Positions 1-64,000 of a DNA stretch of 64,000 nucleotides are shown here, piece by piece (positions within the stretch are counted from its first letter, which is position 1; every line of letters begins with the position of its first letter). The notes under the pieces were generated by a model that saw nothing but the letters and a program-made list of their open reading frames with translations, did no database searches and was not told where the DNA came from. The translations under genes were made by a program, and so were the position numbers. This stretch comes from Diadema setosum (taxonomy: Eukaryota > Echinodermata > Echinoidea > Diadematoida > Diadematidae): NCBI GenBank assembly GCA_033980235.1, contig CM067066.1, positions 41,006,977 to 41,070,976 on the forward strand. Direction: 5' to 3'.

Positions 1-288
1 TTAAAATGCCACTTTATATAAGCCTCTTTAAGGGATTATTTCAGGTGGCAGAGAGCCAAATTCTTCTAGTGTGTATACAAAAGATTTGCCTGTTCCTTTG
101 TTGTGCCTATCTATGAAAGAATATTTGATCAAAATACCTTATGCTCGATGCCTAAATTTTAGTCAGAACAGATAAATGAACTTTTAGTCAGAACAGATGA
201 ATGAACTGTCAAGAGGCAAACAAAAGGGATTTAAATGTCATGCAGAGTTTGCAGGATGTAACTTTGTCAAATACTGTGTGATGTTTTG

Positions 289-452
289 CTGCACGGATCT
301 AGCTGATGTGTGACCTTCCTTGGTAAATTTGGAGGAGAATTCACTCAGTATTCCTTGTGTGCCTGCTTTTGACAAGTGGCATCTCAGAAGCAGAAGATCA
401 TTAATACAGTACAAAGTCCAATGAATCACTTGCATGCAGTTCAATGTCAAAT
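289..452 (+). repeat. Left direct repeat flanking foldback element
   Basis: This stretch of about 165 bases recurs in the same orientation at 3601-4190, on the far side of the large foldback element. Shared landmarks are GATGTGTGACCTTCC, GGTAAATTTGGAGGAGAA, TCACTCAGTAT, TGTGCCTGCTTT, CAGAAGCAGAAG and CAGTACAAAGTCC. The right copy is interrupted by a 431-base insertion, while this copy has the uninterrupted sequence. A shorter echo (TGTCAAATACT then TGTGAT) occurs at both 266 and 445. It is unclear whether this is an LTR-like end or a duplicated host segment. Confidence 0.75.
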
Positions 453-544
453 ACTATGTGATATAGTCTGGGTGCCAAAGCGACTTTTTGGGCCTAACCT
501 TGTTTTACCGTCCACCCAATGTTTTTTGATGGTTTTACCCTATT

Positions 545-1345
545 TCGGGGGTGCTGAATCCGAATCTGGATGATGCAACTCTTGCATCCTTGAGGGTTTT
601 GAGATATTCAAGATGGCCGCCAAAATGGCCGCCCGAACTGGAAATTCCAACGTATTTCCTTCTAAATGGTGATAGATTGAAAACAATTGACGGTTTTACC
701 CTATTTCGAGGGTACTGAATCCAAATCTGGATGATGCAACTCTTGCATCCTTGAGGGTTTTGAGATATTCAAGATGGCCGCCAAAATGGCCGCCAAAACC
801 GAAAATTCCCACGTATTTCCTTCAAAATGGTGTGAAATTGAAAATAATTGATAATTCTATCCTATTTGGAAGGTGCTGAATCCGAATATGGATGATGCAA
901 CTCATGCATCCATGAGGGTTTTTGAGATATTCAAGATGGCCGCCAAAATGGCCGCACCAATTAAAACCAGAAATTCCCATGTATTTCCTTCTAAATGGTG
1001 AGAAATTCAAAACAATTGATAATTTTACCCTATTTCGAGGGTGCTAAATCCGAAACTGGATGATGCAACTCTTGCATCCGTGAAAGTTTTGAGATATTCA
1101 AGATGGCCGCCAAAATGGCCGCCAATTTAAAACGGGAATTCCCACGTATTTCCTTCTAAATGGTGAGATATGGAAAACAATTGATGGTTTTGCCCTATTT
1201 CGAGGGTGCTGAATCCGAATCTGGATGATGCAACTGTTGCATCCATGAAGTTTTTGAGATATTCAAGATGGCCGCCAAAATGGCTGCCAAATAAAACCGG
1301 AATTTCCCACGTATTTCCTTCTTAATGGTGAGATATGGAAAACAT
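545..1345 (+). repeat. Left arm array, five ~160-bp units
   Basis: Five units are recognisable by GATGATGCAACTCTTGCATC near 570, 730, 890, 1058 and 1226. Each unit also carries AGATATTCAAGATGGCCGCC, then CACGTATTTCCTTC, then a segment ending in CCCTATTTCGAGGGTGCT. Spacing is 160-168 bases. Units differ by small indels and point changes, so the array is not freshly amplified. Confidence 0.9.
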
Positions 1346-2019
1346 ATATTGTGATAGTGATGTAGAGAAGTGTACTGAAATTACCCAATATTACCTTCTT
1401 AATCCATGAGCAGTTTTAATCTCTTCATCCATGAACACTCAAATTGGTTATTTGGTTTATATTGATGGTCTTGATGACATTGTTGAAGACACGAGTGGGA
1501 CATTTTTATTGTTATGCTTCAATTTTTTTTTTCAATTATGATGTAACATTATATATGTGTATAATATGTATAATATGTATACGTATATATTACAAACACA
1601 CACGAGGGGACGGTCATATCACAGGTAACGCGAAAAAAAAAATGAGTAAAAAAACAAACGACAACATGGAAGGTAATAATTTAAGTATAAGAACATGTTA
1701 AGGAGTTTCCGTTCATACAGGACATTTTAGATTTCCCAAAACCTTCAAAGACCTTCAGCACCCTCGTAATAGGGTAAGACCACCAAGTTATTTTAAAACT
1801 TTTACCATTAAGAAAAAATATATTAACATTGGAATTCTGCCACTTACTTTGGCTGTCATCTTCGTCGTCTAAAAACCCTAAAGAATGGATAAATTTCAAC
1901 AACCAAGTTTCGAGGGTGCTGAATAGGGTCTAAAATTTTTCAATTTTTGACAGTTATATTGGCGGTCATCTTGCATGTCTTGGACATCTCAAAAACCCTT
2001 AAAAAGAATACGAAAGTTG
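1346..2019. other. Central spacer of foldback element
   Basis: This part is not made of clear repeat units. It holds A/T-rich sequence, a small ATGTATA repeat near 1560-1590 and, from about 1740, strongly diverged pieces of the inverted unit (for example ACCCTCGTAATAGGGTAAGAC). No gene is recognisable. Confidence 0.6.
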
Positions 2020-3540
2020 CATCAACAAGGTTCGGACTAAGCACCCTCGAAATAGAGTAAAACCGCCAATTGTTTTCAATTTTACACCATTTAGAAGGTA
2101 ACAGAGGGCTTACATGGAAAATTTCGATTTTAACGGCCATTTAGGGGCCATTTTGGCGGCCATCTTTATTATCTCAAAACCCTCAAGGAAGCAAGAGCTG
2201 TATCCTGGAGCTTCAAATTCAGCAAACTCAAAATAGTGGAAAACCACCAGCTGTTTTATATTTTACACCATTTAGAAGGAAATAGGGGGTCTACATAAGA
2301 ATTTCCGTTTTTGGCGGTCATTTTTGGCGACCATCTTTATCATCTCAAAACCCTTAATAAGGATGCAAGAGTTGTATCCTGAGCTTCGGATTCAGCACAC
2401 TCAAAATGAGATAAAAACCACCAATGGCTTTCAATATATGGGAACTTCCGTTTTGGGTGGCCATTCTGGCGGCCATATTGAATATCTTAAAATCTTCAAC
2501 AACGCAGAAGTTGCATCATCCAGATTCTCATTCACCACCCTCGAAATAGGGCAAAACCATCAATTGTTTTCAATTTCTCACCATTTAGAAGGAAATACGA
2601 GGGAATTTTCGGTTTTGGCGGCCATTTTGGCGGCCATATTGAATATCTCAAAATCCTCAAGGAAGCAAGAGTTGCATCATCCAGATTCGGATTCAGCACC
2701 CTCGAAATAGGGTAAAACCATCCATTGTTTTCCATATCTCACCATTTAGAAGGAAATACGTGGGAAATTCCGGTTTTGATTGGCAGCCATTTTGGCGGCC
2801 ATCTTGAATATCTCGAAAATTTCATGGATGCAAGAGTTGCATCATCCAGATTCGGATTCAGCACCCTCGAAATAGGGCAAAACCATCAATTGTTTTCCAT
2901 ATCTCACCATTTAGAAGGAAATACGTGGGAATTTTCGGTTTTAATTGGCGGCCATTTTGGCGGCCATCTTGAATATCTCAAAAACTTCATGGATGCAAGA
3001 GTTGCATCATCCAGTTTCGGATTCAGCACCCTCGAAATAGGGTAAAACCATCAATTGTTTTCAATTTCTCACCATTTAGAAGGAAATACATGGGAATTTC
3101 CGGTTTTAATTGGCGCGGCCATTTTGGCGGCCATCTTCAATATCTCAAAAACTTCATGGATGCATGAGTTGCATCATCCATATTCGGATTCGGCACCTTC
3201 CAAATAGGATAGAATTATCAATTGTTTTCAATTTCACACCATTTAGAAGGAAATACGTGGGAATTTTCAATTTTGGCGGCCATTTTGGCGGCCATCTTGA
3301 ATATCTCAAAACCCTCAAGGATGCAAGAGTTGCATCATCCAGATTCGGATTCAGCACCCTTGAAATATGGTAAAACCATGAATTGTTTTCAATATCTCAC
3401 CATTTAGAAGGAAATACGTGGGAATTTCCAGTTCGGGCGGCCATTTTGGCGGCCATCTTGAATATCTCAAAATCCTCAAGGATGCAAGAGTTGCATCATC
3501 CAGATTCGGATTAAGCACCCCCGAAATAGGGTAAAACCAT
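2020..3540 (-). repeat. Right arm array, eight or more ~160-bp units
   Basis: These are the left-arm units in reverse complement, marked by GGATGCAAGAGTTGCATCAT or close variants near 2360, 2500, 2660, 2826, 2994, 3160, 3318 and 3480. Divergence is highest toward the centre (2020-2450) and lowest toward the outer end. The two arms could pair over hundreds of bases. Confidence 0.88.
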
Positions 3541-3600
3541 AAAAAAACATGGGGTGGACGGTAAAACAAGGGTCAGCCTCTGGCACCCAGACTAATATCA

Positions 3601-4190
3601 TGCTGCAAGAATCTAGATGATGTGTGACCTTCCCTGGTAAATTTGGAGGAGAATAAGCCAGTTCACAGTTAGCTCTAGGGCACATTGGTACAAATGACCT
3701 TTCTTTTTTCTCAATTGGTTAGGCACTTCACTCATTTTCAAAGCAGCATGATGCATAAGCACGCCCACAATTTATGGAATTCACGTTCAAACAAAGAATG
3801 AATTTACGCAGAGCAGGTGACAAGAATGATCTGTCAATTGACACTTCGGCAGGCATTCATTTTATTGTTTTGCGTTGAATGCATAAACAACCTTTTTCCT
3901 ACCAACATTGCTAAATACCAGGCCTGCTGTCAGGTGGATGTGCTAGTAAGCACCATTTATAAGGGTAAAATGAATAATCATTACATCAGGGATGCTTATC
4001 TCAGTGAATGAAAAAACTGACATGCCTGATTGTACAAATGACCTTTTTCTGCTCATGCGCAAAGTGGAACTGTAAACTGGCTTATTCACTCAGTATTTCC
4101 TATGTGCCTGCTTTGACAAGTGATATCTCAGAAGCAGAAGGACGTTAATTCAGTACAAAGTCCTTTTAATTACTTGTATGCAGTTCAGTG
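3601..4190 (+). repeat. Right direct repeat, interrupted
   Basis: This is the second copy of the sequence at 289-452, in direct orientation. It matches over 3601-3653 and resumes at 4085-4190. The interruption is exactly the 431-base foldback insertion between them. Confidence 0.75.
3654..4084. mobile_element. 431-bp inverted-repeat element with natural empty site
   Basis: The element starts TAAGCCAGTTCACAGTT and ends with the near complement AACTGTAAACTGGCTTA. GTACAAATGACCTTT occurs near both ends. Flanks GGAGGAGAA and TTCACTCAG are contiguous in the other direct-repeat copy at about 329-347, which acts as an unoccupied site. A TA target duplication included in the ends would fit a mariner-like MITE, but that is inference. 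Confidence 0.75.
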
Positions 4191-4199
4191 TGCATGGTT

Positions 4200-6230
4200 G
4201 CAGTTCATAATAATGTCAGACACTGAGTAGCACACTGATGTTATTATTGTCTACTCATTTGGAGTGACACATGTTTTGTTTATTTAGCTTTGGTTAAAGA
4301 TGGAATAATTGCACGGTATTTGGCAAGATTTGTGAAAGGATGTCCTGTTGCAGCCCTCTGTTTCAGTGGTATTGACCCATAGTTAAAAGCAACAAATGAT
4401 AGAAGAATAGAAACAGTGTTGTCAGAGCTTGAATAGAGGATGCTAAAAAGGTCTCATGATGAAATCCTGAGCAGGCTTAAAAATGGCTTTGTTTATAGGT
4501 AGGCTCGGAGTCTGCACTCATATGAGCTCAGCTTGTGAAGTCAGAGTGAAATTATGTTACATACCAAATGTGATACAAGTGTAGTGATATGCAGGGCAAA
4601 CCGCAACAAGTTTTAACTTGCTTGTCCTGAGGCTGGCTCCGGTTTAGCATTTCACTCAAGACAGAATGTGGAGAAGCTTGTGGTTGTGCAGCAGTGAATT
4701 CATGACCTGCCGTAAGGGTCAGGATGCAGCCCATGAGGAAACCAATCAAGCGTTACGTTTGTGTCGCCAGGGCTTGATGAAGTTAGAGATCAGTTCACCA
4801 AGATCACCAACACCTCAATAATATTGTCAGTTGTTAATTGCTCAGGGGAGGAATGGAAGGAGTCTGGGAGAATCAAACTTCTGTCTCCTCAGCACCATGG
4901 CGACAGGTTGTTGGAAACCAGCCTTCTCTTATCAACCAGAGTTGAGTGAGTGACACAGTGAGTGAATATGTCTACTGTTCTGTATGTTAGAAAGATCTTT
5001 GTTTCAGAGCTCAGTGTTTTCAGTACACTGCCCTTTGAAGTCTGTTTTTTTTTTCACACTGGTGCAACTTTGATGCTACTTTAACACCAGTGCTGTGATG
5101 ATTTTTTTAGCCGAGTGCGATTGTTCTGTCACCCTTGCATATCTATAGATGTTTGAGTCAGTGATTTTGCCTTACTAGCTACAGAGCATGTGACAGAAAG
5201 AATTGTATTTTTAAAATCTATCATAGTGCTTGGTAAATGTTTGTACATAGGCATTGAAGGTCCCATTTTCTGTGTACCTTCAAATGATCTTTTCTATGAA
5301 GCAGAAAAAAAAAAAACATGCTGAATTATCAGCTCAGCTGCTTCTGAGTATGGGTCTGTGGCTGCTACATACGATTAAAAATCTGTGGGATATGAATTGA
5401 TGACTGCTGGCTGTGTTAGACAGATGGCCACTTATGCTCAGGGTCTTAGACTTTTCGGGGGAGGGGGGGGGGAATATTTTAGCAGCAGAATATGGCAGAT
5501 GGCTGGTATAGACAGGTGACAGCCAGGACAGGTTAGACAGTATATTCATTTTAGACAAAGATTTATACTGAACGTTATGTTGCCATTAAAATTATGATTG
5601 TACTTATCAATCATATAGTGAAGTCACATTGCACATGCATGAATATCATTTCTATTTTGTAGAGGATGACTATTTTTCAGATGCATGTTTACTTAAAATT
5701 GGCAAAAGATCCTTAAAGTAAAAAGGAAGAGAAAAATATATTAGTACTTTCCACATTAGGAGTACTTTTCTAACTAGCTGATTCTTTCCTTGTCTGGTGA
5801 TTGCAAAGCTGATATATTGTCAGGACAATAAATGGGAGGAAGTGATGAATCAGGGTAAGGACCATGCAGACATTGATCATGACCTAGAAATCAGACAACA
5901 AATGTTTGGCAGAAAACAGGATATCTTGCAAATCAACTCAAGATGGCAACAGTGGTTCTTAGAACAGTTTACAGCCTTTCCTTGGGCCTTGATTTTATGA
6001 TGAGATCTTTATTTTCTGCAAAAAAAGCATTCAAAACAGATTAAAGTTCTAGGGAACAGGATTGACAACACATTCACTGCAGCAGATGCTACTAGTACCT
6101 TAATTGATACATAGGAAAACAATTACAATATATTGATATATAAAATTGTAGCAAGTGCTGTCCTTATCGTTTTTTTATTTTCAAAAGCTTGGAGATATTT
6201 ATGATATTTAGGACTTTGTAAAAAAAATTG
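4200..6230. other. No recognised gene
   Basis: I see no convincing exon, tandem repeat or transposon end here. There are short homopolymers (T run at 5045, A run at 5305, G run at 5463). The open stretch 4779-4942 after a fair acceptor (TGTCGCCAG) reads protein-like but matches no family I know and has no partner exon. Confidence 0.5.
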
Positions 6231-6234
6231 CAAA

Positions 6235-7620
6235 TAATCCGTCCTGTTCAATTCAGTTCCATTCACTTTATTGATAATCATAAAAACAGTAATATGTACG
6301 GTGTAAAATGTGTAGGGGAGCTCCCAGAGAAAGCCAAAGGCTTGAGCCAAATGTGATCCCCTTTGTAGAGACGAATACATGGAAATATACAGATCAGAGT
6401 TAGATTCAGAGTACTTAATGACAGTAACAGGTTACATACACAAATAATATGAATATGAAACATATGCTACTTTACATTAAATGAACAAAACAGACAGGCA
6501 GAACAAAACAAACATGGATGGATACATTTGGTATAATTTAGTAGGTACTTTAAAATATCAAAGATATTTATAAAACATATAGACTTAAAACCAATTTGAG
6601 TGTATACATTCTTAAAAATGGAGTCTAAATCATTCCAGAACTTAACACTTTTATATAAAGTGGGACTTTTTTTTTAATACTTAGCCAACAAAATGGCAAC
6701 ACAATATATGATTCTTAGTTTGAGTTCCAATCTTTTGTGTCAGGAAAAGGTACATAAAGAGACCAAGTTTAACTGAGACACTATTAAACAGTGTGTGAGT
6801 ATTCAGTTTAAAAAAATGAAATGGTGTGGTCAAAATGATTGCCCATTTGATCAAATTTGAATAGCCCTTTTCTGTAAAAAAATAATAATGACACAAGTTA
6901 GTCAAGCTGGTTCCAGACCATACAAGACTACAATAATCAAGATGAGGCAAGATAAAGGCATTTATATAACATAAAAGGAGTATTGAGCCGAGCTTACTGA
7001 TCATACCAATAGACATACTGATCTTCCCATGAATGATATTCACATGTTTAGTCTAAATCAATGTATCATTTATAAAACTCCTAAATAATTCATGCAATTG
7101 ACCATCAATAATTCAGTTGTTTATCTTAATTTCTGAATGCAAATCAGTGGAAAGCCTTGTTGAAAACTCCTGTTAACCCGTTGAGGACGAGTCCTGAGTA
7201 TACTCGGGCAGGGGTCTATGGGAAAATGCGTGTTGTAGCAAAATCAGTCCGTCCTCAACAGGTTAATAGCTTATTGGCTTGAAGTCAGTCACAAATGTAC
7301 ATCAAGTCAGTGTTGACAGGACTTTATAAATTATTTATATCTTTATGTGAGAACAATATATTTGCATCATCTCCATACAAAATGAATTGTAAAAGTTTAG
7401 ATGTATTTACACTACCATTTCCATATAATAAAAAAAAAGAAAAAAGAAAAAAGAAAAAAACGAACAAACAAACAGAAGAGGACCCAAAATGCTGCCTGGA
7501 GGCACCCCACACATTAAAGGCAAAAGAATAGAGTTTTTGCCACCAACACATAATGAACTATTTATGATCAAAAAGTAATAATAAATAATTTGCAATAAGG
7601 TGGAATGCCTCATTTTAAGG
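6235..7620 (-). pseudogene. Degraded non-LTR retrotransposon (LINE) reverse transcriptase
   Basis: Read on the minus strand, 7575-7490 gives GVPPGSILGPLLF, the conserved reverse-transcriptase motif usually written VPQGSILGPLLF. It is followed near 7400 by a frame-shifted FILYGDDANILFSHKD, equivalent to the catalytic F/YADD block with Ala replaced by Gly. Further on, 7043-6681 matches the LINE C-terminal region (KISMSIGMISKL, then LPHLDYCSLVWS, then LGLFMYLF). Frames are broken by frameshifts, an A-rich insertion at 7430-7460 and a palindromic element at 7173-7266. The AT-rich tail near 6240-6480 may be the 3' untranslated end. The copy is inactive. Confidence 0.8.
7173..7266. mobile_element. 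94-bp palindromic MITE, family G, copy 1
   Basis: It begins TTAACCCGTTGAGGACGAG and ends CGTCCTCAACAGGTTAA, an inverted repeat closed by a core containing GAGTATACTCGGG and TCTATGGGAAAATGCGTG. Five further copies lie at 7724, 20374, 26549, 26953 and 39290. It sits inside the LINE remnant. Confidence 0.85.
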
Positions 7621-7629
7621 AGGATCTAG

Positions 7630-8060
7630 CACAAACAAATATGTACATTAGTAGAACACCTTGGTGAAGCTTGAGTAAAATAAGACAGTTTCTTTAAAAG
7701 TTATGATTTTTGTGATAAAGTCCTTAACTTGTTGAAGACTAGTCCTGAGTATACTTGGGCAGGTGTCTAGGGGAAATGCATGGTACAACAACATAAGCTA
7801 GTCCTCAATGAGTTAAGTGGATAGGAGGAATGCAGCATTTTGTGATATCATAGCAGTTGAATATTATAAAGAAAATTATAGAGAATTCTACATATTTTGT
7901 TTTTATCTATTGTAATGAAAGAACACTTGACTTGACATTACCCTTTACATATTTCGTCAACAATTGGAAAGAGTTTATACTTGTCATTTATAAGATGTGA
8001 AATTTTATGGAATTTCTTTATGTTTTCTTCATAGTATTCCACTTCTTTAATATCACAAAC
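7630..8060. mobile_element. Degraded MITE of family A
   Basis: TAGTAGAACACCTTGGTGAA, AAAAGTTATGATTTTTGTG, TATAAAGAAAATTATAGAGA, GAACACTTGACTTGAC and AAATTTTATGGAATTTCTTT occur in the same order as in the well-preserved copies at 32506-33082 and 43452-44019. A family-G MITE (7724-7816) is nested in it. The minus-strand open stretch 7938-8171 falls partly within this repeat and is not taken as a gene. Confidence 0.6.
7724..7816. mobile_element. Palindromic MITE, family G, copy 2
   Basis: TTAACTTGTTGAAGACTAG at the left and CTAGTCCTCAATGAGTTAA at the right, with core GAGTATACTTGGGCAGGTGT, identify it as family G. It is nested within the degraded family-A element. Confidence 0.8.
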
Positions 8061-8199
8061 TGGTATCTTTTTAGCTAGCAATGACACCACATAGATTTGA
8101 TCAGCAAATTTATAACTGTTGAACAGATAGCCTTTACTGGCATTTCTGCAGTCACTAACATCAGGTAACACTAATTAAGGCTTCATCATTTCTCTTACA

Positions 8200-10560
8200 T
8201 TTCATTTATCAGTTGATATCTTTCAGCAGTGAAGACATGTAGCTTTTTAATATAATACATGATAGAAATTGATTGTCATTGAGTGGAATAACATGGTTGC
8301 TAGACAACAATATGGATTCTCTGCACTCACACATGTGCTTCCTATGGACACAATACCCAGTTGGCATGTAGTTGTGATTGAGATGATTTGGTCAGCTGTC
8401 AGGGTCAGAGGATGTTGGATTAGCCATCCCCTGGTGAGATAGTGACAGGGACTGAGTAGGCAATTGAGTTGACACTGTGTTCTTGCCAAGACTAAAGTGT
8501 GTTCAGAAGCAAAACTTGCAAGAAATCATCAAATGTCACAGTCTGCTTCCCATTTGAAAATAAAATGTCACTATTCTCAAGAACAGGCCAGGGAACCACA
8601 TGTGCAAGAACTTGCTGGTGAAATGTCATCTATCTTGAGAGTTGGTGGCCGGCTGATCATGCTGACAGGTCTTCATGCCTCCATTGGATATTGAAGGATG
8701 CAAGCCAACCAAGCTCCAAATTGCAAACTCATTATGGCACCCCCAGTTTATTGACCCCTCAAGTTTTTCTTTCAAGACTGTACCATTTGTCCTTCTATCT
8801 CTGGAAGTATTCGCCTACACTTCTTTTAAGACAGGAAGTTTTTTTTTTTGTCATTTGTTAGTCAAGGTAACCAACCTCAAAATGGAAAAGAAAAGAATGA
8901 TGATACTGTGGCTCCATTGGGTTGGAATGATGGTAGCATAATGTGTATTTCTATTGCAATTGCAAGAATGGAACTTGTTCAAATTCTTTGATGGGAAGGT
9001 TTTGTTTGTGAATTTTGTATTCTAGTTTGAAAAGTAAAAAAAAAGACATGATACTGAAGCATCAATTGGATGGAGATATGAACTTGGAAGTACACATGCA
9101 TGTTTGGTTGAGTATGTACTGTTCAGTGTCTACCAATATGATTTATCCATTTCTAGACACTTTCTTCCTCTCTCTGAAGTGCCATTTTCTCATCTATCTA
9201 AATTTATATTGATGACAATGACTTGCTCTGAACATCTCTGTCACCAAGGCTGCCATGATTCAGTGGGGAATCTCTTCTGACAATGGCTGAGTGGATGTCT
9301 AAACGAGGATAGCGATAGAGATACTCACTTGTTGGCCCATGATGGCTGGCCTCATCAGGAACAGAATGAAATCAAGCTGTGCATTGACAGGAAATCACAA
9401 TTGGAATACTTCTCCTGGGGGTTAGACACAGAGAGCTGAGAAGAGGGGGGATGCTCAGATCTAACTAACTTGGTGAATGAAACAATTTTCTGCAGGTTAA
9501 GGAAGGAATAGCTGACACAGGAATAACATGACTAAAACCAATATCTGTGTTGCTTTAGAAAAATTCTTCATGACATAATTTTCTATGGTGTCTGAAGTAT
9601 GTGAGCTCTGAAATTATCCCTATTGAAAACTAAATTACTGGTAATACACAGTGATGTTTGACCCTAGTCTCATTTGATTGGATTGACATCTAACTTCCAT
9701 ACTGTTAATCTTAACAATTAAACTGTTTCCTGAAGAACCTGAACCTAATGTTTAATATAATACAAGGGCACAAAATGTCATAACCATAAGTTAAACCTGT
9801 AAAGATGCTGTCTGACTTCTAGATTTGTAAACCAAGACACCAGTCTTTTTTATGTGTATGTGTGATTGTTAAACTTTGTGTCAATTTTTCTTTAGATGGT
9901 TCTAACATTTAATCACCTGACACTGTTTCTGATATTGATGACGCTGATTTGATGTACAGTATATGATGGACATTGTGTGTGTGTGTTTGTTTTATTCATG
10001 TGTTACATAGCATATGATAAAAGACAATACATTCATGAACAGAGAGTTGCTGCTATTTGAGAAAAACAAAACAAAACAACACTGAAAGACCTCTTAGCTT
10101 CAATAATCATGACACACATATCCTGATGCTTACATAATGCCAATTCTAGTTAAGTTGATCTACAAAAAGTGGAGCACAAACATTTTATGACACTACTGCA
10201 TCGATCTTCATTTACTTCTTACTGTCCTGTAGTGCTGCATTTGTCAATCTACTCCAAGTACAAGGATGTTTAAATTGTTTGAAAAAGTGAGCAAATGTGG
10301 ATAGTTCATAAAATATATGATTGATTAAGCTACACTCTATTGTAAGCTGCTGTCATTACAAAAGTGTTGGAAAGAAAACAGCTTTCAATATTGCATTTGG
10401 CAGTTCTTCATGTTGCACATGAAGTATGTGTCGGTGCCCACTGACTGATCTGCATGTTGCCCTCATTTTGTCTACTCTTAGCTTCTCAGCAAAAAAATGA
10501 TAAGAAATTGCTGTATCCAAGTGGCGCCGTATATTCATTATCTGATTAAACATTAGTGGC
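8200..10560. other. No recognised gene
   Basis: Only short open stretches without family resemblance are present, and no clear inverted repeats or tandem arrays. A short TG run at 9976-9990 and AAAAC repeats near 10062 are the only simple sequence. Confidence 0.5.
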
Positions 10561-10564
10561 TCAA

Positions 10565-10977
10565 AGGGATGTCCCATCCACCTTAACCTAGCCATTAGTC
10601 CTGCAGGGATGTACCATCTACCCTAACCTAGCCACAGTACCAAACAAGAATGATGCATTGGTACTATCCACCCTAACCAAGCCACCAGCCATGCAGGGAT
10701 ATACCATCCTAACCTAGCCACCACCCAACAGTGATGTGCTATCCACCCTAACCTATAGCTACAAGCCGTGCAAGGATATATCTACCCTAACCTAGCCACC
10801 ACCCGAGAGTGATGTACCGTCCACCCTAACCTAGCCACCAGCCATGCAGGGGTATACCATCCTAACCTAGCCACCACCCAACAGTGATGTACTATCCACC
10901 CTAACCTAGCCACCAGCCCTGCAGGGATGTACCATTCTCCCTATTCTAGCTACAAGCCCTGCAGGGTATGTACAATC
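10565..10977 (+). repeat. 40-bp minisatellite, left segment
   Basis: Units of about 40 bases follow CCACCCTAACCTAGCCACC then AGCCCTGCAGGGATGTACCA, with variants lacking part of the unit. The array continues at 14846-15455 after the foldback element, so it was one array before insertion. Its last eight bases (GTACAATC, 10970-10977) are the left target duplication. Confidence 0.88.
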
Positions 10978-10983
10978 GGTGCC

Positions 10984-11300
10984 AGGTAAAAATGGCAGAG
11001 GTAAAAATGGCAGAGGTAAAAATGGCAGGGGTAAAAATGGCAGAGGTAAAAATGGCAGAGGTGAAAATGGCAGAGGTAAAAATGGCAGGGGTAAAAATGG
11101 CAGAGGTAAAAATGGCAGAGGTGAAAATGGCAGAGGTAAAAATTGCAGAGGTAAAAATGGCAGAGGTAAAAATGGCAGGGGTAAAAATGGCAGAGGTAAA
11201 AATGGCAGAGGTAAAAATGGCAGAGGTAAAAATGGCAGGGGTAATAATGGCAGAGGTAAAAATGGCAGAGGTAAAAATGGCAGAAGTAAAATGTCAGAAG
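10984..11300 (+). repeat. 15-bp tandem array, left arm
   Basis: About 21 copies of GTAAAAATGGCAGAG, with occasional GGG for GAG, one TTGC and one AATAAT variant. Because 15 is divisible by three, all frames on this strand stay open (MAEVK, GRGKN), which produces false proteins. Confidence 0.97.
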
Positions 11301-11319
11301 TAATGAGAGTGATTTCGTC

Positions 11320-11600
11320 GGGTGCTGTTCGTTATTCCGAAGGTTCGCTATTCCGAAGGTTCGTTATTCCGAAATGTCGTTAATCCGAAACACACAAATT
11401 CCCTATACCTAGAGGTTCGTTAATCCGAAAATGAAAAAGGGTTCGTTAATCCGAACATTTGTGGCGTTATTCCGAAGGTTCGTTATTCCGAAGAATCGTT
11501 AATCCGAAAATGAAATTAGGAACCATGAACCTTCGGAATAACAAATCTTTGGACTAAAGAGCCTTCGGAATAAAGAACCTTCGGAATAACGAGCTGTTAC
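11320..11600. mobile_element. TTCGTTATTCCGAA palindromic element, family F, copy 1
   Basis: It is built of many copies of GTTCGTTATTCCGAAGG and GTTCGTTAATCCGAAAA in the left part and their complements in the right. The element runs from GGTGCTGTTCG to CGAGCTGTTAC. Copies at 22671-22952 (opposite orientation) and 38637-38960 (diverged) share order and ends. Confidence 0.85.
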
Positions 11601-11855
11601 CATTTCGTCAGATATAAACGTATGAAGAGGTCTTGAATGATATCCTAGTCAGAGCAAACTGTATTTCTCGAATTAACAAATCCAAATTGCAGATTTGAAG
11701 AATATTGATTTAATTATGTTTTAAAAAGATTGGAACACTCTCATTATTCTGAGTTTGATTCAAGTGCAGTGGCGTAATCTGTCTGTGTGCAGAGAAATAA
11801 TAAACCAGCTAAGAGCCTAGTAGGCCTATGGGAAATTATTTTCATTATTCAGTAT

Positions 11856-11895
11856 TATTATTATGATTATGATTATGATTATTTATCATTATATG
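11856..11895 (+). repeat. ATT/GATTAT microsatellite
   Basis: Short run of TATTAT followed by GATTAT repeats, within the inner part of the foldback element. Confidence 0.8.
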
Positions 11896-11962
11896 GGGGT
11901 TCCAACAATGCTGCAAAGCCCTTAAACAGTATAATCCTACGTTGTTTCGCCCAATGAAGTTA

Positions 11963-11965
<3 letters not shown>

Positions 11966-12004
<39 letters not shown>
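11966..12004 (+). repeat. (CA)n microsatellite
   Basis: About 19 uninterrupted CA dinucleotides inside the foldback element. Confidence 0.98.
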
Positions 12005-12006
<2 letters not shown>

Positions 12007-12318
12007 ACCCACTTTTGGTATAAACATATACGCAGATATACATACTCTCACATACACACTCTTACACAAACGAATTCCGCTCACGTCCAGGCTAGTATAT
12101 TGTCATTACTGTCCATTTTTTGAACTGTTTAGTGTAAAAAAGTGAAGGAGACATAGTCGAAGCAAACCGCTAATTTTTCACCTGTTCAATATCATTTTCT
12201 CACATTCAGGTTTCGTAGGAGCCTATTTATCTCACAAGGCCTGATCACGACATAATGTAGAAGTAAAAATACAAAACGCAAAAAATTAACTACAGCAGAT
12301 GTATCGGCAGACATAAGC

Positions 12319-12433
12319 AAGCTCTTGCAAAATATTCTATTACATTGTTCAAGTATCACATGGTGCAAAAACAAATAAGCTCTTGCAAAATATTTTTTCA
12401 CATTGTTCAAGTATCACACGGCGCAAAAACAAA
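12319..12433 (+). repeat. Tandem duplication of ~58 bp
   Basis: Two adjacent copies share AGCTCTTGCAAAATATT, ACATTGTTCAAGTATCACA and GCAAAAACAAATA. They lie in the otherwise unique centre of the foldback element. Confidence 0.9.
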
Positions 12434-13369
12434 TATCTCGAAGTTTAATGAACACTTTGTAGTCACTTTTCAAACTTATGCCTATTAAAACTGGAGACGA
12501 ACTTTAGCAATAAACTGTTCTAGTGAGAGTAAAAACTGATAGTTTGCCATGGGATTTCTTTCAATCATTGTCGAATGAATCCGCAGGCGAAAAAAAAAAA
12601 AGTAAATGTTTGATGCCTTTTAAACTTAGCTGTTGCTCCAAAGTCAGATTCCATTATGTTATCAACATGGTGTGTTGCTAAAGATTGGTAGATTCAGCCA
12701 CCGAAAATGACGTTGTTCCCTCGTTATACAACAACAGTAAGAAAATCCAATCCAATCCCATCCAGGTAGATTGAAATCACTGCCTATGATCGCGATTCAA
12801 TTTACACAGGGATCGCTGAAGCTCTGCAAGACTCTCTTTACATGTGCCGCGGGGAGAAATGTAACACTGCCCGTTTAAATTTCTCCCAGTGGTAACAGAA
12901 ACAGTAAAAGATCCCTGCCAATTTTTCATACCTGCATGTCTGTTATCAAGCAATTTTATTTTCAGAAGTTTGCACACTTTTTAAAATACTTATTAACAAG
13001 GTATAGGACCTACCAGATCTAAAGTAAGTTTGATATTTTACTGACAAGATACCTGTAGAGCTGTATAATGGTTAATATGTCCATTTTTAGTTGTACCGAG
13101 GCTCATCTTTTTACTGATATAATTGGATTGTTGACTGGCCGAGCATTTTTCAAGTTATGAGTGTCCCATATTTCTCCCCGGTCTCCCCCGTGCTTTATTT
13201 CAGGAGAAGGCACGAAAAGCGTGTATTGCGAGAAAGGTGTCAGAAACATGAGGAAAAAGAAATCTCTGTCACTTTTACCTCGTCCTCTTGCATTTCAACG
13301 ACTAAATTTTTATCAATGGTATTTTTTATCTCTAGCATTTTGACCACTGACATTTCGACCACTGACAAC

Positions 13370-13720
13370 TTTACCTCTGCCATTTTTACCGATGCCATTT
13401 TTACCTCTGCCATTTTTACCTCTGCCGTTTTTACCTCTGCCATTTTTACCCCTGCCATTTTTACCTCTGCCATTTTTACCTCTGCCATTTTTACCTCTGC
13501 CATTTTTACCTCAGCCATTTTTACCTCTGCCATTTTTACCTCTGCCATTTTTACCTCTGCCATTTTTACCCCTGCCATTTTTACCCCTGCCATTTTTACC
13601 CCTGCCATTTTTACCTCTGCCATTTTTACCTCTGCCATTTTTACCTCTGCCATTTTTACCCCTGCCATTTTTACCCCTGCCATTTTTACCCCTGCCATTT
13701 TTACCTCTGCCATTTTTATG
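13370..13720 (-). repeat. 15-bp tandem array, right arm
   Basis: About 23 copies of CTCTGCCATTTTTAC, the complement of the left arm unit, with ACCCCTG and ACCTCAG variants arranged in short blocks. It could pair with the left arm across 2 kb. Confidence 0.97.
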
Positions 13721-13756
13721 CCTCCGCAACGAAGTGGCCAGAGGCATTATGTTTTC

Positions 13757-13835
13757 GGGTCGTCCGTCCGTCCGTCCGTCCGTACGTCCGTACGTACGTC
13801 CGTCCGTACGTCCGTCCGTACGTCCGTCCGTCCCG
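13757..13835 (+). repeat. (GTCC)n tetranucleotide run
   Basis: GTCCGTCCGTCC with several GTAC substitutions, giving long open frames of Arg-Thr-Ser-Val type that are not genes. Confidence 0.95.
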
Positions 13836-13941
13836 TTTTGTTTTTGTCGATATCTCAAGAACCGTGTGGTGGTTTTACATCAAACTTGGTATGAGGGTAT
13901 ATCCTTGGGGGATAATACTTTGTGTGGATTTTAGGGTCACA

Positions 13942-14414
13942 GGGTCAAAGGTCAAAGGTCACAGGTTATTTTGTGAAAAAAAATTTGAAATTTCATGTTT
14001 TTCTCCATATCTCGCAAATGGTTCAAGGTATCTTCATGGAACTTAGTATATATGCTTGTACCGATGGGCAGTGATTATCTAGGGAAGTTGAGGGTCATGG
14101 GTCAAAGGTCAGGGGGTCAAAGGTCAAGGTCAACTCCTCAAAATATCACTACTTTCCTTAAAATACAGTATGCCTGAAGGTTTTTTTTTTTTTTTTTTAA
14201 CTAGATGTATGGCATGTATTACCCAATATGTATTTTTGGGGAAGTTTCTTGCCAAAAGGTCAAAGGTCAAAAGGTAAAAGGTCAAGTGAAAGTGCTATAT
14301 TGCACTTTTTCCTCCATATCTCGAAAGTAACTCAAGGTATCATCATGAAACTTACATATTTATGCATGTTCTACCTAACAGTGATTTTCTGTGGAACTGT
14401 GAGGTCAAAGGTCA
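13942..14414 (+). promoter_or_regulatory. Cluster of nuclear-receptor DR1-like sites
   Basis: AGGTCAAAGGTCA, a perfect direct repeat of AGGTCA with one base between, occurs at 13949-13961 and 14402-14414. GGGTCAAAGGTCA occurs at 13942 and 14099, and GGGTCAAAGGTCAAGGTCA at 14114. DR1 is the known consensus for RXR, HNF4 and COUP-TF type receptors; TCAAGGTCA suits ERR/SF-1 monomers. Binding in vivo is not shown. The sites are part of a dispersed element. Confidence 0.5.
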
Positions 14415-14845
14415 AAGACCAGGTTTAGATAATGCTATTTTCCCATTTGATACTGAAATTATACTTTTTCTCAATACCTTGAAAATTACTCAATGCATAA
14501 ACTTATAAAAGGGTCAAAAGTCAAGTAAAAATCATCAGTTCCCCAAATACCTGCACTCTGACATTTGAATAATTCATCCAATTGAACCTACATGTAGTTC
14601 TAGGAAAGTGAACATTCAGCACTTTTGTGGCAAACCTGTCATTTTAATATTTTGCCAATTGTGTGAAACTGTCATCACACATTGTCAAGACATTGTACTA
14701 TAGACCTATTAGGAGAACCATGCATTATGGCAGAGGCATATCAGTCGCCGTAGCGATATATCTAGTTACCTCTGCCATTTTTACCCCTGCCATTTTTACC
14801 CCTGCCATTTTTACCTCTGCCATTTTTACACCGAACCGTACAATC

Positions 14846-15455
14846 TACCCTAACCTAACCACCACCCAAGAGTGATGTACTATCCACCCTAACCTAGCCA
14901 CCACCCTGCAGGGATGTACCATCCACTCTAATCTAGCCACCAACCCTGCAGGGGTATACCACCCTGACCTAGCCACCACCCTGCAGGGATGTACCATTCT
15001 CCCTAACCTAGCTACAAGCCCTGCAAGGATGTACCATGCACCCTAACCTAGCCACCAACCTGCAGGGCTGTACCATCCACCCTAATCTAGCCCCCAGCCC
15101 TGCAAGGATGTACTACTATCCACCCTAACCTAGCCACCAGCCATGCAGGGGTATACCACCCTGACCTAGCCACCACCCTGCAGGGCTGTACCATTCTCCC
15201 TAACCGAGCTACAAGCCCTGCAAGGATGTACTATCCACCCTAACCTAGCCACCAACCCTGCAGGGATGTACCATTCTCCCTAACATAGCCACCAGCCCTG
15301 CAGGGGTGTACTATTCTCCCTAACCCAGTCACCAGCCCTGCAAGGATGTACCATCCACCCTAACCTAGCCACCAGCCCTACAGAGCTGTACCATCCACCC
15401 TATCCTAGCTACCAGCCATATAGGGATATATCATTCTCCCTAACCTATTAGCCAC
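14846..15455 (+). repeat. 40-bp minisatellite, right segment
   Basis: About fifteen units of CCACCCTAACCTAGCCACC plus AGCCCTGCAGGGATGTACCA, with CCTGACC and ATTCTCCC variants. It continues the array seen at 10565-10977. Confidence 0.9.
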
Positions 15456-17730
15456 TAACCTTGTCATTATTTATTCTATGAAGCATGGTGTTTTGGTTAC
15501 ATAAATGTTTAGACACATCTTATAAAAGCAAACCTGCACTCTTCCCTTATCTTCAGTTAAAAGCAGCACGTAGTACAAATTCAACATATTTCAACAATGT
15601 ATTGTTTGCTAAAAATGTATTGACTTGGTGATTGCTTGATTAAAGGTGATTTATCCATGAAATTTTAAGCAAAGTCATCATAATTTAGATGGTGAGACAC
15701 TGCACAATTCTTAACATCTGTCAGCACTGCACAGTCCTTTCTTACCTGTCATGACTCACAAAAAAATCTTCAGCCTTTCCATATCCCTCTCTACTCTGAC
15801 TACCACTATGTTTGACCCCAAAACTCACTTTCATTGGGTAGAAATTCCCAAAAGAACTCTTTGTCACCTATAAGCTGCAGAATGAGATCTAAGTCATTCA
15901 GAGTGGTTAATTTAGATAGAAGGTTCCATTCAAGTGTGTGAAAATGATGTACTATTACCTGTATCTGATTTGTGACTGTATGTCAATTTAGACTGACCCT
16001 CAATATGAAACTTCTGCTCATTTCATTTCATTTTCATTTCTTTAGCTGCAAAGGTGACATAACAAAGACAATTGTGGACTCTTCATTTTCATGTTGCAGA
16101 TGTACATTATATATGAATTTTCTTAAAAATGGTCTGAAGTAATCACAGCTCTTAGAGATTACCAACAAACTGTTGAAGTTATATCTGGTACATATTGGTG
16201 GAATATGTTGAAGAACAATAGTTTACATGTATGTCAAATTATACAGAATGAGAGTAAATTTTTAGGCTATTGATTTTATTCAAAGTAACTAAAATTGGAA
16301 TGAAATCAAGAAACAAGAAATCAGATCTATTTTTTTTTTTGGTAATCTTGTAGTTTGTTTCTATTCTTTCTAAAGAAATCAGTTGTCCCTATAAATAGAG
16401 TTTAACAAAACATGTGTAAAATATGACATTGATATCACTGGACACAATACTGTGCTGAATGATGATGGCTGCATTTTCTTTAATTACTGGTTACTGTGAC
16501 CACAAAGAGTTTGTCATCGACTCCACTGCTCTGTGACATTGTAGTGATTGTTCCTACATGTCCAGTCAGGAGAACAGAGGAAATGTGACTCATCATTGCC
16601 AATTTGAGAGCACATCATTGGATTACACCCAACAGGACATTGTGAAAAGCCAGGCTATAGGTGTGTCCTTATTGAGGGTACTGTGTTCTTTCCCCTTTGA
16701 CCAGAGCTTAGTTTGCACTGTACATTGCACTTCCACCAGAAATACCTATCTCACACCAGAAACTAACTCCTCCATCTGAAATAATTACCTCATACCAGAA
16801 GTTGAGTGTGAATAAAAGAAGAAATCAACTGTGAGATGCTTTCAAGTGGATTTTCTCTGAAAATGTGGAAATATTTCATATGACAATAAGGACATGAGAG
16901 GGCATACAAGTAAGTCTTGTCTGCAGACTATGCATTCTTTTTATTTTTGTTAAAAGGACCAGAGCTGGATTCATCATGTGAAAAGATATTTAGAGTATTC
17001 TACTTTATGATCAAGTTCACTTTAATGCACTGTGCTTTATTCATATCAACAGAATGCTTCAAACATTCTCAAAATCAGACATGAAAGAAGAAAGTTATGG
17101 AAGTTCAAAATAATTGTCATCAAATTCTCTGAAATGATGTCAACTCAGTTTTTATATTGGTATTCCTATTACCGTGCCTCTTTCAGTTTTCAGCTGAATA
17201 AAGCTCTTGGCTAGCCAGAAGCAACATGGTAGCAATTGTTGTAACTTCCAAGAAATGTTGCGTGGTGTTTTGTACTACCCACACAAGAGAGCTACATTTT
17301 GGATGAAAGACTCATCGATATGGATGGTACACTATTTGTTCTCATCTAGTGGGAGATTTAGGTCAACTGTCCCATCCCTCTCACAACAATCATCCCTGCA
17401 TGTTAAACGTTTCATGAGTCATCTTCTTGAGTATTCCCTGTTCAGTGGGATGAGTATATGGAAAATGGTTTAGACAGTTACCAAGTTAGCAACAAGTCAT
17501 ATTAATGAATGCATGAAATATTTGTCGCCATTTGTATGGTTTGTAACTTACCATATATGGAAACTGTGAAACTGTGGTAAATAATTATTGACTAACTCTT
17601 GAATTTGGGCATATGATATTCTTACATCACACTTAAACATGTTTTTATATCATGATGATAATAGTTCAGCCTGTATAACATGTCATAACAAATTATTGTT
17701 TCATATACAAGCTTTGCAATCATCTATTTT
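15456..17730. other. No recognised gene
   Basis: AT-rich DNA without clear repeats. The leader exon of the receptor could be here, but I find no ATG with a convincing signal peptide and a donor leaving one base of a codon, which the exon at 19527 requires. Confidence 0.45.
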
Positions 17731-17731
17731 G

Positions 17732-17732
17732 C

Positions 17733-17781
<49 letters not shown>
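17732..17781 (+). repeat. (CA)n microsatellite
   Basis: About 24 CA dinucleotides, with one CG near the start. Confidence 0.98.
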
Positions 17782-17783
<2 letters not shown>

Positions 17784-18059
17784 GAAGTATTAAAGTGACA
17801 AATTACATTCAAGGTGACAATAAAGGTAAATATTAGACATACAACACACAATATAAACCTGTATGAATTAATATACATGTGGTCTTTTTCATGAAAGTCC
17901 TGTGAGAGACTTTTTGCTCATAAGACACACTTATGAGAGACTTCATGTAATGGATTTGAAAGTCTCTCATAGCTTCATAATGACCAACTTTGGCCATTCT
18001 GAGATTTATGTAAAGACTTTTATGAGATGACTTCATGAAATAGACCCCTGGAGAGAAAA

Positions 18060-18296
18060 GCTTAATTTACAAATGAATTCACTCTATAAGGAGGATTTGA
18101 ATGAAGACAATGTGGCAGACTAAAAATATGCTGTGGTATTGAATTTCATTATCTTGGTACAGCAACTTTAAAGCACCTGTCACCATAAAACTTAGTATTA
18201 ATATTGAGAAGTAAGATTAAGTGATTGGATCTGTGATTAAAAGTGGGAACACATGGGGTAACTTATTCCTTGATATACTGTGGACTAGTATCATTT
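18060..18296 (-). pseudogene. LINE reverse transcriptase C-terminal scrap
   Basis: Read on the minus strand, about 18225-18120 gives NTKFYGDRCFKVAVPR, two stops, then NSIPQHI. This is a decayed form of the CR1/L2-type signature YGDRxFxxxAPxLWNxLP. A better preserved relative lies at 24530-24990. A family-C MITE begins directly at its end (18297). Confidence 0.7.
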
Positions 18297-18543
18297 GAAG
18301 AGTTTGTTTGCAAAAACCGATAAGTCCATTTTTGAAGATTTTGAAGTACGGTCTCTGTCATAAAGTACAAAATAATACCTTTTGAATGATATATTGGTCA
18401 CTACATATAAAGGTATATTTTTGAAGTTATGGTCAAAAGAAGTAAAAATTTTCTTATTATTCTCTTTATTTTTCTTGACCTTTAATTGCAAATATCTCCA
18501 TTTGACAAATATGGACTTATCGGTTTTTGCAAACAAACTCTTC
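18297..18543. mobile_element. Palindromic MITE, family C, copy 1
   Basis: The ends are GAAGAGTTTGTTTGCAAAAA and its exact complement, and the inverted repeat continues through CCGATAAGTCCAT. A second copy of nearly the same length, in the opposite orientation, is at 41368-41613. Confidence 0.92.
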
Positions 18544-19526
18544 ATTCCATAATGTATGATAAACATGATTGAATGCATGAATTCCCATAATTGTACTTGA
18601 ACTTAAAATTCATGAAGGTATTCCTGCATATATCTAAGTGAATGTCGGACTGTTTGCATCGATAGCTCTATTTATTGTTAAAAGTTAAAGAATCCAGAGA
18701 AGCAAAAAGAAGCACATTTGATGTGAGTAATAAGATCCCGACATTGTTGAAGTCAGAAGTCTCCTGTGAATACTGTAGTACATAAAACTCATGTGCACTC
18801 TATTGTTTTCAGAATTTTTGTGTTGTGGCTTTAGTATACTGTCAATTATGACATCATGTTCCCTATGGCATGACAGTCTGTCTGATGCTGGTAACTCCTC
18901 ACCAACAGGCAAACATGAAGTACATGGTGTAGGAAAAACAAAAGATGGAAAGCTAACCCCCAATGTAAAGAGGATCCATCATCATGATATCTAGGTCTGT
19001 AGTACAGAAACCCAGTTCCTGTAGGCCCTGTGGGTCTAGCATGCTGTGAGTTGATTCACACCATCATCTCCATTTACTGTGGCTGCTCCAGTTGTTCTTT
19101 TAATAAAATCAGGTTGTATCAGCTAGAAAGCTGGTGATCAAATATTAAACACAGCAACTTTTCCTCATGAATTGAATCTGTCAGGTCTCTAAATTTCAAG
19201 AATTTCTGAAACTGCACTCCTTTCCTTAGTGGCAATAACATTTTATAGTTCCTCAATAGTTTTCTCATTATATTTGCAAATTTGTTGACAAATTGAAAAG
19301 ATTGTTGTTGAAATTGATAGTGTGTACTGTCATGTGGTTAGCAAATATGTCACATTGTTGTTTATTAGAATGCTGATTTTCTCTCTCTCCATTTTTTTTT
19401 TTCTCTCTTCCTTTTCCTTTAAAACAAGAATGCTGATGATTTGAGACAAAATGCAGCAGTGTTTGCAATCAGAGAATTAGATGAAATAATATGTGTAAAC
19501 CATTTTTATTGCCTTTTTATCTACAG
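18544..19526. other. Sequence before the first recognised exon
   Basis: No exon is accepted here. An open stretch at 18885-18990 follows a fair acceptor (CATGACAG) but has no family resemblance. The pyrimidine tract and TTTATCTACAG at 19516-19526 form the acceptor of the first recognised exon. Confidence 0.45.
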
Positions 19527-19752
19527 ATTTTGAATCCAAGAAGTATTTTGTGGTGGATGGAACTGTGCATCAGGTAGTGCTGGGGGGTAGCACAACATCA
19601 TGGCGGCCATCACAGGCTTTCACCAACAATGTTCTTAAGATTCTTATAGAAGAAGTCATGGGATATGCCAATGTCTCCATAGCAACAGATCAAGAGAAAG
19701 TCATCAGTACCACTCAAGCACTCTCTCCAATTAGTGGATGTATGGATGCTGC
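19527..19752 (+). CDS. Receptor exon 1 (visible): start of OpuAC-like domain
   Basis: The exon follows acceptor ATCTACAG and ends at donor GC|GTAAGT. It opens with two bases completing a codon and closes with two bases of the next. The 75 residues include VVDGTVHQVVLGGSTTSW, then FTNNVLKILIEEVMGY. The latter is the first helix pattern of glycine-betaine/proline-type substrate-binding proteins (OpuAC/ProX), where a leucine-rich helix ends in GY before a strand (here ANVSIA). An N-glycosylation motif (NVS) fits an extracellular location. The signal peptide must be encoded upstream; no start codon fits here. The intron that follows is 9.9 kb. Confidence 0.85.
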
Positions 19753-20017
19753 GTAAGTATTGCAGACTGATGTATTAATTGTTATTAGCCATAGATGACC
19801 CTGGCTTTTTACTTGCAAAGAACAGGTTTTCTTGACTATCAAATACTAAGAAGATACAAGACATTCGCTACAGTTTTAGAGGGGATACATACCAATGTCA
19901 ATTTCCACTTGTATGCTTGAACTTTGGTAAAATTTGTCCACAAATTTGGCAGGCTTTGTCACCGGAGTGATGAATATGAATGGGCACCATGCTGCATCTC
20001 CCTGGGATCCCCCCAAC

Positions 20018-20040
20018 CCCCCCCCCCACCCCCAAATTAA

Positions 20041-20070
<30 letters not shown>
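20018..20070 (+). repeat. Poly-C, poly-A and TA simple sequence
   Basis: A C-rich run, an A run of about 20 and a short TA run follow each other in the first visible intron. The reverse-strand open frame across it is an artefact. Confidence 0.9.
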
Positions 20071-20072
<2 letters not shown>

Positions 20073-20236
20073 CAAAAAAAGAAGAAAATTCTTTGAAACC
20101 AGAAATACTCTGAGTGAACATATTAGTGAATGTACTTTCTAGGTTATTAATGGTACATCCAGGGAAGCCCCCAGTGGGACTTGGATAATTTGGGGCCAAT
20201 TTTTACATTTTGATCTTCATTTTTAAAATGCATGGT

Positions 20237-20291
20237 CATATATATATATATATATACATGTATATATATATGTATATATATATATATATAT
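20237..20291 (+). repeat. (TA)n microsatellite
   Basis: TATATATA runs interrupted by ACATG and TG, in the first visible intron. Confidence 0.95.
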
Positions 20292-20373
20292 TCTTTTTTT
20301 TCAAACTTGTTGAGTAGTATTGTGATATATGGACACTGATGCCCTCAAAGTCCTCAAGACCAAGTTTGCTATC

Positions 20374-20468
20374 TTTCAATCCGCTGAGGATGGACTGATT
20401 TTGCTACAACATGCATTTCCCATAGACACTTGCCTGAGTATACTCGGGACTCGTCCTCAATGGGTTAA
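20374..20468. mobile_element. Palindromic MITE, family G, copy 3
   Basis: CTGATTTTGCTACAACATGC, CATTTCCCATAGACACTTGC and GAGTATACTCGGGACTCGTC are in reverse orientation relative to copies 1 and 2, closing with CTCAATGGGTTAA. The left end is eroded. Confidence 0.85.
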
Positions 20469-20608
20469 GGTAATATTCTGCAAGAGTGCTTGGAAGGTGA
20501 AATGTGATACTTGGATTAGTGTGAGAGCATGAGATCTCTTGTAGTTCTAACAATGCAGGAATTTTCAGAGTTTGTACTATCAAAATCCCCTTCCAATATT
20601 CAAAAGAA

Positions 20609-21116
20609 TTGAGTATATGAATATAAGAACGACCCAAGTCCATGGAAGACCATTTCGAGTAAACTAAAAAAAACTTCATATCTTTTTTGTTTGTCCAATA
20701 ATATTCTATTTAACTGTAATGGGATGGCAACATTGTATATACAAATTAGAACATATATTATTATGACAATTAACATTAACATTAATTGTGGAGAGGCCAT
20801 TTTGTGTGATGGACTTGGGTCGTTCTTTGATTCATATGGACTTGGGTCGTTCTTTGATTCATATACATGATATTCTGCTATATAGAGATGAGAGAAGGAC
20901 GAGAGAGGGCGCTATAATATGAATGTAAGAATGACCCAAGTCCTTCATTCGTACATTCATATAAGATTTAACTCATTTATTTCAGGCACTTCCGGGGGTA
21001 ATCAGGATTTATCATTTATACACAAGATGAGTCCATGCATAAGCTACAATTTCCCATGTCAAACTGAATTTGACCAAAAATTGGACTTGGGTCGTTCTTA
21101 TATTCATATACTCAAT
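20609..21116. mobile_element. Composite palindromic element with repeated 25-bp motif
   Basis: The outer ends are inverted: TTGAGTATATGAATATAAGA at the left and TCTTATATTCATATACTCAA at the right, continuing through ACGACCCAAGTCCA. The same motif recurs inside at 20811 and 20838 (tandem, GGACTTGGGTCGTTCTTTGA) and near 20919 (reverse). The element is thus built of at least five copies of one motif. Confidence 0.85.
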
Positions 21117-22670
21117 TATTTATTGATCTCAATGACATCATTTTGTGGAAATGAATTCATGATGAGCATAAATGCAGGGTTGACAGTAGGCATTATTGTG
21201 AGGTGACGGTTTTACTCAGTAGATTAGTGCTAGCTTCTAAGTTGCCTCTTAGGCATGGAAGCATGCAATACAATTCTAGTTATACTATGATTTTAATTCA
21301 TGCAGGATATGACATGTTATTCAATCTATTTAGTCCTGTTCTCATTATGCTTAGATTGCATTGGTTTGCAGAGTGTAAAAAACTAGTATAAATGATGAAC
21401 TGTTACATCTTTAAGAAGAAGTGCTTCATGGAAATCAATAGCTAGAAGTCTCGTGGGCAGATAGATTGTGTATGGACTAATGTTTAAGATTACTGCAGTG
21501 CTTTGAACACCGATCTGTGTTTGTTTATTTTGATACACTTCATTCTTCTGCATTAGCCTAGTAGCCTATTCACTACTGAAAGACAGGCTAGAGGCCACTG
21601 CATATCTGCAATGAGCAAACAAATGTGATAAGAAGTAGTCTAGATAATACAGTTTGTCTGGGATAACATCCAGAGGTGTATGAAAATACCCCAATATTGA
21701 CACTGCAATCCAGGGGTTTTTGTGATAGTAGATCACAAAAAGCCATCTGATATTGTTCTCACATATTGTTTGTTGATGCAGACTAATATGCTGTAGCATT
21801 GTAATGAGAGCTGAAAAGAATCTACTTGAGTATCAGTATCAAATTGCTTGAAGAATCATATCCTTGGAAATATCCATATGTTTGATATTTAATGAAAAAT
21901 GACTACTAATCAGTATCTATAGAGATTCGAAATGTCATGTGAGAGCACATACTTGCAGAGAAATTGGTAATTACTGTATTGGAAACCATCAAAGTAGAAC
22001 TGAAAGTGAGCAGGAATATTATTGTCTGTATGACAATGGCAGTTAAAAACTTACCGGGTTAATTAAAGATACTACCAGAGTCAGCCAGTAAAATTTGATT
22101 TTATGCAAGTGCAAAGCACTGAAATCCAGCTTGATTCAGCTTACTGCAACACATTTTTTTTTTCTTAACTATGGGTAGCAAACTTCAGTGTACAGTTTCA
22201 GTCAGGATTGTGAGGTTGCTAGGCAACTGTCACACAGGTGATGTTCTCATCCTCATCTTTGCTAGAGCAAGGACACTAGGTAACCAAGCATGCAACCGTG
22301 GCATGCAGTGACTTAGTCTTCCATGAAACCTGCCAAGTTCAGAGAGTGTCAAGTATCTCTCAACACAGTGAGATGCTTCAGCGTCATAGTCATTGCCATT
22401 CTTAAAGAGACTTAACATGTCAAGCTCAGTTTTGGCTATTCCCAACATTTAATTTTCATGTCCTTTGAGATGTTAATTGTTCACAGCATCTGTGATTTGA
22501 CACTTACTGTATTTTATGACAAATTATGAAAGTTGCACACATTGTTAGTGAAGAGTATGCATATTTCAAATCTCCCACCTCCCTGGTTTCATAGACACAT
22601 ACAAATAAGTTACTTACCTCAGCTGTAGTTTGCTTGTCTGTGATTGTTGGGAATCTTTGATGTTTATGAA

Positions 22671-22952
22671 GGTTACAGCTCGTTATTTCGAAGGTTCGCT
22701 ATTCCGAAGGCTCTTTATTCCTAAGATTCATTATTCCGATGGTTCATTGTTCCGAATTTCATTTTCGGATTAACCAATCTTCGGAGTAAGGAACCTTCGG
22801 AATAATGCCACATATTTTCGGATTAACGAACCCTTTTTCATTTTCGGATTAACGAACTTCTAGGTATAGGGAATTTGCGTGTTTTGGATTAACGACCCTT
22901 CGGAATAACGAACCTTCGGAATAGCGAACCTTCGGAATAACGAACAGCACCC
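22671..22952. mobile_element. TTCGTTATTCCGAA palindromic element, family F, copy 2
   Basis: This copy starts GGTTACAGCTCG and ends CGAACAGCACCC, the reverse of copy 1, with inner AACGACCCTTCGGAATAACG and GGTATAGGGAATTTG shared. It is in the first visible intron. Confidence 0.88.
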
Positions 22953-23055
22953 GTTTATGAATACATGTGTATATTGTCCATATATGCAGGGCCTCCACGA
23001 ACAACAGTGTTCAACTCACTGATGGAGCCACCCTGTGAGAGCAAGACTCCAATAG

Positions 23056-23127
23056 ACAAATAACAAATAGATAAATAAATAGATAGATAGATAGATAGAT
23101 AAATAACAAATAGATAAATAAATAGAT

Positions 23128-23160
<33 letters not shown>

Positions 23161-23206
23161 AATAAATAAATACATAAATAAATAAATAAATAAATAAATA
23201 AATTTT
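23056..23206 (+). repeat. (TAGA)n/(TAAA)n microsatellite
   Basis: Blocks of AGAT and AAAT repeats; the minus-strand reading (IYLS/IYLF) is not a protein. The preceding CCACCCTGTGAGAGCAAGAC (about 23030) may be the 3' end of a SINE or LINE whose tail seeded the microsatellite. Confidence 0.93.
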
Positions 23207-24529
23207 ACAACATTTTGCTGCATCATGACATCAAAAGGTCAGAAAGCCTTCTGGTAGATGTTGGTTAGTCCACTCAGTGAAGAATGAACAATAAGAAGAA
23301 GACACAAAGCTAAGACAAAGCTATAAATATATTCCAATATATTTTGTAATGTGCCATGCAGGGGCATTATATGTACTAAACATACTGTGTAGGGTACTGC
23401 ATGTTTGTTATTTTCATCTTGTCATTTGCTTATAAGTGGGTATATAATTCCTTAATTCCTTTTTTCCCTTCATCATCTGATCAAGTCCATATCATATAAA
23501 GTAAGAGATATGTTTCTCCTAAGCAATTTATACTAAATGTCAGTAAAGTTCAGTCTTGATATGCAGGTACATGTCCTCTTGAACTACTTCCACAGAGTGC
23601 TTTGTAATTATGTACATACACTTTAATGATTCATTTATTGTACATTTATTGAGAAAATCAAGCACTTCTAAAAAGACAAAGCATTCAGTTAAAAATGTGC
23701 ATGAACAGTTTTCTTGAACGTGTTTTCTTGCTTTTTGTTTCTTCTGTAGAAAATTCAAGATATGTGGAAGTGAGCGTTAACTTATGTGTGGATGAAAATT
23801 TAACCAATGAATTACTTGTTTACTTGGTATGTGATGACAATTATCATCATGAGTTTTGCTTGAAAAGAAACTTGATATGTATGGTAAAGGACATTCTAAA
23901 GAAATTACTATATTTTTATGTCACTAGTTGTAAGTAACTGTTACTAATTAACTAATTTGATAAGTACATTATTCTCAAAGCATTATATGCACTCACTAGA
24001 CAAAGGTTGGAGTAGTCTTCCCTATCCGTATGGCATAAGTGTTGGCTGTCAAATAACCTTCAGTTCAAATGGATGTGATGACTTGCAGTTCATTCTCTTC
24101 AAGACTGAGGCACTTAAGAATGCTTTTTCAAATCGAAATGGGTCAAAGTAAACCACAAGCATGCATCACTTTCAGATTAATAGGTCTGTTGAGATTTGAG
24201 GGCTTTACTCATCAAGAAGGTGTGAAATTTTCAGATGATTTATCACCTGCAAGATAGACTATGTCCTTCATTGGTTAATAAATTGTTTTCCTTACATTAA
24301 AAAAACCCTGAATTTCTTGTCTTATAGTGGTTTACTAATAAACTTTTTTTTTTTTTTTTTTTAAATCAAACATACCCTTTACAGGTTAGTGATTTTTAGT
24401 CTTGAAATGAACGATGTTGATTCTTTTTTTCCTTCATAGCAAGATGACTTAAGCCTTTGTGATTCATTTGAATGCAAATTAGAAATTACACTTAGTTTAG
24501 CCATGAGAATAAGTGGTCCTTTGCTATGT

Positions 24530-24990
24530 TTGGTAATAATAATATAATAATAATTATGACATTTTTACAGTGCATATAACAAATGAATGTTCCCTATGCA
24601 CTTTACAATCTCATCACAAAAACATACTGTAATTAACAATTTACTTTCAATACACACCCATGTACAAAAAATATCAATTCACAAATGAATAAGTCTTTAA
24701 AGAAGATTTGAATGAGACCAATGAAGACGACTGATTGATATGTTGTGGTAATGAGTTCCACAATCTTGGGGCAGCAACTGAAAAAGACCTGTCACCATAA
24801 AACTTTGTATTAACTTTAGGAATGCAGAGAAGGGATTGATGTTGTGATCTACAACTACATGTATATAGGGACAGGTGAGGTAATTAATTCCTTGAGATAT
24901 TGTGGACTGATATCATTTTGAACTTTATAAACTAACAGGAGAATCTTAAATATGAGACGTAATGAGGGTTTCTTGAGAATTTACAATAGA
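24530..24990 (-). pseudogene. CR1/L2-like LINE, reverse transcriptase C-terminus
   Basis: Minus-strand reading from about 24960 gives RLIFKILLLVYKV then NDISPQYLKELITS. After a frame change, near 24810-24700, comes NTKFYGDRSFSVAAPRLWNS followed by LPQHINQS, then SFKSSLKTYLF. These are the standard last motifs of CR1/L2-type LINE ORF2. Stops and frameshifts show it is dead. It lies antisense in the first visible receptor intron. The TAATAATAAT run at about 24535-24555 probably marks its 3' tail. Confidence 0.88.
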
Positions 24991-26159
24991 ATACTACCAA
25001 ATGGAGCATTTAGTTTGCAAAAGAAAGATGAAAGCAATAATATGTGGTAAAAAAATGTTTATCTTTCAAAAATCTATTGCATTGACAAAAAGCAAATTTG
25101 TCTATATTTGGAAGCTTACTAATCAGGTGTTGTTGTATGACACACTTTTAAAAGAGACAATTTATGCTCCTATCATAATTTGTAAACTCATAGTTTTTAT
25201 ACCATCTAATACTTAATTTTTGGGATGAGCACGTCAGGTTGAAATGTCGTATGCAACCCTGATTCAAATGTTTGTATATTTAGTAAGCAAGTCAATGACC
25301 TTAGAGGAATGGACCGCAAGATATTAGGCTGCTATGTATGTAACTATTGGCAAACCACAAGTAATTTCCTGCCTCTTATTAGCGAGTGTTAATGTCTTAA
25401 GTCTGTAACAGTTTTATTAAAGCCTGTGAATGTTAGTTGTTTATGACAGTGTCACTGATGGTCTGGTTGAGCCCTAGGAGAGAGGGGAGGGGAGTGGAGG
25501 GGGTTAGGGTCTGGATCTGGTTCTGGATCTGGATGTGTACAAGGCAGGGCCCTTATTGGCCATGGATCTAAAGGGTTTAGGGACTGAAAAAGTACATGAT
25601 TCGATTTTATCAATACTTTGTATACGCCTGTAGTAGGAATCATCTTGTAGGAGAGAGATGCAAAGTTATTTGAATTACAAAAGGTCTACATTAGGCTGAA
25701 GTCCAGGACCCATAAAGGTCAAAGCTGTGACTATTGATTTAACTTTTCTAGACTACGGTTCAATTTACCTTAGTTGCCTACTTCTTAGATACCTTTATTT
25801 CATCATGTTGAAATGCTCATACACTTAGCATCACATCCCTGTGGGTGGTTTTCTCTAGCTTTTGGATATATGGTATCATATTGAATCAACAATATGTGAC
25901 TACTTTGTTTCACAATGATGGCTGTTAGTACCTTCTGTCATGGTCACAACAATTGTTGCCATTAGAAGGAGTTCTCATTTTCAGCTTGGACTTGTATATT
26001 ATACGAAGAGTGTTTGAAATATATGTACAAAATTTGACAAAACGGCAACAATTGTATCCATAAAGTTGAGATTTAGTAAGCTTACAGCCACTATATATGC
26101 CCTCTCCTTTTATAAAAGCCAATGGGAAAGGACATTTTCCATTTTACTCCCTGTCACCT

Positions 26160-26340
26160 TGTTACCTTAGATTCAAGATTCAAATTTATTTTCACTTCTT
26201 TCAAATAAACAAAGAAATTATATACAATATATATGCACAAGATATTTGTAATAATTACAGAATGTGATTTAACAGAGTACCTTAGATGTAATGCTGAAAT
26301 ACATTTGTACTGCTATTAATGAGATAAAAAAAAAAAGTTA
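26160..26340. other. Possible LINE 3' end, weak
   Basis: GATTCAAATTTATTTTCACTTC followed by A/T-rich sequence and TATACAATATATATGCAC resembles the complement of LINE tails such as that at 6240-6290. No coding part is attached, so this is tentative. Confidence 0.25.
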
Positions 26341-26548
26341 GCTATGAGGATAAAAGCAGTCCTGACATTGTAAGCCTTGTATTGATAACTGGTAGGCTTA
26401 CAACAGTTTAATGATGATGCATAAGGTACATACATATGATCATTGATTAGGTCCTTGATAATGAGCAATATAACATTAATAGCCATTATTTAGGCTTTAC
26501 AGTTTTAAAATCATACTAAAGGGTCCTAAAGGTTTCTTGTATGATCAT

Positions 26549-26645
26549 TTAACCTGTTGAGTCCCAAGTATACTTGGGTATTTGTCTGTGGGAAATGCGT
26601 CTGTGGGAAATGTGTGTTGTAGCAAAATCAGCCCTCTCACTACAT
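26549..26645. mobile_element. Palindromic MITE, family G, copy 4 (truncated)
   Basis: TTTAACCTGTTGAGTCCCAA, then AGTATACTTGGG, then GTGTGTTGTAGCAAAATCAG. The TCTGTGGGAAATG segment is duplicated in tandem. The right inverted end has been lost after CAGCCCT. Confidence 0.8.
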
Positions 26646-26952
26646 AACTCAAATGATAATTTGGCCGACAGTTTAAACTTGAATACAGTAATTTTTCTTT
26701 TCTGATTATCAACCAGTGGTATATATTTCTAACTGCCACACAGAAAATTAAGATTAATTTCATTACATTGTGATATCTATTGTATTCTACTGAAACTTTT
26801 CACCAAAGCCACTATTTTATCAATATTTGCATGTCCTCTGTAGCTCTGAAAGTAAATAGAAGAAGTGTGTAGAATTGATGTTTCTATTCAAATGTAGGAC
26901 CAACCTTGTTTGATTTTGGATATTTGCATCTAAAAAATGTTCCTGATGTTAT

Positions 26953-27548
26953 TAACTTGTTAAAGACTAGTCCTGAGTATACTTGGGTAGGTGTCTATTA
27001 AAAATGTGTGTCATAGCAAAATCAGCTTCCTAGAATACTGTAAACGTGGAAATTTTCGTGGTACATTAATTTTCGCGGATTTCGCGCTACGTTCGGCTAG
27101 CGCGAATTCAAAAACGCGCGAATATATCTTCGCAATTTTCTATGCACATTTTGAACGGCCTGAATTGTGTGTGCTTCGTCGATGATACTGCTACGTAGTA
27201 CAGACATGTTTACGCATATAGCAGTATCATCGCACGCACCGCACGAACCGAGCCCATGGCCGATTGCTGTGCTACATCCCCCGCGACTACAGTACTAGTA
27301 CTACAGTACATGTATCGAGTAAAATACACATGTACTACGTAGTTGAGCGCTTGTACTCGCACTCGCGCCACTCGCTACGTCGCTTATCGTACGCTGGCAT
27401 CGCTGGATGAAAACAGAGACTGTGTATTAACCCGCTTGCGGAGTGCGAATTTAAGAACCCGCGAATATGTTTTCGAGCCGCTCAGCGCGAAAAATTAATC
27501 GCGCGAAAATATTGACGTTTACAGTAATCAAGCTTTCCTCAGCTTAAC
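26953..27548. mobile_element. Palindromic MITE, family G, copy 5, split by a family-E element
   Basis: The left part (26953-27031) reads TTAACTTGTTAAAGACTAG through AGCAAAATCAGCTTCC. The right inverted end, CTTTCCTCAGCTTAAC, appears only after the family-E element at 27036-27526. The order of events is therefore family G first, family E later. Confidence 0.65.
27036..27526. mobile_element. CG-rich palindromic MITE, family E, copy 1
   Basis: Ends TACTGTAAACGTGGAAATTTT and AAAATATTGACGTTTACAGTA are inverted. Subterminal parts are rich in TTCGCG/CGCGAA. The interior is unusually CpG-rich for this window (for example CGCACTCGCGCCACTCG). Related copies are at 44903-45116 and, truncated, 62224-62366. 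Confidence 0.9.
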
Positions 27549-28450
27549 ATAGAGAGGGAGAATAGAAAATCAAACCAGATTCTCAAGCAAGTGTGTTCTG
27601 ACATTTTGGTAAGGGAGTAGTATGCTGTATGTAGTCAATGAGAGCTTTTTCTGTTTTATCGGGATCCATCTCCTCTGGTTCTAACCTTGGAAGTCACCTA
27701 CAAGCCTTCATTTCAAAACTAGTCTGGATCAAAGACTGGGCAGTAACAAAGGATCTCCACTTGAGTAGCTTTTGTGTGAGTCAGAACTCGTATTCCCCAA
27801 AACATCAACGTCACTCCAGACAAGCTGCTGGAAAAGAGGAAACTGGGTAATGACAGGGGGCTAGATGGAAAGAGCTTCATTGCTTCCATGAACACGTTTT
27901 ATGACAGTATTGGGATATGACGTCATTTTCATGAGCAGAAAATGGAAAACCTTTTAATGCAGGTTTAGGTGAGAAAACAATGAAATTCAAAAATGATTCC
28001 ATCTGCATCATAATCACTGGCACATGTTCATGGTGAAGTTGTATTAAGGCACCTTGTAATGCATGCAACATCAATATAGAAACATTATTTAATATGCTAA
28101 AAAAAAAATGCCAGGAAAGCTATTTTACACACTGCAATGTGACTGAAAGTCCACCACATATGTCACAAGGGATCATTAGAAAATTTTTGCAATGTATTCA
28201 AAAGTATGGGTGTATCTTTCATGTGATTTCCAGCAATTTGTCATTCTTTGTACTGCTTTTGTTAATTTCTTTTTTGAAGCCAGGGCAACTCTTTTTGGCT
28301 TGATTGCTCTCTGTGAGGTTAAAGTGTGCTCAAGACAGTTTCTTTCTTTTAAACCAGATCTTCTGGTAGACCAATCAAATATTTCTCTTAACATGCAGAC
28401 ACTTTATTAAGCTAGTGGGTAATAAAGGCAAGATGATTTCAAATATGTTT

Positions 28451-28650
28451 TTTTTTTTTTTTTGTACAATTTTTTTTTTTTTTATAGAATGGACAAGAAA
28501 AACAATATAGATTGGGCAAATTGTGTGATCAAATTTTCTTTTTTACTTTTCCCAATTTTCTCTTGTTTTCCTGAAAATGCCATTGGGTGCAATATCACAA
28601 AAACAAGCAATATCACCCAAAAAAAAAAAAAGAAAGAAAAAAAAAAAGAG
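28451..28650 (+). repeat. Poly-T and poly-A low-complexity tract
   Basis: T runs at 28450-28485 and a purine run AAAGAAAGAAAA at 28618-28648. Translations through it are artefacts. Confidence 0.9.
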
Positions 28651-28654
28651 CTTC

Positions 28655-28983
28655 AGTATCCACCGAAATCAATTGTCTATACTTTCATTTCCTTCAACAA
28701 GTTTCAGTATCCACCAAAGTCAATTGCATATCGTCGCTGGGGTGACAAAACCTCGTATCTCAAAATTGTCAAATGTTCAGGAGAGCGAAAAAACATGGCG
28801 GCCAAAGCACTATAGTGAATGGGAAAGCCTTCTCTTTGACATGTCATGGTGGCTTCATTTTTGGAGTAAGACAGTTAGGATTTGGCCAAGACATCACTTG
28901 ACCCATTATTTGACCATTAAGCTAAAAAAATTTTTTTTTTTGACATTTTTGAGATACGAGGTCTTGTCACCCCAGCGACGATA
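28655..28983. mobile_element. Palindromic element, family H
   Basis: ATCGTCGCTGGGGTGACAAA at 28730, continuing ACCTCGTATCTCAAAA, is inverted at 28943-28983 (TTTTGAGATACGAGGTCTTG, then TCACCCCAGCGACGAT). To its left, CAGTATCCACC and ATACTTTCATTTCCT lie in a tandem duplication of about 49 bases. ATACTTTCATTTCCT recurs just beyond the right end, possibly a target duplication. Confidence 0.8.
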
Positions 28984-28989
28984 TATACT

Positions 28990-29641
28990 TTCATTTCCTC
29001 CCTATCCCATCTTACTGCACTGAAAGTGACAGTTTGAAGTGTGAGATATTCTGCCTCAAGAATAGGTAGGATTGAGTGAACTGACCTGCCCCGTGAGAAT
29101 CCTTTTCCACCATTTTAAGTAGTAACAATACATGAGAGGGTATTGTAGTTGGGGCAAGGGGATACCTGAATGATACAATTGGCTGACAAGGTGCTCAAAG
29201 TGACCCCGTTCGTGTTACTTCCATAGTGTGATTAGTAAACTGTCCCCATGTGACATCATGACTTTGGGCTTGTTTTCATAGAGGAGGCAATCGTTATAAG
29301 ATCCTATATGAGTGGATGAGTGAAGATAATGGTGAGATTTTTCTGACTTTAAATATCTTTAGCCTTACAGGAGACAATTGTTAGCTTCCTAACCCAATTC
29401 AAATTTACCATCACCCAGCTTTACTTTTCAGCATGTATCTTCATACAAAGTTTAAATGTTTGATAACGTAGACACAACAATTTCTAATGACATTCAGTGA
29501 CTGATAATACCAATGGGATGTTTAGGATGAGGCAATATCCGCATCTAGTTAATGCATGATGTGGTGTCAGCTGTGTTGCCTTACACGTTATGATATCAAA
29601 TGTTGGTTGACTAATCACTTTGTTTATGTTTGTTATATTAG
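28990..29641. other. Intron sequence, nothing recognised
   Basis: No repeat or exon seen apart from the acceptor of the next exon (TTGTTATATTAG, ending at 29641). Confidence 0.5.
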
Positions 29642-29779
29642 ATGTTCTGAGCATGCCCCCCATGGGGCTAATTCCCCTTCCATCAACCCAGAGGTGTGGC
29701 TAGATGACCCCCTTAGTCTCCAGGCATGGCTAGACACTCAAGAGATCTTGGACCTAGGACCCATCGGGATGCAGGCTAG
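29642..29779 (+). CDS. Receptor exon 2: OpuAC-like domain
   Basis: The first base completes GC+A (Ala), and the exon ends with two bases (AG) at donor AG|GTGAGG. The 46 residues include CSEHAPHG, then NPEVWLDDPLSLQAWLD and a closing DLGPIGMQA. The NPEVW motif and the LGPIG turn before a GWY segment are what I associate with eukaryotic receptors bearing an OpuAC domain. The acceptor has only a modest pyrimidine tract. Confidence 0.88.
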
Positions 29780-30304
29780 GTGAGGTGTAAAGTTAATCTA
29801 ATGAATCAAATGATGCACCAGGTGGTACCCCAGAGTACAGCCATACCCCAGGGTACTGCATTGTATGGCGCTATGTGTGTTTGTAAGATGTATATTTACA
29901 CACTGCCATTTAATCACTCTGCAATAATGATCCCAATGCTATATTCAGCCTAGTTATTAAGATTTTTGTTGTTTTTTTTTTGTTTACTGCAATTACAATA
30001 GTAATAGCATGATAATAATGATACTTTTCTTTTGTTTTCAAACCATGTTATTACAATTTTGAACATTATTTCAGAATGAGATCATTTGGAACCATAAACT
30101 TGTCGTACGATTACTTATTTTACATTTCCCATGGATTGGTAATGCATAGTGCGATGCAGTCATCCGTGTGTGACATGGCGATCACTGGTGTAGTGTGTTT
30201 AATAAATGCTAATGTTATGATGCAGCTGCACTGCTGAGCTCATCGTTGTAAAGTAATTTTTTTCCACAGTGCACTAAAAATTAGTTTAACCCAATGTTTT
30301 TTTT

Positions 30305-31048
30305 TATTTTAAACCCAGGGTACAGTGCTGAAAAGAAAATACTTCAACAAAGTTGTAGATTTCTATTTGGTACCAAAGGCAGGGTACCAAAAACAGCATC
30401 AAATATCAAGTAATAATGGATATAAAAGTACTATGCTTTTCATCTCGTTTCTTTCAATGTGTTCACATTCCTGCCTATGTCCTCGTTTCTTTATGTCATA
30501 TCATGTATATGATGATCTTCATTCTTTGTGTGAACAGAACAATTTCCATGTATTTTTTTTTAACAAATGGGTCTACACAGAGTAAAGAAAGAGAAATAAA
30601 ATGAAATGAAAGTGTTGTCTATGAATTGAATGAGGGTCATGAAATTGAAACATGCTTGCAATGAATCTCCTGGTCATATAGAAACTGTTGGATGCATTGA
30701 TTAATGTCATTGTCACCCTCATGCTCCTACTCTCTTCCTCTTTCAGATGTTCATCTTTTCTCTCATTGCTCTCTACTACTGACACTCTTGCTAATATCAC
30801 CATCTCCAACAAATAGTTTTTATCCTAACTGTTGGAATCAACCATCAATAATCTCATTGAAACACGTATGACAGCTAGTACTTAATGGAATTAAGTATTC
30901 TGACATTTATATATTTCCTGTATAAATGAGAAGTTATCTTTACGGCATAGACCAAAAAGGATGTAAAAGATGCACAAGATGTACAGTTACAATGTTTGAG
31001 GTCATAAACTCTACCACTATCAACACTTCACCCTCATTATCATCTTAG
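30305..31048. other. Intron sequence, nothing recognised
   Basis: Ordinary AT-rich intron with a T run near 30298 and ending in the acceptor CATTATCATCTTAG. The short open frames are not supported as exons. Confidence 0.5.
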
Positions 31049-31323
31049 GTTTGGCTGGTACGTGACATCAGCTCTAGTCAGCAATCTCTGGATGACACAG
31101 AGCCTAGTGATTGACCACTGGAGGATCCTGCAGGGCTCACAGATGGCCAACTATGTGACCGTGTCCACTAAGGAGATTGAGATACTGACCCGTGAACCTG
31201 TGACCACTGCCATGTACCGTGGTCAGAAATACTGTGACCGACCAGAGTGTACCAATGGAGTGTACTACCCTCCTTGGTGCAAGAATACCTCAGAGTGTGT
31301 ATTGCTCCTGGCAGACTACCCAG
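31049..31323 (+). CDS. Receptor exon 3: core of OpuAC-like domain
   Basis: Its first base joins AG to give Arg, then FGWYVTSALV follows without a break. The exon ends after one base (G) at donor CAG|GTAAGA. It encodes about 92 residues with four tryptophans (GWY, LWM, HWR, PPW) and a cysteine-rich block YCDRPEC then NGVYYPPWCKNTSEC. GWYV corresponds to the GW(F/Y)VP segment of betaine-binding proteins. The cysteines probably form disulfides, as expected for a secreted domain. An N-glycosylation motif (NTS) lies between cysteines. Confidence 0.93.
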
Positions 31324-31353
31324 GTAAGACTGGAGGTAGTATCTTTCTGTACC

Positions 31354-33688
31354 GGCCGCACAGAAACGCTGTTAGTGGGAGGTTTGTTAGCGCTAACAAG
31401 TCACTAACAAATCAGCCGCTAACAGCACGGGCAAAATGACCGCACAGAAAGTGCTGTTAGAGCACTGTTAGAGCGCTGTTAGACATGTGCGCTGTTAGGG
31501 TGTTGTCAGTGGATTTGAGCCATAGAGTTAGGCAAAATCTATGCGATTTGTTCGTAACGATCTATTTATAGATTGATGCATCTTGTAGATGCAGCGGCAG
31601 CACTACACAGTGCATTGTTGTCTTCGTGAGTGGCATGTATTCATATCTTTACACAGTTCGATATCATCCGTTCATTGTTGCCTTCTTCAGAGCATGGCCG
31701 GCGCCACGTTTTCATAAGTAGGGTGGGGGAGGGGCCCAATTCTAGGTTTTCATGAGCTAACAAAAACAAAACAAAAAGGGCTTTAGCGCAACAATTTCTC
31801 CAGCTGACAAGCGAAAAAAAAAAAAAAGATAAAAAAATAAAGAATAAAAAATAGGTCTTCAGTGCATCTTTCTCATTCCACTTCCAGTTTCTGCGGATGA
31901 CATTAAGCAAAAAAAAAAAAAAAAAAAAAGGTCTTCAGGGCAAAAACAAAGACCTTACCGCGCTCAAAGGTTTCATTCCTTTTTTTTTTCTATTGCCACT
32001 TCCGGGGTGAGGGCCCAAAGTGGTGACACCCTATATAGGCCCTACTCCTTATGTCGTCCTATGGGTGCAAAACAGGGGCCCCCTCTTCCACCTGCCCTGC
32101 AGAGCTGTATTTGAATTGATCATAATGGCGCAGAATAAAGCGAAGACAGTTTTATTTTATTTGGTGTGGTTTGTATTTATTTCCGCATTTCCTTTCTCCA
32201 GATACAATAACTAATGAAACGAAGTGATGAACAGTATGCAAAAAAAAAAGGAGAGTATAACGTACAAATCAATACAAAAATTTGTCAGTATCATTGGTTC
32301 AACATCAATCTCTAATAATGTATAAATCAAAGTAACATATGTTCAAGCATACCGTGCTCATACTGTGTTCATGTGTGAACAAAGGAGAAATCAGTAACCC
32401 AGGGGACAGTCATCACAAGCGGAGCTTAACGTGGATGAGGCCTATCTTGTATACGATTATAATACAACACCAATAAACCTACACGAAAGAAAAAAAACTT
32501 GTATCTTAAAGGACAAGTTCACCTTCATAAACATGAGGATTGAGAGAATGTAGCAATATAAGTAGAACACATCTGTGAAACTTTGAGGAAAATTGGACAA
32601 TCGATGCAAAAGTTATGAATTTTTACAATTTTGGTGTTGGAACTGCTGGATGAGGAGACTACTACAGCTTGTGAGTCATATGCGTACAACACTATAAAGA
32701 AAATGTAAAGAAAATTCAACATATTTTCATTTTTTTCGCATAGTAAAAGACCACTTGACTTGCCTCTTTCTAAATGCAGGGGGAATAATATTACCCATAA
32801 CATATGTCGGTAACGAGTCAAGGGAATGTGTACTTTTTTTCAAAAGATGAAATTTTGTGAAATTCTCTTTATATTTTCCTTATATTGTTGTACGCATGTG
32901 ACATCTAAGTTATTCATACACTGCAGTAGTCTTCTCATTCAGCGGTTACTGCACAAAAACTTCAAAAATTCATAACTTTTGAACGGATTGTCCGATTTTC
33001 CTCAAACTTTCAATAATGTGTTCTACTAATATTGCTACATTCTCTCAATCCTTATGTTTATGACGGTGAACTTGTCCTTTAACGTTGTATACCAATGTCC
33101 CCCCCCCCCGAAAAAAAAAAAAATCACTCAATCTGCATTTATATGAAGATGGTCTTGTCCTTTAATTTGCATTGATTGTATTTAGGGTATGATACGGTAA
33201 AAAGTGGCATGGGTACCTACTCACTCACCGTAGTGTTCTTTCCCGAGCAAGACCTACAATGTCAAAAAGCACACCTTTGGAAAACCGATATTTCCTGGAA
33301 AAAGTCACCTTTCACTTTCTTTTTGAAAAGGATCGTGTCTTGGTCTTCTCGTGTCGTCATCAGCAAAATCTAAGTCGCCCACTACCCGCCACATTCTTTA
33401 TTAGGTCTAGGTCAATCTATTTTGAAAAAAATATTTTATTAAAAAAGAGACAACTGAAGTTACAGCGCACACAAGAAATTATTCACTAACATTGTCACTA
33501 TCGGTACCCCTGGTACTGTTAGTGAGTTGTTAAAACAGCACCACTGTTGTCAGCTTCTGGGTGACCTCGCGATGTTAGGCTAACAGGGCTGTTAGTGAAT
33601 TTGACTAACAGCACGCTTCTGTGCGGCCAAATCGTCGCTATCAGTGCTGTTAGTGCGCTGTTAGCGCTAACAACGTTTCTGTGCGGCC
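31354..33688. mobile_element. 2.3-kb transposon-like element with doubled terminal repeats
   Basis: The ends GGCCGCACAGAAACG and CGTTTCTGTGCGGCC are exact inverted copies, and the match extends through CTGTTAG with one mismatch. Inside each end a second copy of CCGCACAGAA with TGTTAG follows (31440 and about 33615). Both ends are crowded with TAACAG/CTGTTAG. No transposase is seen. It begins 30 bases after the exon 3 donor. A family-A MITE (32506-33082), A runs and CCCCCCCC near 33100 are nested inside. No target duplication was found. Confidence 0.8.
32506..33082. mobile_element. Palindromic MITE, family A, best copy
   Basis: Ends TTAAAGGACAAGTTCACC and GGTGAACTTGTCCTTTAA are exact inverted repeats. 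The complementarity continues through most of the 577 bases, for example AGTAGAACACAT at 32550 with ATGTGTTCTACTA at 33015 (approximate), and TTATGAATTTTT with AAAATTCATAACTTTTG. Copies: 43452-44019, 57545-57924, and a degraded one at 7630-8060. Confidence 0.92.
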
Positions 33689-33901
33689 GCTCCTGGTCCA
33701 TTCACCTACATAAAAACAAACAAACAAACAAACTTTGTTATTCGTACTGTAATTTAGAAAACCTGAGAATTTAGGTGGTAGAAGGCTTAATGGTGTACTA
33801 TGTATTCTTTCTAGGATATGTGTTTGGCCCTGAAAAGGGCCTACCCAGTCCTGATGTTTCGGCAAGCATGTTCTCGCCGTTCTCAAGGGAACATTTCCCC
33901 A

Positions 33902-33999
33902 AAACAAACAAACAAACAAACAAACAAACAAACAAACAAACAAACAAACAAACAAACAAACAAACAAACAAACAAACAAACAAACAAACAAACAAACAA
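33902..33999 (+). repeat. (AAAC)n microsatellite
   Basis: About 24 AAAC units. A shorter AAAC run is at 33714-33732. Frames reading KQTN or LFVC are artefacts. Confidence 0.98.
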
Positions 34000-34099
34000 G
34001 CAACAACAGCAAACAACCTTCTGTGCCTACACTCTCTCCACAGAAAAATTTCCTTCATTCTCATTAACATTAACATTGCTTACAGCCATCTGACATGGT

Positions 34100-35715
34100 A
34101 ATTGAAAACACGTCCTTAAATATGGCTCAACTTTAAATCTACTTGGTAGACATATTCAAAGAGTACGGACTTATGTTGCAAAGATTTGTGTAAAGAAAAA
34201 GAGAGTTAAATTAATTTCTGTCAAAATGCCCTGATTAGTTTTGATGAGTTTTGCAGTCATTGAAATGAGCGTAGGCACCACACAGCTGTGTAAGCTAAGA
34301 CATGTCAATGCTATGGTAAGCCTATAGGTAAGACTCAACCTTAGCAACAAAATTATTTAATGATGCTGTGAAATAATATTGCAGTCTTATCCATTGCCAT
34401 CCTTATGAAGAAAGCAGGATCCACCAATAAATCCTGATCTATGATTCAACTCACTCTTCTCTCACATTTCCAACAGGTGTCTTTGACAGTTAGTCTTGAC
34501 AATGCTAATGTCAGTTCTGAACTGTTCCTTTGTATATATCATCACAAATTATTTGACTTCCAAAATTTCCATTCAAAAACAGTCAAGCAAACATGAATTA
34601 TTGATACATAAAAATCACAATATTAAAAGAACAACAATAACATTGATCAATTAAGCCTTTCTTATTATTTGTTTATGTATTGCTAAATTTCCAGTGAATT
34701 ACTGTCTACTGTATTTTACAGACTACACACTTAGAACTAATCTATTTTGGGCATATTCTCAAACTTCATAATACTGTCTTTCCAACTATGTTGTTCCAGA
34801 GGATACAGAGTTTAACAGATTTATGAATAATTTCAACTATTATCTGCCTTGACTGCTAATGTCTATGACATTGACAATTATATTGTTCAAAATGAATCAA
34901 AATGTGTTTAATGGACAGGTCTTTGTTTAAGCTAAGATGTGGTGAGCATGGGTATCTTTGTAAAGGGAACACCTTTTGTATGTCAGCCAGGTTTTCATCA
35001 GTCTGCCAGCCATAGATTGGTCTCATATGTCACATGTAATTAATTCAATTTGATTGTGTCGTCTCTTTCTGGCAGGAAGCCATAAAGTTTGACAGTGCTT
35101 GAGCCAAGAAATGAGCCACATGTTTCCACATCAATGCATGTTTGTTTTGTTTTTATTAAACAAAGCATTGTATCTGCTCATGTTTTATCAGATAAATATT
35201 TCTTGTCGTAAGTAATCATCTGCCTGTAAATTGGATACTTTATTGGACAAGTTATTTGTAACATTGAGTAAACTGTTAGTATTAAAAAAAGATATTCCAG
35301 TATTTCTAATGTTTTCTTTTATTTGATCTGTATTTTCTCTCTCAGTGTAGGGAATGATGTTCACTTCATATGAGATCTATAATGAGTAATTTTTCAGTCA
35401 AAACCTGACCTGAAGTGCTGCCATTTCTCTCATTCTTCAATGATATACATCTCTAGTGTGATTTTAATGAGTAGTGCAGAGCACAGCTCAATCAAGTGTA
35501 GAATAAGAACCTAGTCAGAGATGAGGCAGGCAAGTGAGAATGAGAAAAGTGTTGTCAGATAGATGATTGAGAGGGATCTTCTCCTTCCCCTCAAACTCGA
35601 CTTGAAGGGAGGGCCGATAACTAGGAGGAAAATCAAATTAGGTGAAAAGGAAGCAATAGTATTGGGTGGAAGGAACCTTAGCAATACCAGGACTTCCACC
35701 AACTAACATAGCGGC
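34100..35715. other. Intron sequence, nothing recognised
   Basis: No transposon ends, tandem repeats or exon-like stretches were recognised in this part of the third visible intron. Confidence 0.5.
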
Positions 35716-35722
35716 AGTAGGG

Positions 35723-35730
35723 TCTGTGTG

Positions 35731-35781
<51 letters not shown>
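35723..35781 (+). repeat. (TG)n microsatellite
   Basis: About 29 TG units with one TGCG interruption. Confidence 0.98.
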
Positions 35782-35783
<2 letters not shown>

Positions 35784-37020
35784 TCACTTGCTGGAAGATT
35801 TTTATGAAGGTAGGAAAAGGTATAGGGCTTACTGCAAGAGAATTTTAAGAATAAACGTTTTGATAATCATACACATGCGATGTGCATCAAAATGCACTTA
35901 TGCTCTTGCATAGGCCTATATTATAAGTTTGCCACATATGCCATCCCTATGTTTAACATTTATTTAGCAGCTGCAGCATATTGAGCAAAAAAAAAAGAAG
36001 AAATAATAAAAAATAAGTGTAAATGAACAGCTAAAGAAATGAAGGTATTGAAACCATTTTCCCATTTGCCCGAGTAAAATATATGTGCCAAATGTCCTCA
36101 CATTTGATACTCCCTTACAGTGATTTCTGTCTGCCCCAGGCCACTAATCATGTAGTTTGTAGGCCTTTGGTTTTTAGGACATTATAGCTATAATGTATAA
36201 AGTATGATCACAATACTATCAACTTGTAGAAATTAAAGCTAAGAAATTGCAAGATCAAATGATTGGCTTTAAACAGGTTTTGGTGGTTTAGGTGAGCACA
36301 AGACAAGTTTTAATGGCAAATTTTCCATTTTTGTGTATGTTTCCTTTCGTCTTTTTTTTTTTCTGAGGCTAACATCGCATCAAGCATGTGCTAAGGTAGC
36401 AGACTCTATTATTTTTTCTTTTCTTTGTCAAAGAGTTTACTGTGGACTTCTTTGATTTCTTTTTTTTATTGTTCTAAAATTTAAAGATTGCTCATTACAT
36501 TGTGAATTTATTATGTATGTTTTTGTTTAAATATAGGTACTGTTAATTCATGTATTATTTGCATAAAAAGACAACAAAACCAACAAAACAGGAATAAAAT
36601 CAAACTGCAACTGAAACTGAGCTTGAGAACATTGTAACGTTGTAGCTGATTCTCAAAGCTGTGTTTAGTATTTAGAAGCTTACATACTATTTCGGTATCT
36701 GGGCAGAATATAGTATGTCATGGGAAAAAGCCCTGGTTCTAAAAAGGTTTGTTCATATCAAATTCAGAAAGTTGATGTTTAGTGACTCTTTGCAGGATAT
36801 GCAATTATTACAAGGAATTTGATTTTGAAGTTTAGAGATATTTGATGTCTATGCATATCATTACAATTTGCCATCTTGTTTTTTCCCCCATTTTCTAGGA
36901 GGTTGTATAGCTCTCTTTCATACATAGCCTTGCAGTTATTTGTGGCACTCCCCTGTCACCTTAGAGATGAATGAAGGGTACAATGCCTGTGGGTATATAA
37001 TAATTATTATGTCCAATTGA

Positions 37021-37386
37021 GGATTTGAGTTGGCTCAGTCGGTAGCGCGTCTGCCTCACGATCACACGGCCCGGGTTCGAACCCGAGTCTGGACTGAGCA
37101 ATGTTGTGTGTAAACATACCGTCCCCTCTAGCAAGAGGCAAAACACTCTGTCCCTCGGATAGGACATAAAATGGAGGTCCCGTGTATGAGAGAGCAACAA
37201 CTCATGCACGTAAAAGATCCCGCTTCATTTATTCATCGCAAAGAGCAGGGTGTTTAACCCGGTGAAGTGGTCCCACCTCACATCCAATTAGACCCCATGG
37301 AAGACCAGCTTAACGTAGCTGAATATGGGCTATCCAGCCATCTTGTCAGATGGAAAATGAACAAAAAAAAAAAAAAAAAAAAAAAC
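37021..37386 (+). mobile_element. tRNA-derived SINE
   Basis: The 5' part has an RNA polymerase III A box, TGGCTCAGTCGG (37031), and B box, GGTTCGAACCC (37074), in tRNA-like spacing. A non-tRNA body follows (including GCACGTAAAAGATCCCGC at 37205), and it ends in an A run of about 20 (37362-37385). The body motif resembles SINE2-type elements I associate with sea urchin. It lies 65 bases before a receptor exon. Being a SINE, it is not a functional tRNA gene. Confidence 0.88.
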
Positions 37387-37451
37387 TAATGGGAAGAACA
37401 AATTGCCCTCTTTTAACCATACATTTCATTTTGATTTTCTTTGATGCCTAG

Positions 37452-37661
37452 AGTCTAACTTTGAGATGCTAACAACCCAGATCCAGAGTCTTGGTTTGAT
37501 GGTGGGCGTGGCATGGATTGGAGCCAACTTTGTGTCCACAATCCAGGAGAGACAAGAGAATGGTCAACCTACACTGTTCTTCAACTGGACACCTAATGAC
37601 ATCACCTCAGCTGGTGCCTTCAGTCGCATTGCCTTCCCATCATGCCAACAGGAACAAACTA
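37452..37661 (+). CDS. Receptor exon 4: OpuAC-like domain
   Basis: Acceptor ATGCCTAG. Two bases (AG) complete Glu, and one base is left at donor A|GTAAGT. The 70 residues read LGLMVGVAWIGANF, then GQPTLFFNWTPNDI and FSRIAFPSC. The strand GVAWIG and the aromatic FFNWTP cluster are consistent with the second lobe of a type 2 periplasmic binding fold, where tryptophans usually line the ligand pocket. NWT is a potential glycosylation site. Confidence 0.93.
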
Positions 37662-38168
37662 GTAAGTCATTTCTTTTTGTCTATTGTTTTATTTCATACA
37701 TCTGGTTTTCCTCCCAACAACAGATGCCTGTAGATTTCAATGAAGAAATAGTAAATACAAACAGCATGCAATTTGCAAAATCATTGAAGATTTTGTTTTG
37801 AAAGTTAATTCATTTCCATTCACATGGTTAATTGCCCTTTCAGTTAAAGGCTAATTGTTAAAGGAGTCCATATGTACATGAACAATGATGTTCAACGTAA
37901 TGTAACAAATGCAACCACATAAAAAGCCATGAACAACAAAACAAAGCAAAACAAAAACCAAATCACAATGCATTCTGGTATACTGATTGACTGCAAAAGC
38001 ATGAAAACTATCATGAAATGCTAGTAGATCAAAAGCCAGTGTATAGGCCTACTGGTTATATATTTGATCACTTATCAACATTATACAGGATCCCTTTTTC
38101 AATGCTTATTCATTAAAGCAAACATGCTCATTTTCTTTTTCTTTCCCCATTACAAATCTATGAATTAG

Positions 38169-38402
38169 TGGAAGATACTGGCGGCTGTGATACCCCATGG
38201 CAGAACGTACACAAAGTAGTGTGGCGCCCTCTGGTGACAGGTGCTCCATACATCTATGACCTCCTGAAGGATGTGCGATTTTCCAATTCTCGCATGGAGT
38301 CTATTATGTACAACTTTTACTTTAGTCGGCTGGATATGACTGAGTTTGCATGTCAGTGGGTTCAAAGAAACGAAGGAACCTGGGAGCCATGGATACCAAG
38401 TG
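38169..38402 (+). CDS. Receptor exon 5: end of OpuAC-like domain
   Basis: The acceptor is TATGAATTAG and the first two bases (TG) complete ATG (Met) with the base left by exon 4. One base is carried over at donor G|GTGAGA. The 78 residues include GGCDTPWQNVHKVVW, then GAPYIYDLLKDV, FYFSRLDM and a closing CQWVQRNEGTWEPWIPS. This tryptophan-rich tail appears to end the first binding domain. The intron before is only 507 bases. Confidence 0.92.
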
Positions 38403-38636
38403 GTGAGACGATGGACTCTTCTTCAGCTTTTGTACTCTTACTTCTCACAGAATGAAGCTAGTAATGTTACAGTGCCAGATGGGGAGCATCAAAACTGTTG
38501 TAGCATAAAGGAGCCTTATGGTGACTTACCTGAAATAAACAAACCTGACAGTTAAAATAAACACATTTTGACACTTGAACATTGTTGCTAGTTATAATAC
38601 CTGATTTAAAGAAGAAAACACCAAAGGTTGAATTTG

Positions 38637-38960
38637 TGGGTGATGTTCGAATTCTGAAGGTTCGTCAGAAGTGTTAGTTTATGTGAAAATGAAATATGGA
38701 AAGTTTGATGGTCTAAATTATGTGAAGTTTGAAAATCCAAAAATCGAAATGGTGCATACTAATGAACCTTTGGAATTACAAACCTTATCTTATTTTTGGA
38801 TTTATGAAATTTTTGAATAACATTTTTCTTTTTCATTTTTTCTAATTTACGAATCTTACAAGTACTGAACCTTAATACATTTTCAGATTAGCAGACCTTC
38901 GGAATAACAAACCGTATATCATTTTTGGAATTACAAATCTTCAGAATAAGAAACTGTAAC
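38637..38960. mobile_element. TTCGTTATTCCGAA palindromic element, family F, copy 3 (diverged)
   Basis: GAATTCTGAAGGTTCGTCAG at the left and CCTTCGGAATAACAAACCG at the right, with several decayed motif copies between, match the order of copies 1 and 2. It is the oldest-looking member. Confidence 0.7.
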
Positions 38961-39289
38961 CAAACCTTGTAAAAGTTCAAAGTTATCAGTCAGTCAAATT
39001 TCATCAGGATTAAGCACACATAAGGGAAGTTATAGCAGCTGGAATATATGGGTGCCTTGAGAGAATCTGTTTGTGTCATGTGACCCTGAAATCTACCAGT
39101 ATTACAAAGCTTCATACTGGTGGTTAAAGTGTGCTACTGTTTTCTGTGTCTACCCAAATTCACTTAATCTCAATGTTTTCTTTTATTTCATCAATGTCAT
39201 TTATATTGCATCTGTCTTTGATTTAGACACCTCTCTTGATATTATCAAGATTTTTCCCTTCTTACAGTATACAATACCAAAACTTGCCA

Positions 39290-39382
39290 TTAACCTGTTG
39301 AGGACAGTTTGATTTTGCAACAACATGCATTTCCCATAGACACCTGCCCAAGTATACTTGGGACTCATCCTCAATGGGTTAA
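39290..39382. mobile_element. Palindromic MITE, family G, copy 6
   Basis: TTAACCTGTTGAGGACAG, GATTTTGCAACAACATGC, AGTATACTTGGGACTCATCC and TCAATGGGTTAA mark a complete copy in the same orientation as copy 3. Confidence 0.88.
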
Positions 39383-39790
39383 ACCATGCCCATCCTGTCT
39401 GAAAGCCCATGACATATAATGGGCAGATACTCAGTGATGTCCATATTTTTCTAATAAAGTTTTAATTTCCTTTAATTCTAACCCTAGACATTTTTCTCTT
39501 GGGTAAACCTGGGCAAGCAGATAATTTTCAGCACCGTTTTTAAATTTTGTCTCATTTTCTGTCATTTTAGGAAGTAACCATCTCCTGAGGTAATATCAAT
39601 TGATCTCTGATTCCAGCTGAAGATGACATCTGAAATAAGGACAGCTGATGTTACAATATGGCATAGATTGTGGCTTTTACAACAAGAAAGGGAACACGTT
39701 CTTAAAATTTCCTGGAATTTCCTGTGAATCATAGAAACAAGAATAAAGATTGTCATGGGGGATTTCTAACATTCATCTGTATGTTACATT

Positions 39791-40180
39791 TTAAAGGATG
39801 TGTACAGTTCTGGTCGAGGTGAGGATTTAGCTTTTAACGTTTTGCGAGATATTCAGAAACCACTCTACGAGATGTCAAAGAGCATGCAGTTCTAAGGGGT
39901 ATCAAAAGTTTATTCGATGAAAATTGGTTTTGAAATGGCCGGGATATCCAAAAACAAGGTGAAACAAAGAGATCCAATAAAGTTGTGGCATGTCGCCTTT
40001 TATTATTAGCTCTTTTTTGGATATCTCGGCCATTTGAAAACTAATTTTCATCAAATAAACGTTGAATCCTTCTTAGAATTGCATGCTCTTTCATATTTCA
40101 TAAGAGGCTTTTCATTATCTCACTTAGGAATGTTCAAAACATGAATCTCCACCTCAAGCAGTACTGTACAGTCCCGTTAA
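39791..40180. mobile_element. Palindromic MITE, family B, copy 1
   Basis: TTAAAGGATGTGTACAGTTC and GTACTGTACAGTCCCGTTAA are inverted ends. Internal pairs include TTCGATGAAAATTGGTTTTG with CTAATTTTCATCAAATAAA, and GGATATCCAAAAAC with TTTTTTGGATATCTC. Other copies: 54584-54976 and 61305-61694. Confidence 0.9.
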
Positions 40181-40501
40181 GATCACATGCATGGAATGCA
40201 TATCTCTGTAGTATTCTTTGTAGTGTTTCATGTGCCCATAGATGCACAATTTTATCTTTCAATTTTCAGATTTTTGGGGAAGTACCTGTTTGTCTATGAT
40301 TTTTTTGATGAATCAAAATTGTAATTCCCCCAAATGGTTAGGGGTGAAATCATCTTGAAGATCTGGAGTAAACATACTAAAGAAATGAGAAAAGAGGTTG
40401 TATGAAATAAGGAATCTTTTGTCACTAATGGCTATGGTGTTCATCACTGACCAGTTCTCCAGTTATGTAGTAACCTTGACATTGCATGACATTTATCACA
40501 G

Positions 40502-40744
40502 GCACAGTGGGCATCCGTCGTACCATTCTGCTAGGCGGATTGTTTAACAGCCTGACCAACCCCCTGTCCAGCCACTCTGGCATTGAGCCAGGAGCCAGGA
40601 TGGCAGTGGAGGCAGTCAATGCTGACCCAAGTATCCTCCAGAGCTTCAAGCTGGAGCTTGCTGCCATGGAAACAGGATGCGATCCAGAAACATCTCTCCT
40701 CTCCTACTTCAAGTTCTATGAAGACAGGGGCCAGTCTCTTGCAG
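40502..40744 (+). CDS. Receptor exon 6: start of GABA-B-type Venus flytrap
   Basis: Acceptor TTTATCACAG; two bases complete Gly, one base left at donor G|GTAAGG. The 81 residues read RRTILLGGLFNSLTNPLS, then GIEPGARMAVEAVNADPSIL, LELAAMETGCDPETSL and FYEDRG. These match the opening of GABA-B receptor ectodomains (type 1 periplasmic-binding fold, ANF-receptor family): a GLF strand, a helix with AVEAVN, then a D/E-x-x-C-D-x-x block. The second binding domain therefore begins directly after the first. Confidence 0.95.
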
Positions 40745-40779
40745 GTAAGGAAAGCTAAAGGTCCTACCAGTCACTCGTC

Positions 40780-41045
40780 AGTAGAAAGCACTGTGCCAAA
40801 CCTGATACCTCTACTGCCCACCAATCATTTCCTTTAGAAAATTGAAAACATTCCTTTTGGCAGGAAATGCATGATTGTACCATGCACTGTGGTTGCTTTG
40901 TGATTTGTAATACCTGTTAAATAGGGTACATAGCTTTTTCTGTTCTCAAGACTACTAAAATTATGCATGTATTTTATTTGTACAGCTGTGTTAAGAATCC
41001 ATCACATAGTGTAAAATTGTATTTAAGTTATTTGACTTGACTTTT
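40780..41045 (+). pseudogene. Possible LINE 3' fragment
   Basis: ISFRKLKTFLLA reads from about 40826, like the SFKxxLKTFLF tail that ends many CR1/L2-type ORF2 proteins. It is followed by a non-coding stretch. The upstream motifs (LWNxLP) are not clear. The open frame continuing from exon 6 across the donor is a read-through artefact. Confidence 0.4.
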
Positions 41046-41107
41046 ACTAGTGAGTTCATGATTCTAATGGTATGTGTAATGTGGCCTTTGACTGAGTATT
41101 ATTCTGT

Positions 41108-41130
41108 TTGGGTGGGGGGGGGGGGGGGAT
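41108..41130 (+). repeat. Poly-G tract
   Basis: A G run of about 17 with one T, in the intron between exons 6 and 7. Confidence 0.95.
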
Positions 41131-41367
41131 AGGCAGTGGAGTCAAAGTGGACTCAATTCTTTCAAGAATCCAAGTACATCAAACCAATTTGTTGGTCATA
41201 TAAATTGTAAATGATGATAATAAGAACACTTGTGACATGTAACTCATTACATAGCCTACATTTGATCTCCTTCCTTTTTTACTTTGTGGCATGTAACACA
41301 ATTAATAGAGGCGCTTATCAAAATAATGAGTGTCATTTTCAATTTAGAGAAGAGCAGCGTAATATAT

Positions 41368-41613
41368 GAAGAGTTTGTTTGCAAAAACCGATAAGTCCAT
41401 ATTTGCCAAATGGAGATATTTGCGATTAAGGGTCAAGAAAAATAAGGAGAATAATAAGAAATTTTTGCTTCTTTTGACCATAACTTCAAAAATGTACCGT
41501 TATATGTCATGACCAATATATCATTTAAAAGGTATTATTTTGTACTTTATGACAGAGACCGTAACTCAAAATCTTCAAAAATGGACTTATCGGTTTTTGC
41601 AAACAAACTCTTC
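41368..41613. mobile_element. Palindromic MITE, family C, copy 2
   Basis: Ends GAAGAGTTTGTTTGCAAAAA and the exact complement. The interior is the reverse complement of copy 1 (18297-18543), with few differences by eye, so the family is fairly young. The inversion extends into the flank (ATAT on both sides). Confidence 0.92.
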
Positions 41614-41924
41614 ATATCCTCTATTAAATTACTGCACTGATTGTGGTCTTACTGAGAAGTATGGTCTTATTATGCAGAAATGGAATAGGTTCTGATAGTA
41701 AATCTGGATAAAATTCAGAATGAGTAGCCTGTTTGGTTTTTAAATAATCATATGATAGAGATGAATGTGTAAATCCCTTTCCCCAAAATTTATCTGTTGA
41801 GTCTGTGAGGTATGTGAATTGTCATCAGTACTGGGTGGTCATTTGTAATTGCTCACAAACCAGAGTCAAATCTGCAACATGTGTCGTGTTTAGTATTAAT
41901 GACTTTAGTATTTTCTTTCCGAAG

Positions 41925-42087
41925 GACTAGTTGGACCAATGTGTTCTGCAGAGACTGAGGTGGTGGCAAGTGTGTCCAAGTTTCTCAACACAGTGGTGGT
42001 CAGCTACCGGTCAGACTCACCCAGTCTGTCCAGCAAAGACCGATATCCATTCCTCTTCCGTACTTATCCAGATACAACACAAGAAAG
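41925..42087 (+). CDS. Receptor exon 7: GABA-B-type flytrap
   Basis: Acceptor TTTCCGAAG; two bases complete Gly and two bases (AG) remain at donor AG|GTGAGT. Residues GLVGPMCSAETEVVAS, then VVVSYRSDSPSLSSKDRYPF and LFRTYPDTTQE follow the GABA-B pattern GPGCSxxxxxVA, SYxSxSPxLS, then FFRTxPS. In GABA-B1, Ser residues in the first two motifs and the His of FRTHPS contact GABA. Here the His position is Tyr. Confidence 0.95.
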
Positions 42088-42219
42088 GTGAGTTTATAAG
42101 CATTGAACAACTGAACAACACAGACATTTCACCACTGATTCTCGTACTCCATAATAGATGCCAGTGGTGTGAATATGGCATGTGGGCATTTTCACCACTC
42201 CGAATGAAATAAGAGAATG

Positions 42220-43440
42220 AGAACCAACAACCATAGATTGACGCATCATAACCATGGAACATTGTTGGTCATTGCATAACTTCATTTTGAGCCATGATTG
42301 TGCTTGTGCGCTGTGTATGCTCCACTGGCATATATCATTGGATATGAGAATCAGTGGGCCTCTTCAGCACTGAAGCAGTGGTCACTGTGGTGAGAAATAT
42401 GCATGCAGTAGGTATGCTGCAAAGCTATATTACACAATGCCATGGGTGTTATGAGATTTTGACTGGATTTCATGATAATCTGCACTATCCGAGATACAGA
42501 TAATTAACAATTCATGCCTTTTCATTACTGCACTATTCCCCATTAACGGTATTTATCTAACTTCTTTTTTTTGTCATCTCTTTTATATTTCTTGTGACCA
42601 TAATGGATTTTCAATATGGTTTAATCTTGTGTCAGGATTCCTTCACTTTCCTGAGAACATGTTTATAGCAGGATAAAATTTGCCTCTCATTTCTTGTCAT
42701 CAGTCCATGCCACTCTATATGACTGTAGTAGACAGCTTTACTATAAACCAGGAACTAGAGGTAATTCTGAAACATGAGTAGGTCAGGTAAATACATTGAA
42801 TTGGGTCGTGTGAAAAGATGAATGGGAAGTATGAGAAGCCAAAAGGGAGTATGTAGAACAAAGGCTGGGGTGAGGAGACAAGAGTCTTGATACACTTTGG
42901 ATGAGTGTCAATGAAAATTGAGGCTGGTTCCCTAGAGACCAAGACGTCATGGTGATGATACCAAGGATTAGATGAGGTCATGATAATAGTGATAACAGAC
43001 ATCAGGTTGGGATTCTTTGCTTATTGTCAGATTTATCTCAGCTGATGAGAAGGTTTTAAGCTAAAGTCAGGAATACAGTATATCTTAATATAGATGCATG
43101 ATGAAGTCTGGATCATGGAGGAAATTTACATATATGTCCAGGTTGATGGGTAACTTATATTGTGTAAACATTACATGAATGACACCAGCAAAAACATCAT
43201 ATCCTGTTTAATTTTCTTGTGATTAAGAGCATTTTCGTAAAGATAAGTCTTGTAGCAGCATGCTACTAAATGTCATTTGTTTTTTAGTTTGTTACAAATT
43301 TTTCACATTTTAGAAGATTAATTTAGAAAATGTTAGTAGATAGTCCCCCTATTTGGGTAATGTACAGCAGCTTTCTTTACTGTAAAAGATATTGGAATCC
43401 CATTTAGTGTGGAATTTTTTCATACTTCATGCAAATAGAT
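42220..43440. other. Intron sequence, nothing recognised
   Basis: No exon or element recognised in the first part of the 5.85-kb intron. Confidence 0.5.
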
Positions 43441-43451
43441 AAACAGTCAAG

Positions 43452-44019
43452 TTAAAGGGAAGGTAAACCCAAAGAGCAATGTGGATAGAGTGAAAGCATC
43501 AACATTAGTAGAACACATCAGTGAAAGTTTGAGGAAAATTGGACAATCGATGCAAAAGTTATGAATTTTTAAAGTTTTTGGTGTTGGAACCGCTGGATGA
43601 GGAGACTACTAGCGGTTATGACATATTAGTAGACAACAATACAAAGAAAATATAAAGGAAATTCAACAAAAATTCACTTTTCCAGCATTATGAAAGAGCA
43701 CTTGACTAACCGCTTTCAGAAAGCAGGGGGAATAATTGCTACCCTTAACATATGTTAGTATCAAGTTGATGGAATTTGTTATTTTCATGAAAACATGTAT
43801 TTTTGTGGAATTTTCTTTATATTTTCTTTATATTGTTGTCCACTCATACGTCATAACCTCTAGTAGTCTCCTCATCCAGCGGTTCCAACACCAAAACTTT
43901 AAAAGTTCATAACTTTTGTATCGATTGTCCGATTTTCTTCAAACTTTCACTGATGTGTTCTACTAATGTTGTTGCTTTCACTCAATCCACATTGCTTTTA
44001 GGGTTTACCTTCCCTTTAA
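43452..44019. mobile_element. Palindromic MITE, family A, copy
   Basis: TTAAAGGGAAGGTAAACCC and GGGTTTACCTTCCCTTTAA are exact inverted ends. Inside, AGTAGAACACATCAGTGAAA pairs with TTTCACTGATGTGTTCTACT near 43940-43965. The interior is shared with 32506-33082, though the last ~18 terminal bases differ, pointing to subfamilies. Confidence 0.93.
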
Positions 44020-44902
44020 TGCTTGATATAACTTTTCTTATTGTTTTATGAAAGGTGAACTAAAATTGCATATCCTGTTTTACAACTAGCAATAAATTTT
44101 CCATCCTTTTTTGTGTGTTAGATAAGTGGTAGGAAATTGGTTAATGTGTCAGTTATTACCATTAACAAACCCACTCTGTCCTGTGATTAGGTATGAAATG
44201 AATTGACCTGAATCTATTGATTCACAGAATAGTAATTTGTATCCATAGTAAGGTTTTGCATTTAGACACTACTTAAATGTCATACATCAATGGGTGCTGG
44301 AGAGGGCAGCTGCTTTGCGTGCTGTCTTGCCATAACCACAAGCAATAAAACATTAACTGTTGGCTGTGGGATATGTTGAAAATAAACAAAGACTGTGTAT
44401 GTATTCAACTGCCATAGAGATGAGCATTTATGGTTATATACATTTTTTTTTTTAAGGTGATTATTGAAATGATAATGATCAATCTAATGGCCATGATTAG
44501 AAACACTTGACTTTCTCAGGTTACTGCTCTTGAAACGATTTGATTGCCATGGCAATACAAAGCAGACTGACTTGGTTTGATTAGGGGGTGTGGATGAGTT
44601 GATAGGAACAGGTAGTAGTAGTCTGAAAGGCCTGACATCATTGGCTAGGAACCTGTCATGCCAGCCTGAGCCCCCTCCCCCCCATGACAAGGCTGACATT
44701 CTACCTGCCCCACCCCTCTCAGGAAGTGAGTGTTTCCCTCTTTGCAACCTGAAACTTTGCAGGTCTTGAGCTGCTTGCTATGAGTGGAGCAGAGAGAGGC
44801 TTGACTGTATGTCATCACTTCTTATGTTTTATTCCTTGAATCTCTCTTCCTCTATCTCATCCTAGTTGTCTTCTTTCTCTATCTCTCTCTTCTACAGTCT
44901 AA

Positions 44903-45116
44903 TACTGTAAAAGTGGATATTTTCGCGCGACTAATTTTTTGCGCTTGACCGGGTAAGAAGAGTTTCGCGTGTTTTTAATTCCACGGAATCAAGACATCAC
45001 ACACAGGAACATATGGCAAGCAAAAATATTCACGTGCATTTAGTTTCGCGCTAGTTTCTGGTTGCGCGAAATGCGCAAAAAATTTCCACACTGCGAAAAT
45101 TTCCACTTTTACAGTA
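44903..45116. mobile_element. Palindromic MITE, family E, copy 2
   Basis: TACTGTAAAAGTGGATATTT and AAATTTCCACTTTTACAGTA are inverted, enclosing TTCGCGCG and TGCGCGAAATGCGC. It is shorter than copy 1. Confidence 0.9.
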
Positions 45117-46371
45117 CATTTTGTGTGTCCTTCCCTCTCGAAAGTAAAAATTATTCTGTCAATTTGTATTTTTTCCTCTTGTCAATTGATTCTATGCTTG
45201 ATTTAGTTCCTTCCCAAAGTACTTTATGTCAATAGTGTATCTGTGTTGAATTATTGCAGATATATCAATGTAAATTCTTTTGCTCACAATTCCTCGTATA
45301 CTCACCCTGTATCTAATGTGCTCTTAACTCCCCCCATCCCGTTTCCTTATCTTTCCCATTGTTTTCATATTCTGTCCATGTCAAGTTTTGATATGTGTAT
45401 ACATGTAAATATTCAATATCAAGGGAACTCATGTCATTTCTTATGTTATATCTTAAGGGAGAGTAGCTTTTTAAGCCTTTTCCTTTGCTTATCTATTGTT
45501 CTTTTGTCTTTCTTATGCTTGCTCCTCAGATGTATACTTTCCATATCTTACATTTTAAATGTTCCACAGTCATAGCTGGTTTTCTTGATCTACCTGAAGG
45601 CTTCTAGTTTGATTGTTGGCCTAGGTATATTACTTTTCCTATGTCTAGGACTGTATATAGCTGCCTATCTCTTTGTTTCTGTTCTTTTTATCCCACCCCC
45701 TCTTTTTTTTTTTCTCCCTCACACATGCTCAATAGATTTCCCCCTTCTTTTTAGTCACTACAGTACCCTCTTCATCTGCTCCCCACTAGGTACCTCCCTA
45801 CAGGGATTGAAACGTGACACCCTTTGGCATAGATAAAACTGGGCTACCCTGATGAAATTTTTTTCTCTTTTGTGGTTTCACGGTGATTTTGATCTGTTTT
45901 CTTTTTGAATCATCACATTTCTACATGTATGTCAGTGTACCTGCCACAGGTAATCATCATGTGGGTATTTCTCAAAACTTTAGAGACAAGGCGATGAAGC
46001 TTTGTTTTTGCAAAGTCCAACTGGGGCATCTGGGCTCTGGACCAGTATTGTTTTCACATTCATCAAATTTTATTACTTTGATAACACCTCTTGTGTCTTT
46101 CCACTTCAGAGATTTGAACTACTTTCACTGTACTCTGGTGGCAACATAAATCAAAGAATAAATCAGTAACATTGATAACTGCTTGGTATCTTTGTTGAAC
46201 AGGTCCATTCATTTGGTCTCTTCTTTAATTCCTTGTGTTCAATGTTTTCTCTTCTTTGAATTACCCACATTATTTTCTCTTTGATGCTATCTTTAGGATG
46301 GTCTTGTTTATGTTCTTTTTTTCTCTTTCATTTCTCTTGTGTGTTGATGTCTGCATCATGCCTGCATGTCC

Positions 46372-46373
<2 letters not shown>

Positions 46374-46430
<57 letters not shown>
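46374..46430 (+). repeat. (GT)n microsatellite
   Basis: About 28 uninterrupted GT units. Confidence 0.98.
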
Positions 46431-46433
<3 letters not shown>

Positions 46434-46899
46434 ACTTCTTTTCTGGACCCTCATAAGCATCTTTCCTGTAGATTCCTCCACACAGTGTTTTAATTTGTAA
46501 TGTGAGAAAGACATTTGTTCATTCATTCAAATATGATTTTTTTTTTTTTGTATTCAGTTCATTAATTTTGATACAGTTTTTTTTTGTGTGTTACATGATC
46601 TATGATACTGCAAATAGATATGTTCCTCTTCATTGAATTTATTGTATGTTGTTGCTATAATGTTCTTCTTTTATCTTAAGCTCTGGTATTCCTTCACATT
46701 GCCAATATGTTCTCTTATTGTGGATATATGCATTGTTTTATGCTGTATGGTCACACTATAAGTCATCCCTGAGGCTAATGGTGGGCTTCTTCTATTTACC
46801 ATATTGAAATAGCATTAAAAATGACATATTTTAGACTAATTTAAGTGTAGATCCTGTAACTTTAAGTATTTATTCAGGTTCATTCTGTATTAATGGGAT

Positions 46900-46992
46900 T
46901 TTCATATTCTTTTTACTCAAGTTTGATCTTTAGATGTATGATGCCAGTGTTATTTGTGGGAAACGGGATAGACGAAATGAAATGAAATGAGA
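46900..46992 (+). mobile_element. Probable LINE 3' tail
   Basis: GTGGGAAACGGGATAGACG followed by a short AAATG repeat resembles a LINE 3' untranslated end with a simple-repeat tail. The T/C-rich stretch upstream (about 45130-46890) may be its untranslated body, but no coding part is recognisable. Confidence 0.3.
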
Positions 46993-47940
46993 TTTTAGAT
47001 ATATCCCTAAAGTAGAACATAATCATGCATAGAACTGTTATGCAAGATATACAGAAATGTTTGCCCTCATTCATTTTCTTGCTGCAACCATTGGTAGAAC
47101 CGAAGACACTTGAGATTGTGACTTATTTGTTCAAAAGTTAGGTGAAGGGATATGGGTACAATGTTTAGATAACAGCACAAAACCTCTCCATTTTTATTTA
47201 TTTATTTTTTTAATATGTTCAATTGGCTAAAACTATAAGCCAAGCCAAGCCAATTGCCTGTAGTGAATTTAGGGCAGATCTAATGAAAATCAAAAGAAAA
47301 ATATTCCATGTTGTTCAGTGATGGCAAGACAATGTACTGCAGTGGGTTAAGGGCAGTGTTAGTGAAGGCTGAAAAGTTCTTCACTCATGCAAATTGCATG
47401 CTAATGATAAGATGCTTTATCAACTGAAATGAAATTTGGTACAAACCATGATGATATCCAAAGTAAAGTATTTGTCATGATTAACTGGAGCTTAATTAGT
47501 TTACATTCAGATACGATTAGTTGGTCAAAATGTTTGTGAATTTGTCTTAACACAAAAACAGATGTGTGAAAGGAATTATCATTGAGGCTTTGTCATTGAT
47601 GTCTATGGCAAGATATGAATTTAGTATGTTATCAACTAATGTCTTTTTTTTTTTTACTCTTTCCTTTGAACATTCATATACTATATAAATACACATGTAG
47701 GAAACATTGGTCTTAAAAAGTTTATCTTTTCACTTGCTGCACAAATATGAGTTTTTCCTTTATGAATAAGCATGTTATTGTGATTTTAGTTTGTACATAT
47801 GGGCAGAATGTAGAATCATTTGAATCTCAAGAAACATAAAAAAGAATACATGTGGTATTGACAGGGTTAAAGATTCAACGATGGGTTTTATGCCTATGGC
47901 TGCATCTGTACCAATTCAACCATATCTTTTATTTCTACAG

Positions 47941-48220
47941 CTATGCCATGGTGAAACTATTCCAAAACTTTGGATGGGGGCGCTATGCAATGCTCTCTGC
48001 AGGCGATAAGGTCAGTTTAGAGATTGCTTTCAACATGCAGGAGGTTATGGCAGCCGGGGGCATCGACGTCGTCATGAACATCCGCATTGGAGAGGATGTC
48101 GGGGAAGAGCATGTGGCCCAGTCGTACATGGGAGAGATACTGTCCAGGAATGCCCGTATCCTGGTAGGTCTCTTTCCAGAGAATGAGGCACGGACCCTAC
48201 TGTGTGAAGCTTACAAGCAG
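47941..48220 (+). CDS. Receptor exon 8: GABA-B-type flytrap
   Basis: Acceptor TTTATTTCTACAG; one base completes AG+C (Ser), and it ends on a whole codon at donor CAG|GTGAGA. The 93 residues include VKLFQNFGWGRYAMLSA, then MAAGGIDVVMN, ILSRNARILVGLFPENEAR and LCEAYKQ. These align with FGWxxVATI, the DARIIVGLFYETEAR motif and CEVYKE of GABA-B1. The aromatic Tyr of GLFYE, which packs on GABA, is Pro here. Confidence 0.96.
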
Positions 48221-48774
48221 GTGAGATGTATGCAGTTTATAGTTGGTGGTTGGGGGAAAATTGGTGTACAGATTGATGGAGGCTAGAGATACCCTGTTTA
48301 ATTGAGTTTATAGGAATACAGGGATTTGCACTCTGGAATGCAAGCAAACAAATCATTTTCTCATATTGAAATTAAGCACCAAAGACAGTGCTCACATATG
48401 AACTTTCGGCTTCTTAAACATTGCAGATATAGCTCTGTTTAAACCATCTAATATCAGTGATAAGAGCTTTGATTTAATCAAGTTGAAAAAATGATAAACT
48501 TTTCCTAGATAAACTTTCCCTAGCCCCTAGACCCTAGTCATCACTAGAAAATCTGAAACATCCAGCTCAAAATTGTTGGTTCCAAGTTAATGTGAAACAA
48601 GTATGATAACATAATATATGCGTGCCTTTGCACAGCTAATCTATAAAATACATGACCCTTTGCTGCAAAACTCTACAAAGCCCAGGAGCCTGTTCTATTA
48701 GTGTTTATCCCTGTATTAAGAAACTTATTTGCTGTGGTTTATTAACCACAACTGACTCATTTTGTTTTGATTAG

Positions 48775-49074
48775 GGTGTGACTGGAACACAAGGCTATCA
48801 GTGGTTCTTGCCAGATTGGTATGAGGATGGCTGGTGGGACACAGACTATCACAACAAACTTGCAGCCTCCTCTTCCTCCTCCTACTCCTTCCCTTATACC
48901 ACTACACCATCCTCCTCACACAACATCACCTGTTCCACTACTGAGATGGTGGAAGCCATTAGAGGCTACATCAGTCTGTCTCGAGCATACATCGCTAGCT
49001 GGGGTGAGCAGGTGCCTGGAGGACTGACAGTGGAACAATGGATTACCCAATATAACTCCCTTATTGAGAAAGAG
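48775..49074 (+). CDS. Receptor exon 9: GABA-B-type flytrap with Ser-rich loop
   Basis: Acceptor TTTTGATTAG and donor GAG|GTGAGA, both between codons; exactly 100 residues. YQWFLPDWYEDGWW is the strongest family signature, equivalent to YVWFLPGWYxxxWW. It is followed by a low-complexity loop (ASSSSSYSFPYTTTPSSS) ending HNITCS, then MVEAIRGYISLS and LTVEQWITQYN. The family has a shorter acidic or polar loop at this place. HNITC is a glycosylation motif beside a cysteine. Confidence 0.96.
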
Positions 49075-49417
49075 GTGAGAATACAAGGAACAGATAGGGA
49101 GGTGGTGGCTATGAAATGAAGTATAAATCAAACTGTGCTGCTGACATAATTATTACTATCTTGTAGTCTCTTTTTTATCTGCATTTTACATGAATAAGGA
49201 TAGTGTCATCTATACGGACTTAGTAGCTCTGCACATTTGTTAGTCATCTGACATCCATGGAAGTGAACCTTTTAGAAAGTAATTAGCTGATACTGAGACA
49301 AAACAAAAATGTTTGGGATTAATTTGGTATTTAGCTGTGCTGGTAAATACTATGCCTACTATATCTATGAAGACTAAGCAGAGCTTAGAGTAAACACCAT
49401 GTTTCATAACATTTCTC

Positions 49418-49693
49418 AAGGCGCGGTCAGACTGGCAAAAGATCTCGAAGTTTAATATCGCTATCTTTAAGATCTCGAAGTTTTGCCAGTGTGACCGCAA
49501 ACTTCCCGCGAAACTTCTCGATCTGTTTGCGGGCGGTGCCTCCGAAGCGCGAGACCATTGTCATGTACAGATGTGTATTGTTACGTCACAATCACTAGCC
49601 ATCGGACGGCGCACTCTTTCTTGCGTCCGTACCAATGGCCCAAACTCCGGGATCTTAAACTTCTCGATCTTTTGCCAGTCTGACTGTGCCTTC
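49418..49693. mobile_element. Palindromic MITE, family I
   Basis: AAGGCGCGGTCAGACTGGCA at the left and TGCCAGTCTGACTGTGCCTT at the right are inverted ends, continuing AAAGATC. A further internal inverted copy (GAAGTTTTGCCAGTGTGACC) lies at 49478. The interior is CG-rich. It lies in the 918-base intron between exons 9 and 10. Confidence 0.85.
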
Positions 49694-49992
49694 AGAGTGA
49701 TAATTGGCCACAAGAAAGGAAAGTTTTTGGTTCATGCACTATTAAGTTCATAAGATCTCTTGGTAAAAGCTGTGTGTAATAAGATGCACAATCAGCTATC
49801 ATGAATAGTTTTCAGTGGTAGATTATAAGGAGGTAGAAAGCTTAAAATCATGTATGATGTCATAATAGTAGCAGTATTCATTAATGGTATGATATGACTA
49901 GCTGATCATAAATTGTGCAGGTAGGAACTCAACAGTCTCCATTAAATCAATCAACATGACATTCAAACATGATTTCTGGTCTTTATTACTAG

Positions 49993-50120
49993 GGCAAGCA
50001 ACCAGCCACCCATGCTGCCTATGCCTATGATACTGTCTGGGCCTATGCCTTTGCTTTGGATAGACTTCTGAGACATGATGCAGCAGCCCTGGATACACTG
50101 TCATCTCAGCAGACAGTGAG
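49993..50120 (+). CDS. Receptor exon 10: GABA-B-type flytrap
   Basis: Acceptor TTTATTACTAG, starting on a whole codon (GKQPATHAAYAYDTVWAYAF), and leaving two bases (AG) at donor AG|GTAAGA. AYAYDTVWAYAFALDRLL matches the family motif APLAYDAVWALALALN. The Glu that precedes APLAYD in GABA-B1 and binds the GABA amine is replaced (His-Ala at the corresponding place by my hand alignment). Confidence 0.95.
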
Positions 50121-52023
50121 GTAAGATTTCATCATGGCTCCTAGTTTGATTCTAAGTTTTCTTGCATTTCACCACACACCACCCCCACCACTGATTTAAG
50201 TAGGACAGTTCATAAAATGCATGAAACAAACATATTCTAAAAAATGTATAATTGCTATTGTACATTCTAACAGGGAGGTGTGGTCTCACCTCCCTGATTC
50301 TAAGTATATTTTCCCTTCTGAATGCATGATGCTGTAGTGGCGACAGTGGATTCTCTAATTCTGCACCGAGCGTGTCGGGTGTAACAGAGTGTCAGGTGTA
50401 GCAAGGGAGATCTTTCTAAGTAGGGAAGTGCATTGGGAGTGAATCTGTATCATATAGCTTCACAGATTCCCTGAGGACTACAACTCATTCTTCATAATTA
50501 CACAGAATCAGAGATGTGCCAGGATGGAAGCCTGTGTCCTTGGAAGCTTGGTTTATGTCTATTGGTGTTGTAGCTGAGTATGATAAAAGATCAATCTGTC
50601 ACTCCTTGCACGAGCTGAAAGGAAAGACTGCATTATGTAACATGAGCCTTCCCCTTGCAGTTGCTCTAACCCACTTAGCATGTTATTTGATGGGCGGATG
50701 TAACCTTGAATTTGGTGAACACATGGCACCCGTACTCTCTAGGCCTAGTGATGTTTCTACATAATGGGGCCAAGTTATCCCCCCCCCCCCAGTCTATCAT
50801 CCTCATCCCCCTGGGGATCCCAAGGGGGTGTGAGTGTTGCGACACAGTGACTCCCTCATCATGAGGTCTACTTGGCACAGGCTGGCTGGATTTTAGCATG
50901 GACAATAGTCACTACCTTACACTAGGGCAGCTAGTAGTCTCAGTAAGGGTGGATAAAGAAGGGGGGGGGGGTATGTCTAGAACTCTTCTTTCCTATGCAG
51001 TATTCAACAAAGTGATTTTGATTCAATGTGATCCCTTTTAATAGATATACTGACAAAGAGAAAGATTCTCAGTGCAGCATAATATTTTGTGATGCAACAT
51101 AAATCATGTCCTCTGGATTTCTGTGCATCATGATTTTTTTTTTTTTTTTTATGCTGAGGAAGAGAATGATGAAATTTATCATTATGTCCTGTAAGTTTAA
51201 GCCTATGCTGTGGTGTTCTGTTTTTGATCCAGGAAAAGAGAATGTTCACATGTTTAAGGCTCAGTTTTAATGAGAAACTTACTATCAAGCTAGATTTGAG
51301 GGAGACAGAAAAAAGTAGTTTGGAGATAATAAGAGCAAATTAAAAAACAACAACAACAAAACCAGAATAATTTTGAAGTGAAATATGATAGAAAGAAACA
51401 TAGAAAAACATGTATTCTCATTTGATTTTTGAAAACAGAAAGAGAAGCATTGAAGATTGAGTGGAGCTGTGGGATATTAAGGTCATATTTTTTTTCAAAT
51501 AATATCTGTTCTTAAAACAAATATGTTTTGGATTCCTGAGAAATTAACAATGGAACCAAAGAGGAAAAACCAGTGGTCTGTCTTTCCTGTGCTCAGTTTC
51601 ACCATGACATTGATTGGAATATATGAAATTCACTTTGTATATGTATGTACATTGAGTGTGAAGCTTCTAGTATAGACAAAGGCACAGTGAATTACTTTCA
51701 TGGTAATTATTGACCAAGAAATTCAATTTTGAGCATAAATTCCCCTCCAATTTAGGTACAGGAATATTTGCATGGTATTGTCACAAGTTCCTTGTTTTTC
51801 TTTAATATGAGAATGACCTTTTTGAAAAAATTCTGTGAGTGTTAAAAACAAGAATGAACTTTCATGTCACCTGCATAAAGCGCTTAACCAATCAAAGCTG
51901 AGACTTCAGAACCCTTGTGTTGAAAGTACGTCATTCACAGTGTTCAGGAAGTAGTTGGTTAAGGTGATAAAACATCTTCACTCCAAGCATAACTTGGCCT
52001 CTGTGCTCTATTGTGTACTGCAG
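50121..52023. other. Intron sequence, nothing recognised
   Basis: No element recognised. Homopolymers: C run at 50780, G run at 50962, T run at 51136. Ends in acceptor TTGTGTACTGCAG. Confidence 0.5.
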
Positions 52024-52144
52024 TGCGTACATGAAACATCTGAGTAACACATCGTTCAGTGGAGTAACAGGACAGGTTGTCTTCCTTGGACAAGATAGGA
52101 GAGGACCAGTCAGCATCCATCAACATCATCCTCCAAGCACCACA
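52024..52144 (+). CDS. Receptor exon 11: C-terminal part of flytrap
   Basis: One base completes AG+T (Ser), and it ends between codons at donor ACA|GTGAGT. Residues AYMKHLSNTSFSGVTGQVVF then LGQDRRGPVSIHQ match GABA-B2 NETNFFGVTGQVVF then ERMGTIKF, closing the flytrap domain. NTS is a glycosylation motif. What should follow is a VGxW/Y segment, a linker and the seven-helix domain. Confidence 0.94.
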
Positions 52145-52679
52145 GTGAGTTTTTATTAATTTCATTTTTAATTGCTCTTTAACTTGTATATGTCTCCTTG
52201 GTTTGTCTGCTATAATCTCTTGATAAATATTATTTTCCTTATATCTTTTTCTTTTTTATTTCATTGAATCTACTGTTTCTAGTTTTGCTCATTTTTTCTT
52301 TCTGGTATAGCTCTCATGCTATTCTCTTTTCATTATCTTTAATATGACTCTATGTAATTTTCTCTTGTTCTTTGCTCCTTTGCAGTTTTTTCCTTCCTTT
52401 CCTATCTCATACTGATAATTTTTTTTTTAATCTGCCATTTTCCCCCCAAACCCTTTCCTTTATTTTCCTGTTTCTCTGTTGATTATTGGATATTTTGTAC
52501 TGAAGATGATCAAATGATCTCTTATGTCTTTATACATTCATTTCAGCCTCTGTTATTTGCTCTTCACGTACAGCATTTTTCACCAACGATAAGTGGTATC
52601 TTGATGGACATGTAATAACCTTAACCTCTTTTTGTGTTTTGTTTTTCTTGCATTAATCTGTAATGATTATTTTATGTTT

Positions 52680-52832
52680 TTTTGTTTTGTTTTTAGCTGC
52701 ATTCTCTTCATTATATGATTTCTATGTTGTATTTTGTTATCATTTCACGGTCCTGCTGAAAAACAGCTTATAGCTGATAGCAAGTTTTTACTGTGGTTAA
52801 ATAAATAAACTCAACTCAACTCAACTCGACTC
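52680..52832 (+). mobile_element. LINE 3' end with (AACTC)n tail
   Basis: CGGTCCTGCTGAAAAACAGC, then ATAGCAAGTTTTTACTGTGG, AAATAAATAAAC and four to five CAACT repeats are typical of a non-LTR 3' untranslated end. The T/C-rich sequence from about 52150 may be more of the same element. No coding part is visible. Confidence 0.45.
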
Positions 52833-53005
52833 ATGACTTGACCACATTTCTGTCTAACTACCACATCTGACTTTCCTGTGAGTGGTCATTGTAGATAGAT
52901 TTGATTGCTTATGATTTTGAAAAAGGGATTAGCAACCATTTATGCAAGTCATCAGGATTTTTCTGTAACTTTTCAGTGGATTTTTCACAGTGGTTTCTTG
53001 TTAGG

Positions 53006-53006
<1 letters not shown>

Positions 53007-53042
<36 letters not shown>
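53007..53042 (+). repeat. (TG)n microsatellite
   Basis: About 16 TG units with one TA interruption. Confidence 0.96.
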
Positions 53043-53045
<3 letters not shown>

Positions 53046-53059
53046 TTGTATTGAATTCA

Positions 53060-53335
53060 GTGGAAGCGTTATAGTGCATTAGATAGAATTCTAGACTTGT
53101 AGCAAGAGATCCAAGGCATACCAGATTCTCCCCTTCGGGTGTATCCATGCATGATATTTTACTTGCCATGTCCCTGTTGAACACAGAGGTATAAATGGGT
53201 ACCATTGGCAATGAAATTGACAGCAAATATTGGATGATGGTTTAGACTCAACAATATTATTTACAGCCTCATAGCTGCTATTAAATATTTTCATTATTGT
53301 CATTATTAGCATTATTTCGTTAAATCAGTTATTGT
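53060..53335 (+). mobile_element. Degraded tRNA-type SINE
   Basis: TTATAGTGCATTAGATAGAATTC with CTAGACTTGTAGCAAGAGATC resembles the tRNA-derived head of invertebrate SINEs with eroded A and B boxes. GGTATAAATGGGTACC (53189) is a body motif I associate with such SINEs, and ATTATTGTCATTATTAGCATT forms a TTA-type tail. Confidence 0.45.
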
Positions 53336-54040
53336 GGTCTTCTGACCTTTAATACTTGTGCTGTGCTCATACTGTGATCTGAAAGTTACAAGGCTAATTT
53401 TGTTTGTTTTATCACACACAAATTGATTTTAAAAAAAATAACACAGCTATAAAGTGAGTATTATCTGAACCCAGGATTTGTAACTTCATCAGACAACTTC
53501 TTCTATATCACAATTCATGGCATCTTACCAGTGCAGTACAAAAGAAACAAATGTTTGAGGTGGCAATGATATGATGCAAAGATTGACTAGGATGGTAGCC
53601 TCAAAACAAATGAAAGTATACCAGGAAAATGGTACTGTCTGTCAAAAAGAACAAAAAGAACAAAAAGAGTATATTAGAGATATGTGCATCATATTTCTTT
53701 AACTCTCTGTTTTCATTTTTTTTTCTGTTGTCAGGTGTTACAATGTATGTATTTAACATAAGATGCAGACAACTCTAAATATTTTTCTCACTGCTACTCA
53801 ACATAGAAAGATGGAGGTACATGTATTGAAACATTTGGCTCATGTTCACCTGCAGTATGCCATGTACAATACAGTCATATCATAGAACAATGTAAGCTTA
53901 TTATCCTTATATTTTTCAAACTTACCATTCCAAGGTATGCATACATGTACATATGAAAGTGTCATATCGGGGGTTACACCAACTCTTCTTGCAAGTGAAA
54001 GTCTTGAACAAAGTCCATCCCATCAGATTTTATTGCTAAA

Positions 54041-54165
54041 TAAATTAAGTAATTAGATAAATAAACAGATAAATAAATAATTAGATTAATTAATTAATAG
54101 ATAGATAGATAAATAAACAAATAGATAAATTAATAGATAGATAAATAGATAAATAAATTAATTGT
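54041..54165 (+). repeat. TAAA/TAGA microsatellite
   Basis: Imperfect AAATAAAT and TAGATAGATAAAT repeats leading up to the weak acceptor at 54173. Confidence 0.93.
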
Positions 54166-54583
54166 TTTCACAGGATGGCTCCATCAGTGAGTTGAATACT
54201 GTTGTTTATGGAGACAGTTCTTGGACAATAAACACATATATTCATAAAGATCAGATGGGCTTTAGTCATTCCTGCAGTGAAGCCTCATGTTTTGATAGTC
54301 TCTTAAGTATACGGTCTTGTTACCAAAAGTCTTGCTATAGGTTTCTTTGCCAACCAGAGACCACTATAAATAGGTAGATTACTCATTGAAATTAAGAAAA
54401 ATTGTCAGTTGTACAGGTATGTATTTATAGAGTGACACTATGTAAGAATTCCAAAGTTCTTCGATTTTTTTTAAAGTCTTGAGTTTGAAATGTTAAAATG
54501 TTTGAAATTTGAAATTTTTGAAAAATGTTTGGAGAGTATTTGTATATTGCAGACATTTTCCAGTCCTTAATACTTGGCAATGC

Positions 54584-54976
54584 TTAAAGGGATAGTTTAG
54601 TTTTGGTTGAGACCTTACTCCAGGTTTCTAACATTTTTTGGTGAGATAATGAGAAACCTCTTTTAAAATGTGGAAGGGCATGTAATTCCAAGACAAATTC
54701 AACGTTTATTTGATGAAAATTGGTTTTGAAATGGCTTATTAAATATCCAAAACAGAGCAATCCTAATAAAAGGTGGGACCTGCCTTTTATTACGATTGCT
54801 TTGTTTTACTTTATTTTTGGATGTCTCAGCCATTGCAAAACAGATTTTCATCAAATAAACTTTGAATTCCTCTTTGAATGGTGTGCTCTGTACTATTTCA
54901 AAGGTGGTCTCTTGGCATCTTACAAAAAGCTCAAAGACCAATCCTCACCTCAACCAATACTGTACCATCCCTTTAT
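54584..54976. mobile_element. Palindromic MITE, family B, copy 2
   Basis: TTAAAGGGATAGTTTAGTTT at the left and the inverted GTACCATCCCTTTA at the right. TTTGATGAAAATTGGTTTTG pairs with CAGATTTTCATCAAATAAA. Same family as 39791-40180. Confidence 0.88.
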
Positions 54977-56146
54977 TTTGTCTTGGATGTCTTCTGTGGG
55001 TGTATAGGAGGGAGATGTGTGGAATTGTCTCCCAATTCTTCTCTGAAGCTATCCAGCTGCTGTCCAGTTACCTGTCAGAGCAGTGATCATAAATTTGACT
55101 AATAGATTTGGATACTACATGTACTATATCTTTTAGGAATAAGCACCTGTATAAAATTTTGTAAGTTATTTGAATTGGCTTTCAATAGCCACAGTGAAGA
55201 AATTATTACCAAGTATTTTCCATCTTTGAGAAAAAAGGAATGATTTCCCAAATTCATAATAAACATTTCATTTTTGTTGCATGAAACAGTATTTTTCTCA
55301 AGTTGTTAATTTGGCAGTTATTGGATGACTCATGAAATTTTAGAAAAAATAAAAACTCTGTGAAGTAAATATTGTGCATCCAGTATCATGTGGCTATGAT
55401 GGTATTTTCTTATTTAAGTAGGAATACCCACCTAATGAAACTATCAGCAGTGAAGTCATTTATTTGTTTCACTACTGAAATATCTATAAAATAGCTTGGT
55501 CTCGTGAATTTCTTGAGAACAGCATGTATTACATAGGTACAATTAAGCTAATGTGATGAATCTGACCGGCACCTACCAGCTGGTAGGATGAATCTTGCCT
55601 CTTACAGACAGACAGCAAGAGACTGGAATGGTATTTAGATTGACTGTTGATCAGCCATCCCATGACTTGCAAGAACTGGTTGACAAAAGAGAAAAGAGTT
55701 TTCCTTAACCTGCTGGCCTGCTATTAATGCCACCTGCCTCCCACACACTGACAGGAGTCAGCATCTTGTGTGAGGTGCAACACCCTGGGCATGTCTGAAA
55801 ACCACAGCATTGGCATGGAAAGAAAGTGGCATCAACCACAGTAGCTAGCATAGCCCTGACAGCATCACCAGGGGCCTATTGTGGTGAAACAGTTACCAGT
55901 CTGATTGGGCTATGGACCTTCGATGATCCAAGCACACTCAACAACCACATGTCTGACAGTCACCTAGAGAAAAGGGTGGAGACAAATATGACTTACTCAT
56001 TTGGCAAAGTATTGGTATCTCTGCAACTTTTGGGCTTAAGATTCTCTTCCTTGCTCTCCAAAGTTGGTTGACGGATAGACGAGATCAGAATGTGGTTGGC
56101 CAATAATTAGTCTCCCAGTATGCCTCTTCATCAACCTCTACCACAG

Positions 56147-56266
56147 GACGTGAGCCAAGTCTGGCAGAGCTTAGGCACGGATTATGGCCTGACAGAGACC
56201 TGCAGCTCCAATCTGTATGAGCTGCAATTCCCCAGCACTCCAGCCACAAATTTTCATCCAGACCCT
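56147..56266 (+). CDS. Probable receptor exon 12: end of flytrap
   Basis: Acceptor AACCTCTACCACAG and donor CCT|GTTAGT both fall between codons, matching the phase left by exon 11, and only this frame is open. The 40 residues include VWQSLGTDYGLTETC, then LYELQFPSTPATNFHPDP. They fit the expected VGxW segment and the (I/V)xWPxGxxPxxxRP-like strand that precedes the linker to helix 1. The likeness is weak, the donor is not the preferred GTAAGT/GTGAGT, and other exons could intervene, so this is a probable call only. Confidence 0.5.
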
Positions 56267-57540
56267 GTTAGTTTCACATTAAAATATTAATAGATTAACT
56301 TGCTTCAGTTAAGATTTATAATATATCCCTTTAGCATACAATATCTTTTAGCTTGATGCCAGCATTATTATTTTTTCTCTGTTGTGTGATAATCAAAATA
56401 TGTTTTAAGTTAATTATTTTGTTTGTGTTTAATTGGACTGTGAAATTGTTTTACCAAGATTTTATAATCGAAATTATTTGAGATGTCGATAAAACCAGAT
56501 CTTGAGGAATCTTGACATGAAAATATAATAACTCATAACATTGAGATGCATAGTGAACCTATTGTGTTTATCAATTGCCCAAATCTCCCTGAGAGTTGTT
56601 TGGAAACCTTAATTCTATGCCAGAAGTGAGTTGATAAATGCACCCTATTTCTCAAATTTGTGTATATCCATTGTGAGAAATGAGGAATTATTTGATAACC
56701 TTGTATACATTAATTATTTATGGTAGCTTTGGGTATGCAGGGATGTCAGATACTAAAAAAAAGACAAATTTCAAATGAGTCTTGAAAATGACACTGTTTT
56801 CTTGTTTTACTTGTCCTGTGTCAAACATCGAAAGATTTGTTTCAAGCATATTGTCAATTTTTGTTGTTGTTCAAATCACATGTTGGTCACTGCATGCTTG
56901 AATTTAGTAGAAATTACTGATTTATCATGTCACAAGAAGCTTCATGTTTGCTATGTAGATAATCTCTTTGGAGTCTTGTTACTAATATATTTGAATGCAT
57001 TCATTTCATGTTCATGAACTACAAAATAAAACTGGAAATAGCACCAAGCATGGAACCAGTCATATAAAGAAGTGTTGATGATGAGTCTTCCTTTATCAAA
57101 CTGTCGAGAAATATTATGATATATGATCATTATGTTTTCAACTCTTTTTAGAGCTGCCAAGGCCTGACACAGCCATAGGAGGAAAACAATGCTTTGAACT
57201 TTGTTTGCTTCCAGATTTGTTGCATGCCCTGGTTTTTATGATGTCACAAAGGGGCCTGACTGCTTTCAGAGAAAACTAGAAACTAAAATGAAAGCCAAGG
57301 TCTATGAAGCTTGCTGAGTAGCATTGTGTCGGAACACTGCATATGAGAAACAGATGGGACTCAGTAGGGAAGAGAGGCAGAGCTACGTCAGATGAGAGTA
57401 TCATGTCTGACATATAAATGTGACTTGTACAGAAAAACATGCAACCAAAAAAGTAAATGTGCAGATTTGTCCATCCTTCTCTCCTTTACCCCTTTTCTTT
57501 ACCTTTTTCCTCTTTTTAAAGTTATTTTCTATTGCCTTAA
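56267..57540. other. No recognised exon or repeat
   Basis: I looked for seven-helix domain exons of class C receptors and found no hydrophobic stretch with flanking splice sites that fits. Confidence 0.45.
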
Positions 57541-57544
57541 AATG

Positions 57545-57924
57545 TGATATTTGATGTATTGACAGCATTATAAAGAAAATATAAGAAGAGTTTAAAAAAT
57601 ATATTTTTCATGAAAAGTACACATTCCATCAACTTGTTACTGACATATGTTATGGTAATATTATTCCCCCTGCTTTCTGAAAGAGGAAAGTCAAGAACTC
57701 TTTTATTGTATGCTAAAAAGTGAAAATATGTTGGTTTCCTTATGTTTTCTTATATTGTTGTCTATACATGTTGTAATGAACTGCAGTGTCTTCTTATTCA
57801 GCGATGACAACACCAACTTTTGAACGGATTGTCTGATTTTCCTCAAGCTTTCACTGATGTGTCCTACTAATATTGCTGCTTTCAATCAATCCACATTTAT
57901 ATATGGGTTTTAATTACCTTTAAT
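57545..57924. mobile_element. Palindromic MITE, family A, truncated copy
   Basis: TATAAAGAAAATATAAGAAG, TTACTGACATATGTTATGGT, AATATTATTCCCCCTGCTTT, ACGGATTGTCTGATTTTCCT and TTTCACTGATGTGTCCTACT are family-A motifs in order. The left end is missing and the right ends near TTACCTTTAA. Confidence 0.8.
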
Positions 57925-58091
57925 TCAAACTTGTAATGGAGGTGTGTGTATAGCTGGCTCCTGTAGTTTCCTAGATTGTTTGGTAATGTTGCCTTCTGTG
58001 TTCCAAACGTAGGCTTTTGTGTCACACTACGGGTGTGCTTTATCTGTTACATTTTTAGTAGATTTTATTCAAAAATATGCTATATTTCTTC

Positions 58092-58093
<2 letters not shown>

Positions 58094-58122
<29 letters not shown>

Positions 58123-58150
58123 AGAATGAAAGAAAAAGAAGAAAAAGAGA
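58094..58150 (+). repeat. (GA)n purine tract
   Basis: GA repeat of about 13 units followed by AAGAA repeats. Confidence 0.95.
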
Positions 58151-58199
58151 AAACACCTATGCACCATTCAATGTGATTACTCATGCCATTGCTTTTCCG

Positions 58200-59770
58200 T
58201 TATTAGTATGTGCAATGTTATTCATATGAAACATTTAAGACCACCTACAACAGAATTGGACTTTGATATATTAGACTTAAAGAAATGGGACATTGTGCTC
58301 ACAGCAAAAGTAGTTGCTTGTGTTGAGCCAAAATAAGTATTGATGCATGTCAAACAGCATCAAAAAATTCTTTCAGATGATGGTAAGAGATGAAGAAGGG
58401 AAGTAATTGGCAAGGGAGCCCTCTTTGCCGGGTTCGTCTCCTCTCATCTCTTTTGTCATCCTGCTTCAATGTTCTCGGAAACAGACTTGTCAAAATTGGA
58501 TATGATGCTTGTCAGGTTTGATTTGCAGAATGTTCTAGAGCTACATCTGAGGGACATGAAGGAGAGGGAATGGGGATGGCATGTGGGAGAGAAGCGATAT
58601 GGTAACTAGGGACTCCAGGTACCTCTTAGGTGAGCTTTGCCCCTTCATACCAATTAAAGAGCTTTACACCTCATAACAGAGGCTGACTTGAAACTCCCTT
58701 GACCATAACCTTCAATTGTTATGGTACTATCACTGGGATCTTGATTTGAGGATGGGGTGAAGGGGGAGCCCCTGCCAGACAGCTGGGGCTGACATTGGGA
58801 TCGAGACAATTTAGATGAGAACAACCTTGCATGACTTTCTCAAATCTTCACAGGTTAACTGTAATGCTGTTATCTTGCTTTCCTTTTTTCATCAGAGTTG
58901 TGCCAGTACAGTTTCATACATTTTACCAAATTTTATTTTTGATAGTTGTACCAGTAGGCATTAATCCAGAAATTTAAGTCAGATTTTGTTATAGTCAATT
59001 ATAGTTGAATATGTACATGTATTTGGATACATTGATAGGTTTTATGCAGAAAAAAAAACCATACACAAAAATATTTCATGCACAAAGTCATGACTTAGAT
59101 GGCATTAGCTGTATAGTTAAAGGACATCACCACATAAAAATTGATTTAAACACCAAACAACACCTCAAAAATTAGAATATGAGAAATTTTAGTTTTACGT
59201 CTACACTTATGATTTTAATGTGGTATCTGCTTCAGACTCTGTTCTTTGTTCTTCAGTTGGTTTGTGTGTGATATGATACAAACAGCCATGGATGATATTT
59301 TATGTAAACACAGGAAACAGATATGGGTCTATGTTCTAATCAGATGAAGTGCACAAAACTCTCTGTGTATTCCCCCAATGCCAGATGTATTAACAAATAT
59401 GAGATTGCAAAGTCTTCAAAGTGTGCAGATGTGAGCAAGTAATACTATTCACTAAAATTACAATGAGCGGTTAGTACACTGTAGCTCTTGTCAGAATTTG
59501 GCAGATGTGTTGGATTTAGCTTCATGTAAAAAGTGCTTATGTCTGATGGGTTTCAGAGTTTGCTTGATCTGCTAGGATGTTGAAGCCAGTAGTGGCCTGA
59601 AGAAACCAGAAATTAATGACAACATTATCTTTGGGCATCTGGGATCTGCCAGAAATTTGTAACTAACTGGTTGTGACATATTTCTGTATGCATCACACTC
59701 CCTTCTATTCGGAGAGAAGTTTGGAAGCTGTGTGGGTGATGTTTGGTCACAGACAGGCTCCATCCCCCAC
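58200..59770. other. No recognised gene
   Basis: Unremarkable AT-rich sequence without recognised repeats or exons. Confidence 0.5.
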
Positions 59771-59776
59771 TGCCCA

Positions 59777-60649
59777 CTCAAAGAGTTCTCAGCACCCACC
59801 AGTCTTTGAAACCGCTAACCTCAAAGAGTTCTCAGCACCCACCAGCCTTTGAAACCTCTAACCTCAAAGAGTTCTCAGCACCCACCAAAGCCTTTGAAAC
59901 CCCCTAATCTCAAAGAGTTCTCAGCACCCACAAGCCTTTGAAACCTCTAACCTCAAAGAGTTCTCAGCACCCACCAGCCTTTGAAACCTCTAACCTCAAA
60001 GAGTTCTCAGCACCCACCAGCCTTTGAAACCTCTAACCTAAAAGAGTTCTCAGCACCCACTAGCCTTTGAAACCTCTAACCTCAAAGCGTGCTCAGCATC
60101 CACCAAAGCCTTTGAAACCTCTAACCTCAAAGAGTTCTCAGCACCCATCAGCCTTTGAAACCTCTAACCTCAAAGCGTGCTCAGCATCCACCAAAGCCTT
60201 TGAAACCTCTAACCTCAAAGAGTTCTCAGCACCCATCAGCCTTTGAAACCTCTAACCTCAAAGAGTTCTCAGCACCCACCAGCCTTTGAAACCTCTAACC
60301 TCAAAGAGTTCTCAGCACCCACCAGCCTTTGAATCCTCTAACCTCAAAGAGTTCTCAGCACCCACCAGCCTTTGAAACCTCTAACCTCAAAGAGTTCTCA
60401 GCACCCACCAGCCTTTGAAACCTCTAACCTCAAAGAGTTCTCAGCACCCACCAGCCTTTGAAACCTCTAACCTCAAAGAGTTCTCAGCACCCACCAGCCT
60501 TTGAAACCTCTAACCTCAAAGAGTTCTCAGCACCCACCAGCCTTTGAAACCTCTAACCTCAAAGAGTTCTCAGCACCCACCAGCCTTTGAAACCTCTAAC
60601 CTAGCTCAAAGAGTTCTCAGCACCCACCAGCCTTTGAAACCTCTAACCT
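59777..60649 (+). repeat. 43-bp minisatellite, about 20 copies
   Basis: The unit is CTCAAAGAGTTCTCAGCACC, then CACCAGCCTTTGAAACCTCT and AAC. Most copies are near identical. A variant unit with AGCGTGCTCAGCATCC and an extra AA before GCC occurs twice (about 60084 and 60171), separated by one normal unit. The 43-base period cannot keep a reading frame, so it is non-coding. Uniformity suggests recent expansion. Confidence 0.97.
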
Positions 60650-60928
60650 TTTGTGATACAATACTATAGAGAGAATGACAGTATTAAATACATACATTTC
60701 ACTTGTCTTCTGTGTTGTACTGATTGTTTGAGAGTCCTATTCTACTAGATAACTTACTGATTTGAATACTTAGGCACAGGTATGAAGGAATCTTGAGATA
60801 TAGTGGGCTCTATTAGATCAGTGTAAGCCAAATATAATGAAACCTGGCTTTTGTGCCACTGTTTAGGCTGGCAGAAAAACCAACGGGAGTTTGCTTGAAC
60901 TCAAAACTTTTAGGTTGTTAGTATGTAC

Positions 60929-61096
60929 ATTGAAACCTGTCTATAGCGGCCACCCAAGGGAGATGAAAAGAGTGGCTACCATAGACAGGTGGCTGCTGTA
61001 AAAAGGGTCCTTAACATGGCTATATCAACCACCCAAGGGAGATAAAAGAGTGGCCACTGTGGACAGGTGGCTGTCAAAAGGCAGGTTTGACTGTAT
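60929..61096. mobile_element. Small palindromic element, family J
   Basis: TTGAAACCTGTCTATAGCGG at the left and the partly inverted GGCTGTCAAAAGGCAGGTTT at the right. CCACCCAAGGGAGAT followed by AGAGTGGC and GACAGGTGGCTG occurs twice, showing an internal duplication of about 65 bases. Confidence 0.75.
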
Positions 61097-61304
61097 GTTA
61101 TGTTCTCACATTCTGCTCCATGTTGTGAGACATGCTGGTTTAATCTCCAATCATATGTAAGCGTAAATGAGAGTAAAAATATATATAAATATACTTTGTG
61201 TGATATCCAGCTAGGGATCATTTGTTAGAGATGAGTGAGCATCTACAACTGAATATATTGGCAAACATGAATAAAAGGCTTGTGGAGTTTTAAAAACACA
61301 CATT

Positions 61305-61694
61305 TTAAAGGGACTATACAGTACTGGTTGAGGTGAGGATTCAGGTTTATAACATTTTTAAGTGAGATAATGAGAAACCTCTTATGAAATATCATGTAAA
61401 TTTAAGACGGATTCAATGTTTATTTGATGAAAATTGGCTTTCAAATGACTTAGATATCCAAAAAAGTGATAATAATAAAAGGCGACAGGCCATGCCTTTT
61501 ATTAGGATCATTTTGTTTCACCTTGTTTTTGGATATCTCAGCCATTCCAAAACCAATTTTCATCAATAAGAATAAACTTTTGATACCTCTTAGAATTGAA
61601 TGCTCTTTGGCATCTGATAGAGTGGTTTCTGAATATCTCGCAAAACGTTAAAAGCTAAATCCTCACCTCAACCAGAACTGTACACCACCTTTAA
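61305..61694. mobile_element. Palindromic MITE, family B, copy 3
   Basis: TTAAAGGGACTATACAGTAC and CAGAACTGTACACCACCTTTAA are inverted ends. GTTGAGGTGAGGATTCAGG pairs with CCTCACCTCAACC. Interior as in 39791-40180. Confidence 0.9.
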
Positions 61695-61728
61695 GGGGTG
61701 ATTTTTATTTATTCTGTGTTTTTTTTTT

Positions 61729-61776
61729 CTGTGTGTGTGTGTGTGTGTTGTTGTTGTTGTTGTTGTTGTTGTTTTT
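61729..61776 (+). repeat. (TG)n(TTG)n microsatellite
   Basis: Ten TG units followed by about eight TTG units, immediately downstream of the family-B MITE. Confidence 0.96.
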
Positions 61777-62223
61777 GCCAGGGTGTTAACACCTGCATGC
61801 ATACTCTATTCTGATGTGTATAGGAGAGACGTGATAGGAACTGGCAATACCTAGCTGGACGTCAGCATGAAATATTTTTAAATGGATACGATAATATTTA
61901 TTGAACTTCATAAACCAGGAAATCTCTTACTGAATTTAAAGTCTGATAGTGTAGTTTGTTGCAAGAATTATTTTTCAATATCCAGGGCTTACTTCAGCTA
62001 TTTATTGATGAAGTATTGTATACCATGACTAAAATATATTCCAAGTATAGCCAATTCCAGAACACAAGAGCTGTTCAGATAGCAAAGTTTGACATAAAGT
62101 CATTCAGACAGGCGAGTTAGGAGTTAGGACAAACATGAGTAGATGTTGTTGACTGAGATAGTCAAGCATAGACACAAGTGACTTGTTCAGACAGTCACAC
62201 TCAGGCAAATAGTCATTCAGCTA

Positions 62224-62366
62224 TACTGTAAAACATGATATATTCGCGGCATGAAATTTTTGCGAATTGGAGCTGACAGCCTTTTTTGCGAATTGCCACT
62301 GGCATTCAATGCATACAGTGTAGAAAAGAATCTTGCTGCTCGCGAAATTCGCGAAATTAAAAGGCA
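62224..62366. mobile_element. Palindromic MITE, family E, truncated copy
   Basis: TACTGTAAAACATGATATATTCGCGG begins the element and CTCGCGAAATTCGCGAAATT is the inner part of the inverted end. The terminal right end is lost. Confidence 0.7.
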
Positions 62367-62459
62367 GCTAACAAGTTGTATTTCCTTTTATTCAGAAAAA
62401 TCTCTGGTACCAGGCATGTATCATTATTCAGACATTGATGCCCCTTGACAAGACAATAG

Positions 62460-64000
62460 TGTTTGTGTGTGTGTTTGTATGTTTGTCATGAGGATGATCT
62501 TTGCTGTCAAATACTTTGTGAGCTCACTTTCTTATTAGCAACAAGAGTCACATAATCTTTGTTTGAAATGATACATCCTCCAAGGAAACCTGTTAGGGTA
62601 GATGGATGTTTCTCACACGAGTGGGACACATGATATTATTTAATGTCTAATCTCAAGAGGAGTTGATCGATAACGATCATGGTCCCTAAATACTGACTGG
62701 CCCTGAAGAAGGCTGAATATAATACAGCTGGTGACATTCAGGAAAGGTATCCCCTTTACAGTGGAGATGAAGTAGTTAAAACAAACATGGAAAGAGATCG
62801 TGAGAAAAACAGATCAGTCCAGGAAATGAGGTAAAGTAGACGAACCGACTCCCTCTGGTCTGAATTCAGGGGGCAAAAAATCATCAAACTTGTATGACCC
62901 TTTGCAAGTCCGAGGCCACAATTTGGGTTGTTGCTTTTTTCCCTGAAAGTGTGCAGATTGTATGTGTGTGTATCTGTCTGTCTGTGTTTATGTATGTTGC
63001 TTTTTAGATAAACATCCAGAAGAGGATGTCAAATGGAAATGCTAACTGTCTCTTTATTCTCATTTTATTTTGGGTGTGTTTTTCCTTTGAGTAAATGCTT
63101 GTGCCTGAAAGTGTGTCGGGCATTAAGATATACTGTATCTGTTCATAATAGTTCATTTAACTGTGTAAATTGTTTATATGAATGTTTTAAGTCCCTTCTA
63201 AACTTTGGGCCATCCAATGTCATGCCCTTCTCTGATATCTCATAATTTCATATTCTTGACATGCAGATGACTCATGGTGTTATTCAGATACCTCTCATAT
63301 TTTGGCAACTTTTGAATCTTTTATGATGACAAACAAGTTGTAAATGTTTTCTATTTGCATTTATACTGACAAGGCACTAAAACGAATGAAAAATGAATGC
63401 TACCCCAATTGTTCATCGATGAATGCTTTTTCTAATATGATAATGGGTCATTGATTAGAATTGGTTAGATGTGTTCATAACATCTTCTGCTTCCCATCAA
63501 ATAGACATCTTCTGCTTTTTGTGCAGCCATGGTACATGCATATTTTGCCTACCTGAAGAAAGAGTAAACAGTAAAAAAAAAAAGTGAAGAGTTCCCTTTT
63601 ACGTGTTATTTGAAAGGAATGAAATTTGACATTTCTTGTCTGTTGAAATATTAAATTTTGCACAAGCACAATTATTTCCTTTTCAAATCAGAATTTATTA
63701 TTTAATTGATTTGTCACCATTGGCAATACCTCTTGGACCGTTACCTATCACCAATTTCTCAGCAAACGCACAGATGAGATAGTAAAGCCAACTTTGTGTA
63801 CTTAGTGATTTGTGTGATGTTCTGATATAGAAATGCTCTTATTTCTCCAACAGCAATTTCTGCAAAGTTGTTGCCATAGCAACTGCCATGTTTTAGAGGA
63901 AATGTGACTCTGTTTGACTAAGGTGTTAATAGCAGATGAAGTTTCAACTTGAAATACACATACTCCGATACTTTTGTTATGTTTTTACATTATTTCCATA
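62460..64000. other. No recognised gene
   Basis: Short GTGTGT runs near 62463 and 62960 and an A run at 63573. No seven-helix exon is identified before the window ends. Confidence 0.45.

What the first reader, a model, noticed from the sequence alone, without database searches (positions are those of the whole stretch)
19527..56266. Class C receptor with two stacked binding folds: OpuAC-like plus GABA-B-type flytrap
Seen: eleven exons join in one frame, with every split codon completed correctly and no stop. Exons 1-5 read as an OpuAC/ProX-like (type 2 periplasmic) binding domain; exons 6-11 read as a GABA-B-type (type 1 periplasmic) flytrap. Known: GABA-B receptors normally have only the second. 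Inference: this receptor could read two ligands, or use the first domain as an osmolyte or quaternary-amine sensor gating the second. I am not aware of any functional work on such a fusion.
Basis: partly seen in the sequence, partly recalled or inferred. Interest (0 to 1): 0.87.

Follow-up and report, generated by a model that had tools for sequence, protein, structure and literature searches.

The report
Venus kinase receptor with second flytrap
A sea-urchin gene taken for a GABA-B-like receptor is really a Venus kinase receptor, a tyrosine-kinase sensor of invertebrates, and outside the cell it carries a second clamshell domain, related to bacterial osmolyte-binding proteins, that the papers we could read on this receptor family do not describe.

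Summary
The join is largely real, but the receptor class is wrong. One exon was missed (29642-29779), and the fifth belongs to the flytrap. A signal-peptide exon lies 37.9 kb upstream of the window, and eight exons downstream (66270-73306 in window coordinates) encode one membrane helix and an insulin-receptor-like tyrosine kinase. Twenty exons join in frame to 1467 aa: a Venus kinase receptor (VKR), not a class C GPCR.

An osmolyte sensor is only partly supported: by alignment, three of five key cage residues remain in urchins and one in the spider. I infer a regulatory second ectodomain, with or without its own small ligand.

The parts
19527..19752 (+). Exon 2: start of the OpuAC-type N-terminal domain (exon 1, signal peptide, lies outside the window at -37946 to -37847)
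29642..29779 (+).
   Evidence: present in P0003
31049..31323 (+). Exon 4: N-terminal domain, GWY motif and cysteine-rich insertion
37452..37661 (+). Exon 5: N-terminal domain, FFNWTP motif
38169..38402 (+). Exon 6: end of the N-terminal domain, EPWIPS (5' border uncertain)
40502..40744 (+). Exon 7: start of the GABA-B-type flytrap
41925..42087 (+). Exon 8: flytrap, amino-acid-binding serine S483 and arginine R521
47941..48220 (+). Exon 9: flytrap
48775..49074 (+). Exon 10: flytrap, GYQWFLPDW motif
49993..50120 (+). Exon 11: flytrap, YAYDTVW
52024..52144 (+). Exon 12: flytrap; exons 13-20 (end of flytrap, membrane helix, tyrosine kinase, tail) lie past the window at 66270-73306
56147..56266 (+).

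Best explanation
The window lies inside a Venus kinase receptor gene of a sea urchin, Diadema setosum or a very close relative. The 1467-residue product is: signal peptide, a type 2 periplasmic-binding domain of OpuAC/TmoX type (residues 27-394), a type 1 GABA-B-like flytrap (395 to about 843), one membrane helix (about 863-884) and an insulin-receptor-like tyrosine kinase (918-1205). Shown here by computation: gene structure, domain order, both fold assignments, kinase motifs. Inferred from published VKR work: the receptor is a dimer; an amino acid (L-arginine in insects and one schistosome receptor) closes the flytrap, and the movement brings the two kinases together. Inferred here: the membrane-distal OpuAC-like domain is a second regulatory ectodomain that sets or gates this response, either by binding its own small ligand (plausible in urchins, where part of the aromatic cage remains) or as a docking and dimer-contact surface for a larger ligand (more likely in arthropods, where in the one spider seen most of the cage has gone).
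Against: No transcript or protein data. The function of the N-terminal domain is not shown. Only three sequences beside the window could be compared (one of the same or a sister species, one other urchin, one spider genus); no insect, mollusc, annelid or flatworm VKR was retrieved. The good model had 35 bacterial OpuAC-type rows in its alignment, so its fold leans towards theirs; with three VKR rows alone the model failed (pLDDT 38.8). On full-length proteins OpuAC stays below Pfam's cut-off in S. purpuratus (16.2 bits) and is not listed for the spider; cut out, the spider domain is still below it (14.2 of 21.2) and finds no OpuAC protein in the PDB. NCBIfam gives only sub-threshold hits for the window (ProX 15.1 of 215 bits, choline-binding 14.1 of 379) and none for the other two. 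In several hhalign runs the first 95 or so residues are not aligned.
Confidence: 0.78

Rival explanations
1. Class C (GABA-B-type) G-protein-coupled receptor with two stacked binding domains: seven-helix exons would follow the flytrap.
For: The flytrap is closest to GABA-B1 among solved structures.
Against: The frame runs through eight further exons into one membrane helix, a tyrosine kinase and a stop; relatives have the same layout. A crude scan for hydrophobic exons over the window's end and 90 kb downstream showed no seven-helix set, but it also missed the true membrane exon, so it carries little weight.
Confidence: 0.02
2. Second ligand sensor for a methylated osmolyte: in urchins the upper domain binds TMAO, betaine, choline or DMSP and the kinase reads osmolyte and amino acid together.
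For: Nearest structures bind these compounds; urchins keep the equivalents of TmoX W55, W102, W222 and F220 (pocket list from PMC8918994).
Against: The equivalents of E131 (F in urchins) and W177 (N) are lost, and the spider keeps only W102 and F220. Assignment is by sequence alignment; W177 could be one column off, where all VKR rows have F.
Confidence: 0.25
3. The upper domain has lost small-ligand binding and serves as a structural, dimer-contact or protein-hormone docking module.
For: Pocket residues vary between urchins and spider while the domain as a whole is as conserved as the flytrap. A mosquito VKR is reported to bind the protein hormone OEH (PMC4522560 section 5).
Against: Three of five key cage residues persist in urchins. 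No VKR binding site for OEH was found mapped in what I read.
Confidence: 0.45
4. The two blocks are separate genes that only happen to be adjacent and in frame.
For: No transcript evidence was available.
Against: Separate predicted proteins of Diadema, S. purpuratus and Trichonephila carry both blocks in one chain, and the signal-peptide exon belongs upstream of the N-terminal block.
Confidence: 0.02

Closest known systems
Venus kinase receptors (SpVKR of S. purpuratus; AmVKR, AgVKR, SmVKR1/2)
   Same: GABA-B-like flytrap, single membrane helix, insulin-receptor-like kinase, amino-acid-binding serine and arginine; 20 exons here against 21 reported for Spvkr (PMC3703292 Table 2)
   Different: What I read of eleven VKR papers names no domain before the flytrap; here that region matches a type 2 periplasmic-binding domain
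TmoX (TMAO-binding protein, PDB 4xz6) and the OpuAC / ProX / ChoX / DmpX substrate-binding proteins
   Same: Fold, C-terminal motifs and several pocket aromatics of the N-terminal domain
   Different: Bacterial transport proteins; the VKR domain has a cysteine-rich insertion, lacks the E131 and W177 equivalents by alignment, and sits on a receptor kinase
GABA-B receptors (class C GPCR)
   Same: Type 1 flytrap
   Different: No seven-helix domain here; a tyrosine kinase instead
Glutamate-family GPCRs of the fungus Allomyces with OpuAC N-termini (PMC3251606, passages)
   Same: An OpuAC-type domain used as a receptor ectodomain in a eukaryote
   Different: Seven-helix receptors; six are listed with OpuAC, and the passages seen do not speak of OpuAC stacked on a flytrap

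Membership tests
Venus kinase receptor | Extracellular GABA-B-like Venus flytrap | tested here: met
   ANF_receptor E 3.1e-46; GABA-B1 E 1.2e-43
Venus kinase receptor | Single transmembrane helix | tested here: met
   Hydropathy over 1.6: signal peptide (windows starting 1-12), one segment (windows starting 857-870), and one isolated window at 1035 inside the kinase
Venus kinase receptor | Insulin-receptor-like tyrosine kinase with the catalytic motifs | tested here: met
   Motifs; insulin receptor 9.9e-79 and Schistosoma VKR2 4.4e-74
Venus kinase receptor | Amino-acid-binding serine and arginine of the flytrap | tested here: met
   S483 and R521; residues named in PMC3703292 section 8
Venus kinase receptor | Dimeric receptor activated by amino acid, ion or hormone | not testable with these tools
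   Needs expression and binding assays
Class C GPCR (GABA-B) | Seven-helix domain in frame after the flytrap | tested here: not met
   Frame runs into one helix, kinase and stop. The genome search with the 7tm_3 family did not complete (nine requests)
Receptor guanylate cyclase (name given to P0001) | Guanylate cyclase catalytic domain | tested here: not met
   No cyclase domain among the Pfam hits (E up to 1) of P0001, P0003, P0004, P0005. The window's own full-length protein was not scanned; P0003 differs from it by 6 residues and a 19-residue stretch outside the first exon
OpuAC-type substrate-binding domain (type 2 periplasmic fold) | Profile match over the domain | tested here: met
   PF04069 5.6e-9, 36.4 bits against cut-off 21.2; hhalign 99.1% over 278 columns, 97.8% over 227
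OpuAC-type substrate-binding domain (type 2 periplasmic fold) | Predicted fold | tested here: met
OpuAC-type substrate-binding domain (type 2 periplasmic fold) | Complete quaternary-amine cage (TmoX W55, W102, E131, W177, W222) | tested here: inconclusive
   By alignment urchins keep 3 of 5 (W55, W102, W222), the spider 1 of 5 (W102)

The most novel reading that the evidence does not exclude
Venus kinase receptors across animals are double-flytrap receptors: a membrane-distal type 2 (OpuAC-type) domain related to bacterial osmolyte-binding proteins, stacked on a type 1 amino-acid flytrap, with the upper domain a ligand or hormone site of its own, so that the kinase integrates two signals. This would help explain why one receptor family is reported to answer to amino acids, calcium and a protein hormone.
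Probability: 0.35. Interest if true: 0.85.

Novelty: new variant of a known kind. Interest (0 to 1): 0.62.

Why it matters
VKRs are reported to control egg formation in mosquitoes and schistosomes, and how they recognise ligands is debated: arginine, calcium and the neuroparsin-like hormone OEH have all been reported (PMC4522560 section 5; PMC4038586 abstract passage). The accounts I read place ligands on the one flytrap. If some 370 further residues of ectodomain, as conserved as that flytrap, form a second periplasmic-binding fold, the ligand question gains an untested second site, assays on the flytrap alone are incomplete, and domain-deletion tests become straightforward. It is also a clear case of a bacterial-type solute-binding domain on an animal receptor kinase.

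Tried and rejected

Literature limits: the library holds open-licence papers only. Ten searches listed no paper that by title or abstract treats an OpuAC-type domain in a VKR; in the ten papers listed the OpuAC count is 0. Seen of VKR papers: PMC2680970 passages and sections 16-17; PMC3703292 outline with abstract, passages, sections 6 and 8; PMC4522560 passages and section 5; passages only of PMC4026697, PMC4038586, PMC5601475, PMC6401105, PMC5026347, PMC4888303, PMC9661718, PMC5289644. Also passages of PMC8918994 and PMC3251606. None was read whole. The original mosquito OEH-VKR paper is not held.

Mended in the filing check: the Pfam result belongs to a 683-residue join, not 725; the minus-strand repeat lies at 23000-23029; four more VKR papers were looked at; sub-threshold and negative family hits are now stated.
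Full report
WHAT WAS CLAIMED. Its individual exons were not given; I reconstructed a list that starts and ends on its coordinates.

THE EXONS. Ten exons have acceptor and donor sites and compatible phases (plus 49993-50120). A 683-residue join of nine of them hits ANF_receptor (E 3.1e-46), Peripla_BP_6 (1.2e-15) and OpuAC (7.9e-5, above Pfam's cut-off). A protein search with the 725-residue join returned two proteins: P0001, 1018 aa of S. purpuratus, named as a guanylate cyclase but carrying a tyrosine kinase, and P0002, a spider fragment. tblastn of P0001 on the window plus 90 kb downstream found the flytrap exons in order and then eight further exons past the window, at 66270 to 73306. A second search, scored on the N-terminal region alone, gave three full-length proteins: P0003 (Diadema setosum), P0004 (S. 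purpuratus) and P0005 (the spider Trichonephila clavata). P0003 exposed a missed 138-base exon at 29642-29779. P0004's signal peptide found the true first exon 37.9 kb upstream of the window (tblastn E 3.4e-4). The final model has 20 exons in frame and encodes 1467 aa. Outside the first 33 residues it differs from P0003 by 6 substitutions, one of them at the uncertain junction before exon 6, and by a 19-residue stretch there, so the genome is Diadema setosum or a close relative; P0003's own first exon looks mis-predicted. In the whole genome the N-terminal domain matches only five places, all exons of this gene; the search scores only its best candidates, so single copy is likely, not proven.

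WHAT THE GENE IS. Signal peptide, N-terminal domain (27-394), flytrap (395-843), one membrane helix (about 863-884), kinase (918-1205). The kinase is closest to insulin receptor (9.9e-79), and Schistosoma Venus kinase receptor 2 is among its matches (4.4e-74); the catalytic motifs listed for VKRs are present (motifs from PMC2680970 section 17). The flytrap is closest to GABA-B1 and keeps the serine and arginine said to be required for amino-acid recognition (S483, R521; PMC3703292 section 8). It is therefore a Venus kinase receptor. S. purpuratus VKR is a known gene with 21 exons whose flytrap is given as exons 9-14 (PMC3703292 section 6, Table 2).

DOES IT BIND AN OSMOLYTE? The TmoX pocket is Trp55, Trp102, Phe106, Glu131, Trp177, Phe220 and Trp222 (PMC8918994, passages of section 15). 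In alignment A4 the order below is P0004, P0003, spider: W55 is W, W, R; W102 is W in all; F106 is P, P, G; E131 is F, F, T; W177 is N in all, with F next; F220 is F in all; W222 is W, W, R. The window has the same residues as P0003 at these motifs. So urchins keep 4 of 7 and the spider 2 of 7. E131 and W177 are invariant in the 35 bacterial rows, but one search pattern included that glutamate, and by eye two plasmid proteins (L020, L027) lack it. Yet the domain is as conserved as the flytrap: 71.7% (264 of 368) against 67.9% (301 of 443) identity to S. purpuratus, 34.3% (119 of 347) against 31.2% (134 of 429) to the spider. Constraint without a constant pocket fits a regulatory or docking role at least as well as an osmolyte sensor.

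HOW WIDESPREAD. Shown in two phyla (urchins, one spider genus). Indirect: the flytrap serine of Anopheles VKR is residue 505 (PMC6401105, passages) against 483, 500 and 465 here, so the mosquito protein has room for the same domain; locust VKR has 1277 residues (PMC5601475, passages) against 1272 for the spider. No insect, mollusc or flatworm VKR sequence was retrieved.

WHAT IS KNOWN. [quoted passage not shown] What I saw of ten further VKR papers mentions no such domain. A 2015 review leaves open how the flytrap can take amino acids, ions and a hormone (PMC4522560 section 5), and a 2016 paper notes VKRs in species with no neuroparsin found (PMC4888303 passages). OpuAC N-termini are reported on six Allomyces glutamate-family receptors (PMC3251606, passages). 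The precomputed Pfam domains of P0003 already include OpuAC, so the label exists in databases.

MECHANISM. Most likely: a dimeric receptor in which ligand-driven closure of the lower flytrap brings the kinases together (reported for VKRs by others, not tested here), with the upper OpuAC-type domain adjusting that step by its own ligand or by contact with a partner (inference). I hold a functional regulatory or docking module of some kind at about 0.65 and the methylated-osmolyte version at about 0.25; these overlap.

Noticed in passing
P0001, P0002, P0005 (database proteins): VKRs or VKR fragments carry database names such as receptor-type guanylate cyclase gcy-8, guanylate cyclase, insulin-like peptide receptor and a UniRef name beginning Gamma-aminobutyric acid type B.
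   Followed up: partly
window from 16558 to about 16660 (+): First exon used by the Diadema setosum database protein P0003; it codes no signal peptide and does not match S. purpuratus, so it looks mis-predicted.
   Followed up: yes
window 54177-54206 (+) and 23000-23029 (-): The same peptide GSISELNTVV on opposite strands, suggesting a dispersed element that could be mistaken for an exon; an inverted-repeat search inside each stretch found none, and the two were not compared beyond the peptide.
   Followed up: partly
window 10909-11380 and 13118-14043: Minisatellite-like arrays giving repetitive open frames on both strands.
   Followed up: no
window 24746-24790 (-): Peptide RSFSVAAPRLWNSLP, which I recall as typical of the end of LINE-type reverse-transcriptase frames; not tested.
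   Followed up: no
alignment A4, column of S. purpuratus domain residue Y220: A DYP motif of the VKR domain is shared in part by bacterial rows (Y in 25 of 35), which may point to the nearest bacterial subgroup.
   Followed up: no
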